Assembly: GCA_015501585.1 (NCBI GenBank)
Contig: JADNRY010000002.1
Span: 620,001-684,000 of the forward strand
From: Rhodocollybia butyracea
Lineage: Eukaryota > Basidiomycota > Agaricomycetes > Agaricales > Omphalotaceae
DNA length: 64,000 nucleotides
Reading direction: 5' to 3'
Shown: positions 1-64,000 of the stretch, in pieces
Numbering within the stretch: position 1 is the first letter of the stretch
Layout: the number at the start of each line of letters is the position of its first letter
Translations under genes and position numbers: made by a program
Notes under the pieces: generated by a model
What the model was told of the DNA's origin: nothing
Seen by the model: the letters and a program-made list of their open reading frames with translations, nothing else
The model's database searches: none

Positions 1-356
1 AAGGGGCTGGATTGCAAAATATTTTTTGGATAACCTTTGATTGTAGTGGATGAGGCCAAAGCTGTATGCCCATAAAAGGAAAATTTGTCACTTCTCAATT
101 AGGCAATGAAAACAGCTTTGGCCTCATCCACTGCAAAAGTTTTGAAATTGCCTAATTAAGAAATAAAAGTCTATTGAAATAAAATTGCCTAATATAGTAA
201 TTTATAAAAATTTCCAAATGTATCTAACTCTATTAAAAAAACATAAAACCGGTTAAGGTGTTTGAAAATTGCCTTATTTGGTAATAAAAACAGCTTTGAC
301 CTCATCCACTGCAAAAATGGAAAAATTTCCTAATTTAGTAATTTTTAAATTGGCTT

Positions 357-535
357 GGGTCATGACTTAGGCCAGGTAGGTCATGACCTAGTTCATCCAG
401 ATCATGACCTAGGTCAAGTAGGTCATGACCTAGTTCACCCAGGTCATGACCTAGGTCAGGTAGGTCATGACCTAGTTCACCCAGGTCATGACCTAGGTCA
501 AGTAGGTCATGACCTGAATCAGCTAGGTCAGGTAA
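357..535. repeat. 42-bp minisatellite built of palindromes
   Basis: About four tandem copies of a 42-bp unit, each containing two copies of the self-complementary motif GGTCATGACC and pieces of CCTAGG. The unit length is a multiple of three, so an open frame runs through it with a 14-residue repeat (GHDLGQVGHDLVHP). That frame is a by-product of the repeat and not a gene. Shorter versions occur at 840-930, 11,510-11,560 and 11,920-11,945 in the other arm. Confidence 0.85.
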
Positions 536-916
536 GTCACATTCTTGCCTGACAATCCAGACCAGGGCACTGTGACTTAGCTTGATCTTGTCATAATCTA
601 CAGATATGTAAAAAATCCCAATAATCCCAATATGTTACTACACATTTCTTGTCATGATTCTATGATATTTCATTCTTGCTTATATTCTCTATCTCACCAT
701 CCTCCACTCTCACCCTACACCTCTTAAACTAACTATATATCCCCCTCCTAGACCATCCCCTCCCTCACCTAGACCATGCCCTGCCCCACCTAGGCCATAT
801 CCTATCTCACCCCAGGCCATGACCTACCAACCCCAGGAAAAGACCAACCTGACCTAGGTCATGACCAATTTTTTAGGTCATGACCTAATTCCCAAGTCAT
901 GACCTAAATCCCAAGG

Positions 917-1375
917 TCATGACCTAGCTGCCTGGGTTTTGCCTAGGTTTTTGGGTCTTTTTAGTAAGGTCAATGTAACAAAAGTGCAGACTAATAAGAC
1001 CAAATATGTGGTTGCCTGAAGTGGAGAGAGAGGAGTTTGGAAAGTAGGAGGCTGTGGAAGAGGTTGAGGTTGAGGCCGATGCTGAGAAATGATTGGGTTT
1101 ATTGAACCTGGAAGAGTAGGCAAAGGCATTTGAGGTGTAGGTGGATCAGGTTTCTTTGAAGGATGACCATGCCATTTAGGTGTAGCTTTGTCCAAAGCTA
1201 AGCAAACTTTTTCTGCAGTTTTTTTATGTGTGACTTCAGCCTTATGCTCAGCTAGTGCTACTGCTTTTTCCTCTCTAGCCTTTTGTGCTATGTCAGCATG
1301 GATTTTACAAGCCTCCTCCTTGGCTTGTGCTTCTTCAGCACATTTGGCTTCTCTTGCCAACTTAAGAGTGTTCAC
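917..1375 (-). CDS. Unassigned 152-codon ORF in the left palindrome arm
   Basis: I do not recognise this product. The first 65 residues are rich in Ala, Lys and Glu and could form a charged helix or coiled coil. A proline-rich stretch follows, then a hydrophobic segment near residues 122-137. The C-terminal third lies in sequence shared with the rest of the inverted-repeat family, where it is clearly non-coding. The N-terminal two thirds lies in the block (1,011-1,575) absent from the right arm. It may be a fragment of a transposon-encoded protein or a chance frame. No splice sites or promoter support it. Confidence 0.25.
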   Translation of the reverse strand: MNTLKLAREAKCAEEAQAKEEACKIHADIAQKAREEKAVALAEHKAEVTHKKTAEKVCLALDKATPKWHGHPSKKPDPPTPQMPLPTLPGSINPIISQHRPQPQPLPQPPTFQTPLSPLQATTYLVLLVCTFVTLTLLKRPKNLGKTQAARS

Positions 1376-1575
1376 CCTATGCTGTACTGATAATGCAATA
1401 TAGGGTGAATGTAGCTATAGCCTGCATTACAATTCAGGGCAGGCCCAGCCATAACAGCAAAGTGAGCTCACATTGCAATGTGGCATATGTCACAGCCAGG
1501 CTTTTGCAAAATTACTGGATTAGGGAATTTTTTGCTCTGTGTAACATAGAGCTTGGTTTGCATGTCACATCACAT
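1011..1575. other. Block present in the left palindrome arm only
   Basis: The sequence on either side (999-1,010 and from 1,576) is matched inverted at about 11,385-11,430, where only about 15 unrelated bases separate the two sides. The block is therefore either an insertion on the left or a deletion on the right. The third family copy resumes differently at about 16,505, so the ancestral state is not settled. No terminal repeats or target duplication were seen. Confidence 0.55.
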
Positions 1576-2049
1576 CTGTTTTAGCTAAATTTGGAAATAA
1601 AAAAGTTGCTATATTGAGCTATAGCTAAAGTGCCAGTGCCAGTGCACATTGATCTGGTCATGTGATTGGTGGATTGCAGTTCCCACCTTCCAAAAAATCA
1701 GTGATTTATGGGCCATTTCTAGAGTGGTAGCAAGCCCAAAAATGGCTATAGGTAATGTATTAATATTTGAGCACTGTACCTTGGCCCATGGGGTGCTGTA
1801 ATGGGTTGAGTTGAATGAAAAGATTTAGATTATCTTTGGTCAAAGCTGTACATCACTGCCTAATTTGGAATGCTAGCAAAGCAGCCAAAAAGCCTGCTTG
1901 TACAGCAGATATTCTTGCTAATAAGGATGTACATAGTGTCTTTAGATGTATAATAGGTCCCTAAAGCAAAATTACAGCCATAGCTCCGGTCAAAGCTGTT
2001 TTATTACCATATTTAGAATGCCAGCAAAGCGGCCTAAAAGCTTGCTTAT

Positions 2050-2900
2050 TCACAGGTATTCTATCTAATAGCAGTCTAGACAGTGTTCATACATGTACAG
2101 TAGCTGCCTGAAGTAAAATTAGAGCAGGTGTATGGGTAATAATGGGCCCTGCTTCGAGGTTTTGTCCTGTGGCTGTGCTGTCAAAAGTTGAAATTACAGT
2201 AGGATATTTGACAGTACTAATGATACAGGCATGGTTCTGGCACAAAATATATGTACCTGAAGCAAAATTGTGTTGGAGCATACTCCGTACATACATATTG
2301 GGACTCATATCTACAGCTTTGACCATTCCCTTTCTCGTATACACCGTGCTTACCCTATACTGTACAGTTGATATTTAGGTCACGTAGAAGCGGTGTATAC
2401 GACTCCCTCAGTTGCTTTCTTTACAACTGAGGTGAGACCGTTCCCATATATTCATTTTGTCTACTTACTAATGTACTTATAGTTAACTTACCTTAACAGG
2501 TATACAATACAGTTGCTTTCTTTACAACTGAGTTAACTTACCTTAACAAATTGAAGCACTACATAGCAGGAATAAGGCATTATTACTAGCTTTAGGCTAG
2601 AGGAGGTCAAAGCTGTATGTCCAAATAGGGAAATATATATGGCAGCAAAGTGGCCTAAAAGCATGCTTATGCCAAGGTATTTAGTCTAATAGTAGTCTAT
2701 ACAGTGTTTACAGATGTAAAGTAGGTACCTGAAGCAAATTAGGGCAGTTATGTGGGCTAATAGTTGCCCTGCTTCAAGGTTTGGGCCTGTGGCTGTGCTA
2801 TCAAAAGTTGAAGTAACAGTAGGATATTTTACATACTAGTGATATAGGCATAGTATCTGCACAGATTATATATGCCTGAAGTAAAACTAAGGCATCACAT
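2050..2900. repeat. Two direct copies of a ~230-bp subrepeat
   Basis: About 2,050-2,275 and 2,668-2,890 are diverged direct copies. The right arm has one copy (inverted, about 10,700-10,920) and the third family member has another near 16,550-16,760. Between the two left copies, a 23-bp motif (2,409-2,431 and 2,510-2,532) and an 18-bp motif (2,481-2,498 and about 2,531-2,548) are each duplicated. Confidence 0.6.
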
Positions 2901-2927
2901 GGCAGGAATAAGCTGTAATTACCAGCT

Positions 2928-3443
2928 TGTTGAAACTAGATTACCGCTTATGAGTCATATCTAATCAGTAATGTGAGTCGACTAGACGCACTTGCTATAC
3001 GATCAATGAACTGTCGATATATGCTATGTTGAAACTCACCCTCAAACACTAGACGCAGCCTCTACGCAGGTTCGTATAGATGTAGTCAATTATGCCATTT
3101 GCTATTAGTCTTATGATACATAGCTTGTATACTGCCTTGCAGTACCTATGAACAATACCTATAGAATTACCATACGGACTCCATCTTCTAGGGTACATTA
3201 TGCACATGTATATGCACTATGTTTAGCAGTACGACTCAAGTAGACTCATACATTGTTATAGGGTTTATTATATTCTGTAGTATAAATACTGTAGATATTT
3301 TCCTGTAACAATAACCAAGAATCCTACTATTTGTCTGGACACTTGTTCTGCTCTCAACAAGCACTCTTACAACTCCTGTAACATCCTTACACTCTCAGGT
3401 GAGTATGCTGTCAACCTTGTGTTGACTGACCGCTGTTTCTACA
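2928..3443 (+). repeat. 5' LTR of copia-1
   Basis: 516 bp, TG...CA ends. A TATA-like motif (TATAAATA) sits near 3,281, about 160 bp before the end. It differs from the 3' LTR at five positions; four are C/T or G/A changes at CpG. Confidence 0.95.
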
Positions 3444-3457
3444 GGTTATGGGCCCCG
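3444..3457 (+). promoter_or_regulatory. Primer-binding site, initiator-tRNA anticodon type
   Basis: GGTTATGGGCCCCG directly follows the 5' LTR. It is complementary to the anticodon arm of initiator tRNA-Met, as in Drosophila copia, where a half-tRNA primes minus-strand synthesis. The same motif follows the LTRs at 25,673, 24,979 (minus) and 58,668 (minus). Confidence 0.8.
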
Positions 3458-4121
3458 GATCGCTTCAACACATGTTGTGCCCTCCATTGTGCTTACTGCA
3501 CTTGGTTAGACAGTGTTCAATGAACATCTAACGCTCATTCCTGGAGTGTACAAAGTTCGCGTGTTGTGCATTAGCTGGTCATGGTACATGGTAACATTCA
3601 TGGATCGCATTTCTCTCCATTCCTGCATTGTTCAAAAATATACATGACTTTGCACACTGACACACACATGTATTTACATAGGCACCCGATGATCGAACGA
3701 GCTGTTTAAGGGCTTTGCTGTGATGGCATTCCCTTTAGGGTTTTATTCCCTGCCAGGTAGACTTGGGGTCACCGCTATAATAGCCATAAAAGCGTTCATG
3801 TGCATCCACTGGCAAACTGCGAACGATCATTGGGTTCTTGGCCTTCGTAGAATAATTGTACATACACATTACCTACCTGCTGCTTGCCTTAAGTTCTTCA
3901 CATGCTAAAGGGATACTGTTCGATTGTGCTGCAAAGCACATCTGAACGTTGACTGAACGCATATTCTTGGCATTCAGTTACCCTATTTGTGTTCCGATCA
4001 ACTTAAGTGACTGAGTCCGAATTGGAATGATCGGATCAGTGGATGGAAAATGGATGGATAATTATATGCGATCAACACTGAAAACACTTGTCACGGGTTT
4101 CCGACTTTGTTGTTGTGATCT
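3458..4121 (+). other. Untranslated leader of copia-1
   Basis: Roughly 660 bp between the primer-binding site and the open gag frame. The first in-frame codon of the open frame (4,122) is GTG, so the true start (an unspliced ATG, a spliced start, or the ATG at 4,257) is not settled. No other gene was seen. Confidence 0.6.
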
Positions 4122-7100
4122 GTGTTCATAACTTGTGGAAGCACGTCACTGACTGTTGCTCTACTTTTTCTAGAACCTTATCAAAACACGTCTCTCTCAA
4201 ACCTCTCTAGTGTTCCTCTCCTCAATGGGGCTAACTACCCCTCCTGGTCCAGTTCAATGACAGCGCTCCTTAGAGCCTCTCGTTGTTGGTCTGTTGTTGT
4301 TGGACGAATCCCTCGCCCCAAACCAACATTCTGCAAGGCAAGCGCCTCTGAAGTCGCCGCTGGCACTTACAAGGCTAATGAAGACGTTGAGACCACCACT
4401 GCTGAACGGCAGAAAGAGATTGATGACTGGGACAGTCTTGATGACCAAGCCATGGGCTTAATTGCCCTCCGACTTCCTGACGACATCAGGGCTACTGTCC
4501 TAAAGTCTGACTCTGGTGAAACTTGGGATGAAATCAAAAAGATCTACGGCAAACCCGGCTCTGCTGGCACTTTTGGCATCTTCAAAGAGGCCATTAACTT
4601 CCAAATTGACGGAAGAAACGATCCTACTCTCGCCCTAGCATCTTTAAACTCCACCTTCTCCCGCCTTGATGGCTCTGGTCTCATTCTTCCCGAACCGGTA
4701 AAAGCTATGATTCTCTTGGCCACCTTACCTACTCAATGGGATAGTCTTGCGATGACAATCCTTTCTAGAGATGCTACTCTTCTTACTCCGTCCAACATCA
4801 TGCCGATCATTCAGGACGAGTACCGCCGCCGCCAATCCAACGCTACCTCTCTCGCGGCCCGCATCTCCGGCATCAAACGTCAATCTGACTCCAAGTCTTC
4901 TTGGAATGATCAGAAGAAGAAGAAGGACACTAAGAAGGGAGCGCCTTACCCAGCAAGCAAACCTTCCAATGACTCGTCCTCTACTTCTGACAAAGACAAA
5001 AAGACACGCCGCGGAAAGAAAGGAGGAAAAGGCAAAGAAAAGGCTCATGAATCAGCTGAAGTGGAGACTTCCAATGTCTCTAATTTCGCCACCTGCCTTG
5101 CCTCACGCATTAACGACAGCTTCCTCTGTGAAGCCTCCCACGACTCCATCCTTGACAGGATGAAGATCGAGGAAGTAGAGGTCGATCTCTCTGATCACCT
5201 TTGGCCTCAGACCAAACTCGAAATGGACATTGATGAGGAAATGTATGGCTCTGGAGACGAGCGCCTTATTTTCTGGCAAGCTTCCCTTAATAGTCTTAAG
5301 GAAAAATTCACTGACCAATTGCACTCATTACAACAGATGTTCAATAATATGGCTGGAATATCGAACGGTCCAAATGGACCTTATGTATCACATTCTCCAC
5401 GCTTCTTGAACTCTGTACCTCCTAGCGAGGGTAAATTAAATAAAATGGTTTCTAATGATGTCCATGGTGCGAATAAGAACCTTAGTCAGATATTTAACAC
5501 ATGGCTGCTTGATTCCGGTGCATCTGGATATTTTACCCCTTATCGGCAAGACTTTGTGTCTTATAAAAAATTCACACATCCAATACCTGTCCAGACTGCT
5601 GACGAACGTATGTCAACCTTTATTGAAGGTGCCGGAACAGTCTACATAAGGCATGACAATGGCGAAGGAAAAATCCTCACGACTAAGTTACACCCAGTGT
5701 TTTACCAACCGCATTGCACACACCGACTTCTATCTGTTGGTTTATTAAATCGACAGGGTTGCTACACAACTATTAACGTTGAGAAATCAGTTATTCGTAA
5801 GACAGATGATGACTCTATAATCATGACCTTATATCCCAATAACGACAGGGATAATATTCACTGGCTAAAGGCCGATGTAGTGAAATCTGAGATAGGCATG
5901 ATATCATCTCCTAATGATTTTAACACCTGGCATAACCGTTTTGCACATCCCGGTGATGTTGTATTACGCATCCCGGTGATGTTGTATTACGCATCCCGGT
6001 GATGTTGTATTACGCAATGCTCCTGGAAATGTCAATGGACTACCTAAATTGTCGATACCAGATAAAGAATCTCCATGCAAAGGTTGCGCGCTTGGAAAGG
6101 CTGCCTCCAAAGCATATCCTAAGTCCGAGAAATGAGCATCCAACCCTATGGATTTAATTCACGCAGATTTGGTTGAAATTCCAACTGTCTCTTATCATAA
6201 ATTTAAATTTGTGATCACTCTGCTGGATGACTGCTCTTCTCATGCTACTTCGATCATGCTGCGACAAAAATCAGAAGCGTTTCAAGCCTTCAAGGATTTC
6301 AAATCTTGGGCTGAAAAACAAACTGGACGCAAACTTGTGCGTTTCTGCATTGATCGAGGGGGAGAACTCATCTCAAAGGAATTTACTTCCTTTCTCAAGT
6401 CTGAGGGTATTGATATTCAAATGTCCGAACCTTATGTTCATCAACAGAATGGTAGAGCGGAACGTATCAACCGTACACTCATGGAAAAATCCGAAGCCAT
6501 GCGACACCATGCATGCTGCCCGGAGTCCTGGTGGCAATTCTCATATTCCACAGGAGTACATGTGTATAACCGCACACCGATTCGTCAATTGAACTGGAAG
6601 ACACCAATTGAAGGTTTTCTCAAAAAGAAACCTGATGTCTCGTACTTCAGAACCTTTGGCTGTGGTGCTTATGTCTTTATTCCTATTGACAAGCGAAAAA
6701 ATAAACAATCTCCACACTCTGAAGTGATGACTTTCATTGGATATGACCAAGGAAGCAAAGGATATCTATTCATGCATAGCGATAATTCCGTAGTGCATGC
6801 TGCACAAGCAACTTTCTATGAGAAATGGTTTCCACGGTGCAAATCTGAATCTGATTCTGGAGTAAAACCTGCTATACCTGTTGCCCCCACGCCTGTGAAA
6901 CCTTCGCAACCTTCAAATGGTAATGGTGCAGACATTCCATTTGATCCGGAATTCCCAGAAGATCAACCACAACTGTTTACTGAACCGGTCGCTATAAAGC
7001 CCAACTCGTAGCAAAAGGTTTTTCACAAGTAGAAGGTGTGGATTATAATGAGTTGTTCTCACCGGTCGCCCGGTTTGAAACTGTACAAACTCTCCTAGCT

Positions 7101-8342
7101 TTAGCCGCATTAGAGGACTGGGAAATCCAGGCTCTTGACGTCAAACAGGCTTTTCTTTATGGCAAGCTAGATGAAGAGATCTACATGGAACAACCTAAAG
7201 ACTTCATTAAAGAAGGCACACCAAAAGTATGGCGGTTACATCGTGCATTATACGGACTGAAACAAGCTAGCTTATCCTGGTGGAAGGAATGTAACGCCTC
7301 CATGGGAAAATTGGGATTTAAGTGCTGCTCTTCAGATGCTGGTGTATACGTCTTTAAATCAAATGGCAAAACCGTAACTGCCATCATCTATGTTGATGAC
7401 GCACTCTTTCTTGGCAAGGACAAAGATCTTGTTCTTAAAAAGAAAAACGAGTTTATGAAATTATGGGAATGTCGTGATCTAGGAGAACCAACTGAGTTCC
7501 TTGGAATGCGGATTACACGGGATCGTTCCAAACATATCTTAACACTTGACCAACAACCTTATCTTCGAAAGGTCATAGAACATTTTGGACTGACTAATGC
7601 CAAAGCTACCCCAACCCCATTACCTTCATCCTGGGTTCCTCGTGCAAACACTGGTCATGTAGATGCCAAACTTAGACAACGCTTCCAAAGCGTAATTGGA
7701 TCTTTATTGTATCTGATGCTAGGCACCTGACCCGACATTGCTTATGCCGTTATAAAAATCTCACAGTATTTGGCGAATCCAAACCCAGACCACCTGGCCA
7801 AAGCACTTTACATTGTGCGCTACTTAATTGGGACTTCTACTTACGTACTTGTCTTTGATGGTAGATCTGACCATGGCTTCTTAGCCTATTGTGATTCTGA
7901 CTGGGCATCAGATCCAGATGATCGAAAATCCCATACTGGGATGATTATCAAACTTGCCACAGGTCCAATCTGTTGGACTTCTCACAAACAGAAAACAGTT
8001 GCTCTTTCATTGACTGAAGCTGAATACATGGCTTTATCTGATTCGTGTAGACAACTTATGTGGCTCAAGTCTCTCTTTTCTGAGATTGGAATTACTATCG
8101 CTGTATTGCCCTTATGTGGTGATAATCAAGGATCAATCTTTCTGGGATCTAATCCTGTACAAGAAAGAAGAACCAAGCATATTGATATACGATATCATTA
8201 TATCAGAGAACGCATTGAATCAAAAGAAATAGAACTCTTCTATGTTCCTACTGATGATAATGTCGCAGATCTTCTCACGAAGAACCTTGCACTTGTCAAG
8301 TTTCAGAAATTCCGTAACAGTCTAGGAATTCTCTTTAACTGA
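4122..8342 (+). pseudogene. copia-1 gag-pol polyprotein, interrupted
   Basis: Encodes the structural and enzymatic polyprotein of a copia element. Gag is at about 4,200-5,480, with the usual N-terminal NGANYPSW motif; no CCHC zinc knuckle was seen. The protease motif DSGAS is near 5,515. The GAG-pre-integrase HxxxH/CxxC region is at 5,925-6,110. The integrase acidic triad lies in HADL, IDRGGEL and NGRAERINR (6,160-6,470). RT carries the YVDD box near 7,390, and RNase H with DSDWAS and TEAEYM is at 7,880-8,300. It is broken by a repeat-expansion frameshift (5,946-6,014), TGA at 6,132-6,134, a deletion plus frameshift near 6,988, and TGA at 7,728-7,730. Both TGA codons fit CGA-to-TGA change; at 7,728 the family almost always has Arg in the following GTRPD motif. 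Confidence 0.92.
5946..6014 (+). repeat. 23-bp unit in three perfect tandem copies inside copia-1
   Basis: Units at 5,946-5,968, 5,969-5,991 and 5,992-6,014 are identical. The two extra copies add 46 bp, which is 1 modulo 3, and shift the frame within the GAG-pre-integrase region. The resulting frame ends at 6,002. Confidence 0.95.
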
Positions 8343-8428
8343 TTCGTCATAGACTGTGCAATATGTCTATAAACTATAATGCCATTTAAAGTTGATAAAA
8401 AATTATACTTATTAGCTACAATTCTTAG

Positions 8429-8944
8429 TGTTGAAACTAGATTACCGCTTATGAGTCGTATCTAATCAGTAATGTGAGTCGACTAGACGCACTTGCTATA
8501 CGATCAATGAACTGTCAATATATGCTATGTTGAAACTCACCCTCAAACACTAGATGCAGCCTCTACGCAGGTTCGTATAGATGTAGTCAATTATGCCATT
8601 TGCTATTAGTCTTATGATACATAGCTTGTACACTGCCTTGCAGTACCTATGAACAATACCTATAGAATTACCATACGGACTCCATCTTCTAGGGTACATT
8701 ATGCACATGTATATGCACTATGTTTAGCAGTACGACTCAAGTAGACTCATACATTGTTATAGGGTTTATTATATTCTGTAGTATAAATACTGTAGATATT
8801 TTCCTGTAACAATAACCAAGAATCCTACTATTTGTCTGGACACTTGTTCTGCTCTCAACAAGCACTCTTACAACTCCTGTAACATCCTTACACTCTCAGG
8901 TGAGTATGCTGTCAACCTTGTGTTGACTGACTGCTGTTTCTACA
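8429..8944 (+). repeat. 3' LTR of copia-1
   Basis: 516 bp, the same length as the 5' LTR, about 99% identical, and followed by the target duplication CAGCT (8,945-8,949). Confidence 0.95.
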
Positions 8945-10038
8945 CAGCTAATAGGTCAGAGTAGGTCAAAGCTGTATGTCCAAATAGGGAAATATATAGG
9001 TGGTGTTGAGTCAAAGTTGGGCTCAGTAATGGCATGAATTCTCAAGGGGTAAGGCTTGAAATGTATATCTGGGTACTGTAGTATGTTAACTACATCTTCA
9101 GGTTGATATACTTACCATTATGTGTCCAGGAGGAGGAGCATTGAGTGATCAATGGTTAGTAACCATCAAAAATCGCTTTTTTGGGTGATAAAATGTAATA
9201 GTGAGTGCTTAAGTGAAGGCAGGCCCTCAAGGTGAGGTAGGTATACTGGAATACATGTTAGACCTTTGTTCCATGTCCAAGAGTGATTAATATGGTACTA
9301 GAAGCAATGATATGGATTGATCTTTTGATATTTTGCCTAAAAAGTCAATTTTTAATGACTTAACATGGAATAGTGAAGCCTTTAGACTACCTAGGGCGCT
9401 GTAAGTGCTCATAGATACTGTACTATATTGTATCAACCTGCAACGTACCAACAAATGATTTATATGGCCACAGAAGCAATTGTATTCACTGATATCTATG
9501 TTATTTTTGAAAAAATGTGATTTTCAGCTAATAAAACATGAATAGGGCATGCTATCCAGTTCCAATGATGCTAAAATTTTGGGAATCATGTCTTTGAGAC
9601 CTATCAAGTGAGTTTATGACTTTACATTGACCCCTGGGTATGTCAATACCATGATCATGTTTTAAGTGCTCATATAGATTGAGATGTGTGTACTCATACT
9701 TTTTGGTCCAGAGGACCTTTAAATGACTTGAAGATATGACCCCCAAGTTTTGAGCATTATCTGAGATATATAGCATGATCCATTCATGTTTTATTGCCTG
9801 AAAATCAAATTTTTTTTTTGAAAATAACATAAAAATCAGTGAATACCATCGCTCCTGGGGCCATATAAATCATTTGTTGGTATGGCACAGGTCAATACAA
9901 TAATAGTACAGTATCTATGAGCACTTACAGCGCCCTAGGTAGTCTAAAGGCTTCACTATTCCATGTTAAGTCATTAAAAATTGACTTTTTAGGCAAAATA
10001 TCAAAAGATCAATCCATATCATTGCTTCTAGTACCATA

Positions 10039-10313
10039 TGTTGGATATCACAAGATATCAGTATCATTGTTATGATTGATCAAGCTCATAGTTATCTCAC
10101 ACTCATTATTGACACGTACTTACACGTACTTATTTCCTATCACCCCCATTACCAGTATATAAGCAGTAGCTAGATATACGCTACCTCATCCGATTGCCCC
10201 TCTCTCAGTGCTGTAGGGGGCAAACGGAATATATTGTGCTTTTCACTCTATTCTGCCGTTGTGCTATATATTATCCCGAGTGGTAATATCGTGTTCTATT
10301 TTATTATCCAACA
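10039..10313 (+). repeat. Solo LTR, 275 bp
   Basis: Begins TGTTGGATATC and ends TATCCAACA, flanked by a perfect CCATA duplication (10,034-10,038 and 10,314-10,318). The left palindrome arm has the uninterrupted site near 9,293-9,305 (inverted), which proves the insertion. The termini are those of a copia LTR. A TATATAA-type motif lies near 10,158. The short open frame crossing its right end is not a gene. Confidence 0.92.
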
Positions 10314-11899
10314 CCATATTAATCACTCTTGGACATGGAACAAAGGTCTAACATGTATTCCAGTATACCTACCTCACCTTGAGGGCCTGCCTTCACTTAA
10401 GCACTCACTATTACATTTTATCACCCAAAAAAGCGATTTTTGATGGTTACTAACCATTGATCACTCAATGCTCCTCCTCCTGGACACATAATGGTAAGTA
10501 TATCAACCTGATAATGTAGTTAACATACTACAGTACCCAGATATACATTTCAAGCCTTACCCCTTGAGAATTCATGCCATTACTGAGCCCAACTTTGACT
10601 CAACACCACCTATATATTTCCCTATTTGGACATACAGCTTTGACCTACTCTGACCTATTAGCTGGTAATTACAGCTTATTCCTGCCATGTGATGCCTTAG
10701 TTTTACTTCAGGCATATATAATCTGTGCAGACACTATGCCTATATCACTGGTATGTAAAATATTCTACTGTTACTTCAACTTTTGACAGCACAGCCACAG
10801 GCCCAAACCTCGAAGCAGAGCCACTATTAGCCCACATAACTGCCCTAATTTTGCTTCAGGTACCTATTGTACTTGTATAAATACTGTACAGACTGTAATT
10901 AGAGAGAATACCTAGGCACAAGCATGCTTTTAGGCCGCTTTGCTGGTATTCTAAATATGGTAATAAAACAGCTTTGACCGGAGCTATGGCTGTAATTTTG
11001 CTTCAGGGACCTATTATACATCTAAAAACACTATATACATCCTTATTAGCAAGAATATCTGCTGTACAAGCAGGCTTTTTGGCCGCTTTGCTGGTATTCC
11101 AAATTAGGCAGTGATGTACAGCTTTGACCAGAGGTAATCTAAATCTTTTCATTCAATCCGAACCATTACAGCACCCCATGGGCCAAGGTACAGTGCTCAA
11201 ATATTAATACATTACCTATAGCCTTTTTTGGGCTTGCTACCACTCCAGAAATGTCCAAAATAGGCCCATAAATCACTGATTTTTTTTGAAGCTGTCCACA
11301 ACTGCAATCCACCGGTCACATGACCGGATCAATGTGCACCGGCACTGCTGCTTTAGCTATAGCTCAATATGGCGACTTTTTTATTTCCAAATTTAGCTAA
11401 AACAGACAGTTCAGTCACCCACATATTTGGTCTTATTAGTCTATACTGTTGTTACATTGACCTTACTAAAAAGACCCAAAAACCTAGGCAAAACCTGGGC
11501 AGCTAAGGTCATGACCTTGGGATTCAGGTCATGACCTGGGAATTAGGTCAGGTTGGTCTTTTCCTGGTTGGTAGGTCATGGCCTGGGGTGAGATATGATA
11601 TGGCTTAGGTGGGGCAGGGCATGGTCTAGGTGAGGGAGGGCATGGTCTAGGTGAGGGAGGGCATGTACTAGGAGGGGGAGGGTATGGTCTAGGAGGGGGA
11701 GATATAGTCCAAGAGGTGTAGGGTGAGGGTGGAGGATGGTGAGATAGAGAATATAAACAAGAATGAAATATCATAGAAAATATCATAGAATAATGACTTG
11801 AAATTTCTAGAAACATATTGGGATTTTTTACATATTCGTAGATTATGACAGGATTAAGCTAAGTCACAGTGCCCTGTTCTGGGTGGTCAGGGAAGCATG

Positions 11900-14200
11900 G
11901 GACTTACCTGACCTAGCTGATTCAGGTCATGACCTACCTGACCTAGGCCAATTTAAAAATTACTAAATTAGGAAAATTTTCAATTTTTGCAGTGGATGAG
12001 GTCAAAGCTGTTTTTATTACCAAATAAGGCAATTTTCAAACACCTTAACCAGGTGTATATTTTTTAATAGAGTTAGATACATGTGGAAATTTTTATAAAT
12101 TACTATATTAGGCAATTTTATTTCAATAGACTTTTATTTCTTAATTAGGCAATTTCAAAACTTTTGCAGTGGATGAGGCCAAAGCTGTTTCCATTGCCTA
12201 ATTGAGAAGTGACAAATTTGCAGTGGATGAGGTCAAAGCTGTTTTCACTACTTAATTAAGAAATGACAAAACTGAACACACAAACTATGTACACTCTTTT
12301 CCTAAGGACAATAGCTTGTAGTAAACATCTAGACCTTTTGTTTATACACAGAATAGGTTGCTCACCTAAAATGAAGCCAATCCTGTGGTGGGAAGGGGCT
12401 GAATGGCAAAATATTTTTTGGATAACCTTTGATTGTAGTGGATGTGGCTAAAGCTGTATGCTCATAAAAGGAAATCAATGAAAAGTATTGAGTCTAAAGA
12501 TTGCTTGATATAACATGCAGATTGGCATGGATAAGGGTGATCCTTTTCATCCCCTGATACCCTGATATGCTGTCTACTCATTCTGAGTCTCAGATATATT
12601 TAGATGGCCCCTGGGAGATCAGTCTTTATTGATCTTTGAACTTTCTCATCAAAAACCCTCATTTTTTCAAAATCAGAGGATAAGTATCAGAGCATCCAGG
12701 GCAGGGTGGGCCACAGGCTTCTAGGACATTGTACCCTGGTATAATAGGTACATTTAGATGGCTCAGGAGTAGCTTATACTGTGCTGGGAGAGTGGGTAAT
12801 AATTGATCTCTGTATATGTATGCATAAATTTGCTTTTTTTGACCATCAAATCATTAATAGAGGCAGCTGTAGGCAAGGAATAGTGTACCAGGACCTGATA
12901 TAGCATGTCTGTAGCAAAATATTACAACTATCTGAAGTTCAAGATGTGATGATAAGTTTGACACAAGTATCAGACACTTAAGAACCCAGGACTACTGATA
13001 CATCAAGATAAGGGAAGGGGTTGTGAGGGATGTTAGAGTTTTGGTGCAATATCCAACTCAGCCATATAACCGGTTATATGGCTGAGTTGGATATTGCACC
13101 AAAACTCTAACAAGGAAAAGGTTCTGATATCAATCTATATACTCCTAGCATGCTATATGCCAAGCTAGACAGTCTTCTCTTGCCTACAGCTCCCACTATT
13201 AATGATTTAACAGGCAAAAAAGCAAAATTTATGCCTAATTAGACACATATCACTTATTACCCACTCCCTCAGCACAGTATAAGTTACGCCTGAGTTGTCT
13301 AAATTTCCCTATTATACCAGGGTACAATATCCTAGAAGCCTGTGGCCCACCCTGCCCTGGATGCTCTGATACTTATCCTCTGATTTTGAAAAAATGAGGG
13401 TTTTTGATGAGAAAGTTCAAAGATCAATAAAGACTGATCTCCCAGGGCCATCTAAATATATCTGAGACTCAGAATGAGTAGACAGCATATCAGGGTATCA
13501 GGGAATGAAAAGGATCACCCTTATCCATGCCAATCTGCATGTTATATCAAGCAATCTTTAGACTCAACACTTTTCATTGATTTCCTTTTATGAGCATACA
13601 GCTTTGGCCACATCCACTACAATCAAAGGTTATCCAAAAAATATTTTGCCATTCAGCCCCTTCCCACCACAGGATTGGCTTCATTTTAGGTGAGCAACCT
13701 ATTCTGTGTATAAACAAAAGGTCTAGATGTTTACTACAAGCTATTGTCCTTAGGGAAAGAGTGTACATAGTTTGTGTGTTCAGTTTTGTCATTTCTTAAT
13801 TAAGTAGTGAAAACAGCTTTGACCTCATCCACTGCAAATTTGTCACTTCTCAATTAGGCAATGGAAACAGCTTTGGCCTCATCCACTGCAAAAGTTTTGA
13901 AATTGCCTAATTAGGAAATAAACCCTAATGAAATAAAATTGCCTAATATAGTAATTTATCAAAAGTGTAGAAAAACATAAAACCAATTAAAGTGTTTGAA
14001 AATTTCCTAATTTGGTAATAAAAACAGCTTTGACCTCATCCAGTGCAAAAATATTAAAATTTCCTCATTAGTCATTTTGAAGATGCTTTAGGTCAAGACC
14101 AAGTCCACCCAGGTCAAGACCAAGGTGACCTAGTTTGAGACCAAGGTGACCTAGGTCAAGACCAACCTAACCTAGGTCAAGACCAAGTTGCCCAGAGCAA
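11900..14200. repeat. Second palindrome (P2) with 82-bp perfect core
   Basis: Arms of roughly 1.1 kb are inverted around 13,071/13,072. For example 12,260-12,470 matches 13,570-13,800 inverted, and 11,950-12,240 matches 13,830-14,080 inverted. The core 13,031-13,112 is a perfect 82-bp palindrome with no spacer. The mirror-image short frames at 12,263 and 13,792 come from this symmetry and are not genes. Confidence 0.88.
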
Positions 14201-14700
14201 GTGGTTCTACCCCTCCTGCTCTGCCTACTCTATTGAAAGGTGATAAGCTTAACTAAATATAGGTGGGGGAAAAGTGCTCTTAGCAATAGAGAATAGGTTC
14301 TCTGAGCCTGTATTTATACTAATATTTGATACATGAGAATATTCTACTATATAAGTTTACTGACTAGAAATGACTCATATTGATTAGAGTCATGACTTGT
14401 AATGACTTTCCTCCATTACTACCAACATGAGTCTGAATATGACTCCGCTTGTATATTCCAACATACTCCACATACCTAACACTGGCCTGTAAGACCCCAC
14501 CATGTTGTGGCCACCCTCAGAAACAATTCCCCAATCCCTCTATCAATTGTTCTGATCTCTCCCACAGCATCTCAATCATTCCACTGTCCCTCTCCCCAGG
14601 TATCCATTAACACAGCCTCCCTTATCAATCCTAGCACCTGTCCTCCCTTTTCCTGGTGATCCTGTTCTTTGGTCTCCCCCCTCCTACATCAGCAAAAAAT
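14200..14700. other. No feature recognised
   Basis: AT-rich to pyrimidine-rich sequence without a convincing frame, terminal repeat or RNA gene. Confidence 0.5.
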
Positions 14701-14930
14701 AAGATTCCTTCCCAGGCCTGTAAATGGACCCCAGGCCTGGGCATAGACCCTGACATGCCCAGGCCTGCATGAGTGTACCCTAACCTGGAGTGGGTCAGGG
14801 CATACTAAGGAAGGAAGGATTCGCTGGTGCAGGTTGTGCAGAATTCTCAGCCTGCGCAGGTTACGCAGGATGATTTAGTCTGCGCAGGTTACGCAGGATT
14901 CATTACCTGACAGGCTATACAGAATTATCA
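14700..14930. repeat. Degenerate CAGGCCTG / GCGCAGGTTACGCAGG repeats
   Basis: Several short palindromic CAGG-CCTG units, then a 20-bp unit with the core GCGCAGGTTACGCAGGA repeated twice near 14,850-14,900 and once in diverged form. Similar CAGG-rich repeats recur at 16,020-16,280, so the pair brackets the island 14,940-16,010. Confidence 0.5.
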
Positions 14931-14939
14931 TCAAAATTT

Positions 14940-16010
14940 TGTCATGATTAAAGACTAGTTATATACATAGTAACGCACGCATACATGTAATCTACAATGG
15001 CCGAATAAGAAATAAGAAACATACAAGACCAGGTAAAGAAGGCATGTTGCCATAGACCAGCATAGCCATCACGAATCATAGTGTGAGGAGAGTCGACAGC
15101 AGAAAACAAGTCGGAAATAGCGCATATGACTGAGCATAAACATACGCATGGTTATTGTGACTGAAGAACAGATCAGATACACGCTATTGCTAAAATATAG
15201 TATACACACATACAAATGTTGTTCCCTGAGAGTTGGAACCTGTAAGAGGATGCACAAACTTCGAAGACATGATGAATTGTACACGACAATGAAAAGAACG
15301 GTAGCAACGGCAGCTGTGGATGACAGCAAGGATAAACAAGGCGAGAGCGTAAAAATTTTAAGCTGCTTTTCCGGTCAACAATAAGGAAGAAACTCACTGA
15401 GGTCTCTAAACCTCCAGGTCAGACTTTCCCTGATAACTCAGCCCTAAGAAACTCTGCATTTGGCACAAGTAGACTGTCAGTGATATTTGAAGCAATATAG
15501 ATAGTGGTATATTGTAAATCGCGTTGATGTCAAGGCAGTATATTGGATGTGTAAGAGAGTTCAACATGTAAATGTGAGGAACATCGAGGGAGGGAACAAA
15601 AGCGCGATGAAGCAGTGGCTGTGCTACCGCGGTAAGTACATCAAATGTCGTTTTGTTACTATTACTAAACTTACTCTTAGCTAAGAAAGGAAAGGAAAAT
15701 TGATGCGGTTCCATTGAGGAACAGTCGGGATGATATTGAAAACAACGTGCCTACTGTACTCAGTTGCAGCATGAAAATAGCACTTATTTCAACGCTAATT
15801 GCGACTGCAGTTGCTTGCTTCTTGCTTGATTCCCTTCCTTAGTGCTGTAGGTGAACCGTAAGCTGCTTAGAGTTCCATTTTATTCTTTATGATGCTGTAC
15901 ATGGATGTACTATCATTTCCTTTCTTGATCAATGTAGATGCATTCTTCTCTGCCTGGGCTTGAGCCTTGCAAGTCCAGTTATGGACATGAAGATAAAGTA
16001 TCAAGCATTG
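14940..16010. other. Island of distinct composition, candidate spliced transcript
   Basis: This stretch contains more CpG than its surroundings and resembles none of the repeat families in the window. On the + strand 15,632-15,680 looks like a 49-bp intron: GTAAGT donor, TACTAAAC branch site, CTCTTAG acceptor. No long frame was found on either side, and competing short frames exist on the minus strand (15,406-15,714). It could be a decayed gene or a non-coding transcript. No function is proposed. Confidence 0.3.
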
Positions 16011-16019
16011 TAACACAGG

Positions 16020-16280
16020 TATGGGCATGCAAAGCATACTGGATGCCCTGCTCCAGGCTATACAGGCCTGTACAGACTCATACAGGATCTATACACCAGA
16101 TCCAGGCTCATGAAAAATTTATATACCTGGTCCAGGGTCCTGCAGAATTACATGTCCTGACACAGGTTGGCACAGAATGTACTACCCTGGTCCAGATACA
16201 GCCATCCTGGACTAGCCTGTACCAGGAAAGGCCAGGCTGGACAGTCCTTGCGCAGACAGCGCAGGCCTGGGAATGTCTTT
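16020..16280. repeat. CAGG-rich degenerate repeats
   Basis: Repeated CAGGCCTGTACAG, CCAGGCTCATG and CCTGGTCCAG words, related in composition to 14,700-14,930. An open frame crosses it but shows no recognisable domain. Confidence 0.45.
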
Positions 16281-17423
16281 TGCTTTTTGCTGATGTACAC
16301 TCACACACACTTCTCTACCTCTTCCAGACACTCCCTTACCCCTCCCAGACACTCTTCTACACTCCTCTACCCATCCCCTACCCATCCCAAAGCATACCCT
16401 ATTCAACCCTAGGTCATGACCTGAGGCTGAAGGATAGGCCCAGGATTCTGGGTCTTTTTAGTCAGGTCAATGTAACAAAAGTGTAAGCTAACAAGACCTA
16501 ACAAGTGGTTGCCTAAAGTGTTGTTCTTGCCATAGAATACTCTAATTTTGCTTCAGGTATATATATACTATGTAGAAACCATGCCTGCACCACTAGTATA
16601 TTGAACATCCCTACTTTTATTTCGATTTTTCACAGCACAGCCACAGACCCAAACATTGAAGCAGTGCTACTATTACACCATATACCTGCTTCAATTTTGC
16701 TTTAGGTATCTACTGTACATCTATAAACACTGTGTAAACTGCTATTAGATAGAATACCCAAGCATAAACAAGCTTTTAGGCCGCTTTGCTGGCATTCTAA
16801 ATATGGTAATAAAACAGCTTTGATCACAGCTATTGCTGTAGTTTCACTTCAGGGACCTCTTATATATGTAAAGATCCTATCTGCACTCATACAGGGCAGA
16901 ATATTGATGTACAAGCAGGCTTTTAGGCCACTTTTACTGTTTTGATGGTATTGGTAATGCTCAGCTAGCTTTGACCAAACATCATCTAGATTTTTCAATG
17001 CAATCCATCCCCTTATGGTGCCTAATCCACCTTGGAGTAGTGCTCAAATATTAATACATTATATATAGTCTTTTTTGGGCTAGCTACCATCCCAGAAATA
17101 TCCATATTTGGCCTGTAAACCACCCATTTTCATGCAGCCACCCAAATCTGCAATCGACAAGTCACATGACCTTATCAAATGCGTACCAGCTGACTACTGA
17201 GTTGATATTTTTATTCCCCCAGTACTGGCAGTACAGTAGCTTACTGGCCTTAGTAAATTATTCCCCAGAGTAACTACTGGGGGTATTTATATGTTACAAC
17301 TGAACTGGCTGCTTGACCCAGAGTTTGGTCAGGGACATTATGGCATTATGCTAGCTGGAGCCAGAGTTTGCCCAGGAGTGTCCTAGTTGTGTTGTATTGG
17401 TTTTGGTTTTGGTTATTGTTGGA

Positions 17424-17441
17424 CACACACACACACACATG
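17424..17441. repeat. (CA)n microsatellite
   Basis: A run of alternating CA within otherwise non-repetitive sequence, between the third P1 copy and the gypsy remnant. The rest of 17,200-17,980 may include the LTR side of the minus-strand gypsy element, but no LTR border could be fixed. Confidence 0.8.
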
Positions 17442-18444
17442 ATTATTTGGTTATTTGGGTTTTCGATTGGACATATGCACACAACTTAGACAATAGTCTA
17501 TGCTAGTTCAGTTCATAGAACTTACTAGACCTTGTTGCACTACACTAGTTCAGTTGTTTCACTACACTGGCTGGTGTATCATCTTACATTCAATATCTTA
17601 ACTTTCTTTGGAGAATCTTTGACAACCCAGCCTTGCTCCCTTTAAATAAATCAATAGTCTGGTTAGGCGTGGTCTTGTATTTGTTAGGTTGTTTTCTAGC
17701 ACCTTTCACATACCAGTACAAAACAAGCCAATTATTGTACTAACATGTTAATATAGTCAAAACTAGTTTGCTAGCCCACAGTCTTTACAATTACACATTT
17801 TTATAGTCTGGAGGCCTCTGAGCCCCAACTCTTTAACATCATTAAAATTACATCCCTTAACCAATCGTCACTCTTTTGTAACTTTTCTATCAGTTTTGTA
17901 GGTGTATGTGCCCTTGTGTGAATAAATCCATGTTATTAATCTACTCAAGAGACTTCTGAACTCATATATTCATTAGTTCATTAAGCTAGCTGACCATCCA
18001 TGGCGGTGGCTACCTCATCATTGTCAAAGTCAGCTCTTCTCATGGCACAAGTATGGACATATGGAGTGTCATCCAGTGGTTCTTCTTCCTCCTCATTGCT
18101 AGTCTCTTCATCTGATCCCGGCTTGTCAGGGCTGTATACCACTTCCTTGCCTGATTCAGGGACACAGAGATTTGGAATTTGATCAAGGATAGGGTCACCC
18201 CCTTTTCTAATCCTCTGGACTTCCTCATCATCTTCATTATCATTAACCATATGATCTAGCTGCTCTTTTGATAGGTCTATCAAGTTGTGGATGTTTTCGG
18301 GTAATTTGACAGGTTCATAGCATGAGAGGTGTGGTAGTACTCTGAAGGCTCCTACCTTACTCTTAAGTACTGTACCATCCATTTCAGCAATGATATATGA
18401 TCCTCCTCTAGTACATCGGATGACTACCATAGGTCCCTTATGTA

Positions 18445-18795
18445 GGAATTTATGGATAGGCAGATTTGCAAGTGCCTCCGTGTATAAACCTGAACTGATT
18501 CATATGGACTGGAGTCATAATGTGTCAATATTGCATTGACTCATTTGTAGTACATATTTACTGTGCATGACTGTGCAATGATTCTAAATGACTTGCCTGG
18601 ACTTATAGCAAGTCAATTCCCTTATATAGTGTAGTATACAGTTGTATGGTATATAAGTACCTAGTTTTATGGAATGAGACCCCATTGGGTTGTTGACCCA
18701 GGGCTTTACCCATCTCTACCCTCTGGTGTGCTTTTGTCCCTACATTTGGAGGATGAGCATAGCTTGTATCTGAATTTTCCCCCTTTACAACAACA
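18445..18795. other. Unassigned insert within the gypsy remnant
   Basis: Separates two blocks of gypsy coding sequence that are adjacent in the family. It contains a GTATATAAG motif near 18,650 and may hold a small solo LTR, but no clean target duplication was found. Confidence 0.35.
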
Positions 18796-18942
18796 CCTTA
18801 TACCAAGGATACATTTTTCAGTCAAGACTCTTTTCAATAGATGTGTTCCTAACCTGGACTAGTGATCCTGGCTTGAAATCATAATCAAAAATGGTATGCC
18901 AATATTTCTTTTCAAATTCCCTTAATTCCCTATGCTTGTTTT

Positions 18943-19220
18943 TGTTGGATTAAGTAATCTGACACACCTATGACTTGTGAGAAAGTGTTATCTTAAGGAC
19001 ATATGTCCAAAGACCAAAGTCCCATACTAAGGCAGTGTAATATGTAAGTCCAAAGATGTTAGTTGGGATTAGTAGTCAGCTTTGACACTTAAGAGATACA
19101 AGTTCATAGTTGTTATCCATGGCCAGATAGCTCAGTTGGTTAGAGCATCTTGGGATTTCACCAGAAGGTCCTGGGTTCAATCCCCAGTCTGGACACTTTG
19201 TATAAATCATACCTTTAACA
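18943..19220 (+). mobile_element. tRNA-bearing LTR, family A, copy A1
   Basis: 278 bp from TGTTGGATTAAG to CTTTAACA, flanked by GTTTT on both sides (18,938-18,942 and 19,221-19,225). It interrupts gypsy coding sequence whose reading frame resumes on the other side once the insert and one duplication copy are removed. The tRNA-like module is in the distal half. The TG...CA ends and fixed 5-bp duplication indicate integrase-mediated insertion, unlike a SINE. Confidence 0.85.
19121..19194 (+). tRNA. tRNA-like module of A1
   Basis: 74 nt. Acceptor arms GGCCAGA/TCTGGAC pair except at position 2. The A box TAGCTCAGTTGG matches the Pol III consensus, the T arm CTGGG-TTCAATC-CCCAG is perfect, and the B box GGTTCAATCCC is intact. 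The anticodon arm pairs poorly, so this is a tRNA-derived Pol III promoter rather than a proven decoding tRNA. Confidence 0.6.
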
Positions 19221-19400
19221 GTTTTCTGAGACTCGCTCATGCATTGCTGCTATGAAAGTCCAGTGTTTTGATAAAGCTTGGGCAACAATATCCAAGTAAC
19301 TCCTCATAAGTCAGAATATGGTTAGGTGGATTGACTAGCCAAGTCAATTCAACTATATCAAAGGGTAGCAGTGGTTCTGCCCCGGCTATGAGGGAGTTTT

Positions 19401-20272
19401 CTGAAAGTTTTTTGAAAATTTTGGATAGCAGAATGGCCCATATTGATGTCCCTTAGGGATCTGTAAACAAGGAGGATTATTGGCCACTTCTATGCCTATC
19501 AGGCATAGATTAGTATTATACTTCATACTATTGACAAGCATGGGTTTCCCATCAATTTAGCACATGACTTCATAGTAAGCCACATCAACACATTGCAGAG
19601 CAATTTACTTCTTAACATCCACTCTTTTCATGCCCAAAGTCACACCTGACCACAAAAGTGACCCTAAGAAAAAGAGAACCCACCATGACCAAAGAAATGG
19701 CACAACTGTACAGAAGCATCTAGACTGGCACTTTGATGCCAAAGGTTACAGTAAATATAAAGAAGTCTGCCTTGCCTTTTACTTTTAATTGCTGAGACAT
19801 GACACCCAAGACATGGACACGATCATGACTGATGGACAATCTGGACAGTATTGGAGAATGAAGCCTGATGGTTGTGAGCTGACCAATTGTCTTAGATATG
19901 ACTTTCCTTCCTCAACCCACCAACTCGTAACCTTGTTGGTGAAATTATGCATGTTTGTCAAGGCAAGTGACAGAAAAATTGTACTGGAGAAGTTTGCTGA
20001 GGTTATACCCTGTGAGGTCCAGTACCAGATCCTATCTCTTTGGGATTGGTAAGTTACCGCCCTCTGATACTTGGTTCGTCTCTCTGAAGGCTGAAGGAAT
20101 TGTGGAGAGCTACTGCCACCTGATCCTCCAGAGTCTTGGGATACTGGCTGTACCAGAGGGTAGCACAGAGAGTTTCTGCCACCTCATTCTGATACATTCA
20201 CCAGGGAGTACAGGGGAGTGCGGAGAGCTATCGCCACCTGATACTCTGGAGGTTTCTGGAATTCTGGAACAT
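19401..20272. other. Unassigned, with ~57-60 bp degenerate tandem units
   Basis: No gene recognised. From about 20,050 to 20,265 a unit containing GAGAGCTACTGCCACCTGAT recurs about four times with variation. Open frames at 19,789 and 19,955 cross it but have no recognisable domain. Confidence 0.4.
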
Positions 20273-21267
20273 CCTATGCCTTTCATCACTCAGTAGTGAA
20301 TAAGTTAGCCAAAACTCAGGCCCCAGGCCCATAAATTAAGCAGATCATGAAGTGCTATGTACTGAATACATGCATGTAAGAACTAAAGGAATGCATACTA
20401 CAAAACAGAGTTGAAAAAAAGAGAAGACAAAACAAACATACATTGGTTTATACAGTTACATCAAGATAAAATGAGGGAGAGGAGGGAGGGTGATGAAAAA
20501 TCGACTTGATCAAGCAAGATCTAAGTCAGATATCAGTTACAGTACACAGGCAAAAAACATTGATCTAAGCGCACTGAGAGCCCTGATATCCAAGATCTGA
20601 CAACTAGGTTGACTTCAGAGGCTGTAGATGTGTATAGATCTGTTATGGATCTGTTATGGGCTCTGTTCAGTGAAAGATCAGTTAGATCAGTGAAAAAGTG
20701 CACCAATTCCTTTGATCTGGGACTCTGTGAGCAAGAGCTAGAGTCTGTGCAGTCAAAAGGAGGTGCTGTGAGGTGATGTTTGAGCTATCAGAGCTGTATA
20801 GAGTGGACAGATGTCCTTACCAGTCACCAGAAGCAAAGTTGATGGTGGGGGAAGGAAGGAAAGAAGCACAGGACCTTGTCAGATTTCTAATCATGTTCTC
20901 ACAGGCCTCTGCTTAGAACTCCGGCACCTGTAAGAACTAAAAACTTGACATGGACACTGGCTGATCATCTGTCAAAGTGGCAGCTGACCAGAGATGGTCA
21001 TGTGCTGAAAAACTCGAAATGCAAAGTTCAAGTTGTAGAGTGCTGGATTTTGAAAATGAAATCACAGAAGAATGAAGATAGGTAGCGCTTCAGTTATTTT
21101 TGCAATTTGTTAAGGACATTGCAGGACCGCACAGTACTGCAATGAAGTGCGCCAGACTTGCAATGAATTCATGTGCACTGAAAAGTGATGAATTGTGCAT
21201 TGCAAGTCCTGGATGTTTGCAGAGGCCTTCAGAAAGTCTCCCTACCCTTGGAATCTGCCTTCATGTC
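20273..21267 (-). mobile_element. Short DIRS-like derivative (mini-DIRS 1)
   Basis: 995 bp carrying the two ends of the DIRS-like elements seen later (the 3' terminus CCTATGCCTTTC at its low end and the 5' terminus near TTCATGTC at its high end) but no coding region. The end at 20,273 matches 41,699 onward for about 95 bp. The region from about 20,500 matches the 5' untranslated region of the full elements (for example 47,620-48,347). The intervening ~190 bp is not found in the full copy seen here. Confidence 0.75.
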
Positions 21268-21490
21268 AAGCATTGTAGCGCAGAGCATTATGCCCCCTGA
21301 AACTTGCCATGTCTTTCTTGAATTAATGAGATGAGTGAATCGCAATCAAGTGTCATAAGGTGAGGACTTGCAGTATAGTATAAAGAAATATGAACCAAAT
21401 GAAGTGGGGTAACAATAAGGCCAAAAGATTGAATAATAAATAACAGAGTTCTGATGGGGGCACTACCTACTTTGCACAATGCTCGCTTCA
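21268..21490. other. No feature recognised
   Basis: Flank of mini-DIRS 1. No gene, repeat boundary or RNA found. Confidence 0.5.
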
Positions 21491-21715
21491 CTTGGGCATG
21501 ACTCCTTTTGTTTGGGCATTGCTCATTTCATTTGGTCGTTACTTGCTTGATTTGGGCATTGCTTCTCTCATTTGAGCATTACTCATTTCATTTGGGCATT
21601 GCCTGCTTGATTTGGGTGTTTCTCCATCACTTGGGCATTGCTTGCTTGATTTGGGGGTTGCTCCCTCACTTGGGCGCTACTGGCTTCACTTGGGCATTGC
21701 TCCCTCACTTGTGTA
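21491..21715. repeat. Minisatellite of ~24-bp TTGGGCATTGCT units
   Basis: About nine or ten diverged copies of a unit like TTTGGGCATTGCTCACTTCA. The frame through it reads as repeated HLGIACLIW-type words, an artefact of the array. Confidence 0.8.
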
Positions 21716-22043
21716 TGATTGTCATTGTCATTGTTATCCCTGGTGTGGATACTAGGCTAGGTTCCTTCTTCCAAATACACAAGCTCCCTATAGTATGTCA
21801 ATGAGGAGATTTGAAAGGCAGGTCTGCAGCTGAATAAAAAGGTAAAATCTTGCTTTTCAATGAGTTCACTGAAAATACCTTCTTGAAATGTCTTGTTGGC
21901 TGTAGCAATCACATTCAGCTCTTGCTCAGACCACTCTCTCTGCATTCCATCAAACTGTATATCACCTATTGCCTCATCTAATAGTTCTGCAAGGTGTCAT
22001 TAGAATAACAAGTCAATCAAATAGAAAAGAAAAACCTCCATAG

Positions 22044-22338
22044 TGTTAGAGAATCAGGTGACCAGGATCAAGGAGTACCTTGTCCCAAATCAAGTGACCT
22101 TGAAACAGGAGGGAAATAAATGTTGACACTAGCTGGGATTGAACCAGCGACCACACAGTACTCTAGACTGGTGCTCTAACCAACTGAGCTATAGTGCCAA
22201 TGGTTAGAGTATGGATGTTAAGCCATATATCACTATGAGGATTGTTAGTCACTCAACTGGCCCACATTTATGTTGTACTGAAGCAGTTAGTATTAGTACT
22301 AGAATGATGTAACTAGAGTCCAATTGCTAATGCCAACA
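22044..22338 (-). mobile_element. tRNA-bearing LTR, family B, copy B1
   Basis: 295 bp, minus orientation (TGTTGGCATTAGC...CTCTAACA), flanked by a perfect CATAG duplication (22,039-22,043 and 22,339-22,343). Confidence 0.9.
22125..22198 (-). tRNA. tRNA-like module of B1
   Basis: 74-nt cloverleaf: 7-bp acceptor (GGCACTA/TAGTGTC, one G-U pair), D arm GCTC/GAGC, T arm GCTGG/CCAGC, a 4-of-5 anticodon stem around a loop with T33 and AGA at 34-36. Intact A and B boxes. AGA would be a Ser anticodon, but the variable loop is only 6 nt, unlike a Ser tRNA, so decoding is doubtful. Confidence 0.65.
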
Positions 22339-23010
22339 CATAGTATTCCCATCTGGATTGATGTGTATGCAACTCTATCGGAACCCCCCCCATAATCTGG
22401 TTTGGTCATATGGGTCTTCAGTGAGTCTTTGAGCCATTGCTCTCTAATTTTTGCATTCATTGCCAATCCTTCCCTGATGGATGCACCTTTCATTTCCTTG
22501 AGCCAAATTGCAAAGTCTTCCTTGCACTCATGCATTTTTGATTGGTTAAAAGCATTTTGTCCCCTTTTGCAATACATCTCTTCATACAAGTCCATCAATA
22601 TTCTCTGTGTTGTTGTTGTTGAATCAGGTGGTCCAGGAGTGGTGGGCGGATGTGAGGGTTGGCCCCTACTTACTATTGCTTCAAGAAGATAGGCAAGCTG
22701 AAATTACACACTGGATAGAAGAAGAAGGAGGAATGTGATCCATCTCCTTGTTGTCATCCAATAGCCTGGTATAGCATGTTTCAAAAAGGTCAAGAAGGGA
22801 TGGATTTCCACATGCAGTTTCTGTAGGTATCTTGCAAAGAAGCAGGAGCATCCTCCAGAGAGAGGCTTGCCTGTCTAACCAGCAGGGGATCAGTAAAAGA
22901 ATTGGTGAACCAGGAAATGATCTCAGATGCCTAGGGGGGGGGATTTGGTGCTGGTGCATGGAGAAGGAAGCATTGGGCAGAGAACACATAGAGGAAGATA
23001 CATCTACCAC

Positions 23011-23526
23011 AGCTCTCTCAACTTGGCTGGATCATAGGTATTTAGCAGAATGTTGGAATCTTTCAACAGATGACACACCTCTGAGAAGCTCTGTCCAGTG
23101 TTAATCTCTGATCTTTCAGATGTTCATTGTTATCAGATCTAGCCCCCAGCTTTAGTACAAAAAAAAACTAAACTGGAAGAAATAGATGTGCCTTGGAACA
23201 GCAGCACCACAATGACCACAATTAGATGATGCCTTTGTAGTTTTCTCCTCTTCATTTGGTGTTGTTGCATTCAACATGCCACCGACTTTATTGGAGGCTC
23301 TTGCCAAAGTTCTGTTATGCATCATCATAGAGAGACCTGGGCTGATAAAGAGAAAGTCGGTAAGATTATCAATGAATAAAGAAATAATCACACATCTCGG
23401 GATGGCAATTCTATGTGATCTCCAAGACATTAAGAGAGGATTGACAAGTGGCAAGCTGCACAGATGGTGGTGATTGAAACAAAAGAGTTAAAATGAAAGA
23501 GATGCTAGAGCAGGCTGATTAGATGC
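23011..23526. other. No feature recognised
   Basis: Contains a poly-A run near 23,160 and a weak minus-strand frame (23,152-23,454) without a known domain. It ends at the target duplication of the next element. Confidence 0.4.
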
Positions 23527-23692
23527 TGTTGGTTAATGAAGACTCTTAGACTCTGAGATGGCTCTGAGATGGCTCTGAGATGGCGGTTCAAGACTACTAT
23601 TAGATCATTATCAAGGGTTGTAGTTACACATCATTTGTATATATGTGTTTGTCCACAGCCTCGATTGAGCAGCCCAGGACAAATATCCAACA
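23527..23692 (-). repeat. 3' LTR of the gag-only element
   Basis: 166 bp, against 144 bp for the 5' LTR. The 22-bp excess is exactly two extra copies of an 11-bp unit (CTCTGAGATGG) near 23,550-23,583. Otherwise the two LTRs appear identical. Confidence 0.92.
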
Positions 23693-23702
23693 CTCCCCCT
23701 CT
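23693..23702 (-). promoter_or_regulatory. Polypurine tract of the gag-only element
   Basis: On the minus strand AGAGGGGGAG lies immediately before the 3' LTR, the expected place for plus-strand priming. Confidence 0.75.
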
Positions 23703-23740
23703 GCGAAACAAAGAGAGCTCCCCCTAAGCTATAAATATAA

Positions 23741-24838
23741 TCAAGCATGAAAATCAATATACTCCTCCTCTTCAAAGGGTGGACAAGTAGGATGAGCAGA
23801 AAAACCATAAGTATCAATAGGAGTAATGAAATGTGAAGAGATGTTATTGGGAGGGTTGTGAGTGATGTGTGCAGTGTCATATGTGTGATTAAGACACCAG
23901 TGCTTGACTTCCTCTGGCATGTCCTTGACACAGTTAGAAGCCTTGTGCAACATACCTCCACAACGGTGACAGCCATCCATAGACATATCGCACCAGCGAT
24001 TTCCGTGACTGTCTATAAATCCTTGTCCATCTTCATGGCCGCTTCCATTGGAAGCTCCCCCTCTTCCTCCCCCTCTACCACTAAAACTTTCCCTAGTACC
24101 AGATCCATTCCGACTTCCTCCTTTACTTCCCTTTCAGAAAGCTGTAGCATAAGCATGAGCAGCCTCTACACGGGAGGATGGTTCAGACGGGTTATTAATC
24201 CCATCTAAAATTTCATCGGCTCTCTTCTCAGGGTCAAATGAAACCATAGCACTCTCAAGAACAGTGCGGCAGGTTTTAAGATTGGGCTCGCCAGTAGGTT
24301 GGGCGAGAAGAGATGTTTTCCAGGCCTCGAATGATGAATGAAGGTTCTGGAGCATGATATCCTTGTGATAACTATCAGAGATTGTTTCACCGGAAGGGAG
24401 TAGTGCCTGAAGACGAGCACGCATATCATCCAAAGCATCAAGATAGACTTTGGTTGGTTTAAGCGGATCATGCGTAATGCGGTGATAGGCAGCACGTGTA
24501 GCTGAACGTGAGGAAAATGATGATTTTTCAAAATAGGAGACAAGTGCACTCCAGATTTCGGAAGCATTTGTCTTATCCTTGTAGATGTTTCGGCAGTCTC
24601 GATTAGTGAGGGATTTAATGATGGACGCAGCCTGTGAGTTGAGTCGATCCCATTCCTTGGCATCAGCAGCCTCTGATGGATGTGAAGTCAACCCTGTGGC
24701 AATCTTGGCGCTCTGACCATCTGCACTAAGCACCATTTGCAGAACATCCTCTTTCCAGTTGCTCCAGTCATCAGCATTTGTAGTGGAAAGTAGGGGAATG
24801 TTCCTTCCAAGATTAAGAAGAGCTGAAAGTGTGGCCAT
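23741..24838 (-). pseudogene. Copia-type Gag (UBN2-like) with CCHC knuckle, one internal stop
   Basis: Structural capsid protein of a copia-type element. It starts at ATG 24,838 (MATLSALLNLGRN). Residues 20-230 read as a UBN2-type Gag (WSNWKEDVLQMV, IWSALVSYFEKSS, DILDG-type motifs). A Gly/Ser/Arg-rich linker follows, then a CCHC zinc knuckle (C-x2-C-x4-H-x4-C, CHRCGGMLHKASNC) near 23,945, and an acidic end. A single in-frame TGA at 24,134-24,136 splits a frame of about 366 codons; the same frame continues directly after it. CGA-to-TGA decay is the simplest explanation; programmed readthrough, as used by some retroelements, is not excluded. No protease or pol follows. Confidence 0.85.
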
Positions 24839-24965
24839 AGTGAATGAATATGAGTCGTTGAAAAGGAATTGGGGATGGGATGATGAAATGAGTGAGATTG
24901 AGTGATTGGGTGAAAAGTAAAGCTCCTAGATGATGAATAAAACTCCTAGATGTATAGTGTGGACA

Positions 24966-24979
24966 CGGGGCCCATAACC
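24966..24979 (-). promoter_or_regulatory. Primer-binding site of the gag-only element
   Basis: GGTTATGGGCCCCG on the minus strand, directly after the 5' LTR and identical to that of copia-1, although the LTRs are unrelated. Confidence 0.8.
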
Positions 24980-25123
24980 TGTTGGTTAATGAAGACTCTT
25001 AGACTCTGAGATGGCGGTTCAAGACTACTATTAGATCATTATCAAGGGTTGTAGTTACACATCATTTGTATATATGTGTTTGTCCACAGCCTCGATTGAG
25101 CAGCCCAGGACAAATATCCAACA
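24980..25123 (-). repeat. 5' LTR of the gag-only element
   Basis: 144 bp, TGTTGGATATTTG...TTAACCAACA, a very short LTR. Confidence 0.92.
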
Positions 25124-25128
25124 GATGC

Positions 25129-25514
25129 CATCAAAACTGATTAACTTTATTGCCACAATACACAGCTACTAACTGACCACCATCATGCACAAGACTGTAG
25201 CTACAGACTTCACCACCAAACATTCACTGCCAGTACCTCAGTATATTACCTCTGAAAAAGGGACAGAAGTATAATATATTTTTCCCCTGAATTTTAGCAT
25301 TTTTTTCCAATGAAAAAGAGTGAATATTGCCTCAGAAATAGGCATGGGAAAATAAGTCCTTTTTTGGTGTCTATTTTGGTCAAAATAGGGCGCTAATTAT
25401 GCCATCAATTTTGTTTGATTTATTACTAATTTTTTGGCATCAATTTCTTTCATATTTCTTTAGACAAAGAAAATATATTTCAATGGTAATATGTTAACTA
25501 TTTTGGCTGCAAAA
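25129..25514. other. AT-rich stretch without recognised feature
   Basis: No frame or terminal repeat. It runs up to the truncated LTR of copia-2. Confidence 0.5.
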
Positions 25515-25807
25515 TATTGGAGTACTGAGGACTATAAGGCTATTAGTACAACACTATAGTTGTTATACTGAGCATAACAACACTGTACTAAGACGGGTAG
25601 CACACTGCTTGGGTTAGCTGAAGGGCGCTCCAGTGTGTTTAACTTCAACAAGTGCCACAGTTCCCTTCAACAGGTTATGGGCCCCGTGTTCTAACTGTGC
25701 ATTTCGTTGTTGTGTTCTTGTTACCTCTTTACTTGTGTGCTCCTCAGTAGTTCTATACTATTGTTGTCTTTCTATACTATCAATTGGCTCAGTTGGCTAT
25801 TATCACT

Positions 25808-26545
25808 ATGTCTACCACTTCTACCACTTCCAGCTCTTCTTTCAAAGTTCTTTCCAAGGACAATTACACTGAATGGGCTGGTAATATGAAGGCATCTCTG
25901 ATGTCTCAAGGTCTATAGAGACTAGTGACTGGCAGAGAGGCTAAACTCTCTAACTCAAAGGAGGATGCAGATAAATTGGAGAAGTGGGAAATCAAAGCTG
26001 AAAAGGCTGCTGGCTTGATGTTTCTTGCTATCAGTGTGCCTCAGCAGGTCCCTATTACTATGTGGAAAATCCTAGAGAAGCAGCATGTGTCAAAGAAGCC
26101 TGGTGCTAGGTTTAATGCCTACAATGCACTCTTCACTATCACAAAGCTGGCTGATGAATCTCTTATGGATATGGCTAGTAGAGTGGAAGCTGCTATGGCT
26201 GACATTTAAAATCTTCGACCCCCTGCTGCTCCTATTGCCTCTGGATCCATTGGTTCACATTGGACACTCTGGACTCTGAGCTTCAATCTATGGCTCTCAT
26301 TTGTGCACTCCCTGAGGAGTATAAACATCTATCATCCAACTTGCTTATGCAGGACAATCTTGACAAAGACATGATTCTTGCTGCTTTCCTTGCTGGACAG
26401 CAGAATCAAGCTCATGCTGAGCAATCTGTCAATAGAGCACAAGCTGCTCAACAGAAGAAAAAAGGGGGCAACTCCAACTGGAAACATAGGACTGGGGAAC
26501 CTAAAGGTTATTGTTCTTGTTGTGGAGCATCAGGAAAAGGCATAT
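25808..26545 (+). pseudogene. copia-2 gag, degenerate
   Basis: ATG at 25,808 begins a Gag with the family motifs (FKVLSKDNYTEW, LEKQHVSKKPGARFNAYNAL). Compared with the copia-3 copy, a TGG has become TAG near 25,917 and a CAA has become TAA near 26,207. A frameshift follows near 26,245. The zinc-knuckle region starts (CSCCGASGKG) and is then lost at an inserted hairpin. Confidence 0.85.
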
Positions 26546-26617
26546 GAACTCAAGGCAACTTGAGCAAAGGTTGAACCATTTTGTTTGGCTTAAGTCAACG
26601 TAAGCTGACTTAAGCTG

Positions 26618-26715
26618 ACTTGAGTTGACTTGGAGCCAACTTGGGACAACCTCACAAACCTCACCCATCACAAGTTTATGAGGTTGCTCCCAAGTTGGCT
26701 TAAGTTGGCTCAAGT
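26618..26715. repeat. Imperfect hairpin inserted in copia-2
   Basis: Arms of about 37 bp (26,618-26,654 and 26,679-26,715) pair with a few mismatches and two gaps around a 24-nt loop, preceded by short AAGCTGACTT repeats. It falls between the zinc knuckle and the pre-integrase region, where the other copies have protease sequence. Confidence 0.65.
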
Positions 26716-26734
26716 AGTTTTATTTACTCCTGTT

Positions 26735-27714
26735 GTTAATGGCAAAGAAGTTAGAGATGTTTTGTTTTCTAGAGTATTACATGTCCCTGCACTTAATAAT
26801 AATCTCCTCTCAGTTCTTACTTGACTAAATACAAAGGCTTTACTGTAAAAATTCTTAGAGATACTATGGAGTTCTCACTTAATTGTTCTGTCCTTTTCAC
26901 TGCTTCAGTTAATAATAAATCTGTTGGTTACCTTAATGGACATACTGTTAGTACAGAAGCTGAATGTGCACATGTTGGGTCGACTCTACCTCTTGATCTT
27001 GAGCTGTGGCATAGATGCTTCTTTCACTACAATCTGAGTGATGTTAGCAAGCTGTCTAAAAATCGGTTGGTTGAGGGCTTTAAACTCGATTCTAGTGCAA
27101 AACCAGACCCAGTATGTGAACCATGTCTTGGTGGAAAGATGCATGCCAATCCTTTTCCTAGCAGTGAGACTTGTGCTTTTGAAATTTTAGAACTTTTTCA
27201 TATGGATGTACATGATACTGGTGTAATCTTGCCTTCTGGCTACTGCTACTGGATCCCCTTTATATGTGACAAATTGTGACACACTTCAGAGCAGTTGTAC
27301 TACTCAAGAAGAAGAGTGAAGCTTTTGATGCATTCAAGCAGTTTAAGGCCTGGGCAGAGAATTCTACTGGTAAAAAGATCAAGAAGATCAGACATGACAA
27401 AAGTGGCAAGTTTATATCCAAGGAATTTGAACAGTTCTTACAGCACAAGGGAATTGAAGTACAAAAGACAACTAGGAATCAACCTCAGCAGAATGGAGTT
27501 GCTGAACAGCTTAACCAGACATTGGCTGAATTACTGATGGCAATGCTACTTGAATTGGGTTTACTAAAGACATTTTGGACTGAATGCCTGGCTGCACTTG
27601 TTTATGTGTTAAATTGATGCCCAACGTCTGCTGTTCCAGATGTCACTCCTTTTGAAGCCTGGTATAAAATTAAGCCTAAAGTCGACAATCTGCGTGTCTG
27701 GGAATGCATTGCTT
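26735..27714 (+). pseudogene. copia-2 GAG-pre-integrase and integrase, degenerate
   Basis: Reads WHRCFF.Y and CEPCLGGK (pre-integrase zinc region), then the integrase triad HMDVHDTG, RHDKSGKF and NGVAEQLNQ. One base is lost near 26,820 relative to copia-4, the frame shifts again near 27,275, and a stop replaces the codon after YVLN (27,615). It ends abruptly at 27,714 inside the integrase C-terminal part. No RT follows. Confidence 0.88.
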
Positions 27715-28210
27715 TGTTGAAGAGAACAGCACTTGTTGAAGTTAAACACACTGGAGCGCCCTTCAGCTAACCCAAGCAGTATGCTACCCATCTTAGTACA
27801 GTGTTGTTATGCTCAGTATAACAACTATAGTGTTGTACTAATAGCTTTATAGTTGCTCAGTACTCCAATAGACACCAAACAATGAAATGAATCAAAGAAA
27901 TGTGAATATTGATTTGGACTCTTTCTAACTATGTAAGGAATAGGTATTTGTTGGGTTCTATTTGTACTGAAACGCATGAGGCATGAAAATGGGTGTCCAC
28001 AATTGTGCGTGCATACATATTTTCAACAGTCACCACTCAAACTGAAGAAATAACTCTAAAACTAAGTAAACTAGGCAAAATAGTGAACTAGAAGGAATAT
28101 GAAGAATGTAATCAAACTTTACTATAAAAGTATATACTTTAGAGATAGAATATGGTCGTGGGAAGGTGATTAGGTAAGCAGATGTGTGACAGCACTATGT
28201 ACACTCAACA
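27715..28210 (-). repeat. L-family copia LTR, minus strand
   Basis: Full-length 496-bp LTR (TGTTGAGTG...TTCAACA on the minus strand). No matching target duplication (TGCTT on one side, GATTA on the other), and copia-2 does not resume beyond it, so it marks a rearrangement junction rather than a clean solo LTR. Confidence 0.85.
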
Positions 28211-28264
28211 GATTAGTTTATCTATATATGACCAAACAGACGCACCTAGAAATGGGTAGATCTA

Positions 28265-28786
28265 CAGTGGTGGCGCTTAATAATGCAATGCGGTAGCAGA
28301 TTTACCTACGATTTGCTTATATCTCACTCATAACTACATGAAATCATTAGGTCCAAATTGTGAAAATAATTTATGGTATAAAAGGACTCTGATTCAAAAC
28401 TCAAATTATTGCCAAATATGGTAATTTTATTGATATTGCCAGAAGCTGGAAATTTTGTGCAGGCCCATATCTCATGGCAGAGACACCCAATTCAAAAATA
28501 GTGAAGAGTGGCCTAGTCTGTTTTTGAAGGGGGATCAGCCTACAATGACAATTTTCTCCTAAATTACATCTCCCCTGGTTTATTTTTGAGTGGATCTCAA
28601 TATTGTTAAATATGTAGCAAAACAGTCTTTACTTGGCATAATCTCAACATCTGACAACTTTTTGAAATGTGCATTGGATTCTTAGGATAATATAGATTAT
28701 GTACACAACTTGAACCTAGGAATTTGCTTTGATTTTGAGAGACATACAAGCACTTCATTGCATTGCATTATTAAGCACTGCCACTG
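28265..28786. mobile_element. Tc1/mariner-like MITE, 522 bp
   Basis: Terminal inverted repeats of about 27 bp (CAGTGGTGGCGCTTAATAAT at the left; the right end inverted reads CAGTGGCAGTGCTTAATAAT), flanked by TA on both sides (28,263-28,264 and 28,787-28,788). CAGTG ends plus TA duplication are typical of Tc1/mariner (pogo-type) elements. No coding capacity. Confidence 0.75.
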
Positions 28787-28788
28787 TA

Positions 28789-29348
28789 GGTAGATGAGAG
28801 TTGATTTTGGATATCGCCAACCTCACAACGACGCATGGTTGGCTAACGATGAAAGGGGCTGGAGGAGTAGGACACAGGTACGACCAAGAATTTAGCCAAT
28901 ACCGCAAGGACCAGTGATGTGTGTGTTGGTTCTTGACCTTGTTGTCCTCTGTGGAATTGGGCCCGCAGTTGGCTCGCATGGTGATATTCAGTATCGGGAG
29001 AGGGATAGCCTTCTGGTTGTAGCTTGCAGAAAACCTATCGCTGGAACTTGCTGCTGAGGAGATAAGTAGTATTCTCACCAAAGTCTGGTGGCGTGGGGCA
29101 AGTTGTGTATGAACAAAAATTCAAAGTGTTGAGGAGGTATGGAAGTGCAAACGAAGAGACAAAATATCATGGATTCAGTTGGTAAAACAAGACACATTGC
29201 TTTGAGATGTCCTCCAATGATGGATTTTGGTGTTTTCGCCTAATTTCTGCCATAGTTCTTTGGAATTAATTGGATTATCATTTAAGCTAAGGCTTGTTGT
29301 CAATGTCAAGTGTTTATGTCAAGTGTTTTTGCCAGCACTACCTGTTAC
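28789..29348. other. No gene recognised
   Basis: A minus-strand frame (28,755-29,081) overlaps the MITE end and has no known domain. The rest shows short TGTCAAGTGTTT repeats near 29,300-29,330. Confidence 0.4.
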
Positions 29349-29642
29349 TGTTAAAGTCATGATTTATACAAAGTGTCCAGACTGGGGATTGAACCCAGGA
29401 CCTTCTGGTGAAATACCAAGATGCTCTAACCAACTGAGCTATCTGGCCATGGTTATCAACTATGAACTTGTATCTCTTAAGTGCCAGAGCCTCTCCAAAG
29501 GTTCTTACAGAATGCCCAACTGGAAAGGTCTCACATCTACTAGGAATGCCCCAAGTAAGGTCTCACATCATGCCTTTATAATGGAGATCATTTGGATACA
29601 CACTTGACAAGTCATATGTGTGTCAGATTATGTCATCCAACA
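29349..29642 (-). mobile_element. tRNA-bearing LTR, family A, copy A5
   Basis: 294 bp, minus orientation, flanked by perfect GTTAC duplications (29,344-29,348 and 29,643-29,647). Nearly identical to A6 (59,006-59,299), so the two form a young subfamily. Confidence 0.92.
29375..29448 (-). tRNA. tRNA-like module of A5
   Basis: 74 nt, same structure as in A1: intact A box, B box and T arm, one acceptor mismatch, poor anticodon arm. Confidence 0.6.
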
Positions 29643-29723
29643 GTTACATGATGATTCTATACTTGTCGTTGGTCCATTCTCTATGTCTAGATCTGACAGG
29701 TAAGTAACTCAATGTACATACAG

Positions 29724-30444
29724 AGCTAGAGAGTTTGAATGGTCTCAAGGACACGTTTCAGGCTGACATGACTCACTCAGAATTTGAAGAAGCATTTGGG
29801 CCCTTCCAAACCAAAGCTGATGCTCGGGATGCTCTCTCCAAGGCTGCCAATAAGCAAAAAACACTGGACTATTCCCAGGTAAGTCCATATCATGCCACAT
29901 GGTGGACAAGCAAACAGTATCAAGTGGAGCCTGACCATATCCATATTGCTCTAGCACTTGTACGAGTATGCAATAAAAACACTTGAGTCTTGGTTTGAAA
30001 GTGAGTTTAAGAGAATGCAAGGGTGTATACAGGAACTCAAAGAATCCCGAAAACTTGCAAAGTAGGTAAAAGAAAAAACTTATATCAGATAATCAAGTGT
30101 CATTAGCTGAATCTATCAAGTTCATTGAAGGATACCGAGATGAAGTCCAAGGTCAAAAGTGGGACCTGATAAATCTACGGTCACTACAGGCACTACAGAA
30201 CGAGGAGGTCATCCATCTCAAAGCAAAGCTCACAGCATCAGACAACCGCCTCTGTGACACCAAAGAAAGCATGTGAATTGTACATTACACTCATGTTGAT
30301 GTGTTTTTTTTATGCTGACCACTCTTTTCCAGCTACATGGACATCTTGATAACTTGGAAAAATTTATTGAATGCTCCATTTGTTTACAAAAAATGACTAC
30401 TGTTGAGTGTAAACCAGTGTTGTGAGTTTCTCCTTTGTTCTTCG
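29724..30444 (+). pseudogene. RING-type/coiled-coil gene fragment
   Basis: A coding exon ending TLDYSQ is followed by an intron at about 29,879-29,955 (GTAAGT...CTCTAG), after which the frame continues HLYEYAIKTLESWFESEF. A charged helical segment follows (30,085-30,275), then GTGAAT...TTTCCAG at about 30,272-30,332. Next comes FIECSICLQKMTTVECKPVL, which looks like the start of a RING finger (CxxC, then Cys). A GTGAGT donor follows at about 30,422 and the gene is cut at 30,445 by an LTR. Some exon joins do not keep phase, so it may be decayed. RING proteins of this layout are usually E3 ubiquitin ligases; function here is inferred only from the CSIC motif. Confidence 0.5.
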
Positions 30445-30555
30445 TGTTGAGTGTACATAGTGCTGTCACACATCTGCTTATCTAATCACCTTCCCACGAC
30501 CATATTCTATCTCCAAAGTATATACTTTTATAGTAAAGTTTGATTACATTCTTCA
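30445..30555 (+). repeat. First part of the copia-3 5' LTR
   Basis: L-family LTR from TGTTGAGTG to CATTCTTCA. The remainder is at 39,075-39,451, on the other side of the CACTA element. Confidence 0.9.
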
Positions 30556-32318
30556 CACAGCGGGCATTGGCCATGGCATGTGAGTTGGCATGTGGATTTA
30601 GACTTTAAGTCACATAATTTATACTGATCTTCCATCAAATGTCAAATGTCAGATCTCAGATCAGACAATTTATCAGTGAATGGTCTTGAATGGTCCATCG
30701 CATGATATGATTTAGGTAAGTAATTGGCTTAAACGTGATGCCGGCGGCATTTGACCTTATCTTTCCTATCTGTTTCCTATCATTCCTTCCACATCCATCC
30801 CTCCTTTCGAACACCATGGTTGGAAAGCAGGAACTTTGTACCTGCCACAGCTGCTTCAAAAGCAAAGTTTTATGGCAGGGTGTGATGGTAAATGGAAAAT
30901 TGGTATCTGATAACACCAAGAGAGCACATCGGGCTGCTGATCAGCGTGCAGCTGTGATTGAACCCCCATCTACACCAATGCCAAGCATTTCCCATATGCC
31001 AAAAGAGTCTAAGAACAAGGTTAAAGTCCCTGACCTGGCACTAGGAAAGTTCTCCTTTGTGCTCTTAGTACCAGTATCTTCACTTACTGTTTGTGCAGTC
31101 ATTATGCCCATTTATGAGATGTGCTGCATCTTGGCTTCCTGGCTTATTCTATGCAAAGGTGCTAGCAGAAACACTGTTAATCTTGTGCTGAAAGCTCTAC
31201 ATCTGATCATCCAAACCACTCTTACTCTCATATACCTTGCTCTGAAGGGAGCAGGTTTTGAGGTTGTGGAGCCCAGTTGGAAAAAATATTCAAATTCCCT
31301 TGGACATAAGAACTGTTTATCAGAGAGCCAATTTGGAGCCAGAGATTGTTAGAATAATCTGCTGCCCCAGATGCTTCAAGCAGTATGATGCACATACAAC
31401 TCAGAAGAAATGTGATTGGAAAAAATCACCAAAAGCCCAGAAATGTGGTACAGAGTTATGGTCATATCGGAATACAAAAGAAGGGCACAAGCGCATGCCA
31501 AAATGCCAATACACCACTACTTCCCCCCGGCCCCGCGCAACAAACACCCCACAAAACCCAGAACCCTAATCCAGATCCTCAAAAAAAGATGAATGATATT
31601 TATGACAGTCCATTTTGGGAGAGTATTAAGCCAGGCTATCTTCATACTCCATATCATCTAGTTTTTGCCTTCTATGTGGACTGGTTCAATCCATTTGGAA
31701 ATAAGGCAGCAGGTAAGTACTAATCATACAATGGTGCATGCTCTTGCTCAACAAGTATGTAGGCAAAGTTGTATCATGTGGTGCACTGGTTCTTTACTGT
31801 TTGAATTTACCACTGGAAATCCACTTTCTTCCAGAAAATGTGTTTCTTCTGGGTATGATGCCAAGCCCAGAAGAAGCAACAGTCTGGACCATTGTCCATT
31901 TTCTAGATACTGTCCGAAAAATCATTATGGAATTTAATCTCCCAGGGCAGTGAATGAATACAAGCAGTAACCCACAAGGGATTATGGTGGCAGCCAGAAT
32001 TCTTGCTCTTATTGCAGATCTGCAGGCTAGTAAGAAGATCTCTGGATTTGGGTCCATCACAGCCAATTATTTCTGCACCTACTGCCTTTGCCACAAGAAG
32101 AACATTGAAGATCTTAATTATACCAGTTGGGTCCACAGAGTGGCAGCTACTGTAAGAGAGCAAGCCCAGAGATGGCATGATGCAATTACTATAACAGAGA
32201 AGAATGGACTGTTTTTAACAACTGGTGTAAGATGGACTCCCATGTATGACATTCCTTACTGGAATCCTGTACAGTATATGATATTGGGCTTTATGCACAA
32301 TATCTTAGAGGGAGTCTT

Positions 32319-33146
32319 TGACAAGGTCGTGCAACCTAGGCCGGAATGGAAGAGGAGCGGATGTAGGGCCGAAAGGCAGGATCAGGATCATGGGAATGAT
32401 ATCCGGAATAGACTACAAGGCCAAGGAAACGGTGGGACTTCGGTGAAGCTATTAGCAACACCCCCAACACACCACCAAGGTTGTCCCAGAAGGAAAGGAA
32501 GTAAAGTGCAAGAAATCACCGAGGTCGGACCGAGGTATGAGCGTGAGAATGGTCCGAGATATGTCCGAGGTAAGGACCGAGCCAAGTTGGCCGGTATCGG
32601 ACAGAACAGTGAGAATAAGGAACAAAGAAAGACTTAAGGAAAAGCTCGGAAAAGTATGGTAACTTGAATAACTTGTGTAACTTGTGATTTTTGGCTGAGG
32701 AACAATAGTACAAAGTACCTAGCTTATATACAAGGGACCTAATTGTTAAATAAAGACAATAAAGTCGGACCGAGGTAATGCCAAGGCCGGAATGAGGTGG
32801 AATCAATACAAATGATAAAACAATAAGGAATAGAGTAGAAAAGACAAAAGAGATGAACATCGGCGCACTGCGGACCGCCGTGGGAAAGTAATGAGTACCA
32901 AAAGAGTCCGCCGATATATCGGGCTGATAAAGGCGTCGGAAGTGTGAGTGCTGAAGTAGGAGTGAATTTGTGAAGTCCAAAGGTATATTGGAAGGGATAA
33001 AATAGAGAATGAAGTTTCGGAGCCGCCAGAGGTTGTGGGAACTATCGGAGCCATGAGAGACCATGAGAGAAGGTGAGGGAGTCTCGGAGAGTCTTGGAAT
33101 GAGTCGGAACACCTTGGAATAATGATGGAAAGGCATGAACGTAACA
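32319..33146. repeat. Solo LTR, 828 bp, inside the CACTA transposase
   Basis: TGACAAGG...CGTAACA with a perfect GTCTT duplication (32,314-32,318 and 33,147-33,151). The coding frame resumes directly after it. Richer in CpG than its surroundings, with repeated CGGACCGAGGT words. Length and ends suggest a Ty3/gypsy LTR; orientation taken from TG...CA is not decisive. Frames within it are not genes. Confidence 0.9.
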
Positions 33147-34714
33147 GTCTTACAGCACCATCTCCGAGAGCTCTGGGGAATTGGTAGGAAAAAAGAGCAA
33201 AAGAACAAAAAAGTTCTTAAGAGCAAGGCTGAAGAGAGTGAACAGGAGGAGAGTGGACAGGGAGAGAGTAAACAAGAGCAGGAGGAAGGCTCTTCTGAGT
33301 TGACTGATGCTAGTACTGAAGAGGAGACTTCCGACTTTGAGAAATTCAGTGAACAGGGAAGTACCTCCAGTATCCGAGATCAAATCAGTGATATGGATAT
33401 AGAAAGTGAAGATGAAGATGAAGAGCTGACTCCAAAAGCAGTTCCTGAGTTTGAGCCTGAGGAGAATGAAGGAGAAGAAGAGGGCCCTCCAATAAATGTC
33501 AAAAATGCTTTTAAGTTTAAAGATGAGCAGCTGACTGCTATTCGCTTATGCATCAGCAAAGTTATGCTTCCTACTTGGGTTGAGAAACCTCCCAGAAATC
33601 TAGGAGAACCTAAGCATGGAAAGCTTAAGGCCCATCAGTATTTGGTTCTTTTTACTGTCATTTTACCATTGGTTCTTCCAGAGCTTTGGCATAATGGTGA
33701 TGCAAATGAAAAGAAGATGCTGGAGTGTTTCTGTGATTTGTTAGCATCAACAAACATTATGGCTGCATATTCAACTTCCAATGCTGAAGCAGACAAATAC
33801 ATGTTTCATTTTGTCAAGTACCAAAAAGCAATAAAGGAACTTCATCCAGGTCATCCCTCTAGGCCCAATCACCACTATGCTATGCATAATTCAGATCAGC
33901 TAAAGTTTTGGGGGCCTCTGTCCACTTTAAGTGAGTTTCCTGGAGAAAGATTGAATGGTGAACTGGGAGATATTCCCACTAATAATCACTTCAGTAAGTT
34001 GAGATCATTTAATTACTTCCAAATCATTTTTACACAATCAATAGGTGACATGGAGTTGACTATGCTAAGACAATATGGCAGAAAAGCAAAGCTGTCTGTC
34101 AAATTTCATGATAGGCAGTTTACAAATGAGTCATCCATTGAGCTAGCCAATGCTTTAGAGCCAGAGAATATCTATCAGTTTATGCAGGCTCCCAAAGTGA
34201 TGTCTGAAGTAGCTGTTGCAGAGTTTTTCATGAACCAAACTACAGAAAGTTTGTCTTCAAAACACTATGATGGTTTACTTGTTCATTTGCAGCACTCAGG
34301 TAGAGACTACTACTCTTCATTTTCCCACACTATTTATGCACCTGGTACTCTGATCTTGCCAAAAACAGCAAGATCCTTGTCTCAGGCTGAATATAAGGGG
34401 AAAAAGTACAACTGCAAGGACTCCAGGGAGGGAAGTAGCCATGTTAAAGTTTTTGTTCCAGGAGGAAATATTGCCTTAACAGGATGCATCGAGAGAATCT
34501 GGGAGCTTCCACTTGAGCATGTTATGAATACATTTCTTCTAGTTGCAAAGCATGAGCCTTTATCACCCTCGGGCCAAAGGAAAAACCCATATAGTACACA
34601 TCCTTGCTCTTTACTACAGTCACAGCTGGTTAAGAAGAAACTGTCCAATGAGAAGTACATAATTGAGCCTAAACATATCATCACTCACCTTGCCGTTTAT
34701 GACAGGCCTATAGG

Positions 34715-35211
34715 TGTTGGAGGAAACTGCACTTGTTGAAGTTAAACACACTGGAGCGCCCTTCAGCTAACCCAAGCAGTGTGATACCCATCTTAGTACA
34801 GTGTTGTTATGCTCAGTATAACGACTATAGTGTTGTACTAATAGCCTTATAGTTCCTCAGTACTCCAATAGACAGCAAACAATGAACTGAATCAAAGATA
34901 TGTGAATATTGATTTGGACTCTTTCTAACTAAGTAAGGAATAGGTATTTGTTTGGTTCTATTTATACTGAAACGCATGAGGCGTGAAAATAGGTGTCCAC
35001 AATTGTGCGCGCATAGATATTTTCAACAGTCACCACTCAAACTGAGAAAATATCTTGCAAACTGAACAAATGAAAGCCAAAAAGTAAACTAGAGCAGATA
35101 TCAACATGGTAACGAAAGATTACTATAAAAGTACATAGTTTAGAGACAGAATATGAGCGTGGACATCGCTTATGTAAGCAGTAAGTGTTCTATCACTATA
35201 TACACTCAACA
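34715..35211 (-). repeat. Solo LTR of the L2 copia subfamily
   Basis: 497 bp, minus orientation, flanked by perfect ATAGG duplications (34,710-34,714 and 35,212-35,216). It splits the last codons of the CACTA transposase, whose frame resumes to a TAA at 35,281-35,283. It differs from typical L LTRs in the first ~250 bp (TGTTGAGTGTATATAGTG). Confidence 0.93.
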
Positions 35212-35283
35212 ATAGGAACATTTGGCATTAAAGATGAAATAATGATTGTTAATTGGTCACTGAATCGAGGAAGACAGCAGTAA

Positions 35284-36269
35284 TTATTTAGATGCATTTT
35301 ATGTAAAATGAATAAGGTATCCAACCTTTTTACTCTTGCCCTTGCCACATCTAAGAAAAATTAGCTGCGCTACACTTAGTAATTGCCTGAGATCAAGAAC
35401 AATATTCTTACTGCTCAACAGCCCATACTTATACCCCTTGATACCCCCAGTATAGGAGTTGGCAGTATTATTCAATAACACAGACTAAAAGGCGCAGTAG
35501 GCATGCACCTAGACTTAACAAGGGTGTCTGACGCTTGAGGCATTTCCTGCGATACAGGTTTACTGGATGTATGGAGGGCATGGTTTTGAAGTTCAATGAT
35601 GTCATCAAAATTTCAGGCGGACATCCATGAATTGACACTTCCCACACCCTCTACAGGTAGTGTATAGTTTGTTACTGGTTCATGTATCACCGAGGATTTT
35701 AGATAGCTACTACTAACTAGCTGCTTGTTGGCTCCAGCTCCAATCGCATAATTACAAATTCACTCCAACTTTGTTGGCACGTTTTGCATATCGACACATC
35801 CTACCCACTTGAAATACATTTCTACAGGACCCTCAGCATGTCCTCTTTCAACTCTGCATATTAGTTTGGTCTCACATGGACCATAGCAGTCAGACAGGTC
35901 TAGTTTATTTTTGGTACCAGTTGGCTACCTTGTTGGCTACCCTACCACTTAAGGATATGCTGTACCCTTAAGTGGTTATACAGTACCATTACTCTTGAAA
36001 CCAGGGTCTAGTAGCCCAGTCACAAACCTGGCTCCAGGCTACCCATCGGTGCCAAATCTGAGCACCTAAAGTGGCATATGAACACAAAAACTTGTAGATT
36101 TGGATTGATATACCATTCTCCAAACAGGCTAGGTTTTTAAATAAATATTTTCCATTAAATAATTAGTCTAACAAACAAGTTGTTAATGTACAAATGGAAT
36201 GCATGAGTGTAGAAATGATGTTCAAGAAAATAAAACAACCAAGTACTTCCAAGCATTGGACACAGAGGT
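35284..36269. other. Intergenic part of the CACTA element
   Basis: Lies between the convergent 3' ends of the two CACTA genes. No gene recognised; about 980 bp of AT-rich sequence. Confidence 0.5.
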
Positions 36270-38264
36270 CTACAGGTCTGCAGCTGCAGCAGCTGCATCT
36301 GCCGCATCTCTTGCATCATCATCCGTTGGTTCTCCTTCATCCTGCTCCATGGGTTCTACATCTTTGCCTTCACTTGTAGTATCTGTGCTCCCCATTTCAA
36401 AGTCGTTATCACCAAGGTCACCCCCATCCTCGTATTCCCCCTCCATATCTGATTCCGGATTGGCATCAAAGCCCTTACCCCCTTCTTCATCTTCAGGTGC
36501 ATCCCATCCCCCTGCTCCATAGCCTTTATCCCTTCTTCAGTTGGAAATTCATACAAACTCCTAACCTCATTTCCATATTTAACCATAAACTCGTCATCCT
36601 TCATCTTCTGCCAGCCAGGCTCATCAAGCCTTTCCTCCAGAGGAAGGGCAATAGGAGCATTAATATATTTTGCACGGATATGGGCCAGGAGAGAGTTGAA
36701 AAAAATAGGATCATGCCAGTCTAGCGCAACCTTTGGACTTGGGAGCCCAAGCAGCACACTATCCTTTTGGGGGGTGGGAATGATTCTGGGAATTTTCCAC
36801 ATGCGGGATCGAGAAGCAGTGACTCTGACAAAAGGTGATGAACTCATCTGTGGAACGCATCCACGTGGTACCCTTGGAGCTGCATCGAGGCATCTTGTGA
36901 ATCAAAAAGCTGTCCTTTGTAGTATTATCTTCATCATCGCTGTGGCATGCCAGCTCAGACATGATTGACTGGATGCGGATAGACCATCCCCGGGTTTGCT
37001 GCACTTCCAAACGCTTATCTCTGAGCTGTGAAAATATTAATTATGCAGTAATATTAAACATAGGAAAGAGGACCTACACGAAGACGGCGGTGAACAACAG
37101 CAATAATTATGCTCAGAATCCTCCTTGACTTTTTCCTTTCCCTTTGCCTCTCTTTTTGCCTGATTTTTGCATGTCACAAAGAGGTAGTTCTGATAAAATC
37201 TTTGCTGCAAGGCTGAATTGTTGGCATACTTGGGAAGAACACCCATATGACTGGAGCACAGATCAGTTTCCGGAAGAGGAAATAAAAACAATACGAACTC
37301 CAAACTCCTTGTAAGTATCAACTGCCCAAAGATCTTCAGAAATGCTGTTTCATGCACAAAATTGTATGTAGATGTAGGGGAGCCTCCCAAAATATCTGGC
37401 TTCCAAACAAACAATCCAAATTCCTTCAACAAACCAAACGCAAATATGATGTGGTCATCTGGAATCAGAGAAATATTCCTTGCAATCATGCTGCGGGACT
37501 TTCCAGTACATGCAATTCTAACCTCTCTTAACTTCTGCTGCACTTGAGAGGATTTGACAGGAGCACGAGGCAAGATATCATCTATCAGTGAGCGTAACAA
37601 TGTAGAGCCAGCATAACTTTGTAACAAAGTTAGAAATACTAGACAATGAAAAGGAAACCTCTTACACCTGCTCAATGTTTGCAACACATTGTGCAGTTGG
37701 TAATTCAAGCACCTCAGTTCTGTTGTATGCCCCAGACAGCAAATGAATGACAAGCTCTACAGCACACTGATGCAAAGTTAAGTTAGCCATTTGATTAAAG
37801 AAAACGGAAGCAACAGTAAAGCGCACTTTCAACCTTGAAAGACTTCCATTGGGATCTTCAAATGTGTTCTTCTTGATTGCGTACACCTTCTGTCCAGTAT
37901 ATGGTTCGGGCTTCTTGGCTGGAGTAAATGAGCCAGTAGTGCGCTGTCACTTATTAGTGGAAGTCGATGTATTGACACCTGCAGCATCATCCCCTGGTTG
38001 TTCAGAGCTAGTCGCATCTTGTTCAGTACTATTTCCTTCATTGCGTTTATGCTTCTGGCCAGCAGAGGTTCCCAAACTAGATGGAGTCTGTGTAGCATGA
38101 TGTTGCTGCTGCTTTGCCGAAGCTTGAGTAGATGGACCGTGCTGCTTAGTATGATTCCCCTTGGTTTTTGCATGTGAGGACATTTTAGCTGATGGAGTGG
38201 GCCCAGACAATAAAGGAGTAGGCTGCGAAGAAGACATTTGGGATGGTTGTGTGGTGGAAATCAT
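36270..38264 (-). pseudogene. Second CACTA gene, unknown function
   Basis: Minus-strand multi-exon gene from ATG 38,264 to TAG 36,270. Its N-terminus (about 100 residues) is rich in Ser, Thr and Gln. A central region follows (KRRTVASVFFNQ-like segment near 37,790, then AGSTLLRSLIDDILP and SQVQQKLREVRIACTGKS, 37,480-37,610). A part with CHSDDED near 36,945 follows, then a strongly acidic C-terminal tail ending in Ala-rich sequence. One in-frame TGA at 37,947-37,949 fits CGA-to-TGA. Two or more introns are likely (for example a donor after ANIEQ near 37,664). I recall this architecture beside CACTA transposases in agaricomycetes but know no function; a DNA-binding accessory role is a guess. Confidence 0.6.
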
Positions 38265-38340
38265 TGACCTCGAGTCATCGGGCTTTATAGATAATGAAAC
38301 AAAGACTTTCAGAGTTACGGATTTGTGATACACAAACAAT

Positions 38341-38401
38341 TCATGGATTGAGCATTAGGTGTGATTAGGACACCTAATCACACCTAGCATTCAATCCATG
38401 A
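38341..38401. repeat. Near-perfect hairpin, 29-bp arms
   Basis: Arms 38,341-38,369 and 38,373-38,401 are inverted with a small mismatch zone and a 3-nt loop. It lies about 75 bp upstream of the second CACTA gene's start, so it may be a regulatory or transposase-binding site. Confidence 0.8.
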
Positions 38402-38519
38402 GCCAACTGAGACTGAGAAGGAAGGTGAGGGATAAGATTGTTCATGCATTGAACACCAAGTGATATTATAGCAGGGTGGATTTCCCACAGTCACTATATC
38501 TATTTAATAACTGGAATAC

Positions 38520-38765
38520 AGTGAGTATGTCCCGGAGAGTGCTTATTGCTGCTTTGTCTTCTTTTCCCGGAATTGGTTTCATGTGACAACATCCCGGAGA
38601 GCACTTACCGCTGCTTTGTCTTCTTGTTTTGGAGATTTTATAATTATATGACAGCATCCCAAAAAGCATTTAAATACCACTGCTTTGTCTTCTTGTTTTG
38701 GAAATAATGTGATTGATGATATACTTATCTCAGAGGCCACTTACTACTGCGTTGTCTGTTTAGGC
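38520..38765. repeat. Subterminal ~65-bp repeats of the CACTA element
   Basis: Four diverged copies of a unit with CCCGGAGAGCACTTACCGCT and GCTTTGTCTTCTTGTTTTGG, 300-550 bp from the right end. CACTA elements usually carry such subterminal arrays for transposase binding. Confidence 0.75.
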
Positions 38766-39074
38766 TGGAATTAATGTTTTATTGCTACTGTTCCAGACTC
38801 TGGCTTGCCCACGGGCCACCTATCCTGCTGCAGACTGCCCGATGCAACATGACATCATTAGGATCGGAACTGTTTTTCAGTTCTGACTTAGACTGTAGCG
38901 CTGGAGCGCCAATTGCATAGTATCACATACTATTGGACCTCTTTTGGGCCTCGGCTATGTAGAATTCATATCATAGATATTACTTTGTCTGATGTTTGAT
39001 GTGACTATGTGACAAGAGCATCTCACAACCTTTACATGCCAACTCACATGCCAAGGCAAATGCCCCCGGTGTCA

Positions 39075-39451
39075 TATTCCTTCTAGTTCACTATTTTGCC
39101 TAGTTTACTTAGTTTTAGAGTTATTTCTTCAGTTTGAGTGGTGACTGTTGAAAATATGTATGCGCACACAATTGTGGTTTCACGCCTCATGCATTTCTAT
39201 ACAAATAAAACCAAACAAATACCTATTCCTTACTTAGTTAGAAAGAGTCCAAATCAATATTCACATATCTTTGATTCATTTCATTGTTTGCTGTCTATTG
39301 GAGTACTGAGGAACTATAAGGCTATTAGTACAACACTATAGTCGTTATACTGAGCATAACAACGCTGTACTAAGACGGGTATCACACTGCTTGGGTTAGC
39401 TGAAGGGCGCTCCAGTGTGTTTAACTTCAACAAGTGCAGTTTCCTCCAACA
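39075..39451 (+). repeat. Second part of the copia-3 5' LTR
   Basis: Continues the LTR broken at 30,555, ending CCTCCAACA, directly followed by the primer-binding site. Confidence 0.9.
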
Positions 39452-39602
39452 GGCTACGGGCCCCGCGCCCAACCGTGCACTTCGTTGTTGTGTTCTTGTT
39501 ACCTCTTTACTTGTGCACTCCTCAATAGTCCTATACTATTGTTGTCTTTCTATACTATCAATTGGCTCAGTTGGCTTGTTGGCTCAGTTGGCTATTATCA
39601 CT

Positions 39603-40390
39603 ATGTCTTTCACTTCTACCACTTCCAACCCATCTTTCAAAGTTCTTACCAAGGACAACTACAATGATTGGGTTGGTAATATGAAGGCATCTCTGATGTC
39701 TCAAGGTCTATGGAGACTAGTATCTGGCAAGAGGCTAAGCCCTCAGATCCAGCTCTGTTGGACAAGTGGGAAATTAAAGCTGAAAAGGCTGCTGGATTGA
39801 TTTTTCTTGCTGTCAGCTCGCCTCAGCAGGTCCCTATTAAGGCATACCAAGAGGATCCCATTGCTATGTGGAGCATTCTAGAGAAACAGCATGTGTCAAA
39901 GAAGCCTGGTGCTAGGTTTAATGCCTACAATGCACTTTTCACTATCACAAAGCTGGCTGATGAGTCTCTCATGGACATGGCCTCTAGAGTGGAAGCTGCT
40001 ATGGCTGACATTCAAAATCTTCGACCCACTGTTGCTCCTATTGTCTCTGGATCCACTGGCTTCACATTGGACTCACTTGACTCTGAGCTTCAATCAATGG
40101 CTCTCATTCGTGCACTCCCTGAGGAGTATAAACATCTATCATCCAACCTGCTTATGCAGGACAATCTTGACAAAGACATGATTCTTGCTGCTTTCCTTGC
40201 TGAACAGCAGAATCAAGCTCATGCTGAGCAGTCTGTCAATAGAGCACAAGTTGCTCAACAGAAGGAGAAAGGTGGATATGGAAACAACAAGTTTCCACCT
40301 AGGGTTGGTGAACCTAGAAACTTTTGTGCCCATTGTGGAATCAAAGGTGTACATTGGCCGGAAGACTGTCCCAGTCATCCTAACAAAAAC
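39603..40390 (+). pseudogene. copia-3 Gag
   Basis: ATG 39,603 begins a Gag with NYNDWVGNMKASLM, EKAAGLIFLAVSS, LEKQHVSKKPGARFNAYNAL and a zinc knuckle (CAHCGIKGVHWPEDC, C-x2-C-x5-H-x4-C). One base is lost near 39,730, moving the frame to that running to 40,390. It ends by fusion to LTR sequence. It is much better preserved than copia-2 gag. Confidence 0.88.
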
Positions 40391-40665
40391 TATTTTCATG
40401 CCTCATGCGTTTCAGTACAAATAGAACCAAACAAATACCTATTCCTTACATAGTTAGAAAGAGTCCAAATCAATATTCACATATCTTTGATTCATTTCAT
40501 TGTTTAGTGTCTATTGGAGTACTGAGCAACTATAAGGCTATTAGTACAACACTATAGTCATTATACTGAGCATAACAACACTGTACTAAGACGGGTATCA
40601 CACTGCTTGGGTTAGCTGAAGGGCACTCCAGTGTGTTTAACTTCAACAAGTGCAGTTCCCTTCAA
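40391..40665 (+). repeat. Truncated 3' LTR of copia-3
   Basis: L-family LTR lacking its first ~220 bp and last two bases; bounded by gag and a mini-DIRS. Confidence 0.88.
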
Positions 40666-41698
40666 CCTATGCCTTTCATCACTCAGGAGTGAATAAGTTA
40701 GCCAAAACTCAGGCCACAGGCCCATAAATTAAGCGGATCATGAAGTGCTATGTACTGAATACATGCATGTAAGTAACTAAAGGAATGCATACTACAAAAC
40801 AGAGTTGAAAAAGAAAACACAAAACAAACATACATTGGTTTGTACAGTTACATCAAGATAGAAAGAGGGAGAGGAGGGAGGGTGATGAAAAATCGACTTG
40901 ATCAAGCAAGATCTAAGTCAGATATCAGTCAGTATACAGTACACAGGCAAAAAACATCGATCTAAGCACACTGAGAGCCCTGATATCCAAGATCTGACAA
41001 CTAGGTCGACTTCAGAGGCTGTAGATGTGTATAGATCTGTTAACGATGTGTTGTGGGCTCTGTTCAGTGAAAGATCAGTTAGATCAGTGAAAAAGCGCAC
41101 CAATTCCTTTGATCTAAGACTCTGTGAGCAAAAGCTAGAGTCTGTGCAGTCAAAAGGAGGTGCTGTGAGGCGATGTTTGAGCTATCAGAGCTGTATAGAG
41201 TGGACAGATGTCCTTACCAGTCACCAGAAGCGAAGTTGATGGTGGGGGAAGGAAGGAAAGAAGCACAGGACCTTGTCAGATTTCTAATCATGTTCTCACA
41301 GGCCTCTGCTCGGAACTCTGGCACCTGTGAGAGCTAGAAACTCGACAGGGACACTGGCTGATCATCTGTCCAAAGTGGCAGCTGACCAGAGGTGGTCATG
41401 TGCTGAAAAACTTGAAATGCAAAGTCCAAGTTAGAGTGCTGGATTTCGAAAATGGAATCGCGGAAGAACGAAGATAGGTAGCGCTTCAATTCCTTTTGCG
41501 ATTTGTTAAGGACATGATAGAGTACCTATGACAGTAATAGCAGGACCGCACGGTACTGCGATGAAGCGTGCCGGACTTGCAATGAATTCATGTGCACTGA
41601 AAAGTGATGAATTGTACATTGCAAGTCCTGGATGGTATCTGTTGTTTGCAGAGGCCTTCAGAAAGTCTCCCTACCCTTGGAATCCGCCTTCATGTCGA
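40666..41698 (-). mobile_element. Mini-DIRS 2
   Basis: 1,033 bp with both DIRS-like termini (CCTATGCC at 40,666; TTCATGTCGA ending at 41,698) and no coding region. It abuts the 3' end of DIRS-1 with nothing between: a head-to-tail junction. Confidence 0.82.
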
Positions 41699-41852
41699 CC
41701 TATGCCTTTCTTCACTCAGTAGTGAATAAGTTAGCCAAAACTCAGGCCCCAGGCCCATAAATTAAGCGGATCATGAAGTGTTATAAAGCTATGGATTGTT
41801 GTTGAGGAGTGGATGGTGGTGAAAGAGATGTGAATGAGATGCTAGGAGGGTG

Positions 41853-42569
41853 TTAAAGGTGTGTTTGACGAAGTCTAATAGCTGCTAGCTGCAGCTCAGC
41901 ACGAACAGCAGGATTATCCCTGATGTATATCTTCCATGCTGTGGAAGACCACCTACCCAGGGCCATGATAATGGACTCATCAAGTCCAAGTCCAGAGTAG
42001 TAAGTGGCGCCTCCAGCTCTAGCAGAATGTCCTCCAAACTCCTTACTAACCACAGCATAGAACATGGATTCAAACCAAGCTCTGGTTGGAAGAGATCCAT
42101 CTTCACAAATGAACAGAGCAGGTCTAGCTCCATGAAGCTTGTCTCTGGCAGTGGTGTACTCTTTCAGAAGAGAGCCAGGATTAGCAAGTGTCTGAGTACA
42201 GAAGAGAATCTCAGTTCCTTGATAGAAAGGATCACCCTTGTGATATGGAAGATGATAACCAGCTTGCATGGACTCAAGCTTGAGTGAAGCTCTCTTGATA
42301 ATCTTCCTCCAGTCAAATAGTGATTTCTGATTAGGAATAGTGAGTTCTCCAATTCTGTGACACCCATAGAAGGCACAACTCATCAGAGGTGCAAACAGAA
42401 GATGGTTGTAAGAAAGATGTCTCCTTTCATAGAATTGCATGATATGAGAGGTTCTAAGAGGTGGTTTTCGCTTCACTGGGTCAGCTCTGACCTTCTTAGA
42501 CCCCCTAATAGTAGCTTGAACTAAAGGGTCAGATCTGGATTCATCAAAGTGAGGATAGAGCTGTTTCAA
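41853..42569 (-). CDS. Tyrosine recombinase of DIRS-1
   Basis: Performs integration of a circular DNA intermediate in DIRS elements. The conserved first Arg is in GCHRIGEL, His-x-x-Arg in GGHSARAGG, and the nucleophilic Tyr in TAWKIYIRDNP, all in the expected order. Open sequence continues upstream of 42,569 to about 42,665 (LSRYIAYTSKHIASG), giving an N-terminal SAM-like domain that overlaps the RNase H frame region. The last residues are at 41,853. No stop or frameshift lies within the catalytic domain, so it may be the one functional recombinase in the window. Confidence 0.85.
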   Translation of the reverse strand: MKQLYPHFDESRSDPLVQATIRGSKKVRADPVKRKPPLRTSHIMQFYERRHLSYNHLLFAPLMSCAFYGCHRIGELTIPNQKSLFDWRKIIKRASLKLESMQAGYHLPYHKGDPFYQGTEILFCTQTLANPGSLLKEYTTARDKLHGARPALFICEDGSLPTRAWFESMFYAVVSKEFGGHSARAGGATYYSGLGLDESIIMALGRWSSTAWKIYIRDNPAVRAELQLAAIRLRQTHL

Positions 42570-42876
42570 GTAGTGTCTTGCTCCAGTGAGATATTTAGGC
42601 CCAGAGGCAATGTGTTTGGAAGTGTAGGCAATGTAACGAGATAGTGTGGTTGGTGTAGGGTCCAGAGAGAGGTTATGAGGCGACTCTGCTCACCCAGGGC
42701 CTCTAAAAGGACTCTCTCCATTGTGCTGGCAGTAGCTCTCTAGGGGGCTCAAAAAGGCGGACACGATCTGCAGGAAATTGAAGCTTGTAATTATCAAGCA
42801 AAAAGCGAGACAACAAGTCTGCTCTGATGTTGGACTTGCCAGCAATATGTCTAACTCGAATATCTATCCCAGTTTT

Positions 42877-43172
42877 TGTTAGAGAAATCAGGTGACCAGG
42901 ATCAAGGAGTACCTTGTCCCAAATCAAGTGACCTTGAAACAGGAGGGAAATAAATGTTGACACTAGCTGGGATTGAACCAGCGACCACACAGTACTCTAG
43001 ACTGGTGCTCTAACCAACTGAGCTATAGTGCCGATGGTTAGAGTATGGATGTTAAGCCATATATCACTATGAGGATTGTTAGTCACTCAACTGGCCCACA
43101 TTCATGTTGTACTGAAGCGGTTAGTCTTAGTACTAGAATGATGTAACCAGGGTCCAATTGCTAATGCCAACA
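42877..43172 (-). mobile_element. tRNA-bearing LTR, family B, copy B2
   Basis: 296 bp, minus orientation, perfect GTTTT duplication (42,872-42,876 and 43,173-43,177). It splits the RNase H reading frame between codons for VLKT and GIDIR, which join cleanly if it is removed. Confidence 0.95.
42959..43032 (-). tRNA. tRNA-like module of B2
   Basis: 74 nt, same cloverleaf as B1 with intact A and B boxes. Confidence 0.65.
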
Positions 43173-44336
43173 GTTTTGAGCACAATAGCAGCAATAGCAA
43201 GAAGAATGGAGTTGTGAGATGATTCTCTTGCTGAGAGTGAGTTGAGAACCTCTACAGAGTCGAGGCTATCAGTATGAATGAGAATATGGTGAGGTGGAGT
43301 TGGTTTGTGAGCAATGTGATGGATAAGGCAGAGGATAGACAACAGTTCTCTGAAAAAGATGTCAACTTTAGGCTTGCCTTCAGCTGAAGAGACTTTGTAA
43401 CAGAAGCCATTTCCTGCATAGACATAGGAAAGGCCAGTGTTACTAGCATCAGTCCAACCCACAAAGTCTGTTTCAGAGTCCTGCCATGCCTGTGAATCAA
43501 CAAACCTTATGCCAATAGCTGACTGGAGTAGTTCAGAAAACCAAGTCAGATCCCTCATAACTTCACCATTGATAGGAATGGAGCGAAACTGGAGTGATTT
43601 ACCACTCATTTTGCGGTACATCTCACTGAGAGCAGGCCTTGCCCAAGGTAGAACATTCAAAGACCAGTTGAGAGAGCCAGCAAGTCTTTGCCAATCTCTC
43701 AGAGCAGCTTTCCTTTCTGGAGAAGCAAGGAACTGTGTGATGTCTGAGACTAGAATCTGAATAGACTCTGCTGAGAGCGAAATGGATCCCTTTAGAATGT
43801 CCACCCAATAATCTTAAGTGTAGCTCCAGATTCTTGCTTCTTGTCTTCATAAGGACACAGAATGGTGTCCCAGAAGACTAGTAGTTGGACCTGTCTCTTA
43901 GGGCGGAGTTGGCCATGGAATAGGACTAGATTTCGCTTAAAATCCCATCCAAAGAAGTCATCCATGTACACATGAAGTCCAACAATCCCCAACTTGACAG
44001 ATCCAAACCAACAGAGAAGAGCAGATAAACTGCACCAGCACCTAGGTGATGTCCTAGTGCCAAACACCAAGCGGCGCACAATGTGATATCTGCCATCTAC
44101 AGTGACCACTTGACAGAGTTGCCAAAGTGGGTGGCCAGGCAGATTGAGGAATGCCTTAGCAACATCACTCTTAAACAGGATCAGTTCTTCAGTTGGATGC
44201 TCCTTTAGCACATCATTGAGAACCTGACCAAAAGTGTGCATATCATCATACTTGACCTTCCCCTCAGCTTTTGGAATGTTATCATTCAGACCAGAGCTAG
44301 TCTGGTCCATAACAACTCGAGGTTTTTGTTGGAGGA

Positions 44337-44822
44337 AACTGCACTTGTTGAAGTTAAACACACTGGAGCGCCCTTCAGCTAACCCAAGCAGTGTGATACC
44401 CGTCTTAGTACAGCGTTGTTATGCTCAGTATAACGACTATAGTGTTGTACTAATAGCCTTATAGTTCCTCAGTACTCCAATAGACAGCAAACAATGAACT
44501 GAATCAAAGATATGTGAATATTGATTTGGACTCTTTCTAACTATGTAAGGAATAGGTATTTGTTTGGTTCTATTTGTACTGAAACGCATGAGGCGTGAAA
44601 ATAGGTGTCCACAATTGTGCGCGCATACATATTTTCAACAGTCACCACTCAAACTGAAGAAATAACTCTAAAACTAAGTAAACTAAGCAAAATAGTGAAC
44701 TAGAAGGAATATGAAGAATGTAATCAAACTTTACTATAAAAGTTTATACTTTAGAGATGGAATATGGTCGTGGGAAGGTCATTAGGTAAGCAGATGTGTG
44801 ACAGCACTATGTACACTCAACA
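44337..44822 (-). repeat. Solo L LTR in DIRS-1 RT
   Basis: 486 bp, perfect GTTTT duplication (44,332-44,336 and 44,823-44,827). The uninterrupted site is present in DIRS-3 near 59,702. Confidence 0.95.
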
Positions 44823-45354
44823 GTTTTCCCTTCTGCCAGACTACAAACATTGGGGAAACCTTCATACCAGGTAGAAGCACAAAGTCCTCTGGTAGTCCTT
44901 CAGACCATCTCCCAGCTGTAACTTCCTGATCTCTGTGAGCTCTGAGTGCAGTAAAATCATCTGGCTCAGTGACATAGTTCTCAATCCTTTGTTTAGACTC
45001 TTCTGCCCATTCAGCATCATAGAAAGGCCAGAATCCCTCTCTAAGGGAGCGCATAACAGAGGCTACAAATGGCTGATTGGGATGGGATGAGAGCAGGAGC
45101 TCTAAGCGGTCCACATTGAAAGGAGTCTCTACTTTAATGTAAGGAGCCATAGCTTTAGGAGTTGATTGGATCTGAGGATTGTTCAAGAGATGTAGAGGAG
45201 GTGATGGCAAAGGAGGTGCAGAATAAGTAGAAGAGATACTGGGAGGAGTGATATGAGATGAATGAGATGAAGAAGACCATAAATAACCCCTTCTGAAGCG
45301 AGGTGCAGGTGTTAGATCACTGTCAGCAGTCCTCTTAGTACCTGCTAGTGATTT

Positions 45355-45850
45355 TGTTGGAGGAAACTGCACTTGTTGAAGTTAAACACACTGGAGCGCC
45401 CTTCAGCTAACCCAAGCAGTGTGATACCCGTCTTAGTACAGCGTTGTTATGCTCAGTATAACGACTATAGTGTTGTACTAATAGCCTTATAGTTCCTCAG
45501 TACTCCAATAGACAGCAAACAATGAAATGAATCAAAGATATGTGAATATTGATTTGGACTCTTTCTAACTAAGTAAGGAATAGGTATTTGTTTGGTTCTA
45601 TTTGTACTGAAACGCATGAGGCGTGAAAATGGGTGTCCACAATTGTGCGCGCATACATATTTTCAACAGTCACCACTCAAACTGAAGAAATAACTCTAAA
45701 AATAAGTAAACTAAGCAAAATAGTGAACTAGAAGGAATATGAAGAATGTAATCAAACTTTACTATAAAAGTATATACTTTAGAGATGGAATATGGTCGTG
45801 GGAAGGTGATTACGTAAGCAGATGTGTGACAGCACTATGTACACTCAACA
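45355..45850 (-). repeat. Solo L LTR between DIRS-1 gag and pol
   Basis: 496 bp, perfect GATTT duplication (45,350-45,354 and 45,851-45,855). The uninterrupted site is in DIRS-3 near 60,232. Confidence 0.95.
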
Positions 45851-45853
45851 GAT

Positions 45854-47577
45854 TTAGGACCTTTGAGGGCGGTTTCTACTCTGATTTCGACGTCTTTCAG
45901 TAAGCTTTGAGTAGCATGACTGGCTGTTAATGGCTCTGTGGGCTTCACCACACTCACTGCAATAGCCATGTTTCAGGCCTGTTATTGCTACAAGGGTCTG
46001 AGCACCTATCTTCATTCCACAAGATACAAGGTGTATCATGGCGCTTAGAAGGCGATTTTGAAGTGGTAGAAGATGAAGAAGGAGCAGATCTCTTATTAGA
46101 AGTGGTAGAAAGCATCTCCTTGAGGACAATGAGCCTAAGGCTCTCAGAGTTCCCAAGATCAAAGGGTGTATTTGAGGCCTTTTGGCGAGCCTCTCTATCC
46201 ACCCTGATGGCCATAGATGGATCATTGGGAGTAACTCTGAACAGCTCTTGAATCTGAGCTTTATAGGCAATAAGCTCACTCTGCCTGTTAGGATAGATCT
46301 TGAGCAGAGGAACAAGCCAAGCCTCAAAAACTCGAAGCCACTGTGACTCAGTAGTGACTGGGAGGCTCTTAATAGACTGCTCTTTCCTAACCAGCTTAAA
46401 CTCTGTACCAAAGTCCTTGCTATCATCATAGAGGAAACTGAATCCAGTGACTGCAGCATGGATCTTCTCAAAGTCCACATACTTGTCCTTGATGATGAGA
46501 CGAAGTAGGGACTGAGGGAGTGGCTCAGCAAACATCTGAGCTGAGAGGAGACTAAGTGTAGCATCCACATTGCTGTCCAGAGTGAACTGGAGGCGAAGGT
46601 CCCAGGTGCTCTGCACATGAGAGGGCATAGGAGATGTAGTAGTAAGTGCAGCAAGGTGAGGAGCAGCTTCCAGAAGCGAAACTGGGAGTCCAGAAGGCAC
46701 CTTGGAGGTAGATGAAGCAACAGGCTGGGCAAAAGATGGAGCCACAGCTGGTACAGCACCAGAGTTTAGTTGTTCATTCTCAATCTCATCAGAGTGTGCA
46801 TTAACAGCAGCAAGGAGAGCTTCATTCTCAGCAAGTTCGTTCTCCATAACAGCAAATGCTGCTGCTTGAGCAGCTTGTATAGCAGAAATTCGCTCTGGAG
46901 AAGCCTGTTGCCTCTGTTTACCTTTAGCAGAGCCTTTCTTTGCCTAGTAAACTCGATTTCATCCCTTTGTACCTGCAGCATCTGATCCACATAGTCCTGG
47001 ACCACAGCAGGATCATGTCTGCTATGATCTTGGAATGCTCTAAAGGCCTGTTTAGTCGAGATTTCCCTGTTCCTGAACTGTTCAAGTACAGCTTCCATCG
47101 CTTCAGCAACTGATCTAACAGCTTCAGCTTCTCTAGCTGCTTCTGAGGGAGCAAGGGATGCAGTGATGCGCCCCAGAAGCAATTTGGATGGCATATAAGG
47201 GTGCTGGGAGCAAGAATTGGATGTAGAAGCGGCAGGAGGGTCTGTGAGACATCTTGGAGCGATCTAGAAGGCTGTGAAGCGGTGATCTGAGCAATCTGAG
47301 TGCTAGCAGTGTTGGGTGAACCACCAGAGGTGACCTGTGAAGGTTGGAGCTGTTTAGAGCGAGTTTTGGGGAGATCAGAGCGGATCTGGAGGGGATTGGA
47401 GCGATTCTGGACTGGATTAAAGTGAGATGTGGATGGATTAGGCCCAGATTGGCGCGATCTAGCGCTAGGAAGCGTCCTAGACGAGGGATGAAGCGATCCA
47501 GTGGCCTGGGATGCAGGATCATAGGTATGATCTTCCAATTCATCAAGATCTGAGGAATCAGCTCGAGTTTTGGACAT
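45854..47577 (-). pseudogene. DIRS-1 ORF1 (Gag-like), frameshifted
   Basis: Starts at ATG 47,577 (MSKTRADSSDLDELED). Compared with the intact DIRS-3 copy it has lost a base near 47,250 (GACGATCTT versus GACATCTT), has a second frameshift near 46,935, and a third change near 45,975 that breaks the Cys-rich tail. The product is Ser/Pro-rich at its N-terminus, with a helical middle and a Cys cluster. Confidence 0.85.
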
Positions 47578-47619
47578 GGAATGGTTGATATGAAGATGTG
47601 TGAGGTATAAGCAAGGAGT

Positions 47620-48347
47620 ATGATGAAAAATCGACTTGATCAAGCAAGATCTAAGTCAGATATCAGTCAGTATACAGTACACAGGCAAAAAACATCGATC
47701 TAAGCGCACTGAGAGCCCTGATATCCAAGATCTGACAACTAGGTCGACTTCAGAGGCTGTAGATGTGTATAGATCTGTTATGGATGTGTTATGGGCTCTG
47801 TTCAGTGAAAGATCAGTTAGATCAGTGAAAAAGCGCACCAATTCCTTTGATCTAAGACTCTGTGAGCAAAAGCTAGAGTCTGTGCAGTCAAAAGGAGGTG
47901 CTGTGAGGCGATGTTTGAGCTATCAGAGCTGTATAGAGTGGACAGATGTCCTTACCAGTCACCAGAAGCGAAGTTGATGGTGGGGGAAGGAAGGAAAGAA
48001 GCACAGGACCTTGTCAGATTTCTAATCATGTTCTCACAGGCCTCTGCTCAGAACTCCGGCACCTGTAAGAACTAGAAACTCGACAGGGACACTGGCTGAT
48101 CATCTGTCCAAAGTGGCAGCTGACCAGAGGTGGTCATGTGCTGAAAAACTCGAAATGCAAAGTCCAAGTTAGAGTGCAGGATTTCGAAAATGAAATCACG
48201 GAAGAACGAAGATAGGTAGCGCTTTGATTCTTTTCGCGATTTGTTAAGGACATGATAGAGTACCTATGACAGTAATAGCAGGGCCGCACGGTACTGCGAT
48301 GAAGTGCGCTGGACTTGCAATGAATTCATGTGCACTGAAAAGTGATG
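47620..48347 (-). other. 5' untranslated region of DIRS-1
   Basis: Conserved ~740 bp region upstream of ORF1, shared with all DIRS copies and the mini-DIRS. An open frame of 113 codons runs antisense (47,636-47,977) and recurs in every copy (40,898; 49,940; 54,090; 62,141), probably because the region is well conserved, but a small antisense product cannot be excluded. Confidence 0.6.
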
Positions 48348-48594
48348 TCATGTGCAAATATCCCATCCCAAATCTATAAGGCAATATGTAAGTCCAAAGA
48401 GTCAATATGTAGGTCCGAAGATATAGATGTTGGGACAATATGGGTGTTGCACCTCTGACAGTACTTCAGGGATCTTCCATTAGCTGTAACCATGGCCAGA
48501 TAGCTCAGTTGGTTAGAGCATCTTGGGATTTCACCAGAAGGTCCTGGGTTCAATCCCCAGTCTGGACACTTTGTCAGTCATTATAACTTTAACA
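48348..48594 (+). mobile_element. tRNA-bearing LTR, family A, copy A2 (5'-truncated)
   Basis: Lacks the TGTTGG end; begins where the DIRS-1 5' region stops. Ends TAACTTTAACA at 48,594, directly against copia RNase H coding sequence. No duplication can be tested. Confidence 0.75.
48494..48567 (+). tRNA. tRNA-like module of A2
   Basis: 74 nt, identical in its boxes and T arm to A1. Confidence 0.6.
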
Positions 48595-48918
48595 GCATCA
48601 AATGCAGTGGGCAAAGAAGTGTTGGCAATTCGTTCTCTCCTTACTGAGCTTGGGTATAAAGTCGGCTGTCCTACCATTATCCATGTCGACAATCAATCCT
48701 CCATCCAAGTTGCCAAGAATCCAGAACATCATGGCAGAATGAAGCATCTTGACAGGACTTTCTACTGGCTCAGAGAACAAGTTGTACATGGGAAATTGTT
48801 ACCTTCTTATCTGCCCACTGAGGATAATCCAGCTGACCTGCTCACAAAGGCCCTTGCCAAACCAAAGGTGGAAAAGTTCCGATCTTTGATTGGACTTGTG
48901 AAACCATCCCTTCCTTAA
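48595..48918 (+). pseudogene. copia-5 RNase H fragment
   Basis: C-terminal RNase H of an L-family copia element: VDNQSSIQVAKNPEHHGRMKHLDRTFYWLR, then LPTEDNPADLLTKALAKPKVEKFRSLIGL, stop at 48,918. It is cut at its start by A2; the rest of pol is absent. Confidence 0.88.
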
Positions 48919-48976
48919 TTTGAAGGAAACACTATGTTGGGGGGTTGTGTGTGTGATGGACTTGCAGAAGTGTTCC

Positions 48977-48988
48977 ATCAGGGGGTTG
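48977..48988 (+). promoter_or_regulatory. Polypurine tract of copia-5
   Basis: ATCAGGGGGTTG directly precedes the 3' LTR; the same GGGGGTTG motif precedes the LTR of copia-4 (55,031-55,041, minus) and copy B3 (51,913-51,920). Confidence 0.7.
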
Positions 48989-49485
48989 TGTTGAGTGTAC
49001 ATAGTGCTGTCACACATCTGCTTACCTAATCACCTTCCCACGACCATATTCCATCTCTAAAGTATATACTTTTATAGTAAAGTTTGATTACATTCTTCAT
49101 ATTCCTTCTAGTTCACTATTTTGCTTAGTTTACTTAGTTTTAGAGTTATTTCTTCAGTTTGAGTGGTGACTGTTGAAAATATGTATGCGCGCATAATTGT
49201 GGACACCTATTTTCACGCCTCATGCGTTTCAGTACAAATAGAACCAAACAAATACCTATTCCTTACATAGTTAGAAAGAGTCCAAATCAATATTCACATA
49301 TCTTTGATTCATTTCATTGTTTGCTGTCTATTGGAGTACTGAGGAACTATAAGGCTATTAGTACAACACTATAGTCGTTATACTGAGCATAACAACACTG
49401 TACTAAGACGGGTATCACACTGCTTGGGTTAGCTGAAGGGCGCTCCAGTGTGTTTAACTTCAACAAGTGCAGTTTTCCTCCAACA
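48989..49485 (+). repeat. 3' LTR of copia-5 (L family)
   Basis: 497 bp, complete, TGTTGAGTG...CCTCCAACA. It is followed by TTTGG within DIRS-2 gag, the base run that also occurs at the homologous site of DIRS-1 (near 47,190), so the element was inserted into that gag. Confidence 0.93.
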
Positions 49486-49881
49486 TTTGGATGGCATAGA
49501 AGGGTGTTGGAAGCGAGAATTGGATGTAGAAGCGGCAGGAGGGTCTGTGAGACGATCTTGGAGCGATCTAGAAGGCTGTGAAGCGGCGATCTGAGCAATC
49601 TGAGTGCTAGCAGTGTTGGATGAACCACCAGAGGTGACCTGTGAAGGTTGGAGCTGTTTAAAGCGAGTTTTGGGGAGATCAGAGCAGATCTGGAGGGGAT
49701 TGGAGCGATTCTGAACTGGATTAGAGCGAGATGTGGATGGATTAGGCCCAGATTGGCGCGATCTAGCGTTAGGAAGCATCCTAGACGAGGGATGAAGCGA
49801 TCCAGTGGCCTGGGATGCAGGATCATAGGTATGATCTTCCAATTCATCAAGATCTGAGGAATCAGCTCGAGTTTTGGACAT
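49486..49881 (-). pseudogene. DIRS-2 ORF1 N-terminal fragment
   Basis: ATG 49,881 (MSKTRADSSDL), Ser/Pro/Arg/Gln-rich, truncated after about 130 codons by the copia-5 LTR. Confidence 0.82.
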
Positions 49882-50746
49882 GGAATGGTTGATATGAAGA
49901 TGTGTGAGGTATGAGCAAGGAGTATGATGAAAAATCGACTTGATCAAGCAAGATCTAAGTCAGATATCAGTCAGTATACAGTACACAGGCAAAAAACATC
50001 GATCTAAGCGCACTGAGAGCCCTTATATCCAAGATCTGACAACTAGGTCGACTTCAGAGGCTGTAGATGTGTATAGATCTGTTATGGATGTGTTATGGGC
50101 TCTGTTCAGTGAAAGATCAGATAGATCAGTGAAAAAGCGCACCAATTCCTTTGATCTAAGACTCTGTGAGCAAAAGCTAGAGTCTGTGCAGTCAAAAGGA
50201 GGTGCTGTGAGGCGATGTTTGAGCTATCAGAGCTGTATAGAGTGGACAGTTGTCCTTACCAGTCACCAGAAGCGAAGTTGATGGTGGGGGAAGGAAGGAA
50301 AGAAGCACAGGACCTTGTCAGATTTCTAATCATGTTCTCACAGGCCTCTGCTCGGAACTCCGGCACCTGTGAGAGCTAGAAACTCGACAGGGACACTGGC
50401 TGATCATCTGTCAAAAGTGGCAGCTGACCAGAGGTGGTCATGTGCTGAAAAACTCGAAATGCAAAGTCCAAGTTAGAGTGCTGGATTTCGAAAATGGAAT
50501 CGCGGAAGAACGAAGATAGGTAGCGCTTCAATTCCTTTTGCGATTTGTTAAGGACATAATAGAGTACCTATGACAGTAATAGCAGAACCGCACGGTACTG
50601 CGATGAAGCGTGCCGGACTTGCAATGAATTCATGTGCACTGAAAAGTGATGAATTGTACATTGCAAGTCCTGGATGGTATCTGTTGTTTGCGTTTGCAGA
50701 GGCCTTCAGAAAGTCTCCCTACCCTTGGAATCCGCTTTCATGTTGA
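49486..50746 (-). mobile_element. DIRS-2, 5' part only
   Basis: Contains the N-terminal part of ORF1 (49,881 down to 49,486) and the 5' untranslated region, ending with the 5' terminus TTCATGTTGA at 50,746. It joins a second 3' terminus directly. Confidence 0.85.
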
Positions 50747-51154
50747 CCTATGCCTTTCATCACTCAGTAGTGAATAAGTTAGCCAAAACTCAGGCCCCAG
50801 GCCCATAAATTAAGCAGATCATGAAGTGCTATAAAGCTATGGATTGTTGTTTAGGGGTGGATGGTGGTGAAAGAGATGTGAATGAGATGCTAGGAGGGTG
50901 TTAAAGGTGTGTTTGACGAAGTCTAATAGCTGCTAGCTGCAGCTCAGCACGAACAGCAGGATTATCCCTGATGTATATCTTCCATGCTGTGGAAGACCAC
51001 CTACCCAGGGCCATGATAATGGTCCATACTCATCAAGTCCAAGTCCAGAGTAGTAAGTGGCGCCTCCAGCTCTAGCAGAATGTCCTCCAAACTCCTTACT
51101 CACCACAGCATAGAACATGGATTCAAACCAAGCTCTGGTTGGAAGAGATCCATC
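50747..51154 (-). mobile_element. DIRS 3'-end fragment with recombinase C-terminus
   Basis: From the 3' terminus (CCTATGCC, 50,747) through the recombinase C-terminal codons (HSARAGGATYYSGLGLDE, then a small insertion relative to DIRS-1 near 51,022 that breaks the frame before the catalytic Tyr). Cut at 51,154 by an L2 LTR. It forms the second head-to-tail junction with DIRS-2. Confidence 0.82.
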
Positions 51155-51409
51155 TGTTGAGTGTATATAGTGATAGAACACTTACTGCTTACATAAGCGA
51201 TGTCCCACGCTCATATTCCGTCTCTAAACTATGTACTTTTATAGTAATCTTTTGTTACCATGTTGATATCTGCCCTAGTTTACTTTTTGGCTTTCATTTG
51301 TTCAGTTTGCAAGATATTTTCTCAGTTTGAGTGGTGACTGTTGAAAATATGTATGCGCGCACAATTGTGGACACCCATTTTCACGCCTCATGCGTTTCAG
51401 TACAAATAG
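51155..51409 (+). repeat. Truncated L2 LTR
   Basis: Starts TGTTGAGTGTATATAG and stops at TACAAATAG, where a full L LTR begins. Confidence 0.88.
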
Positions 51410-51905
51410 TGTTGAGTGTACATAGTGCTGTCACACATCTGCTTACCTAATCACCTTCCCACGACCATATTCCATCTCTAAAGTATATACTTTTATAGTA
51501 AAGTTTGATTACATTCTTCATATTCCTTCTAGTTCACTATTTTGCCTAGTTTACTTAGTTTTAGAGTTATTTCTTCAGTTTGAGTGGTGACTGTTGAAAA
51601 TATGTATGCGCGCACAATTGTGGACACCTATTTTCACGCCTCATGCGTTTCAGTACAAATAGAACCAAACAACTACCTATTCCTTACTTAGTTAGAAAGA
51701 GTCCAAATCAATATTCACATATCTTTGATTCATTTCATTGTTTGCTGTCTATTGGAGTACTGAGGAACTATAAGGCTATTAGTACAACACTATAGTCGTT
51801 ATACTGAGCATAACAACGCTGTACTAAGACGGGTATCACACTGCTTGGGTTAGCTGAAGGGCGCTCCAGTGTGTTTAACTTCAACAAGTGCAGTTTCCTC
51901 CAACA
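51410..51905 (+). repeat. L-family LTR, complete
   Basis: 496 bp, inserted after AATAG in the L2 LTR. The right side (TCCAA) does not match, so what lies beyond is not the old target. Confidence 0.9.
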
Positions 51906-51920
51906 TCCAATTGGGGGTTG

Positions 51921-52216
51921 TGTTGGCATTAGCAATTGGACCCTGGTTACATCATTCTAGTACTAAGACTAACCGCTTCAGTACAACATGAATGTGGGCC
52001 AGTTGAGTGACTAACAATCCTCATAGTGATATATGGCTTAACATCCATACTCTAACCATCGGCACTATAGCTCAGTTGGTTAGAGCACCAGTCTAGAGTA
52101 CTGTGTGGTCGCTGGTTCAATCCCAGCTAGTGTCAACATTTATTTCCCTCCTGTTTCAAGTTCACTTGATTTGGGACAAGGTACTCCTTGATCCTGGTCA
52201 CCTGATTTCTCTAACA
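51921..52216 (+). mobile_element. tRNA-bearing LTR, family B, copy B3
   Basis: 296 bp, + orientation. Preceded by CCAATTGGGGGTTG, a polypurine-tract-like sequence as found before the copia 3' LTRs, so it may be the 3' LTR of a once longer element. It is followed by copia coding sequence beginning GAATG; no duplication on the left. Confidence 0.85.
52061..52134 (+). tRNA. tRNA-like module of B3
   Basis: 74 nt, B-type cloverleaf, A and B boxes intact. Confidence 0.65.
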
Positions 52217-52380
52217 GAATGTGCACATGTTGGGTCGACTCTACCTCTTGATCTTGAGCTGTGGCATAGACGCTTCTTTCACTACAATCTGAGTGATGTG
52301 TTAGAGAAATCAGGTGACCAGGATCAAGGAGTACCTTGTCCCAAATCAAGTGACCTTGAAACAGGAGGGAAATAAATGTT

Positions 52381-52454
52381 GACACTAGCTGGGATTGAAC
52401 CAGCGACCACACAGTACTCTAGACTGGTGCTCTAACCAACTGAGCTATAGTGCC
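52381..52454 (-). tRNA. tRNA-like module of B4
   Basis: 74 nt, B-type cloverleaf, boxes intact. Confidence 0.65.
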
Positions 52455-52487
52455 GATGGTTAGAGTATGGATGTTAATCCATATATC

Positions 52488-52776
52488 TGTTGGGATTAAT
52501 AATCAATCCTGACACCCTACAATGGTGAGATGTATGTGTTATGTGTAAATGCCCTTGTCTATATAATCAACCTAGGGGGTTGGATCAAAAGATATCCATG
52601 TAATGCCTTATAATGGTTGAGGACACTAGGGCACCTCTGTCACTACATTGATGAGATACCAAGTAGTTGTAACCATGGCCAGATAGCTCAGTTGGTTAGA
52701 GCATCTTGGGATTTCACCAGAAGGTCCTGGGTTCAATCCCCAGTCTGGACACTTTGTATAAATCATACCTTTAACA
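52488..52776 (+). mobile_element. tRNA-bearing LTR, family A, copy A3
   Basis: 289 bp inserted in B4 with a perfect ATATC duplication (52,483-52,487 and 52,777-52,781). Confidence 0.94.
52677..52750 (+). tRNA. tRNA-like module of A3
   Basis: 74 nt, A-type module with intact A and B boxes. Confidence 0.6.
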
Positions 52777-53827
52777 ATATCACTATGAGGATTGTTAGTC
52801 ACTCAACTGGCCCACATTCATGTTGTACTGAAGCGGTTAGTCTTAGTACTAGAATGATGTAACCAGGGTCCAATTGCTAATGCCAACATGATGTTAGCAA
52901 GCTGTCTAAAAATCGGTTGGTTGAGGGCTTTAAACTCGATTCTAGTGCAAAGCCAGACCCAGTATGTGAACCATGTCTTGGTGGAAAGATGCATGCCAAT
53001 CCTTTTCCTAGCAGTGAAACTCGTGCTTTTGAAATTTTAGAACTTGTTCATATGGATGTACATGATACTGGTGTAATCTCGCCTTCTGGCTACCGCTACT
53101 GGATCCCCTTTATATGCGACAAATCACGCTTCAGAGCAGTTGTACTACTCAAAAAGAAGAGTGAAGCCTTTGGTGCATTCAAGCGGTTTAAGGCCTGGGC
53201 AGAAAACTCTACTGGTAAAAAGATCAAGAAGATCAGACATGACAAAGGTGGCGAGTTTATATCCAAGGAATTTGAACAGTTCTTACAGCACGAGGGAATT
53301 GAAGTACAACGGACAACTAGGAATCAACCTCAGCAGAATGGAGTTGCTGAACGGCTTAACCGGACATTGGCTGAATTACTGACTGCTATGCTACTTGAAT
53401 CGGGTTTACCAAAGACATTTTGGGCTGAATGCCTGGCTGCGCTTGTTTATGTGTTAAATCGATGCCCAACGTCTGCTGTTCCAGAAGTCACTCCTTTTGA
53501 AGCCTGGTATAAAATTAAGCCTAAAGTTGACAATCTGTGTGTCTGGGGATGCATTGCTTATGTGCATATTCAAAAGGACAAGAGGCCTCACTTTGGTTCA
53601 CATATGGAGAAGTGTGTGTTTATTGGTTACCCTGAGGGAGTTAAAGGCTGGAAGTTCTGGAATCCTGTCACTAAAAAGGTCATCATCAGTGAACGTGCAG
53701 AATTTGACAAAAGGTTCATGTATGGATCCAAGTCACCTAATCAGCCTGCCCTTCGTCAAGACCATACTCCTGTGACTAGTTCTGAACCATCTGCTACTCC
53801 CAAACCACCAGCCAGTACCACTAATGA

Positions 53828-54761
53828 ATGTAAGTAACTAAAGGAATGCATACTACAAAAACAGAGTTGAAAAAGAAAAGACAAAACAAACAAACATTGG
53901 TTTGTACAGTTACATCAAGATAGAAAGAGGGAGAGGAGGGAGGGTGATGAAAAATCGACTTGATCAAGCAAGATCTAAGTCAGATATCAGTCAGTATACA
54001 GTACACAGGCAAAAAAACATCGATCTAAGCACACTGAGAGCCCTGATATCCAAGATCTGACAACTAGGTCAACTTCAGAGGCTGTAGATGTGTATAGATC
54101 TGTTATGGATGTGTTGTGGGCTCTGTTCAGTGAAAGATCAGTTAGATCAGTGAAAAAGCGCACCAATTCCTTTGATCTGAGACTCTGTGAGCAAAAGCTA
54201 GAGTCTGTGCAGTCAAAAGGAGGTGCTGTGAGGCGATGTTTGAGCTATCAGAGCTGTATAGAGTGGACAGATGTCCTTACCAGTCACCAGAAGCGAAGTT
54301 GATGGTGGGGAAAGGAAGGAAAGAAGCACAGGACCTTGTCAGATTTCTAATCATGTTCTCACAGGCCTCTGCTCGGAACTCCGGCACCTGTAAGAACTAG
54401 AAACTCGACAGGGACACTGACTGATCATCTGTCCAAAGTGGCAGCTGACCAGAGGTGGTCATGTGCTGAAAAACTCGAAATGCAAAGTCCAAGTTAGAGT
54501 GCTAGATTTCGAAAATGGAATCGCGGAAGAACGAAGATAGGTAGTGCTTCAATTCTTTTCGCGATTTGTTAAGGACATGATAGAGTACCTATGACAGTAA
54601 TAGCAGGACCGCACGGTACTGCGATGAGGCGCGCCGGACTTGCAATGTATTCATGTTCACTGAAAAGTGATGAATTGTGCATTGCAAGTCCTGGATGGTA
54701 TCTGTTGTTTGCAGAGGCCTTCAGAAAGTCTCCCTACCCTTGGAATCCGCCTTCATGTCGA
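53828..54761 (-). mobile_element. Mini-DIRS 3 (3'-truncated)
   Basis: Lacks the first ~110 bp of the low end (CCTATGCC side) and ends at the 5' terminus CTTCATGTCGA (54,761). Otherwise collinear with mini-DIRS 1 and 2. Confidence 0.8.
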
Positions 54762-55030
54762 GTATTTGTTTGGTTCTATTTGTACTGAAACGCATGAGGC
54801 GTGAAAATAGGTGTCCACAATTGTGCGCGCATAGATATTTTCAACAGTCACCACTCAAACTGAGAAAATATCTTGCAAACTGAACAAATGAAAGCCAAAA
54901 AGTAAACTAGGGCAGATATCAACATGGTAACAAAAGATTACTATAAAAGTACATAGTTTAGAGACGGAATATGAGTGTGGGACATCGCTTATGTAAGCAG
55001 TAAGTGTTCTATCACTATATACACTCAACA
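54762..55030 (-). repeat. Truncated 3' LTR of copia-4 (L2)
   Basis: Begins TGTTGAGTGTATATAG on the minus strand and is cut where mini-DIRS 3 ends. Polypurine tract TCAGGGGGTTG adjoins it (55,031-55,041). Confidence 0.88.
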
Positions 55031-55105
55031 CAACCCCCTGATTGAACACTTTTGCAATCCAGCACAAGTCAATCACTAACACAACCCCCCAACATAGTAT
55101 TTCCT

Positions 55106-55800
55106 TCAACTAGGAAGGTTTGGCTTTTCCACCTTTGGTTTGGCAAGGGCCTTTGTGAGCAGCTCGGCTGGATTATCCTCAGTGGGCAAATAAGAGAGTG
55201 TAAGCTTCCCACGTACAACTTGTTCTCTGAGCCAGTAGAAAGTCCTGTCAAGATGCTTCATTCGGCCGTGATGTTCAGGATTTTTAGCAACCTGAATGGA
55301 TGATTGGTTGTCGGTGAGGATAATGGTAGGAGAAGCGACTTTATACCCAAGCTCATTGAGAAGAAAACGTATTGCCAACACTTCTTTGCCCACTGCATTT
55401 GAAGCCACAAACTCAGCTTCAGTAGAGGATAGAGTAACCACAGGTTGTAGTTTACTACTCCAGCTAACAGCACCTGATCCAACCTTTATGATGTATCCAG
55501 TTGTTGACTTCCCATTGTCTTTGTTGCCACCCAAGTCTGCATCACCAATAGCTGTGATCAGATCGGGGGCATCAGGATCTGGCCCTAGTTCCAACTCATA
55601 GTCAAGAGATCCTTTCAAGTAATGCCACAAATGCTTAACAGCAATCCAATGAGCATATCCAGGATTAGAGTTGAAACGAGTCAAGACACCACATGCATAA
55701 GCTGTGTCGACACGAAGGATCATGGCCAGAAACAATAGGGAGCCAACAGCTGACATGTAGGGGACATTGATCATCTCTTCTTTCTCCTCTGGTGTTTGGG
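55106..55800 (-). pseudogene. copia-4 RT thumb and RNase H
   Basis: Frame resumes after a one-base loss in a C run (near 55,800) relative to the upstream RT frame. It includes the pre-RNase H segment (YMSAVGSLLFLAM, VDTAYACGVLTRF) and RNase H with GDADLGG, STTGYI, SSTEAEF, DNQSSI and HLDRTFYW. It ends KPNLPS at 55,106, shorter than the copia-5 copy by a C-terminal deletion. Confidence 0.88.
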
Positions 55801-56472
55801 GCAGTCCGCTTTAGAGAGTGTCACAGTGGGATTCATGGGAGTGCCCACAGGCTTGGAATCAGTCATGCCAAATTCATTGAGTTTACAGAGGATGTATTGC
55901 CGGGCATTAAGATATAGTTTTTGATTCTGGCGGTCTCCTCTGATTCCCGTGCCAAGTAAGAAGTTGGTACTGCCCAAGTCACGGAGTTTAAGTTCTTTTC
56001 GTAGATCATGGACAAATTGATCTATAACACCAGAGTCTTTACAAGCAAGAGTGATATTTAGCCTGCAAACTTTCTCTGGTCCACCTTGCTTGAAACCCTC
56101 GGGCTGTCTCATGTAGATAGTTGTGTCAATATCAGAATTAATAAACGCATGTGAGATATCAACAGAGCGAAGCTCCATATCATCAATAGCAGCAAGAGCA
56201 AGTACAATGCGTAATGAGGACCAGCGGAGAGTTGAAGCATAGGTTTCAAGATAGTTGAATCCAGGTCTTTGGCTGAAGCCTTGAGCACACAAGCGTGCTT
56301 TGAAGCGTTCAATAGAGCCATCAGCCTTGTGCTTAATATGGTATACCCAAGTTGACCCAATTGCTTTCTCTCCTGGTGGCAAGTCAACAATATCCCAAGT
56401 CTGGTTTGCTAAATGAGCAGCAATCTCATCATCCATTGCTTCTTCCCACTTAAAGGCTTCTGGACTGCGCAT
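55771..56472 (-). pseudogene. copia-4 reverse transcriptase lacking its active site
   Basis: Starts in the EAMDDEIAAHLANQTWDIVDLPPG region and GSTWVYHIKHKADG, then LRIVLALAAIDDMELRSVDISHAF and YMRQPEGF. It then jumps from KVCRLNITL straight to ACKDSGVIDQFVHDLRKELKLRDLG. In the family these are separated by about 60 residues with the LYGLKQ segment and the catalytic (Y/F)xDD box. The deletion (near 56,048) is in frame, so the frame looks healthy while the enzyme cannot polymerise. Confidence 0.88.
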
Positions 56473-56624
56473 AGCGTCTCGATAATTTCGAGGTTCTACA
56501 CCGTTAGCAGCATGTCCATGTTCCTCTACATCTCCATTGTATTCATCAGAGTCAGCAGGCTCATTATGGGCATTGCCCTTAGAAGCAGGTTTGACTTCCC
56601 ACCATCTACCAGGAGGTTTATGGC

Positions 56625-56894
56625 TGTTAGAGAAATCAGGTGACCAGGATCAAGGAGTACCTTGTCCCAAATCAAGTGACCTTGAAACAGGAGGGAAATA
56701 AATGTTGACACTAGCTGGGATTGAACCAGCGACCACACAGTACTCTAGACTGGTGCTCTAACCAACTGAGCTATAGTGCCGATGGTTAGAGTATGGATGT
56801 TAAGCTACTCAACTGGCCCACATTCATGTTGTACTGAAGCGGTTAGTCTTAGTACTAGAATGATGTAACCAGGGTCCAATTGCTAATGCCAACA
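56625..56894 (-). mobile_element. tRNA-bearing LTR, family B, copy B5
   Basis: 270 bp; shorter than the others by a 26-bp internal deletion near 56,802. Flanks are ATGGC and CGTGC, so no clean duplication; coding sequence nevertheless resumes on both sides. Confidence 0.85.
56707..56780 (-). tRNA. tRNA-like module of B5
   Basis: 74 nt, B-type cloverleaf, boxes intact. Confidence 0.65.
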
Positions 56895-57123
56895 CGTGCA
56901 GGGCGACGTACAGCAATGGGTTGCTCATCAGATTCATCCTCGTCAGTCACAGGTAATTTGGGCTCTGGGGTGGGAGCAAGAGCAGGAGGTGCATTAAGGG
57001 GAGGCACATCATCTTCATCAGCAGAGGCGGGTTCAGAGTCTGATTCATCACAAAAAGCAGGAGGTGTGAATAGATCATTACAGGTACTAGATGGATTGGG
57101 AGTAGCAGATGGTTCCGGAGGAG

Positions 57124-58309
57124 TCACAGGAATGTAGTCTCAATGAAGGGTAGGCTGATTAGGTGACTTTGATCCATACATGAATCTTTCATCAAATTCT
57201 GCACGTTCGCTGATAATGACCTTTTTAGTGACCAGATTCCAGAACTTCCAGCCTTTAACTCCCTCAGGATACCCAATGAATACACACTTTTCCATGTGTG
57301 AACCAAAATGTGGCTGCTTGTCCTTTTGAACATGAACATATGCAATGCATCCCCAGACACGCAAGTTGTCAACCTTTGGCTTGACTTTATACCAGACTTC
57401 AAAAGGAGTGACACCTGGGACAGCAGACGTTGGGCATCGATTAAGCACATAAACAAGCGCAGCCAGGCATTCAGCCCAAAATGTCTTTGGTAAACCCGAT
57501 TCCAGTAGCATAGCAGTCAGTAATTCAGCCAATGTCTGGTTAAGCCGTTCAGCAACTCCATTCTGCTGGGGTCAATTCCGGGCTGTTCTCTGCACCTCAA
57601 TCCCCTCGTCTTTCAAGAACTGTTCCATTGCTTTGGATATAAACTTGCCACCTTTGTCATGACGGATCACCTTGATCTTTTTACCAGTAGAGTTTTCTGC
57701 CCAGGCCTTAAGTTAACTGCTTGAATGCACCAAATGCTTCACTCTTCTTTTTGAGTAGTGCAACTGCTCTGAAGCGTGATTTGTCGCATATAAAGGGGAT
57801 CCAATAGCGGTAGCCAGAAGGCGAAACAACACCAGTATCATGTACATCCATATGAACAAGTTCTAGAACTTCACCAGCACGAGTATCACTGCTAGGAAAC
57901 GGATTGGCATGCATCTTTCCACCAAGACATGGTTTACATACTGGGTCTGGCTTTGCACTAGAATCGAGTTTAAAGCCCTCAACCATACCATTTCTAGACA
58001 GCTTGCTAACATCACTCAGATTGTAGTGAAAGAAGCGTCGATGCCACAGCTCAAGGTCAAGAGGTAGAGTTGAACCGATGTTTGCAAACTCAGCTACTGT
58101 ACTAATAGTGTGTCCATTAAGGTAACCAACCCATTTATTATTAACTGATGCAGTGAACAGGACAGAACCATCAAGTGAGAACTCCATAGTATCTCTAAGA
58201 ATTTGTACAGTAAAACCTTTATGCTTGGTCAAGTAAAGAACTGAGAGGAGATTGTTATTAAGAGCCGGTACATGTAAAACTTGTCTAACTTCTTCTTTGC
58301 CATCAACAA
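57124..58309 (-). pseudogene. copia-4 pre-integrase and integrase
   Basis: Minus-strand frame from about 58,309 (KEEVRQVLHVPALNNNLLSVL) through LELWHRRFFHYNLSDV, CKPCLGGK and HMDVHDTG. A 4-bp insertion near 57,711-57,715 then shifts the frame. RHDKGGKF follows, then a TGA before PQQNGVAERLNQ (57,570), then the integrase C-terminus (57,532-57,140). The acidic triad is visible, but two lesions prevent a product. Confidence 0.88.
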
Positions 58310-58311
58310 TA

Positions 58312-58600
58312 TGTTAAAGGTATGATTTATACAAAGTGTCCAGACTGGGGATTGAACCCAGGACCTTCTGGGAAATCCCAAGGTGCTCTTAACCAACTGA
58401 GCTATCTGGCCATGGTTACAACTACTTGGTATCTCATCAATGTAGTGACAGAGGTGCCCTAGTGTCCTCAACCATTATAAGGCATTACATGGATATCTTT
58501 TGATCCAACCCCCTAGGTTGATTATATAGACAAGGGCATTTACACATAACACATACATCTCACCATTGTAGGGTGTCAGGATTGATTATTAATCCCAACA
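58312..58600 (-). mobile_element. tRNA-bearing LTR, family A, copy A4
   Basis: 289 bp, minus orientation (TGTTGGGATTAATAATC...CCTTTAACA), same subfamily as A3. No matching duplication (CAATA and CACTC). In its own orientation it is preceded by GGTTATGGGCCCCG, about 45 bp, then GCGGGAG, i.e. a primer-binding site, a tiny interior and a purine tract. Confidence 0.88.
58338..58411 (-). tRNA. tRNA-like module of A4
   Basis: 74 nt with an extra A in the D loop and a changed anticodon arm; A and B boxes intact. Confidence 0.55.
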
Positions 58601-58668
58601 CACTCCCGCAATCTGACACACTTATGTAACCTATTCTCCCACACCATAGTGCTTCGGGGCCCATAACC
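58601..58668 (-). other. Primer-binding site, short interior and purine tract beside A4
   Basis: On the minus strand: the 14-base primer-binding motif (58,668-58,655), a short interior without coding sequence, and TTGCGGGAG against the TGTTGGG end of A4. This is what the interior of a terminal-repeat miniature element would look like; the 5' side, however, is an L LTR. Confidence 0.6.
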
Positions 58669-59005
58669 TGTTGGAGGAAACTGCACTTGTTGAAGTTAAA
58701 CACACTGGAGCGCCCTTCAGCTAACCCAAGCAGTGTGATACCCGTCTTAGTACAGTGTTGTTATGCTCAGTATAACGACTATAGTGTTGTACTAATAGCC
58801 TTATAGTTCCTCAGTACTCCAATAGACAGCAAACAATGAAATGAATCAAAGATATGTGAATATTGATTTGGACTCTTTCTAACTATGTAAGGAATAGGTA
58901 TTTGTTTGGTTCTATTTGTACTGAAACGGATGAGGCGTGAAAATAGGTGTCCACAATTGTGCGCGCATAGATATTTTCAACAGTCACCACTCAAACTGAA
59001 GAAAT

Positions 59006-59299
59006 TGTTGGATGACATAATCTGACACACATATGACTTGTCAAGTGTGTATCCAAATGATCTCCATTATAAAGGCATGATGTGAGACCTTACTTGGGGC
59101 ATTCCTAGTAGATGTGAGACCTTTCCAGTTGGGCATTCTGTAAGAACCTTTGGAGAGGCTCTGGCACTTAAGAGATACAAGTTCATAGTTGATAACCATG
59201 GCCAGATAGCTCAGTTGGTTAGAGCATCTTGGGATTTCACCAGAAGGTCCTGGGTTCAATCCCCAGTCTGGACACTTTGTATAAATCATGACTTTAACA
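59006..59299 (+). mobile_element. tRNA-bearing LTR, family A, copy A6
   Basis: 294 bp inserted in an L LTR with a perfect GAAAT duplication (59,001-59,005 and 59,300-59,304). The uninterrupted target is known from every other L LTR. Confidence 0.96.
59200..59273 (+). tRNA. tRNA-like module of A6
   Basis: 74 nt, A-type module with intact A and B boxes. Confidence 0.6.
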
Positions 59300-59468
59300 G
59301 AAATAACTCTAAAACTAAGTAAACTAGGCAAAATAGTGAAATAGAAGGAATATGAAGAATGTAATCAAACTTTACTATAAAAGTATGTATAATACTTTAG
59401 AGATAGAATATGGTCGTGGGAAGGTGATTATGTAAGCAGATGTGTGACAACACTATGTACACTCAACA

Positions 59469-60330
59469 ATATCTGCCATCTACAGTGACCACCTGACAGA
59501 GTTGCCAAAGTGGGTGGCCAGGCAGATTGAGGAATGCCTTAGCAACATCACTCTTAAACAGGATCAGTTCTTCAGTTGGATGCTCCTTCAGCACATCATT
59601 GAGAACCTGACCAAAAGTGTGCATATCATCATACTTGACCTTCCCCTCAGCTTTTGGAATGTTGTCATTCAGACCAGAGCTAGTCTGGTCCATAACAACT
59701 CGAGGTTTTCCCTTCTGCCAGACTACAAACATTGGGAGACCTTCATACCAGGTAAGAGAACAAAGTCCTCTGGTAGTGCTTCAGACCATCTCCCAGCTGT
59801 AACTTCCTGATCTCTGTGAGCTCTGAGTGCAGTAAAATCATCTGGCTCAGTGACATAGTTCTCAATCCTTTGTTTAGACTCTTCTGCCCATTCAGCATCA
59901 TAGAAAGGCCAGAATCCCTCTCTAAGGGAGCGCATAACAGAGGCTACAAATGGCTGATTGGGATGGGATGAGAGCAAGAGCTCTAAGCGGTCCACATTGA
60001 AAGGAGTCTCTACTTTAATGTAAGGAGCCATAGCTTTAAGAGTTGATTGGATCTGAGGATTGTTCAAGAGATGTAGAGGAGGTGATGGCAAAGGAGGTGC
60101 AGAATAAGTAGAAGAGATACTGGGAGGAGTGATATGAGATGAATGAGATGAAGAAGACCATAAATAACCCCTTCTGAAGCGAGGTGCAGGTGTTAGATCA
60201 CTGTCAGCAGTCCTCTTAGTACCTGCTAGTGATCTAGGACCTTTGAGGGCGGTTTCTACTCTGATTTCGACGTCTTTCAGTAAGCTTTGAGTAGCATGAC
60301 TGGCTGTTAATGGCTCTGTGGGCTTCACCA
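59469..60330 (-). pseudogene. DIRS-3 pol, N-terminal part
   Basis: Overlaps the end of ORF1 in another frame and reads SLAGTKRTADSDLTPAPRF, IKVETPFNVDRLELLLSSHP and SLREGFWPFYDAEW. One base is lost near 59,735 (compare DIRS-1 near 44,852). It continues into RT FKSDVAKAFLNLPGHPLWQL and is truncated before the active site. Confidence 0.83.
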
Positions 60331-61952
60331 CACTCATTGCAATAGCCATGTTTCCTGTTATTGCTACAAGGATCTGAGCACCTATCTTCATTCCACAAGA
60401 TACAAGGTGTATCATGGCGCTTAGAAGGCGATTTGGAAGTGGTAGAAGATGAAGAAGGAGCAGATCTCTTCTTGGAAGTGGTAGAAAGCATCTCCTTGAG
60501 GACAATGAGCCTAAGGCTCTCAGAGTTGCCAAGATCAAAGGGTGTATTGGAAGCCTTTTGGCGAGCCTCTCTATCCACCCTGATGGCCATAGATGGATCA
60601 TTGGGAGTAACTCTGAACAGCTCTTGAATCTGAGCTTTATAGGCAATAAGCTCACTCTGCCTGTTAGGATAGATCTTGAGCAGAGGAACAAGCCAAGCCT
60701 CAAAAACTCGAAGCCACTGTGACTCAGTAGTGACTGGGAGGCTCTTAATAGACTGCTCTTTCCTAACCAGCTTAAACTCTGTGCCAAAGTCTTTGCTATC
60801 ATCATAGAGGAAACTGAATCCAGTGACTGCAGCATGGATCTTCTCAAAGTCCACATACTTGTCCTTGATGATAAGGCGAAGTAGGGACTGAGGGAGTGGC
60901 TCAGCAAACATCTGAGCTGAAAGGAGACTAAGTGTAGCATCCACATTGCTGTCCAGAGTGAACTGGAGGCGAAGATCCCAGGTGCTCTGTACATGAGAGG
61001 GCATAGGAGATGTAGTAGTAAGTGCTGCAAGGTGAGGAGCAGCTTCCAGAAGCGAAACTGGAAGGCCAGAAGGCACCTTGGAAGTAGAAGAAGCAATAGG
61101 CTGGGCAAAGGATGGAGCCACAGCTTGAACAGTACCAGAGTCTGGTTGTTCATTCTCAATCTCATCATCTGCATTGACAGCAGCAAGCAGGGCTTCATTC
61201 TCAGCAAGTTCAGACTCCATAACAGCAAATGCTGCTGCCTGAGCAGCTTGTATAGCAGAAACTCGCTCTGGAGAGGCCTGTTGCCTCTGTTTACCTTTAG
61301 CAGCAGCCTTTCTTTGCCTAGTAAACTCGATTTCATCCCTCTGTATCTGCTGCATCTGGTCCACATAGTCACTGACCACAGCAGGATCATGTCTGCTATG
61401 ATCTTGGAATGCTCTGAATGCCTGTTTGACAGAGATTTCCCTATTCCTGAACTGTTCAAGGACAGCTTGCATCGCTTCAGCAGCAGATCTAACAGCTTCA
61501 GCTTCTCTAGCTGCATCTGAGGGTGCAGGAGAGGCAGTGATGCGCCCCAGAAGCGATTTAGAGGGCATAGAGTGGTGGTGGGAGCGAGGATTGGATGTAG
61601 AAGCGGCAGGAGGGTCTGTGAGACGATCTTGGAACGATTTAGAGGGCTGTGAAGCGGCGATCTGAGCGATCTGAGTGCTAGCAGTGTTGGATGAGCTACC
61701 AGAGGTGACTTGGGAAGGTTGGAGCTGTTTAGAGCGAGTTTGGGGAAGATCAGAGCGGATCTGAGAGAGATTGGAGCGATTCTGGACTGGATTAGAGCGA
61801 GATGTGGATGGATTAGGCCCAGATTGGCGCGATCTAGCGCTAGGAAGCGTCCTAGACGAGGTATGAAGCGATCTAGTGGCCTGGGATGCAGGATCATAGG
61901 TATGATCTTCCAATTCATCAAGATCTGAGGAATCAGCTCGAGTTTTGGACAT
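60234..61952 (-). CDS. DIRS-3 ORF1 (Gag-like), intact
   Basis: 572 codons from ATG 61,952 (MSKTRADSSDLDELED) to TAG 60,234, with no stop. The N-terminal 150 residues are Ser/Pro/Arg/Gln-rich. Residues about 150-270 are helical and charged (VLEQFRNREISVKQAF, QRDEIEFTRQRKAA). A folded-looking region follows (STWDLRLQFTLDSNVDATLSL, DKYVDFEKIHAAVTGFSFLY, WLRVFEAWLVPLLKIYP). The C-terminus has a Cys cluster (CILWNEDRCSDPCSNN and GYCNECGEAH) that may bind zinc and nucleic acid. It probably forms the nucleoprotein particle. An overlapping 732-codon frame on the same strand is a shadow for most of its length, and only its end is pol. Confidence 0.88.
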   Translation of the reverse strand: MSKTRADSSDLDELEDHTYDPASQATRSLHTSSRTLPSARSRQSGPNPSTSRSNPVQNRSNLSQIRSDLPQTRSKQLQPSQVTSGSSSNTASTQIAQIAASQPSKSFQDRLTDPPAASTSNPRSHHHSMPSKSLLGRITASPAPSDAAREAEAVRSAAEAMQAVLEQFRNREISVKQAFRAFQDHSRHDPAVVSDYVDQMQQIQRDEIEFTRQRKAAAKGKQRQQASPERVSAIQAAQAAAFAVMESELAENEALLAAVNADDEIENEQPDSGTVQAVAPSFAQPIASSTSKVPSGLPVSLLEAAPHLAALTTTSPMPSHVQSTWDLRLQFTLDSNVDATLSLLSAQMFAEPLPQSLLRLIIKDKYVDFEKIHAAVTGFSFLYDDSKDFGTEFKLVRKEQSIKSLPVTTESQWLRVFEAWLVPLLKIYPNRQSELIAYKAQIQELFRVTPNDPSMAIRVDREARQKASNTPFDLGNSESLRLIVLKEMLSTTSKKRSAPSSSSTTSKSPSKRHDTPCILWNEDRCSDPCSNNRKHGYCNECGEAHRAINSQSCYSKLTERRRNQSRNRPQRS

Positions 61953-62824
61953 GGAATGGTTGATATGAAGATGTGTGAGGTAGGAGCAAGGAGTATGATG
62001 AAAAATCGACTTGATCAAGCAAGATCTAAGTCAGATATCAGTCAGTATACAGTACACAGGCAAAAAAACATCGATCTAAGCGCACTGAGAGCCCTGGTAT
62101 CCAAGATCTGACAACTAGGTCGACTTCAGAGGCTGTAGATGTGTATAGATCTGTTATGGATGTGTTGTGGGCTCTGTTCAGTGAAAGATCAGTTAGATCA
62201 GTGAAAAAGCGCACCAATTCCTTTGATCTGAGACTCTGTGAGCAAAAGCTAGAGTCTGTGCAGTCAAAAGGAGGTGCTGTGAGGCGATGTTTGAGCTATC
62301 AGAGCTGTATAGAGTGGACAGATGTCCTTACCAGTCACCAGAAGCGAAGTTGATGGTGGGGGAAGGAAGGAAAGAAGCACAGGACCTTGTCAGATTTCTA
62401 ATCATGTTCTCACAGGCCTCTGCTCGGAACTCCGGCACCTGTAAGAACTAGAAACTCGACAGGGACACTGGCTGATCATCTGTCCAAAGTGGCAGCTGAC
62501 CAGAGGTGGTCATGTGCTGAAAAACTCGAAATGCAAAGTCCAAGTTAGAGTGCTGGATTTCAAAAATGGAATCGCGGAAGAACGAAGATAGGTAGCGCTT
62601 CAATTCTTTTCGCGATTTGTTAAGGACATGATAGAGTACCTATGACAGTAATAGCAGGACCGCAAGGTACTGCGATGAGGCGCGCCGGACTTGCAATGAA
62701 TTCATGTGCACTGAAAAGTGATGAATTGTGCATTGCAAGTCCTGGATGGTATCTGTTGTTTGCAGAGGCCTTCAGAAAGTCTCCCTACCCTTGGAATCCG
62801 CCTTCATGTCGAAAATGATTTGCA

Positions 62825-63310
62825 TCACCACTTTTTGAGCTTTGGTTTGGCCTGGAGATCTTTGTCAGAAAGTAGAATAAATGTGAGGGAGCACATACCT
62901 TGATGAGATCTTTCCATATGTTGCTTGGGGCAGTTGCAATGTTTTGTTTGGCATCCCAGCCAAAACTAGACTTCCCTCGAATGAATTGGACATCTCTGAA
63001 GTCTTTCTTGAGCTAACAGACACAATCAGTAACCTCCAATCAAATGTTATCTATGTAGACTTACTGTAGTCCAGCATGTCCTACAAGAGTCACTGGTTTT
63101 CACAGCACCTTCTGAGGTAGAGCTTGCAGGCTTGGCAGCTGTGGCTTTGTGTGCATCACCATGAAAGCCACCATTGTCCATCTGGAAGCCACCAGCCTTC
63201 TGGTCTGTGAGTGTTTCAATGAGGATCTGGTCATCTTCTGCACTCCAGCTGGCCTTCTTTATTCCAGCCTTGTTGGATCCACTCCTGGGATCAGATGTAG
63301 GCTGAGACAT
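62825..63310 (-). CDS. Myb/SANT-like DNA-binding domain protein, three exons
   Basis: Exon 1 63,310-63,065, intron 63,064-63,013 (GTAAGT...GTTAG), exon 2 63,012-62,899, intron 62,898-62,852 (GTATGT...CTCCAG), exon 3 62,851-62,825, giving about 128 residues in phase throughout. Residues 18-75 (KKASWSAEDDQILIETL...) and 80-120 (LKKDFRDVQFIRGKSSFGWD, IWKDLIK) match the Myb/SANT-like family abundant in basidiomycetes and often linked to transposons. It may act as a DNA-binding protein in the nucleus. A TATA-like ATTTATA lies about 15 bp upstream of the ATG. The C-terminus (AKPKLKKW) is short for the family. DIRS-3 starts 12 bp after the stop, so a longer tail may have been lost. Confidence 0.75.
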
Positions 63311-63378
63311 TGTTGTGAGTATAAATAGATATTAGAGAGAGAAAAATGTGTCAAAAGCTATGGAAAGCCGGAAGGGCC

Positions 63379-63544
63379 TGTTGGAGGAAACTGCACTTGT
63401 TGAAGTTAAACACACTGGAGCGCCCTTCAGCTAACCCAAGCAGTGTGATACCCGTCTTAGTACAGCGTTGTTATGCTCAGTATAACGACTATAGTGTTGT
63501 ACTAATAGCCCTATAGTTCCTCAGTACTCCAATAGACAGCAAAC
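63379..63544 (-). repeat. Truncated L LTR, minus strand
   Basis: 3' third of an L LTR (CCTCCAACA end at 63,379), cut by the next LTR. Confidence 0.88.
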
Positions 63545-64000
63545 TGTTGAGTGTATATAGTGATAGAACACTTACTGCTTACATAAGCGATGTCCCACGG
63601 TCATATTCCGTCTCTAAACTATGTACTTTTATAGTAATCTTTCGTTACCATGTTGATATCTGCTCTAGTTTACTTTTTGGCTTTCATTTGTTCAGTTTGC
63701 AAGATATTTTCTCAGTTTGAGTGGTGACTGTTGAAAATATCTATGCGCGCACAATTGTGGACACCCATTTTCACGCCTCATGCGTTTCAGTACAAATAGA
63801 ACCAAACAACTACCTCTTCCTTACTCAGTTAGAAAGAGTCCAAATCAATATTCACATATCTTTGATTCAGTTCATTGTTTGCTGTCTATTGGAGTACTGA
63901 GGAACTATAAGGCTATTAGTACAACACTATAGTCGTTATACAGAGCATAACAACGCTGTACTAAGACGGGTATCACACTGCTTGGGTTAGCTGAAGGGCG
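63545..64000 (+). repeat. L2 LTR, running out of the window
   Basis: Starts TGTTGAGTGTATATAGTG and is still open at the last base; about 40 bp would complete it. Confidence 0.9.

What the first reader, a model, noticed from the sequence alone, without database searches (positions are those of the whole stretch)
18943..59299. Two families of LTRs that carry a tRNA gene-like module
Eleven repeats (A1-A6, B1-B5) have TG...CA ends, 278-296 bp where complete, and a 74-nt tRNA-like module with Pol III A and B boxes in their interior. Seven copies have perfect 5-bp target duplications: GTTTT (A1), ATATC (A3), GTTAC (A5), GAAAT (A6), CATAG (B1), GTTTT (B2), TGATG (B4). A fixed 5-bp duplication and TG...CA ends point to retroviral-type integrase, not the L1-type machinery of SINEs. 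Plant Cassandra elements hold a 5S rRNA gene in the LTR in the same way; I do not know of a described tRNA counterpart in fungi. Pol III transcription from within an LTR would make a non-coding parasite of copia elements.
Basis: partly seen in the sequence, partly recalled or inferred. Interest (0 to 1): 0.93.

Follow-up and report, generated by a model that had tools for sequence, protein, structure and literature searches.

The report
tRNA-bearing mini-retrotransposons with helper hybrids
These repeats are tiny parasitic jumping elements (a known type called Helenus) that carry a tRNA-like switch in their ends, and hybrids in the same genome show which larger element copied them.

Summary
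All eleven copies and all seven 5-bp target duplications are real, and the copies are LTRs, not SINEs. In the window's own genome (unnamed, 95.6 Mb) 67 of 73 unique solo LTRs have a duplication of exactly 5 bp, and paired LTRs occur around interiors of only 58-68 bp that begin with a primer-binding site. The kind is not new: tRNA-bearing miniature LTR elements were described as Helenus (Kojima 2024, PMC10886601), in fungi too. What appears new is mechanistic. Nine independent hybrid elements have a foreign 5' LTR; in six it comes from a Copia element, X. Five of six testable hybrids are flanked by a perfect 5-bp duplication, so they were integrated as fused cDNA. All nine belong to families sharing the GGTTATGGGCC primer site; none of the 7 two-LTR elements of family B, whose primer site differs, is of this sort (one odd X-B junction lacks the primer site). 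This fits intermolecular plus-strand transfer between co-packaged cDNAs and names a helper. LTR types are 95-100% alike from the tRNA-like start onward but 52-65% alike upstream, suggesting that the RNA starts there. Pol III transcription itself was not tested. LTR swapping is known in plants.

The parts
18943..19220 (+). A1-type Helenus LTR, solo, tRNA-like module 19121-19196, duplication GTTTT
22044..22338 (-). B-type LTR, solo, module 22122-22199, duplication CATAG
29349..29642 (-). A-type LTR, solo, module 29373-29448, duplication GTTAC
42877..43172 (-). B-type LTR, solo, module 42958-43032, duplication GTTTT
48345..48594 (+). D-type LTR lacking its first 44 nt, module 48494-48569
51410..51905 (+). 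X (Copia) LTR joined through the last 15 nt of a B interior to the B LTR at 51921
51921..52216 (+). B-type LTR, module 52061-52135, no matching duplication
52299..52888 (-). B-type LTR (pieces 52299-52487 and 52777-52888) split by the C-type LTR; outer duplication TGATG
52488..52776 (+). C-type LTR nested in the B LTR, module 52677-52752, duplication ATATC
56625..56894 (-). B-type LTR with a deletion, module 56706-56780, no duplication, beside a Copia reverse-transcriptase ORF
58312..58600 (-). C-type LTR, 3' LTR of a hybrid element, module 58337-58411
58601..58668 (-). 68-nt interior of family C; primer-binding site GGTTATGGGCCC at 58657-58668; purine-rich end next to the 3' LTR
58669..59005 (-). 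X (Copia) LTR, right part, serving as 5' LTR of the hybrid
59006..59299 (+). A-type LTR, solo, nested in that X LTR, module 59200-59275, duplication GAAAT
59299..59468 (-). X (Copia) LTR, left part, of the hybrid
39072..40450 (+). X element 5' end: LTR 39072-39451 (first 108 nt missing), interior start with a diverged primer site, Copia-type gag ORF 39680-40450 (PF14223)
25515..25772 (+). X-type LTR end, then GGTTATGGGCCCC primer site and X interior start
54762..56649 (-). X element 3' part: Copia reverse transcriptase (PF07727) 55774-56649, purine tract region 55031-55099, X2 LTR 54762-55030

Best explanation
The repeats are LTRs, mostly solo, of several Helenus-type elements: LTR about 290 nt, interior 58-68 nt, LTR about 290 nt, no coding capacity. 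Inferred working: RNA is started just upstream of the tRNA-like module in the 5' LTR by an internal A-box/B-box promoter. The RNA is packaged in particles of a Copia element. Reverse transcription is primed at GGTTATGGGCCC, which by recall is the complement of the initiator-tRNA anticodon arm (families A, C, D), or at TGGTAGCAGC, the 3'-end type (family B). The Copia integrase inserts the cDNA with a 5-bp duplication. Supported by sequence: Copia X and families A, C and D were reverse-transcribed together, because their cDNAs were fused at the shared primer site and integrated as hybrids with one LTR from each. The polarity (the 5' LTR is the foreign one in all nine) is that of an intermolecular second (plus-strand) transfer. 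Exchange of the right part of the LTR among left parts is the mark of an intermolecular first transfer from an RNA that starts near the tRNA-like module.
For: LTR pairs with matching outer duplications and up to 100% LTR identity (7 of 11 complete same-family pairs measured are 100%). Exact 5-bp duplication in 67 of 73 unique solo LTRs. X is Copia-type: gag ORF behind an X LTR and RVT_2 upstream of an X 3' end, in two different copies. Primer-site 15-mer GGTTATGGGCCCCGA: 118 genome hits against 0 for the reversed pattern. Whole-genome pattern (up to 3 mismatches) for A/C-type interiors: 13 sites, 6 with an X-type 5' LTR end. Hybrid duplications: TTAGC (C1081) and CAAAC (C979); TAATA (C816); GCTAG (D-A, C1238) and CCAGG (A-D, C929/C339). 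Reverse arrangements: Helenus interior then X LTR 0 hits (up to 1 mismatch); X interior then TGTTGG-type LTR 0 hits (exact pattern). Family B: 7 interiors in the genome, each with B sequence on both sides, in one case only 31 nt on the 5' side. Left parts of A, A1, C and D are 52-65% alike, right parts 95-100%; ungapped identity stops 7-13 nt upstream of the tRNA-like start in the pairs other than A/A1. Right-end alleles reassort: type-A left part has 13 A-type and 14 C-type right ends.
Against: No RNA data: Pol III use is inferred. TTTT is absent from the LTR and interior types (P 0.0095 by dinucleotide shuffle), but AAAA is also scarce (1 seen, 4.4 expected, P 0.07), and one ordinary Copia LTR stretch has only 1 TTTT in 400 nt (X has 5 in 497), so avoidance of Pol III terminators is only suggested. 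The left LTR parts are all somewhat above shuffled similarity (maximum 51.8% in 50 shuffles of the A/C pair), so they are diverged relatives rather than unrelated. The window hybrid (58312-59468) has no matching duplication and non-contiguous flanks. The C1238:3008 hybrid has a C-like interior with a D-like 3' LTR, so interior and 3' LTR do not match there. The C772 hybrid rests on 42 nt of 3' LTR. The reciprocal product (Helenus 5' LTR on an X interior) was not found (no exact hit among 21). An X-B junction without the primer site exists at 51410-52216, so B is not wholly apart from X. Foreign 3' LTRs between Helenus types were looked for only in the fetched loci, not by a genome pattern. The initiator-tRNA gene was never retrieved, so primer identity rests on recall and on Kojima's text. 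No partner was found for family B.
Confidence: 0.8

Rival explanations
1. The hybrids arose on the chromosome by ectopic recombination between an X Copia and a Helenus copy at the shared primer-binding site.
For: The shared stretch GGTTATGGGCCCCG lies at the junction; the window hybrid has unlike flanks, GATAT and TATTG, the latter leading into a Copia gag-pre-integrase ORF.
Against: Such exchange would leave unlike flanks, but five of six testable hybrids have a perfect 5-bp duplication, and in C979 both flanks are the two halves of one X LTR.
Confidence: 0.12
2. [quoted passage not shown]
For: No RNA was examined; TTTT scarcity has a partial counterpart in AAAA scarcity.
Against: A and B boxes are intact in A-type and B-type copies, and the sharing of LTR sequence begins 7-13 nt upstream of the module, where a tRNA-type start would lie.
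Confidence: 0.25
3. SINEs or dispersed tRNA genes spread by L1-type machinery.
For: tRNA-like cloverleaf scores of 40-57 bits.
Against: Fixed 5-bp duplications, TG...CA ends, paired LTRs, primer-binding sites.
Confidence: 0.01
4. The modules supply working tRNAs to the host.
For: B reads as a Ser-AGA tRNA at 57.2 bits.
Against: B has no long variable arm expected of a serine tRNA (75 nt; recalled rule) and A-type has A in place of the universal U before the anticodon (read from the sequence; recalled rule); Kojima reaches a like conclusion for most Helenus.
Confidence: 0.03

Closest known systems
[quoted passage not shown] Kojima 2024, PMC10886601)
   Same: tRNA-like module with A and B boxes in the LTR, total under 1000 bp, no coding, primer site of the initiator-tRNA anticodon or 3'-end kind, 5-bp duplications, several families per genome, Copia as probable helper, many solo LTRs.
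   Different: Sequence identity to published families not tested (supplement not available here). A term search of its main text found no 'chimer', 'hybrid' or 'swap'; hybrids with a Copia helper are the addition here.
Cassandra (plant TRIM with 5S rRNA in the LTR)
   Same: Pol III-type promoter inside a small LTR element.
   Different: 5S-derived, plants; described in the Kojima text as starting and ending in the 5S part.
LTR swapping and chimeras of autonomous and non-autonomous LTR elements (soybean, Du 2010; Dasheng/RIRE2 rice, Jiang 2002)
   Same: Non-autonomous element sharing parts with its helper (both papers seen only as titles in reference lists; content recalled).
   Different: Here the donor is an ordinary Copia LTR without tRNA module and the acceptor a tRNA-bearing TRIM, and the fused copies have one LTR of each, five with matching duplications.
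Onsen recombination in Arabidopsis (PMC5668417)
   Same: Recombination between co-packaged LTR-element RNAs during reverse transcription (passages seen).
   Different: Within one LTR-element family.

Membership tests
Helenus | tRNA-derived sequence inside both LTRs | tested here: met
Helenus | TRIM: two LTRs, under 1000 bp, non-coding | tested here: met
   about 645-655 bp, interior 58-68 bp
Helenus | primer-binding site after the 5' LTR and purine tract before the 3' LTR | tested here: met
   GGTTATGGGCC or TGGTAGCAGC; GGGAGTG or GGGGGGTTG. The primer tRNA gene itself was not retrieved (request unanswered), so primer complementarity rests on recall
Helenus | 5-bp target duplications (fungal form) | tested here: met
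   67 of 73
Helenus | mobilised by Copia (fungal form) | tested here: met
   for A, C and D by sequence: X-Helenus and Helenus-Helenus hybrids with duplications; X is Copia-type. For B no helper was found
Helenus | tRNA-like part not a working tRNA | tested here: inconclusive
   sequence features argue against a working tRNA; no tRNAscan-SE isotype test available
Helenus | sequence relation to published Helenus consensus sequences | not testable with these tools
   supplementary files and Repbase not available
TRIMp3 | RNA polymerase III transcription | not testable with these tools
   no RNA data
SINE | variable-length duplications, no paired terminal repeats | tested here: not met
Cassandra | 5S rRNA sequence in the LTR | tested here: not met
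   only the tRNA model reaches its gathering score in the window

The most novel reading that the evidence does not exclude
The hybrids are a fossil record of cDNA fusion inside particles shared by a Copia element and several tRNA-bearing miniature elements. The half-tRNA primer-binding site decides who can fuse with whom. Reading such hybrids across genomes would assign each Pol III-type miniature element to its helper without LTR homology, and the boundary of exchanged LTR sequence would mark the RNA start of elements never transcribed in the laboratory.
Probability: 0.55. Interest if true: 0.66.

Novelty: new member of a known kind. Interest (0 to 1): 0.5.

Why it matters
Kojima 2024 states that it is not known how a miniature LTR element stays dependent on its helper, and infers helpers from primer-site similarity and one shared interior. 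Integrated hybrids with one LTR from each partner are direct sequence evidence of a shared particle, and the absence of such hybrids from family B, with its different primer site (0 of 7), points to the primer-binding site as the compatibility key. It also warns that tRNA counts in such genomes are inflated: in the window alone ARAGORN reports ten tRNA genes, all ten inside these LTRs.

Tried and rejected
Terminator avoidance as proof of Pol III: TTTT is missing from the reference copies of all five LTR types and from the interiors, and 2 of 118 LTR copies carry one; but AAAA is also depleted, so this was kept as a hint only. An autonomous partner of B by primer site: only the 7 B interiors match a 22-nt pattern with up to 2 mismatches. 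Other tRNA-bearing families with the same primer site: 19 sampled loci with that site (of 118 exact hits plus a variant), all 19 without a B box close by and with no tRNA call; a 20th region fetched with them, the D tandem array, carries the module. The initiator-tRNA gene among 20 fetched tRNA loci: not there; the one Met gene is AT-rich and looks mitochondrial. Identifying the organism through proteins: no hit for a 763-aa ORF. The C816 hybrid was first read as a co-integrate with an upstream X; after reading about 9.6 kb more it is a hybrid with a 64-nt 5' extension of X interior and a TAATA duplication, two bases of which also match native X. In the Fisher comparison 0 of 7 B against 9 of 17 others (one-sided P 0.019) the classes were defined after seeing the data. 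The A-type search scored 40 of 95 first-look candidates, the B-type 40 of 51, the C-type 40 of 103, so LTR counts are lower bounds; interior counts come from whole-genome patterns, and the second of these missed at least one copy with an indel (C694:17794). Before the duplication count, 3 of 76 solo LTRs were dropped as duplicate flanks.
Full report
WHAT IS THERE. The window lies at C494:620001-684000 of an unnamed 95.6-Mb genome. ARAGORN finds ten tRNA-like modules and Rfam eleven, all inside repeats of the kind described. I mapped every copy by BLAST against window-derived LTRs. Two refinements: the A set is a mixture of LTR types (A1 at 18943, A at 29349 and 59006, D at 48345, C at 52488 and 58312), and the copy at 58312 is not solo.

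LTRs, NOT SINEs. Own-genome searches with A, B and C LTRs gave 52, 54 and 48 matches, as lower bounds. From the 84 fetched regions covering most of them, 76 complete solo-type LTRs were taken. After removing 3 with duplicate flanks, 67 of 73 have a duplication of exactly 5 bp, and none has an exact 4-, 6- or 7-bp one. Two-LTR copies exist with interiors of 58 (B), 66-67 (A) or 67-68 nt (C, D), for example AGCCA-A-A-AGCCA, GAATT-C-C-GAATT and CACAA-B-B-CACAA. Of 11 complete same-family pairs measured, 7 have identical LTRs, so insertion was recent. The interiors begin with GGTTATGG (mostly GGTTATGGGCC; A, C, D) or TGGTAGCAGC (B; one TGGTGGCAGC) and end in a purine-rich tract.

KNOWN KIND. Kojima 2024 (PMC10886601) describes Helenus: TRIMs whose LTRs hold a tRNA-derived sequence. 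They occur in rust fungi and a few Agaricomycetes, in animals and in one plant. [quoted passage not shown]; supplements not available). Two further searches, for Helenus and for TRIMp3, listed no other primary paper on these elements by title; a 2026 meeting report cites the 2024 paper (passages); one butterfly genome paper with a single 'Helenus' was not opened. The testable defining features are met, except that the test of a non-working tRNA is inconclusive, so these are new members of Helenus. Which published families they match could not be tested. The host species was not identified, and that it is a fungus was not tested.

HYBRIDS. At 58669-59468 (minus strand) the element that ends in the C LTR begins with a quite different LTR of about 497 bp, X, whose own interior starts GGTTATGGGCCCCGTG. 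X belongs to a Copia-type element: a Copia gag ORF follows an X LTR at 39680-40450, and a Copia reverse transcriptase precedes an X 3' end at 54762-56649; these are two different copies. Genome-wide, a pattern for A/C-type interiors found 13, 6 of them behind an X-type LTR end. Other hybrids mix Helenus types: D-A (C1238), A-D (C929 and C339, one insertion duplicated, 99.2% over 1857 bp) and C-D (C772, only 42 nt of the 3' LTR left). That gives 9 independent hybrids and 8 pure elements (the D tandem counted once, C694:17794 with an indel included) among families with the GGTTATGG site, against 0 of 7 for family B (one-sided P 0.019, classes set after seeing the data). One X-B junction of another sort lies at 51410-52216: an X LTR, the last 15 nt of a B interior and a B LTR, with no primer site and no matching duplication.

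WHY THE HYBRIDS COME FROM REVERSE TRANSCRIPTION. Six hybrids could be tested for a duplication. Five have a perfect 5-bp one: TTAGC, CAAAC, TAATA, GCTAG, CCAGG. The window copy has none, and its flanks are not contiguous. In C979 the two flanks are the two halves of one X LTR. In all nine hybrids the 5' LTR is the foreign one. Whole-genome patterns for a Helenus interior followed by an X LTR, or an X interior followed by a TGTTGG-type LTR, gave 0; the same question between Helenus types was answered only from the fetched loci. This is what an intermolecular plus-strand transfer gives: the strong-stop DNA of one element (LTR plus primer site) anneals to the minus strand of another that has the same primer site. 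After one more cycle both LTRs would be equal again, so each hybrid is its own event (inference). A reciprocal product, Helenus LTR on an X interior, was not found. In one hybrid, C1238:3008, a C-like interior is followed by a D-like LTR, so a second exchange must be assumed there.

WHERE THE RNA STARTS. Between A, A1, C and D the LTR left of the tRNA-like module is 52-65% alike; 50 shuffled A/C pairs average 47% with a maximum of 51.8%, so the left parts are diverged relatives. From the module to the LTR end they are 95-100% alike. Apart from the pair A/A1, whose identity runs on to about -39, the ungapped identity stops 7-13 nt upstream of the module. Right-end alleles are reshuffled among left parts. 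Exchange of first-strand strong-stop DNA would do exactly this if the RNA starts there, which is where a tRNA-type Pol III start would be (recalled). Conservation by selection alone is a poorer account, because non-promoter bases are conserved as well. The absence of TTTT is compatible but weak.

PRIOR KNOWLEDGE OF THE MECHANISM. Recombination between co-packaged RNAs is reported for Onsen (PMC5668417, passages), and LTR swapping between partners is the title claim of a soybean paper that I saw only in reference lists. A term search of the Kojima main text found no 'chimer', 'hybrid' or 'swap'. In the listings of searches I saw no title on such hybrids for tRNA-bearing elements.

VERDICT. A well-read, true observation of a kind described in 2024, with an addition: integrated hybrids name Copia X as a helper of families A, C and D and point to the shared primer-binding site as the junction. 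X itself was seen fused only to C-like interiors; A and D are tied to the group by their hybrids with each other and, for D, with C and X.

Noticed in passing
window 3044-8944: A two-LTR Copia element with LTR ends 99.25% alike over 400 nt, the same GGTTATGGGCCCC primer site at 3444, and gag and integrase ORFs (4119-6002, 6136-7011).
   Followed up: partly
window 59723-62014 (-): A 763-aa open frame with no Pfam match and no hit in the protein search; its upstream part overlaps repeats (61626-61925 in three copies, from 61986 in six).
   Followed up: partly
window 51410-52216: X LTR joined through the last 15 nt of a B interior to a B LTR, without the primer site and without a matching duplication; a different sort of X-B junction.
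   Followed up: partly
L130 and L067 (C695:40823-42201): Tandem array of four D LTRs and three interiors with one outer duplication CTCTT.
   Followed up: partly
whole genome: The 67 5-bp target sites have a near-palindromic preference (G/C, T/A, A/T, T/A, C/T).
   Followed up: no
window 337-546: 21-bp tandem repeats built on the palindrome GGTCATGACC; weaker relatives at 11596 and 14070.
   Followed up: no
window 12133-12610 and 13445-13922; 8945-9296 and 10313-10664: Two long inverted repeats at 99% complementarity with 0.8-1.0 kb between the arms; the second begins right after the Copia LTR end.
   Followed up: no
L109:3039-5495: Two long open frames (562 and 242 aa) next to the C816 hybrid; the three frames submitted from this locus had no Pfam match.
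   Followed up: partly
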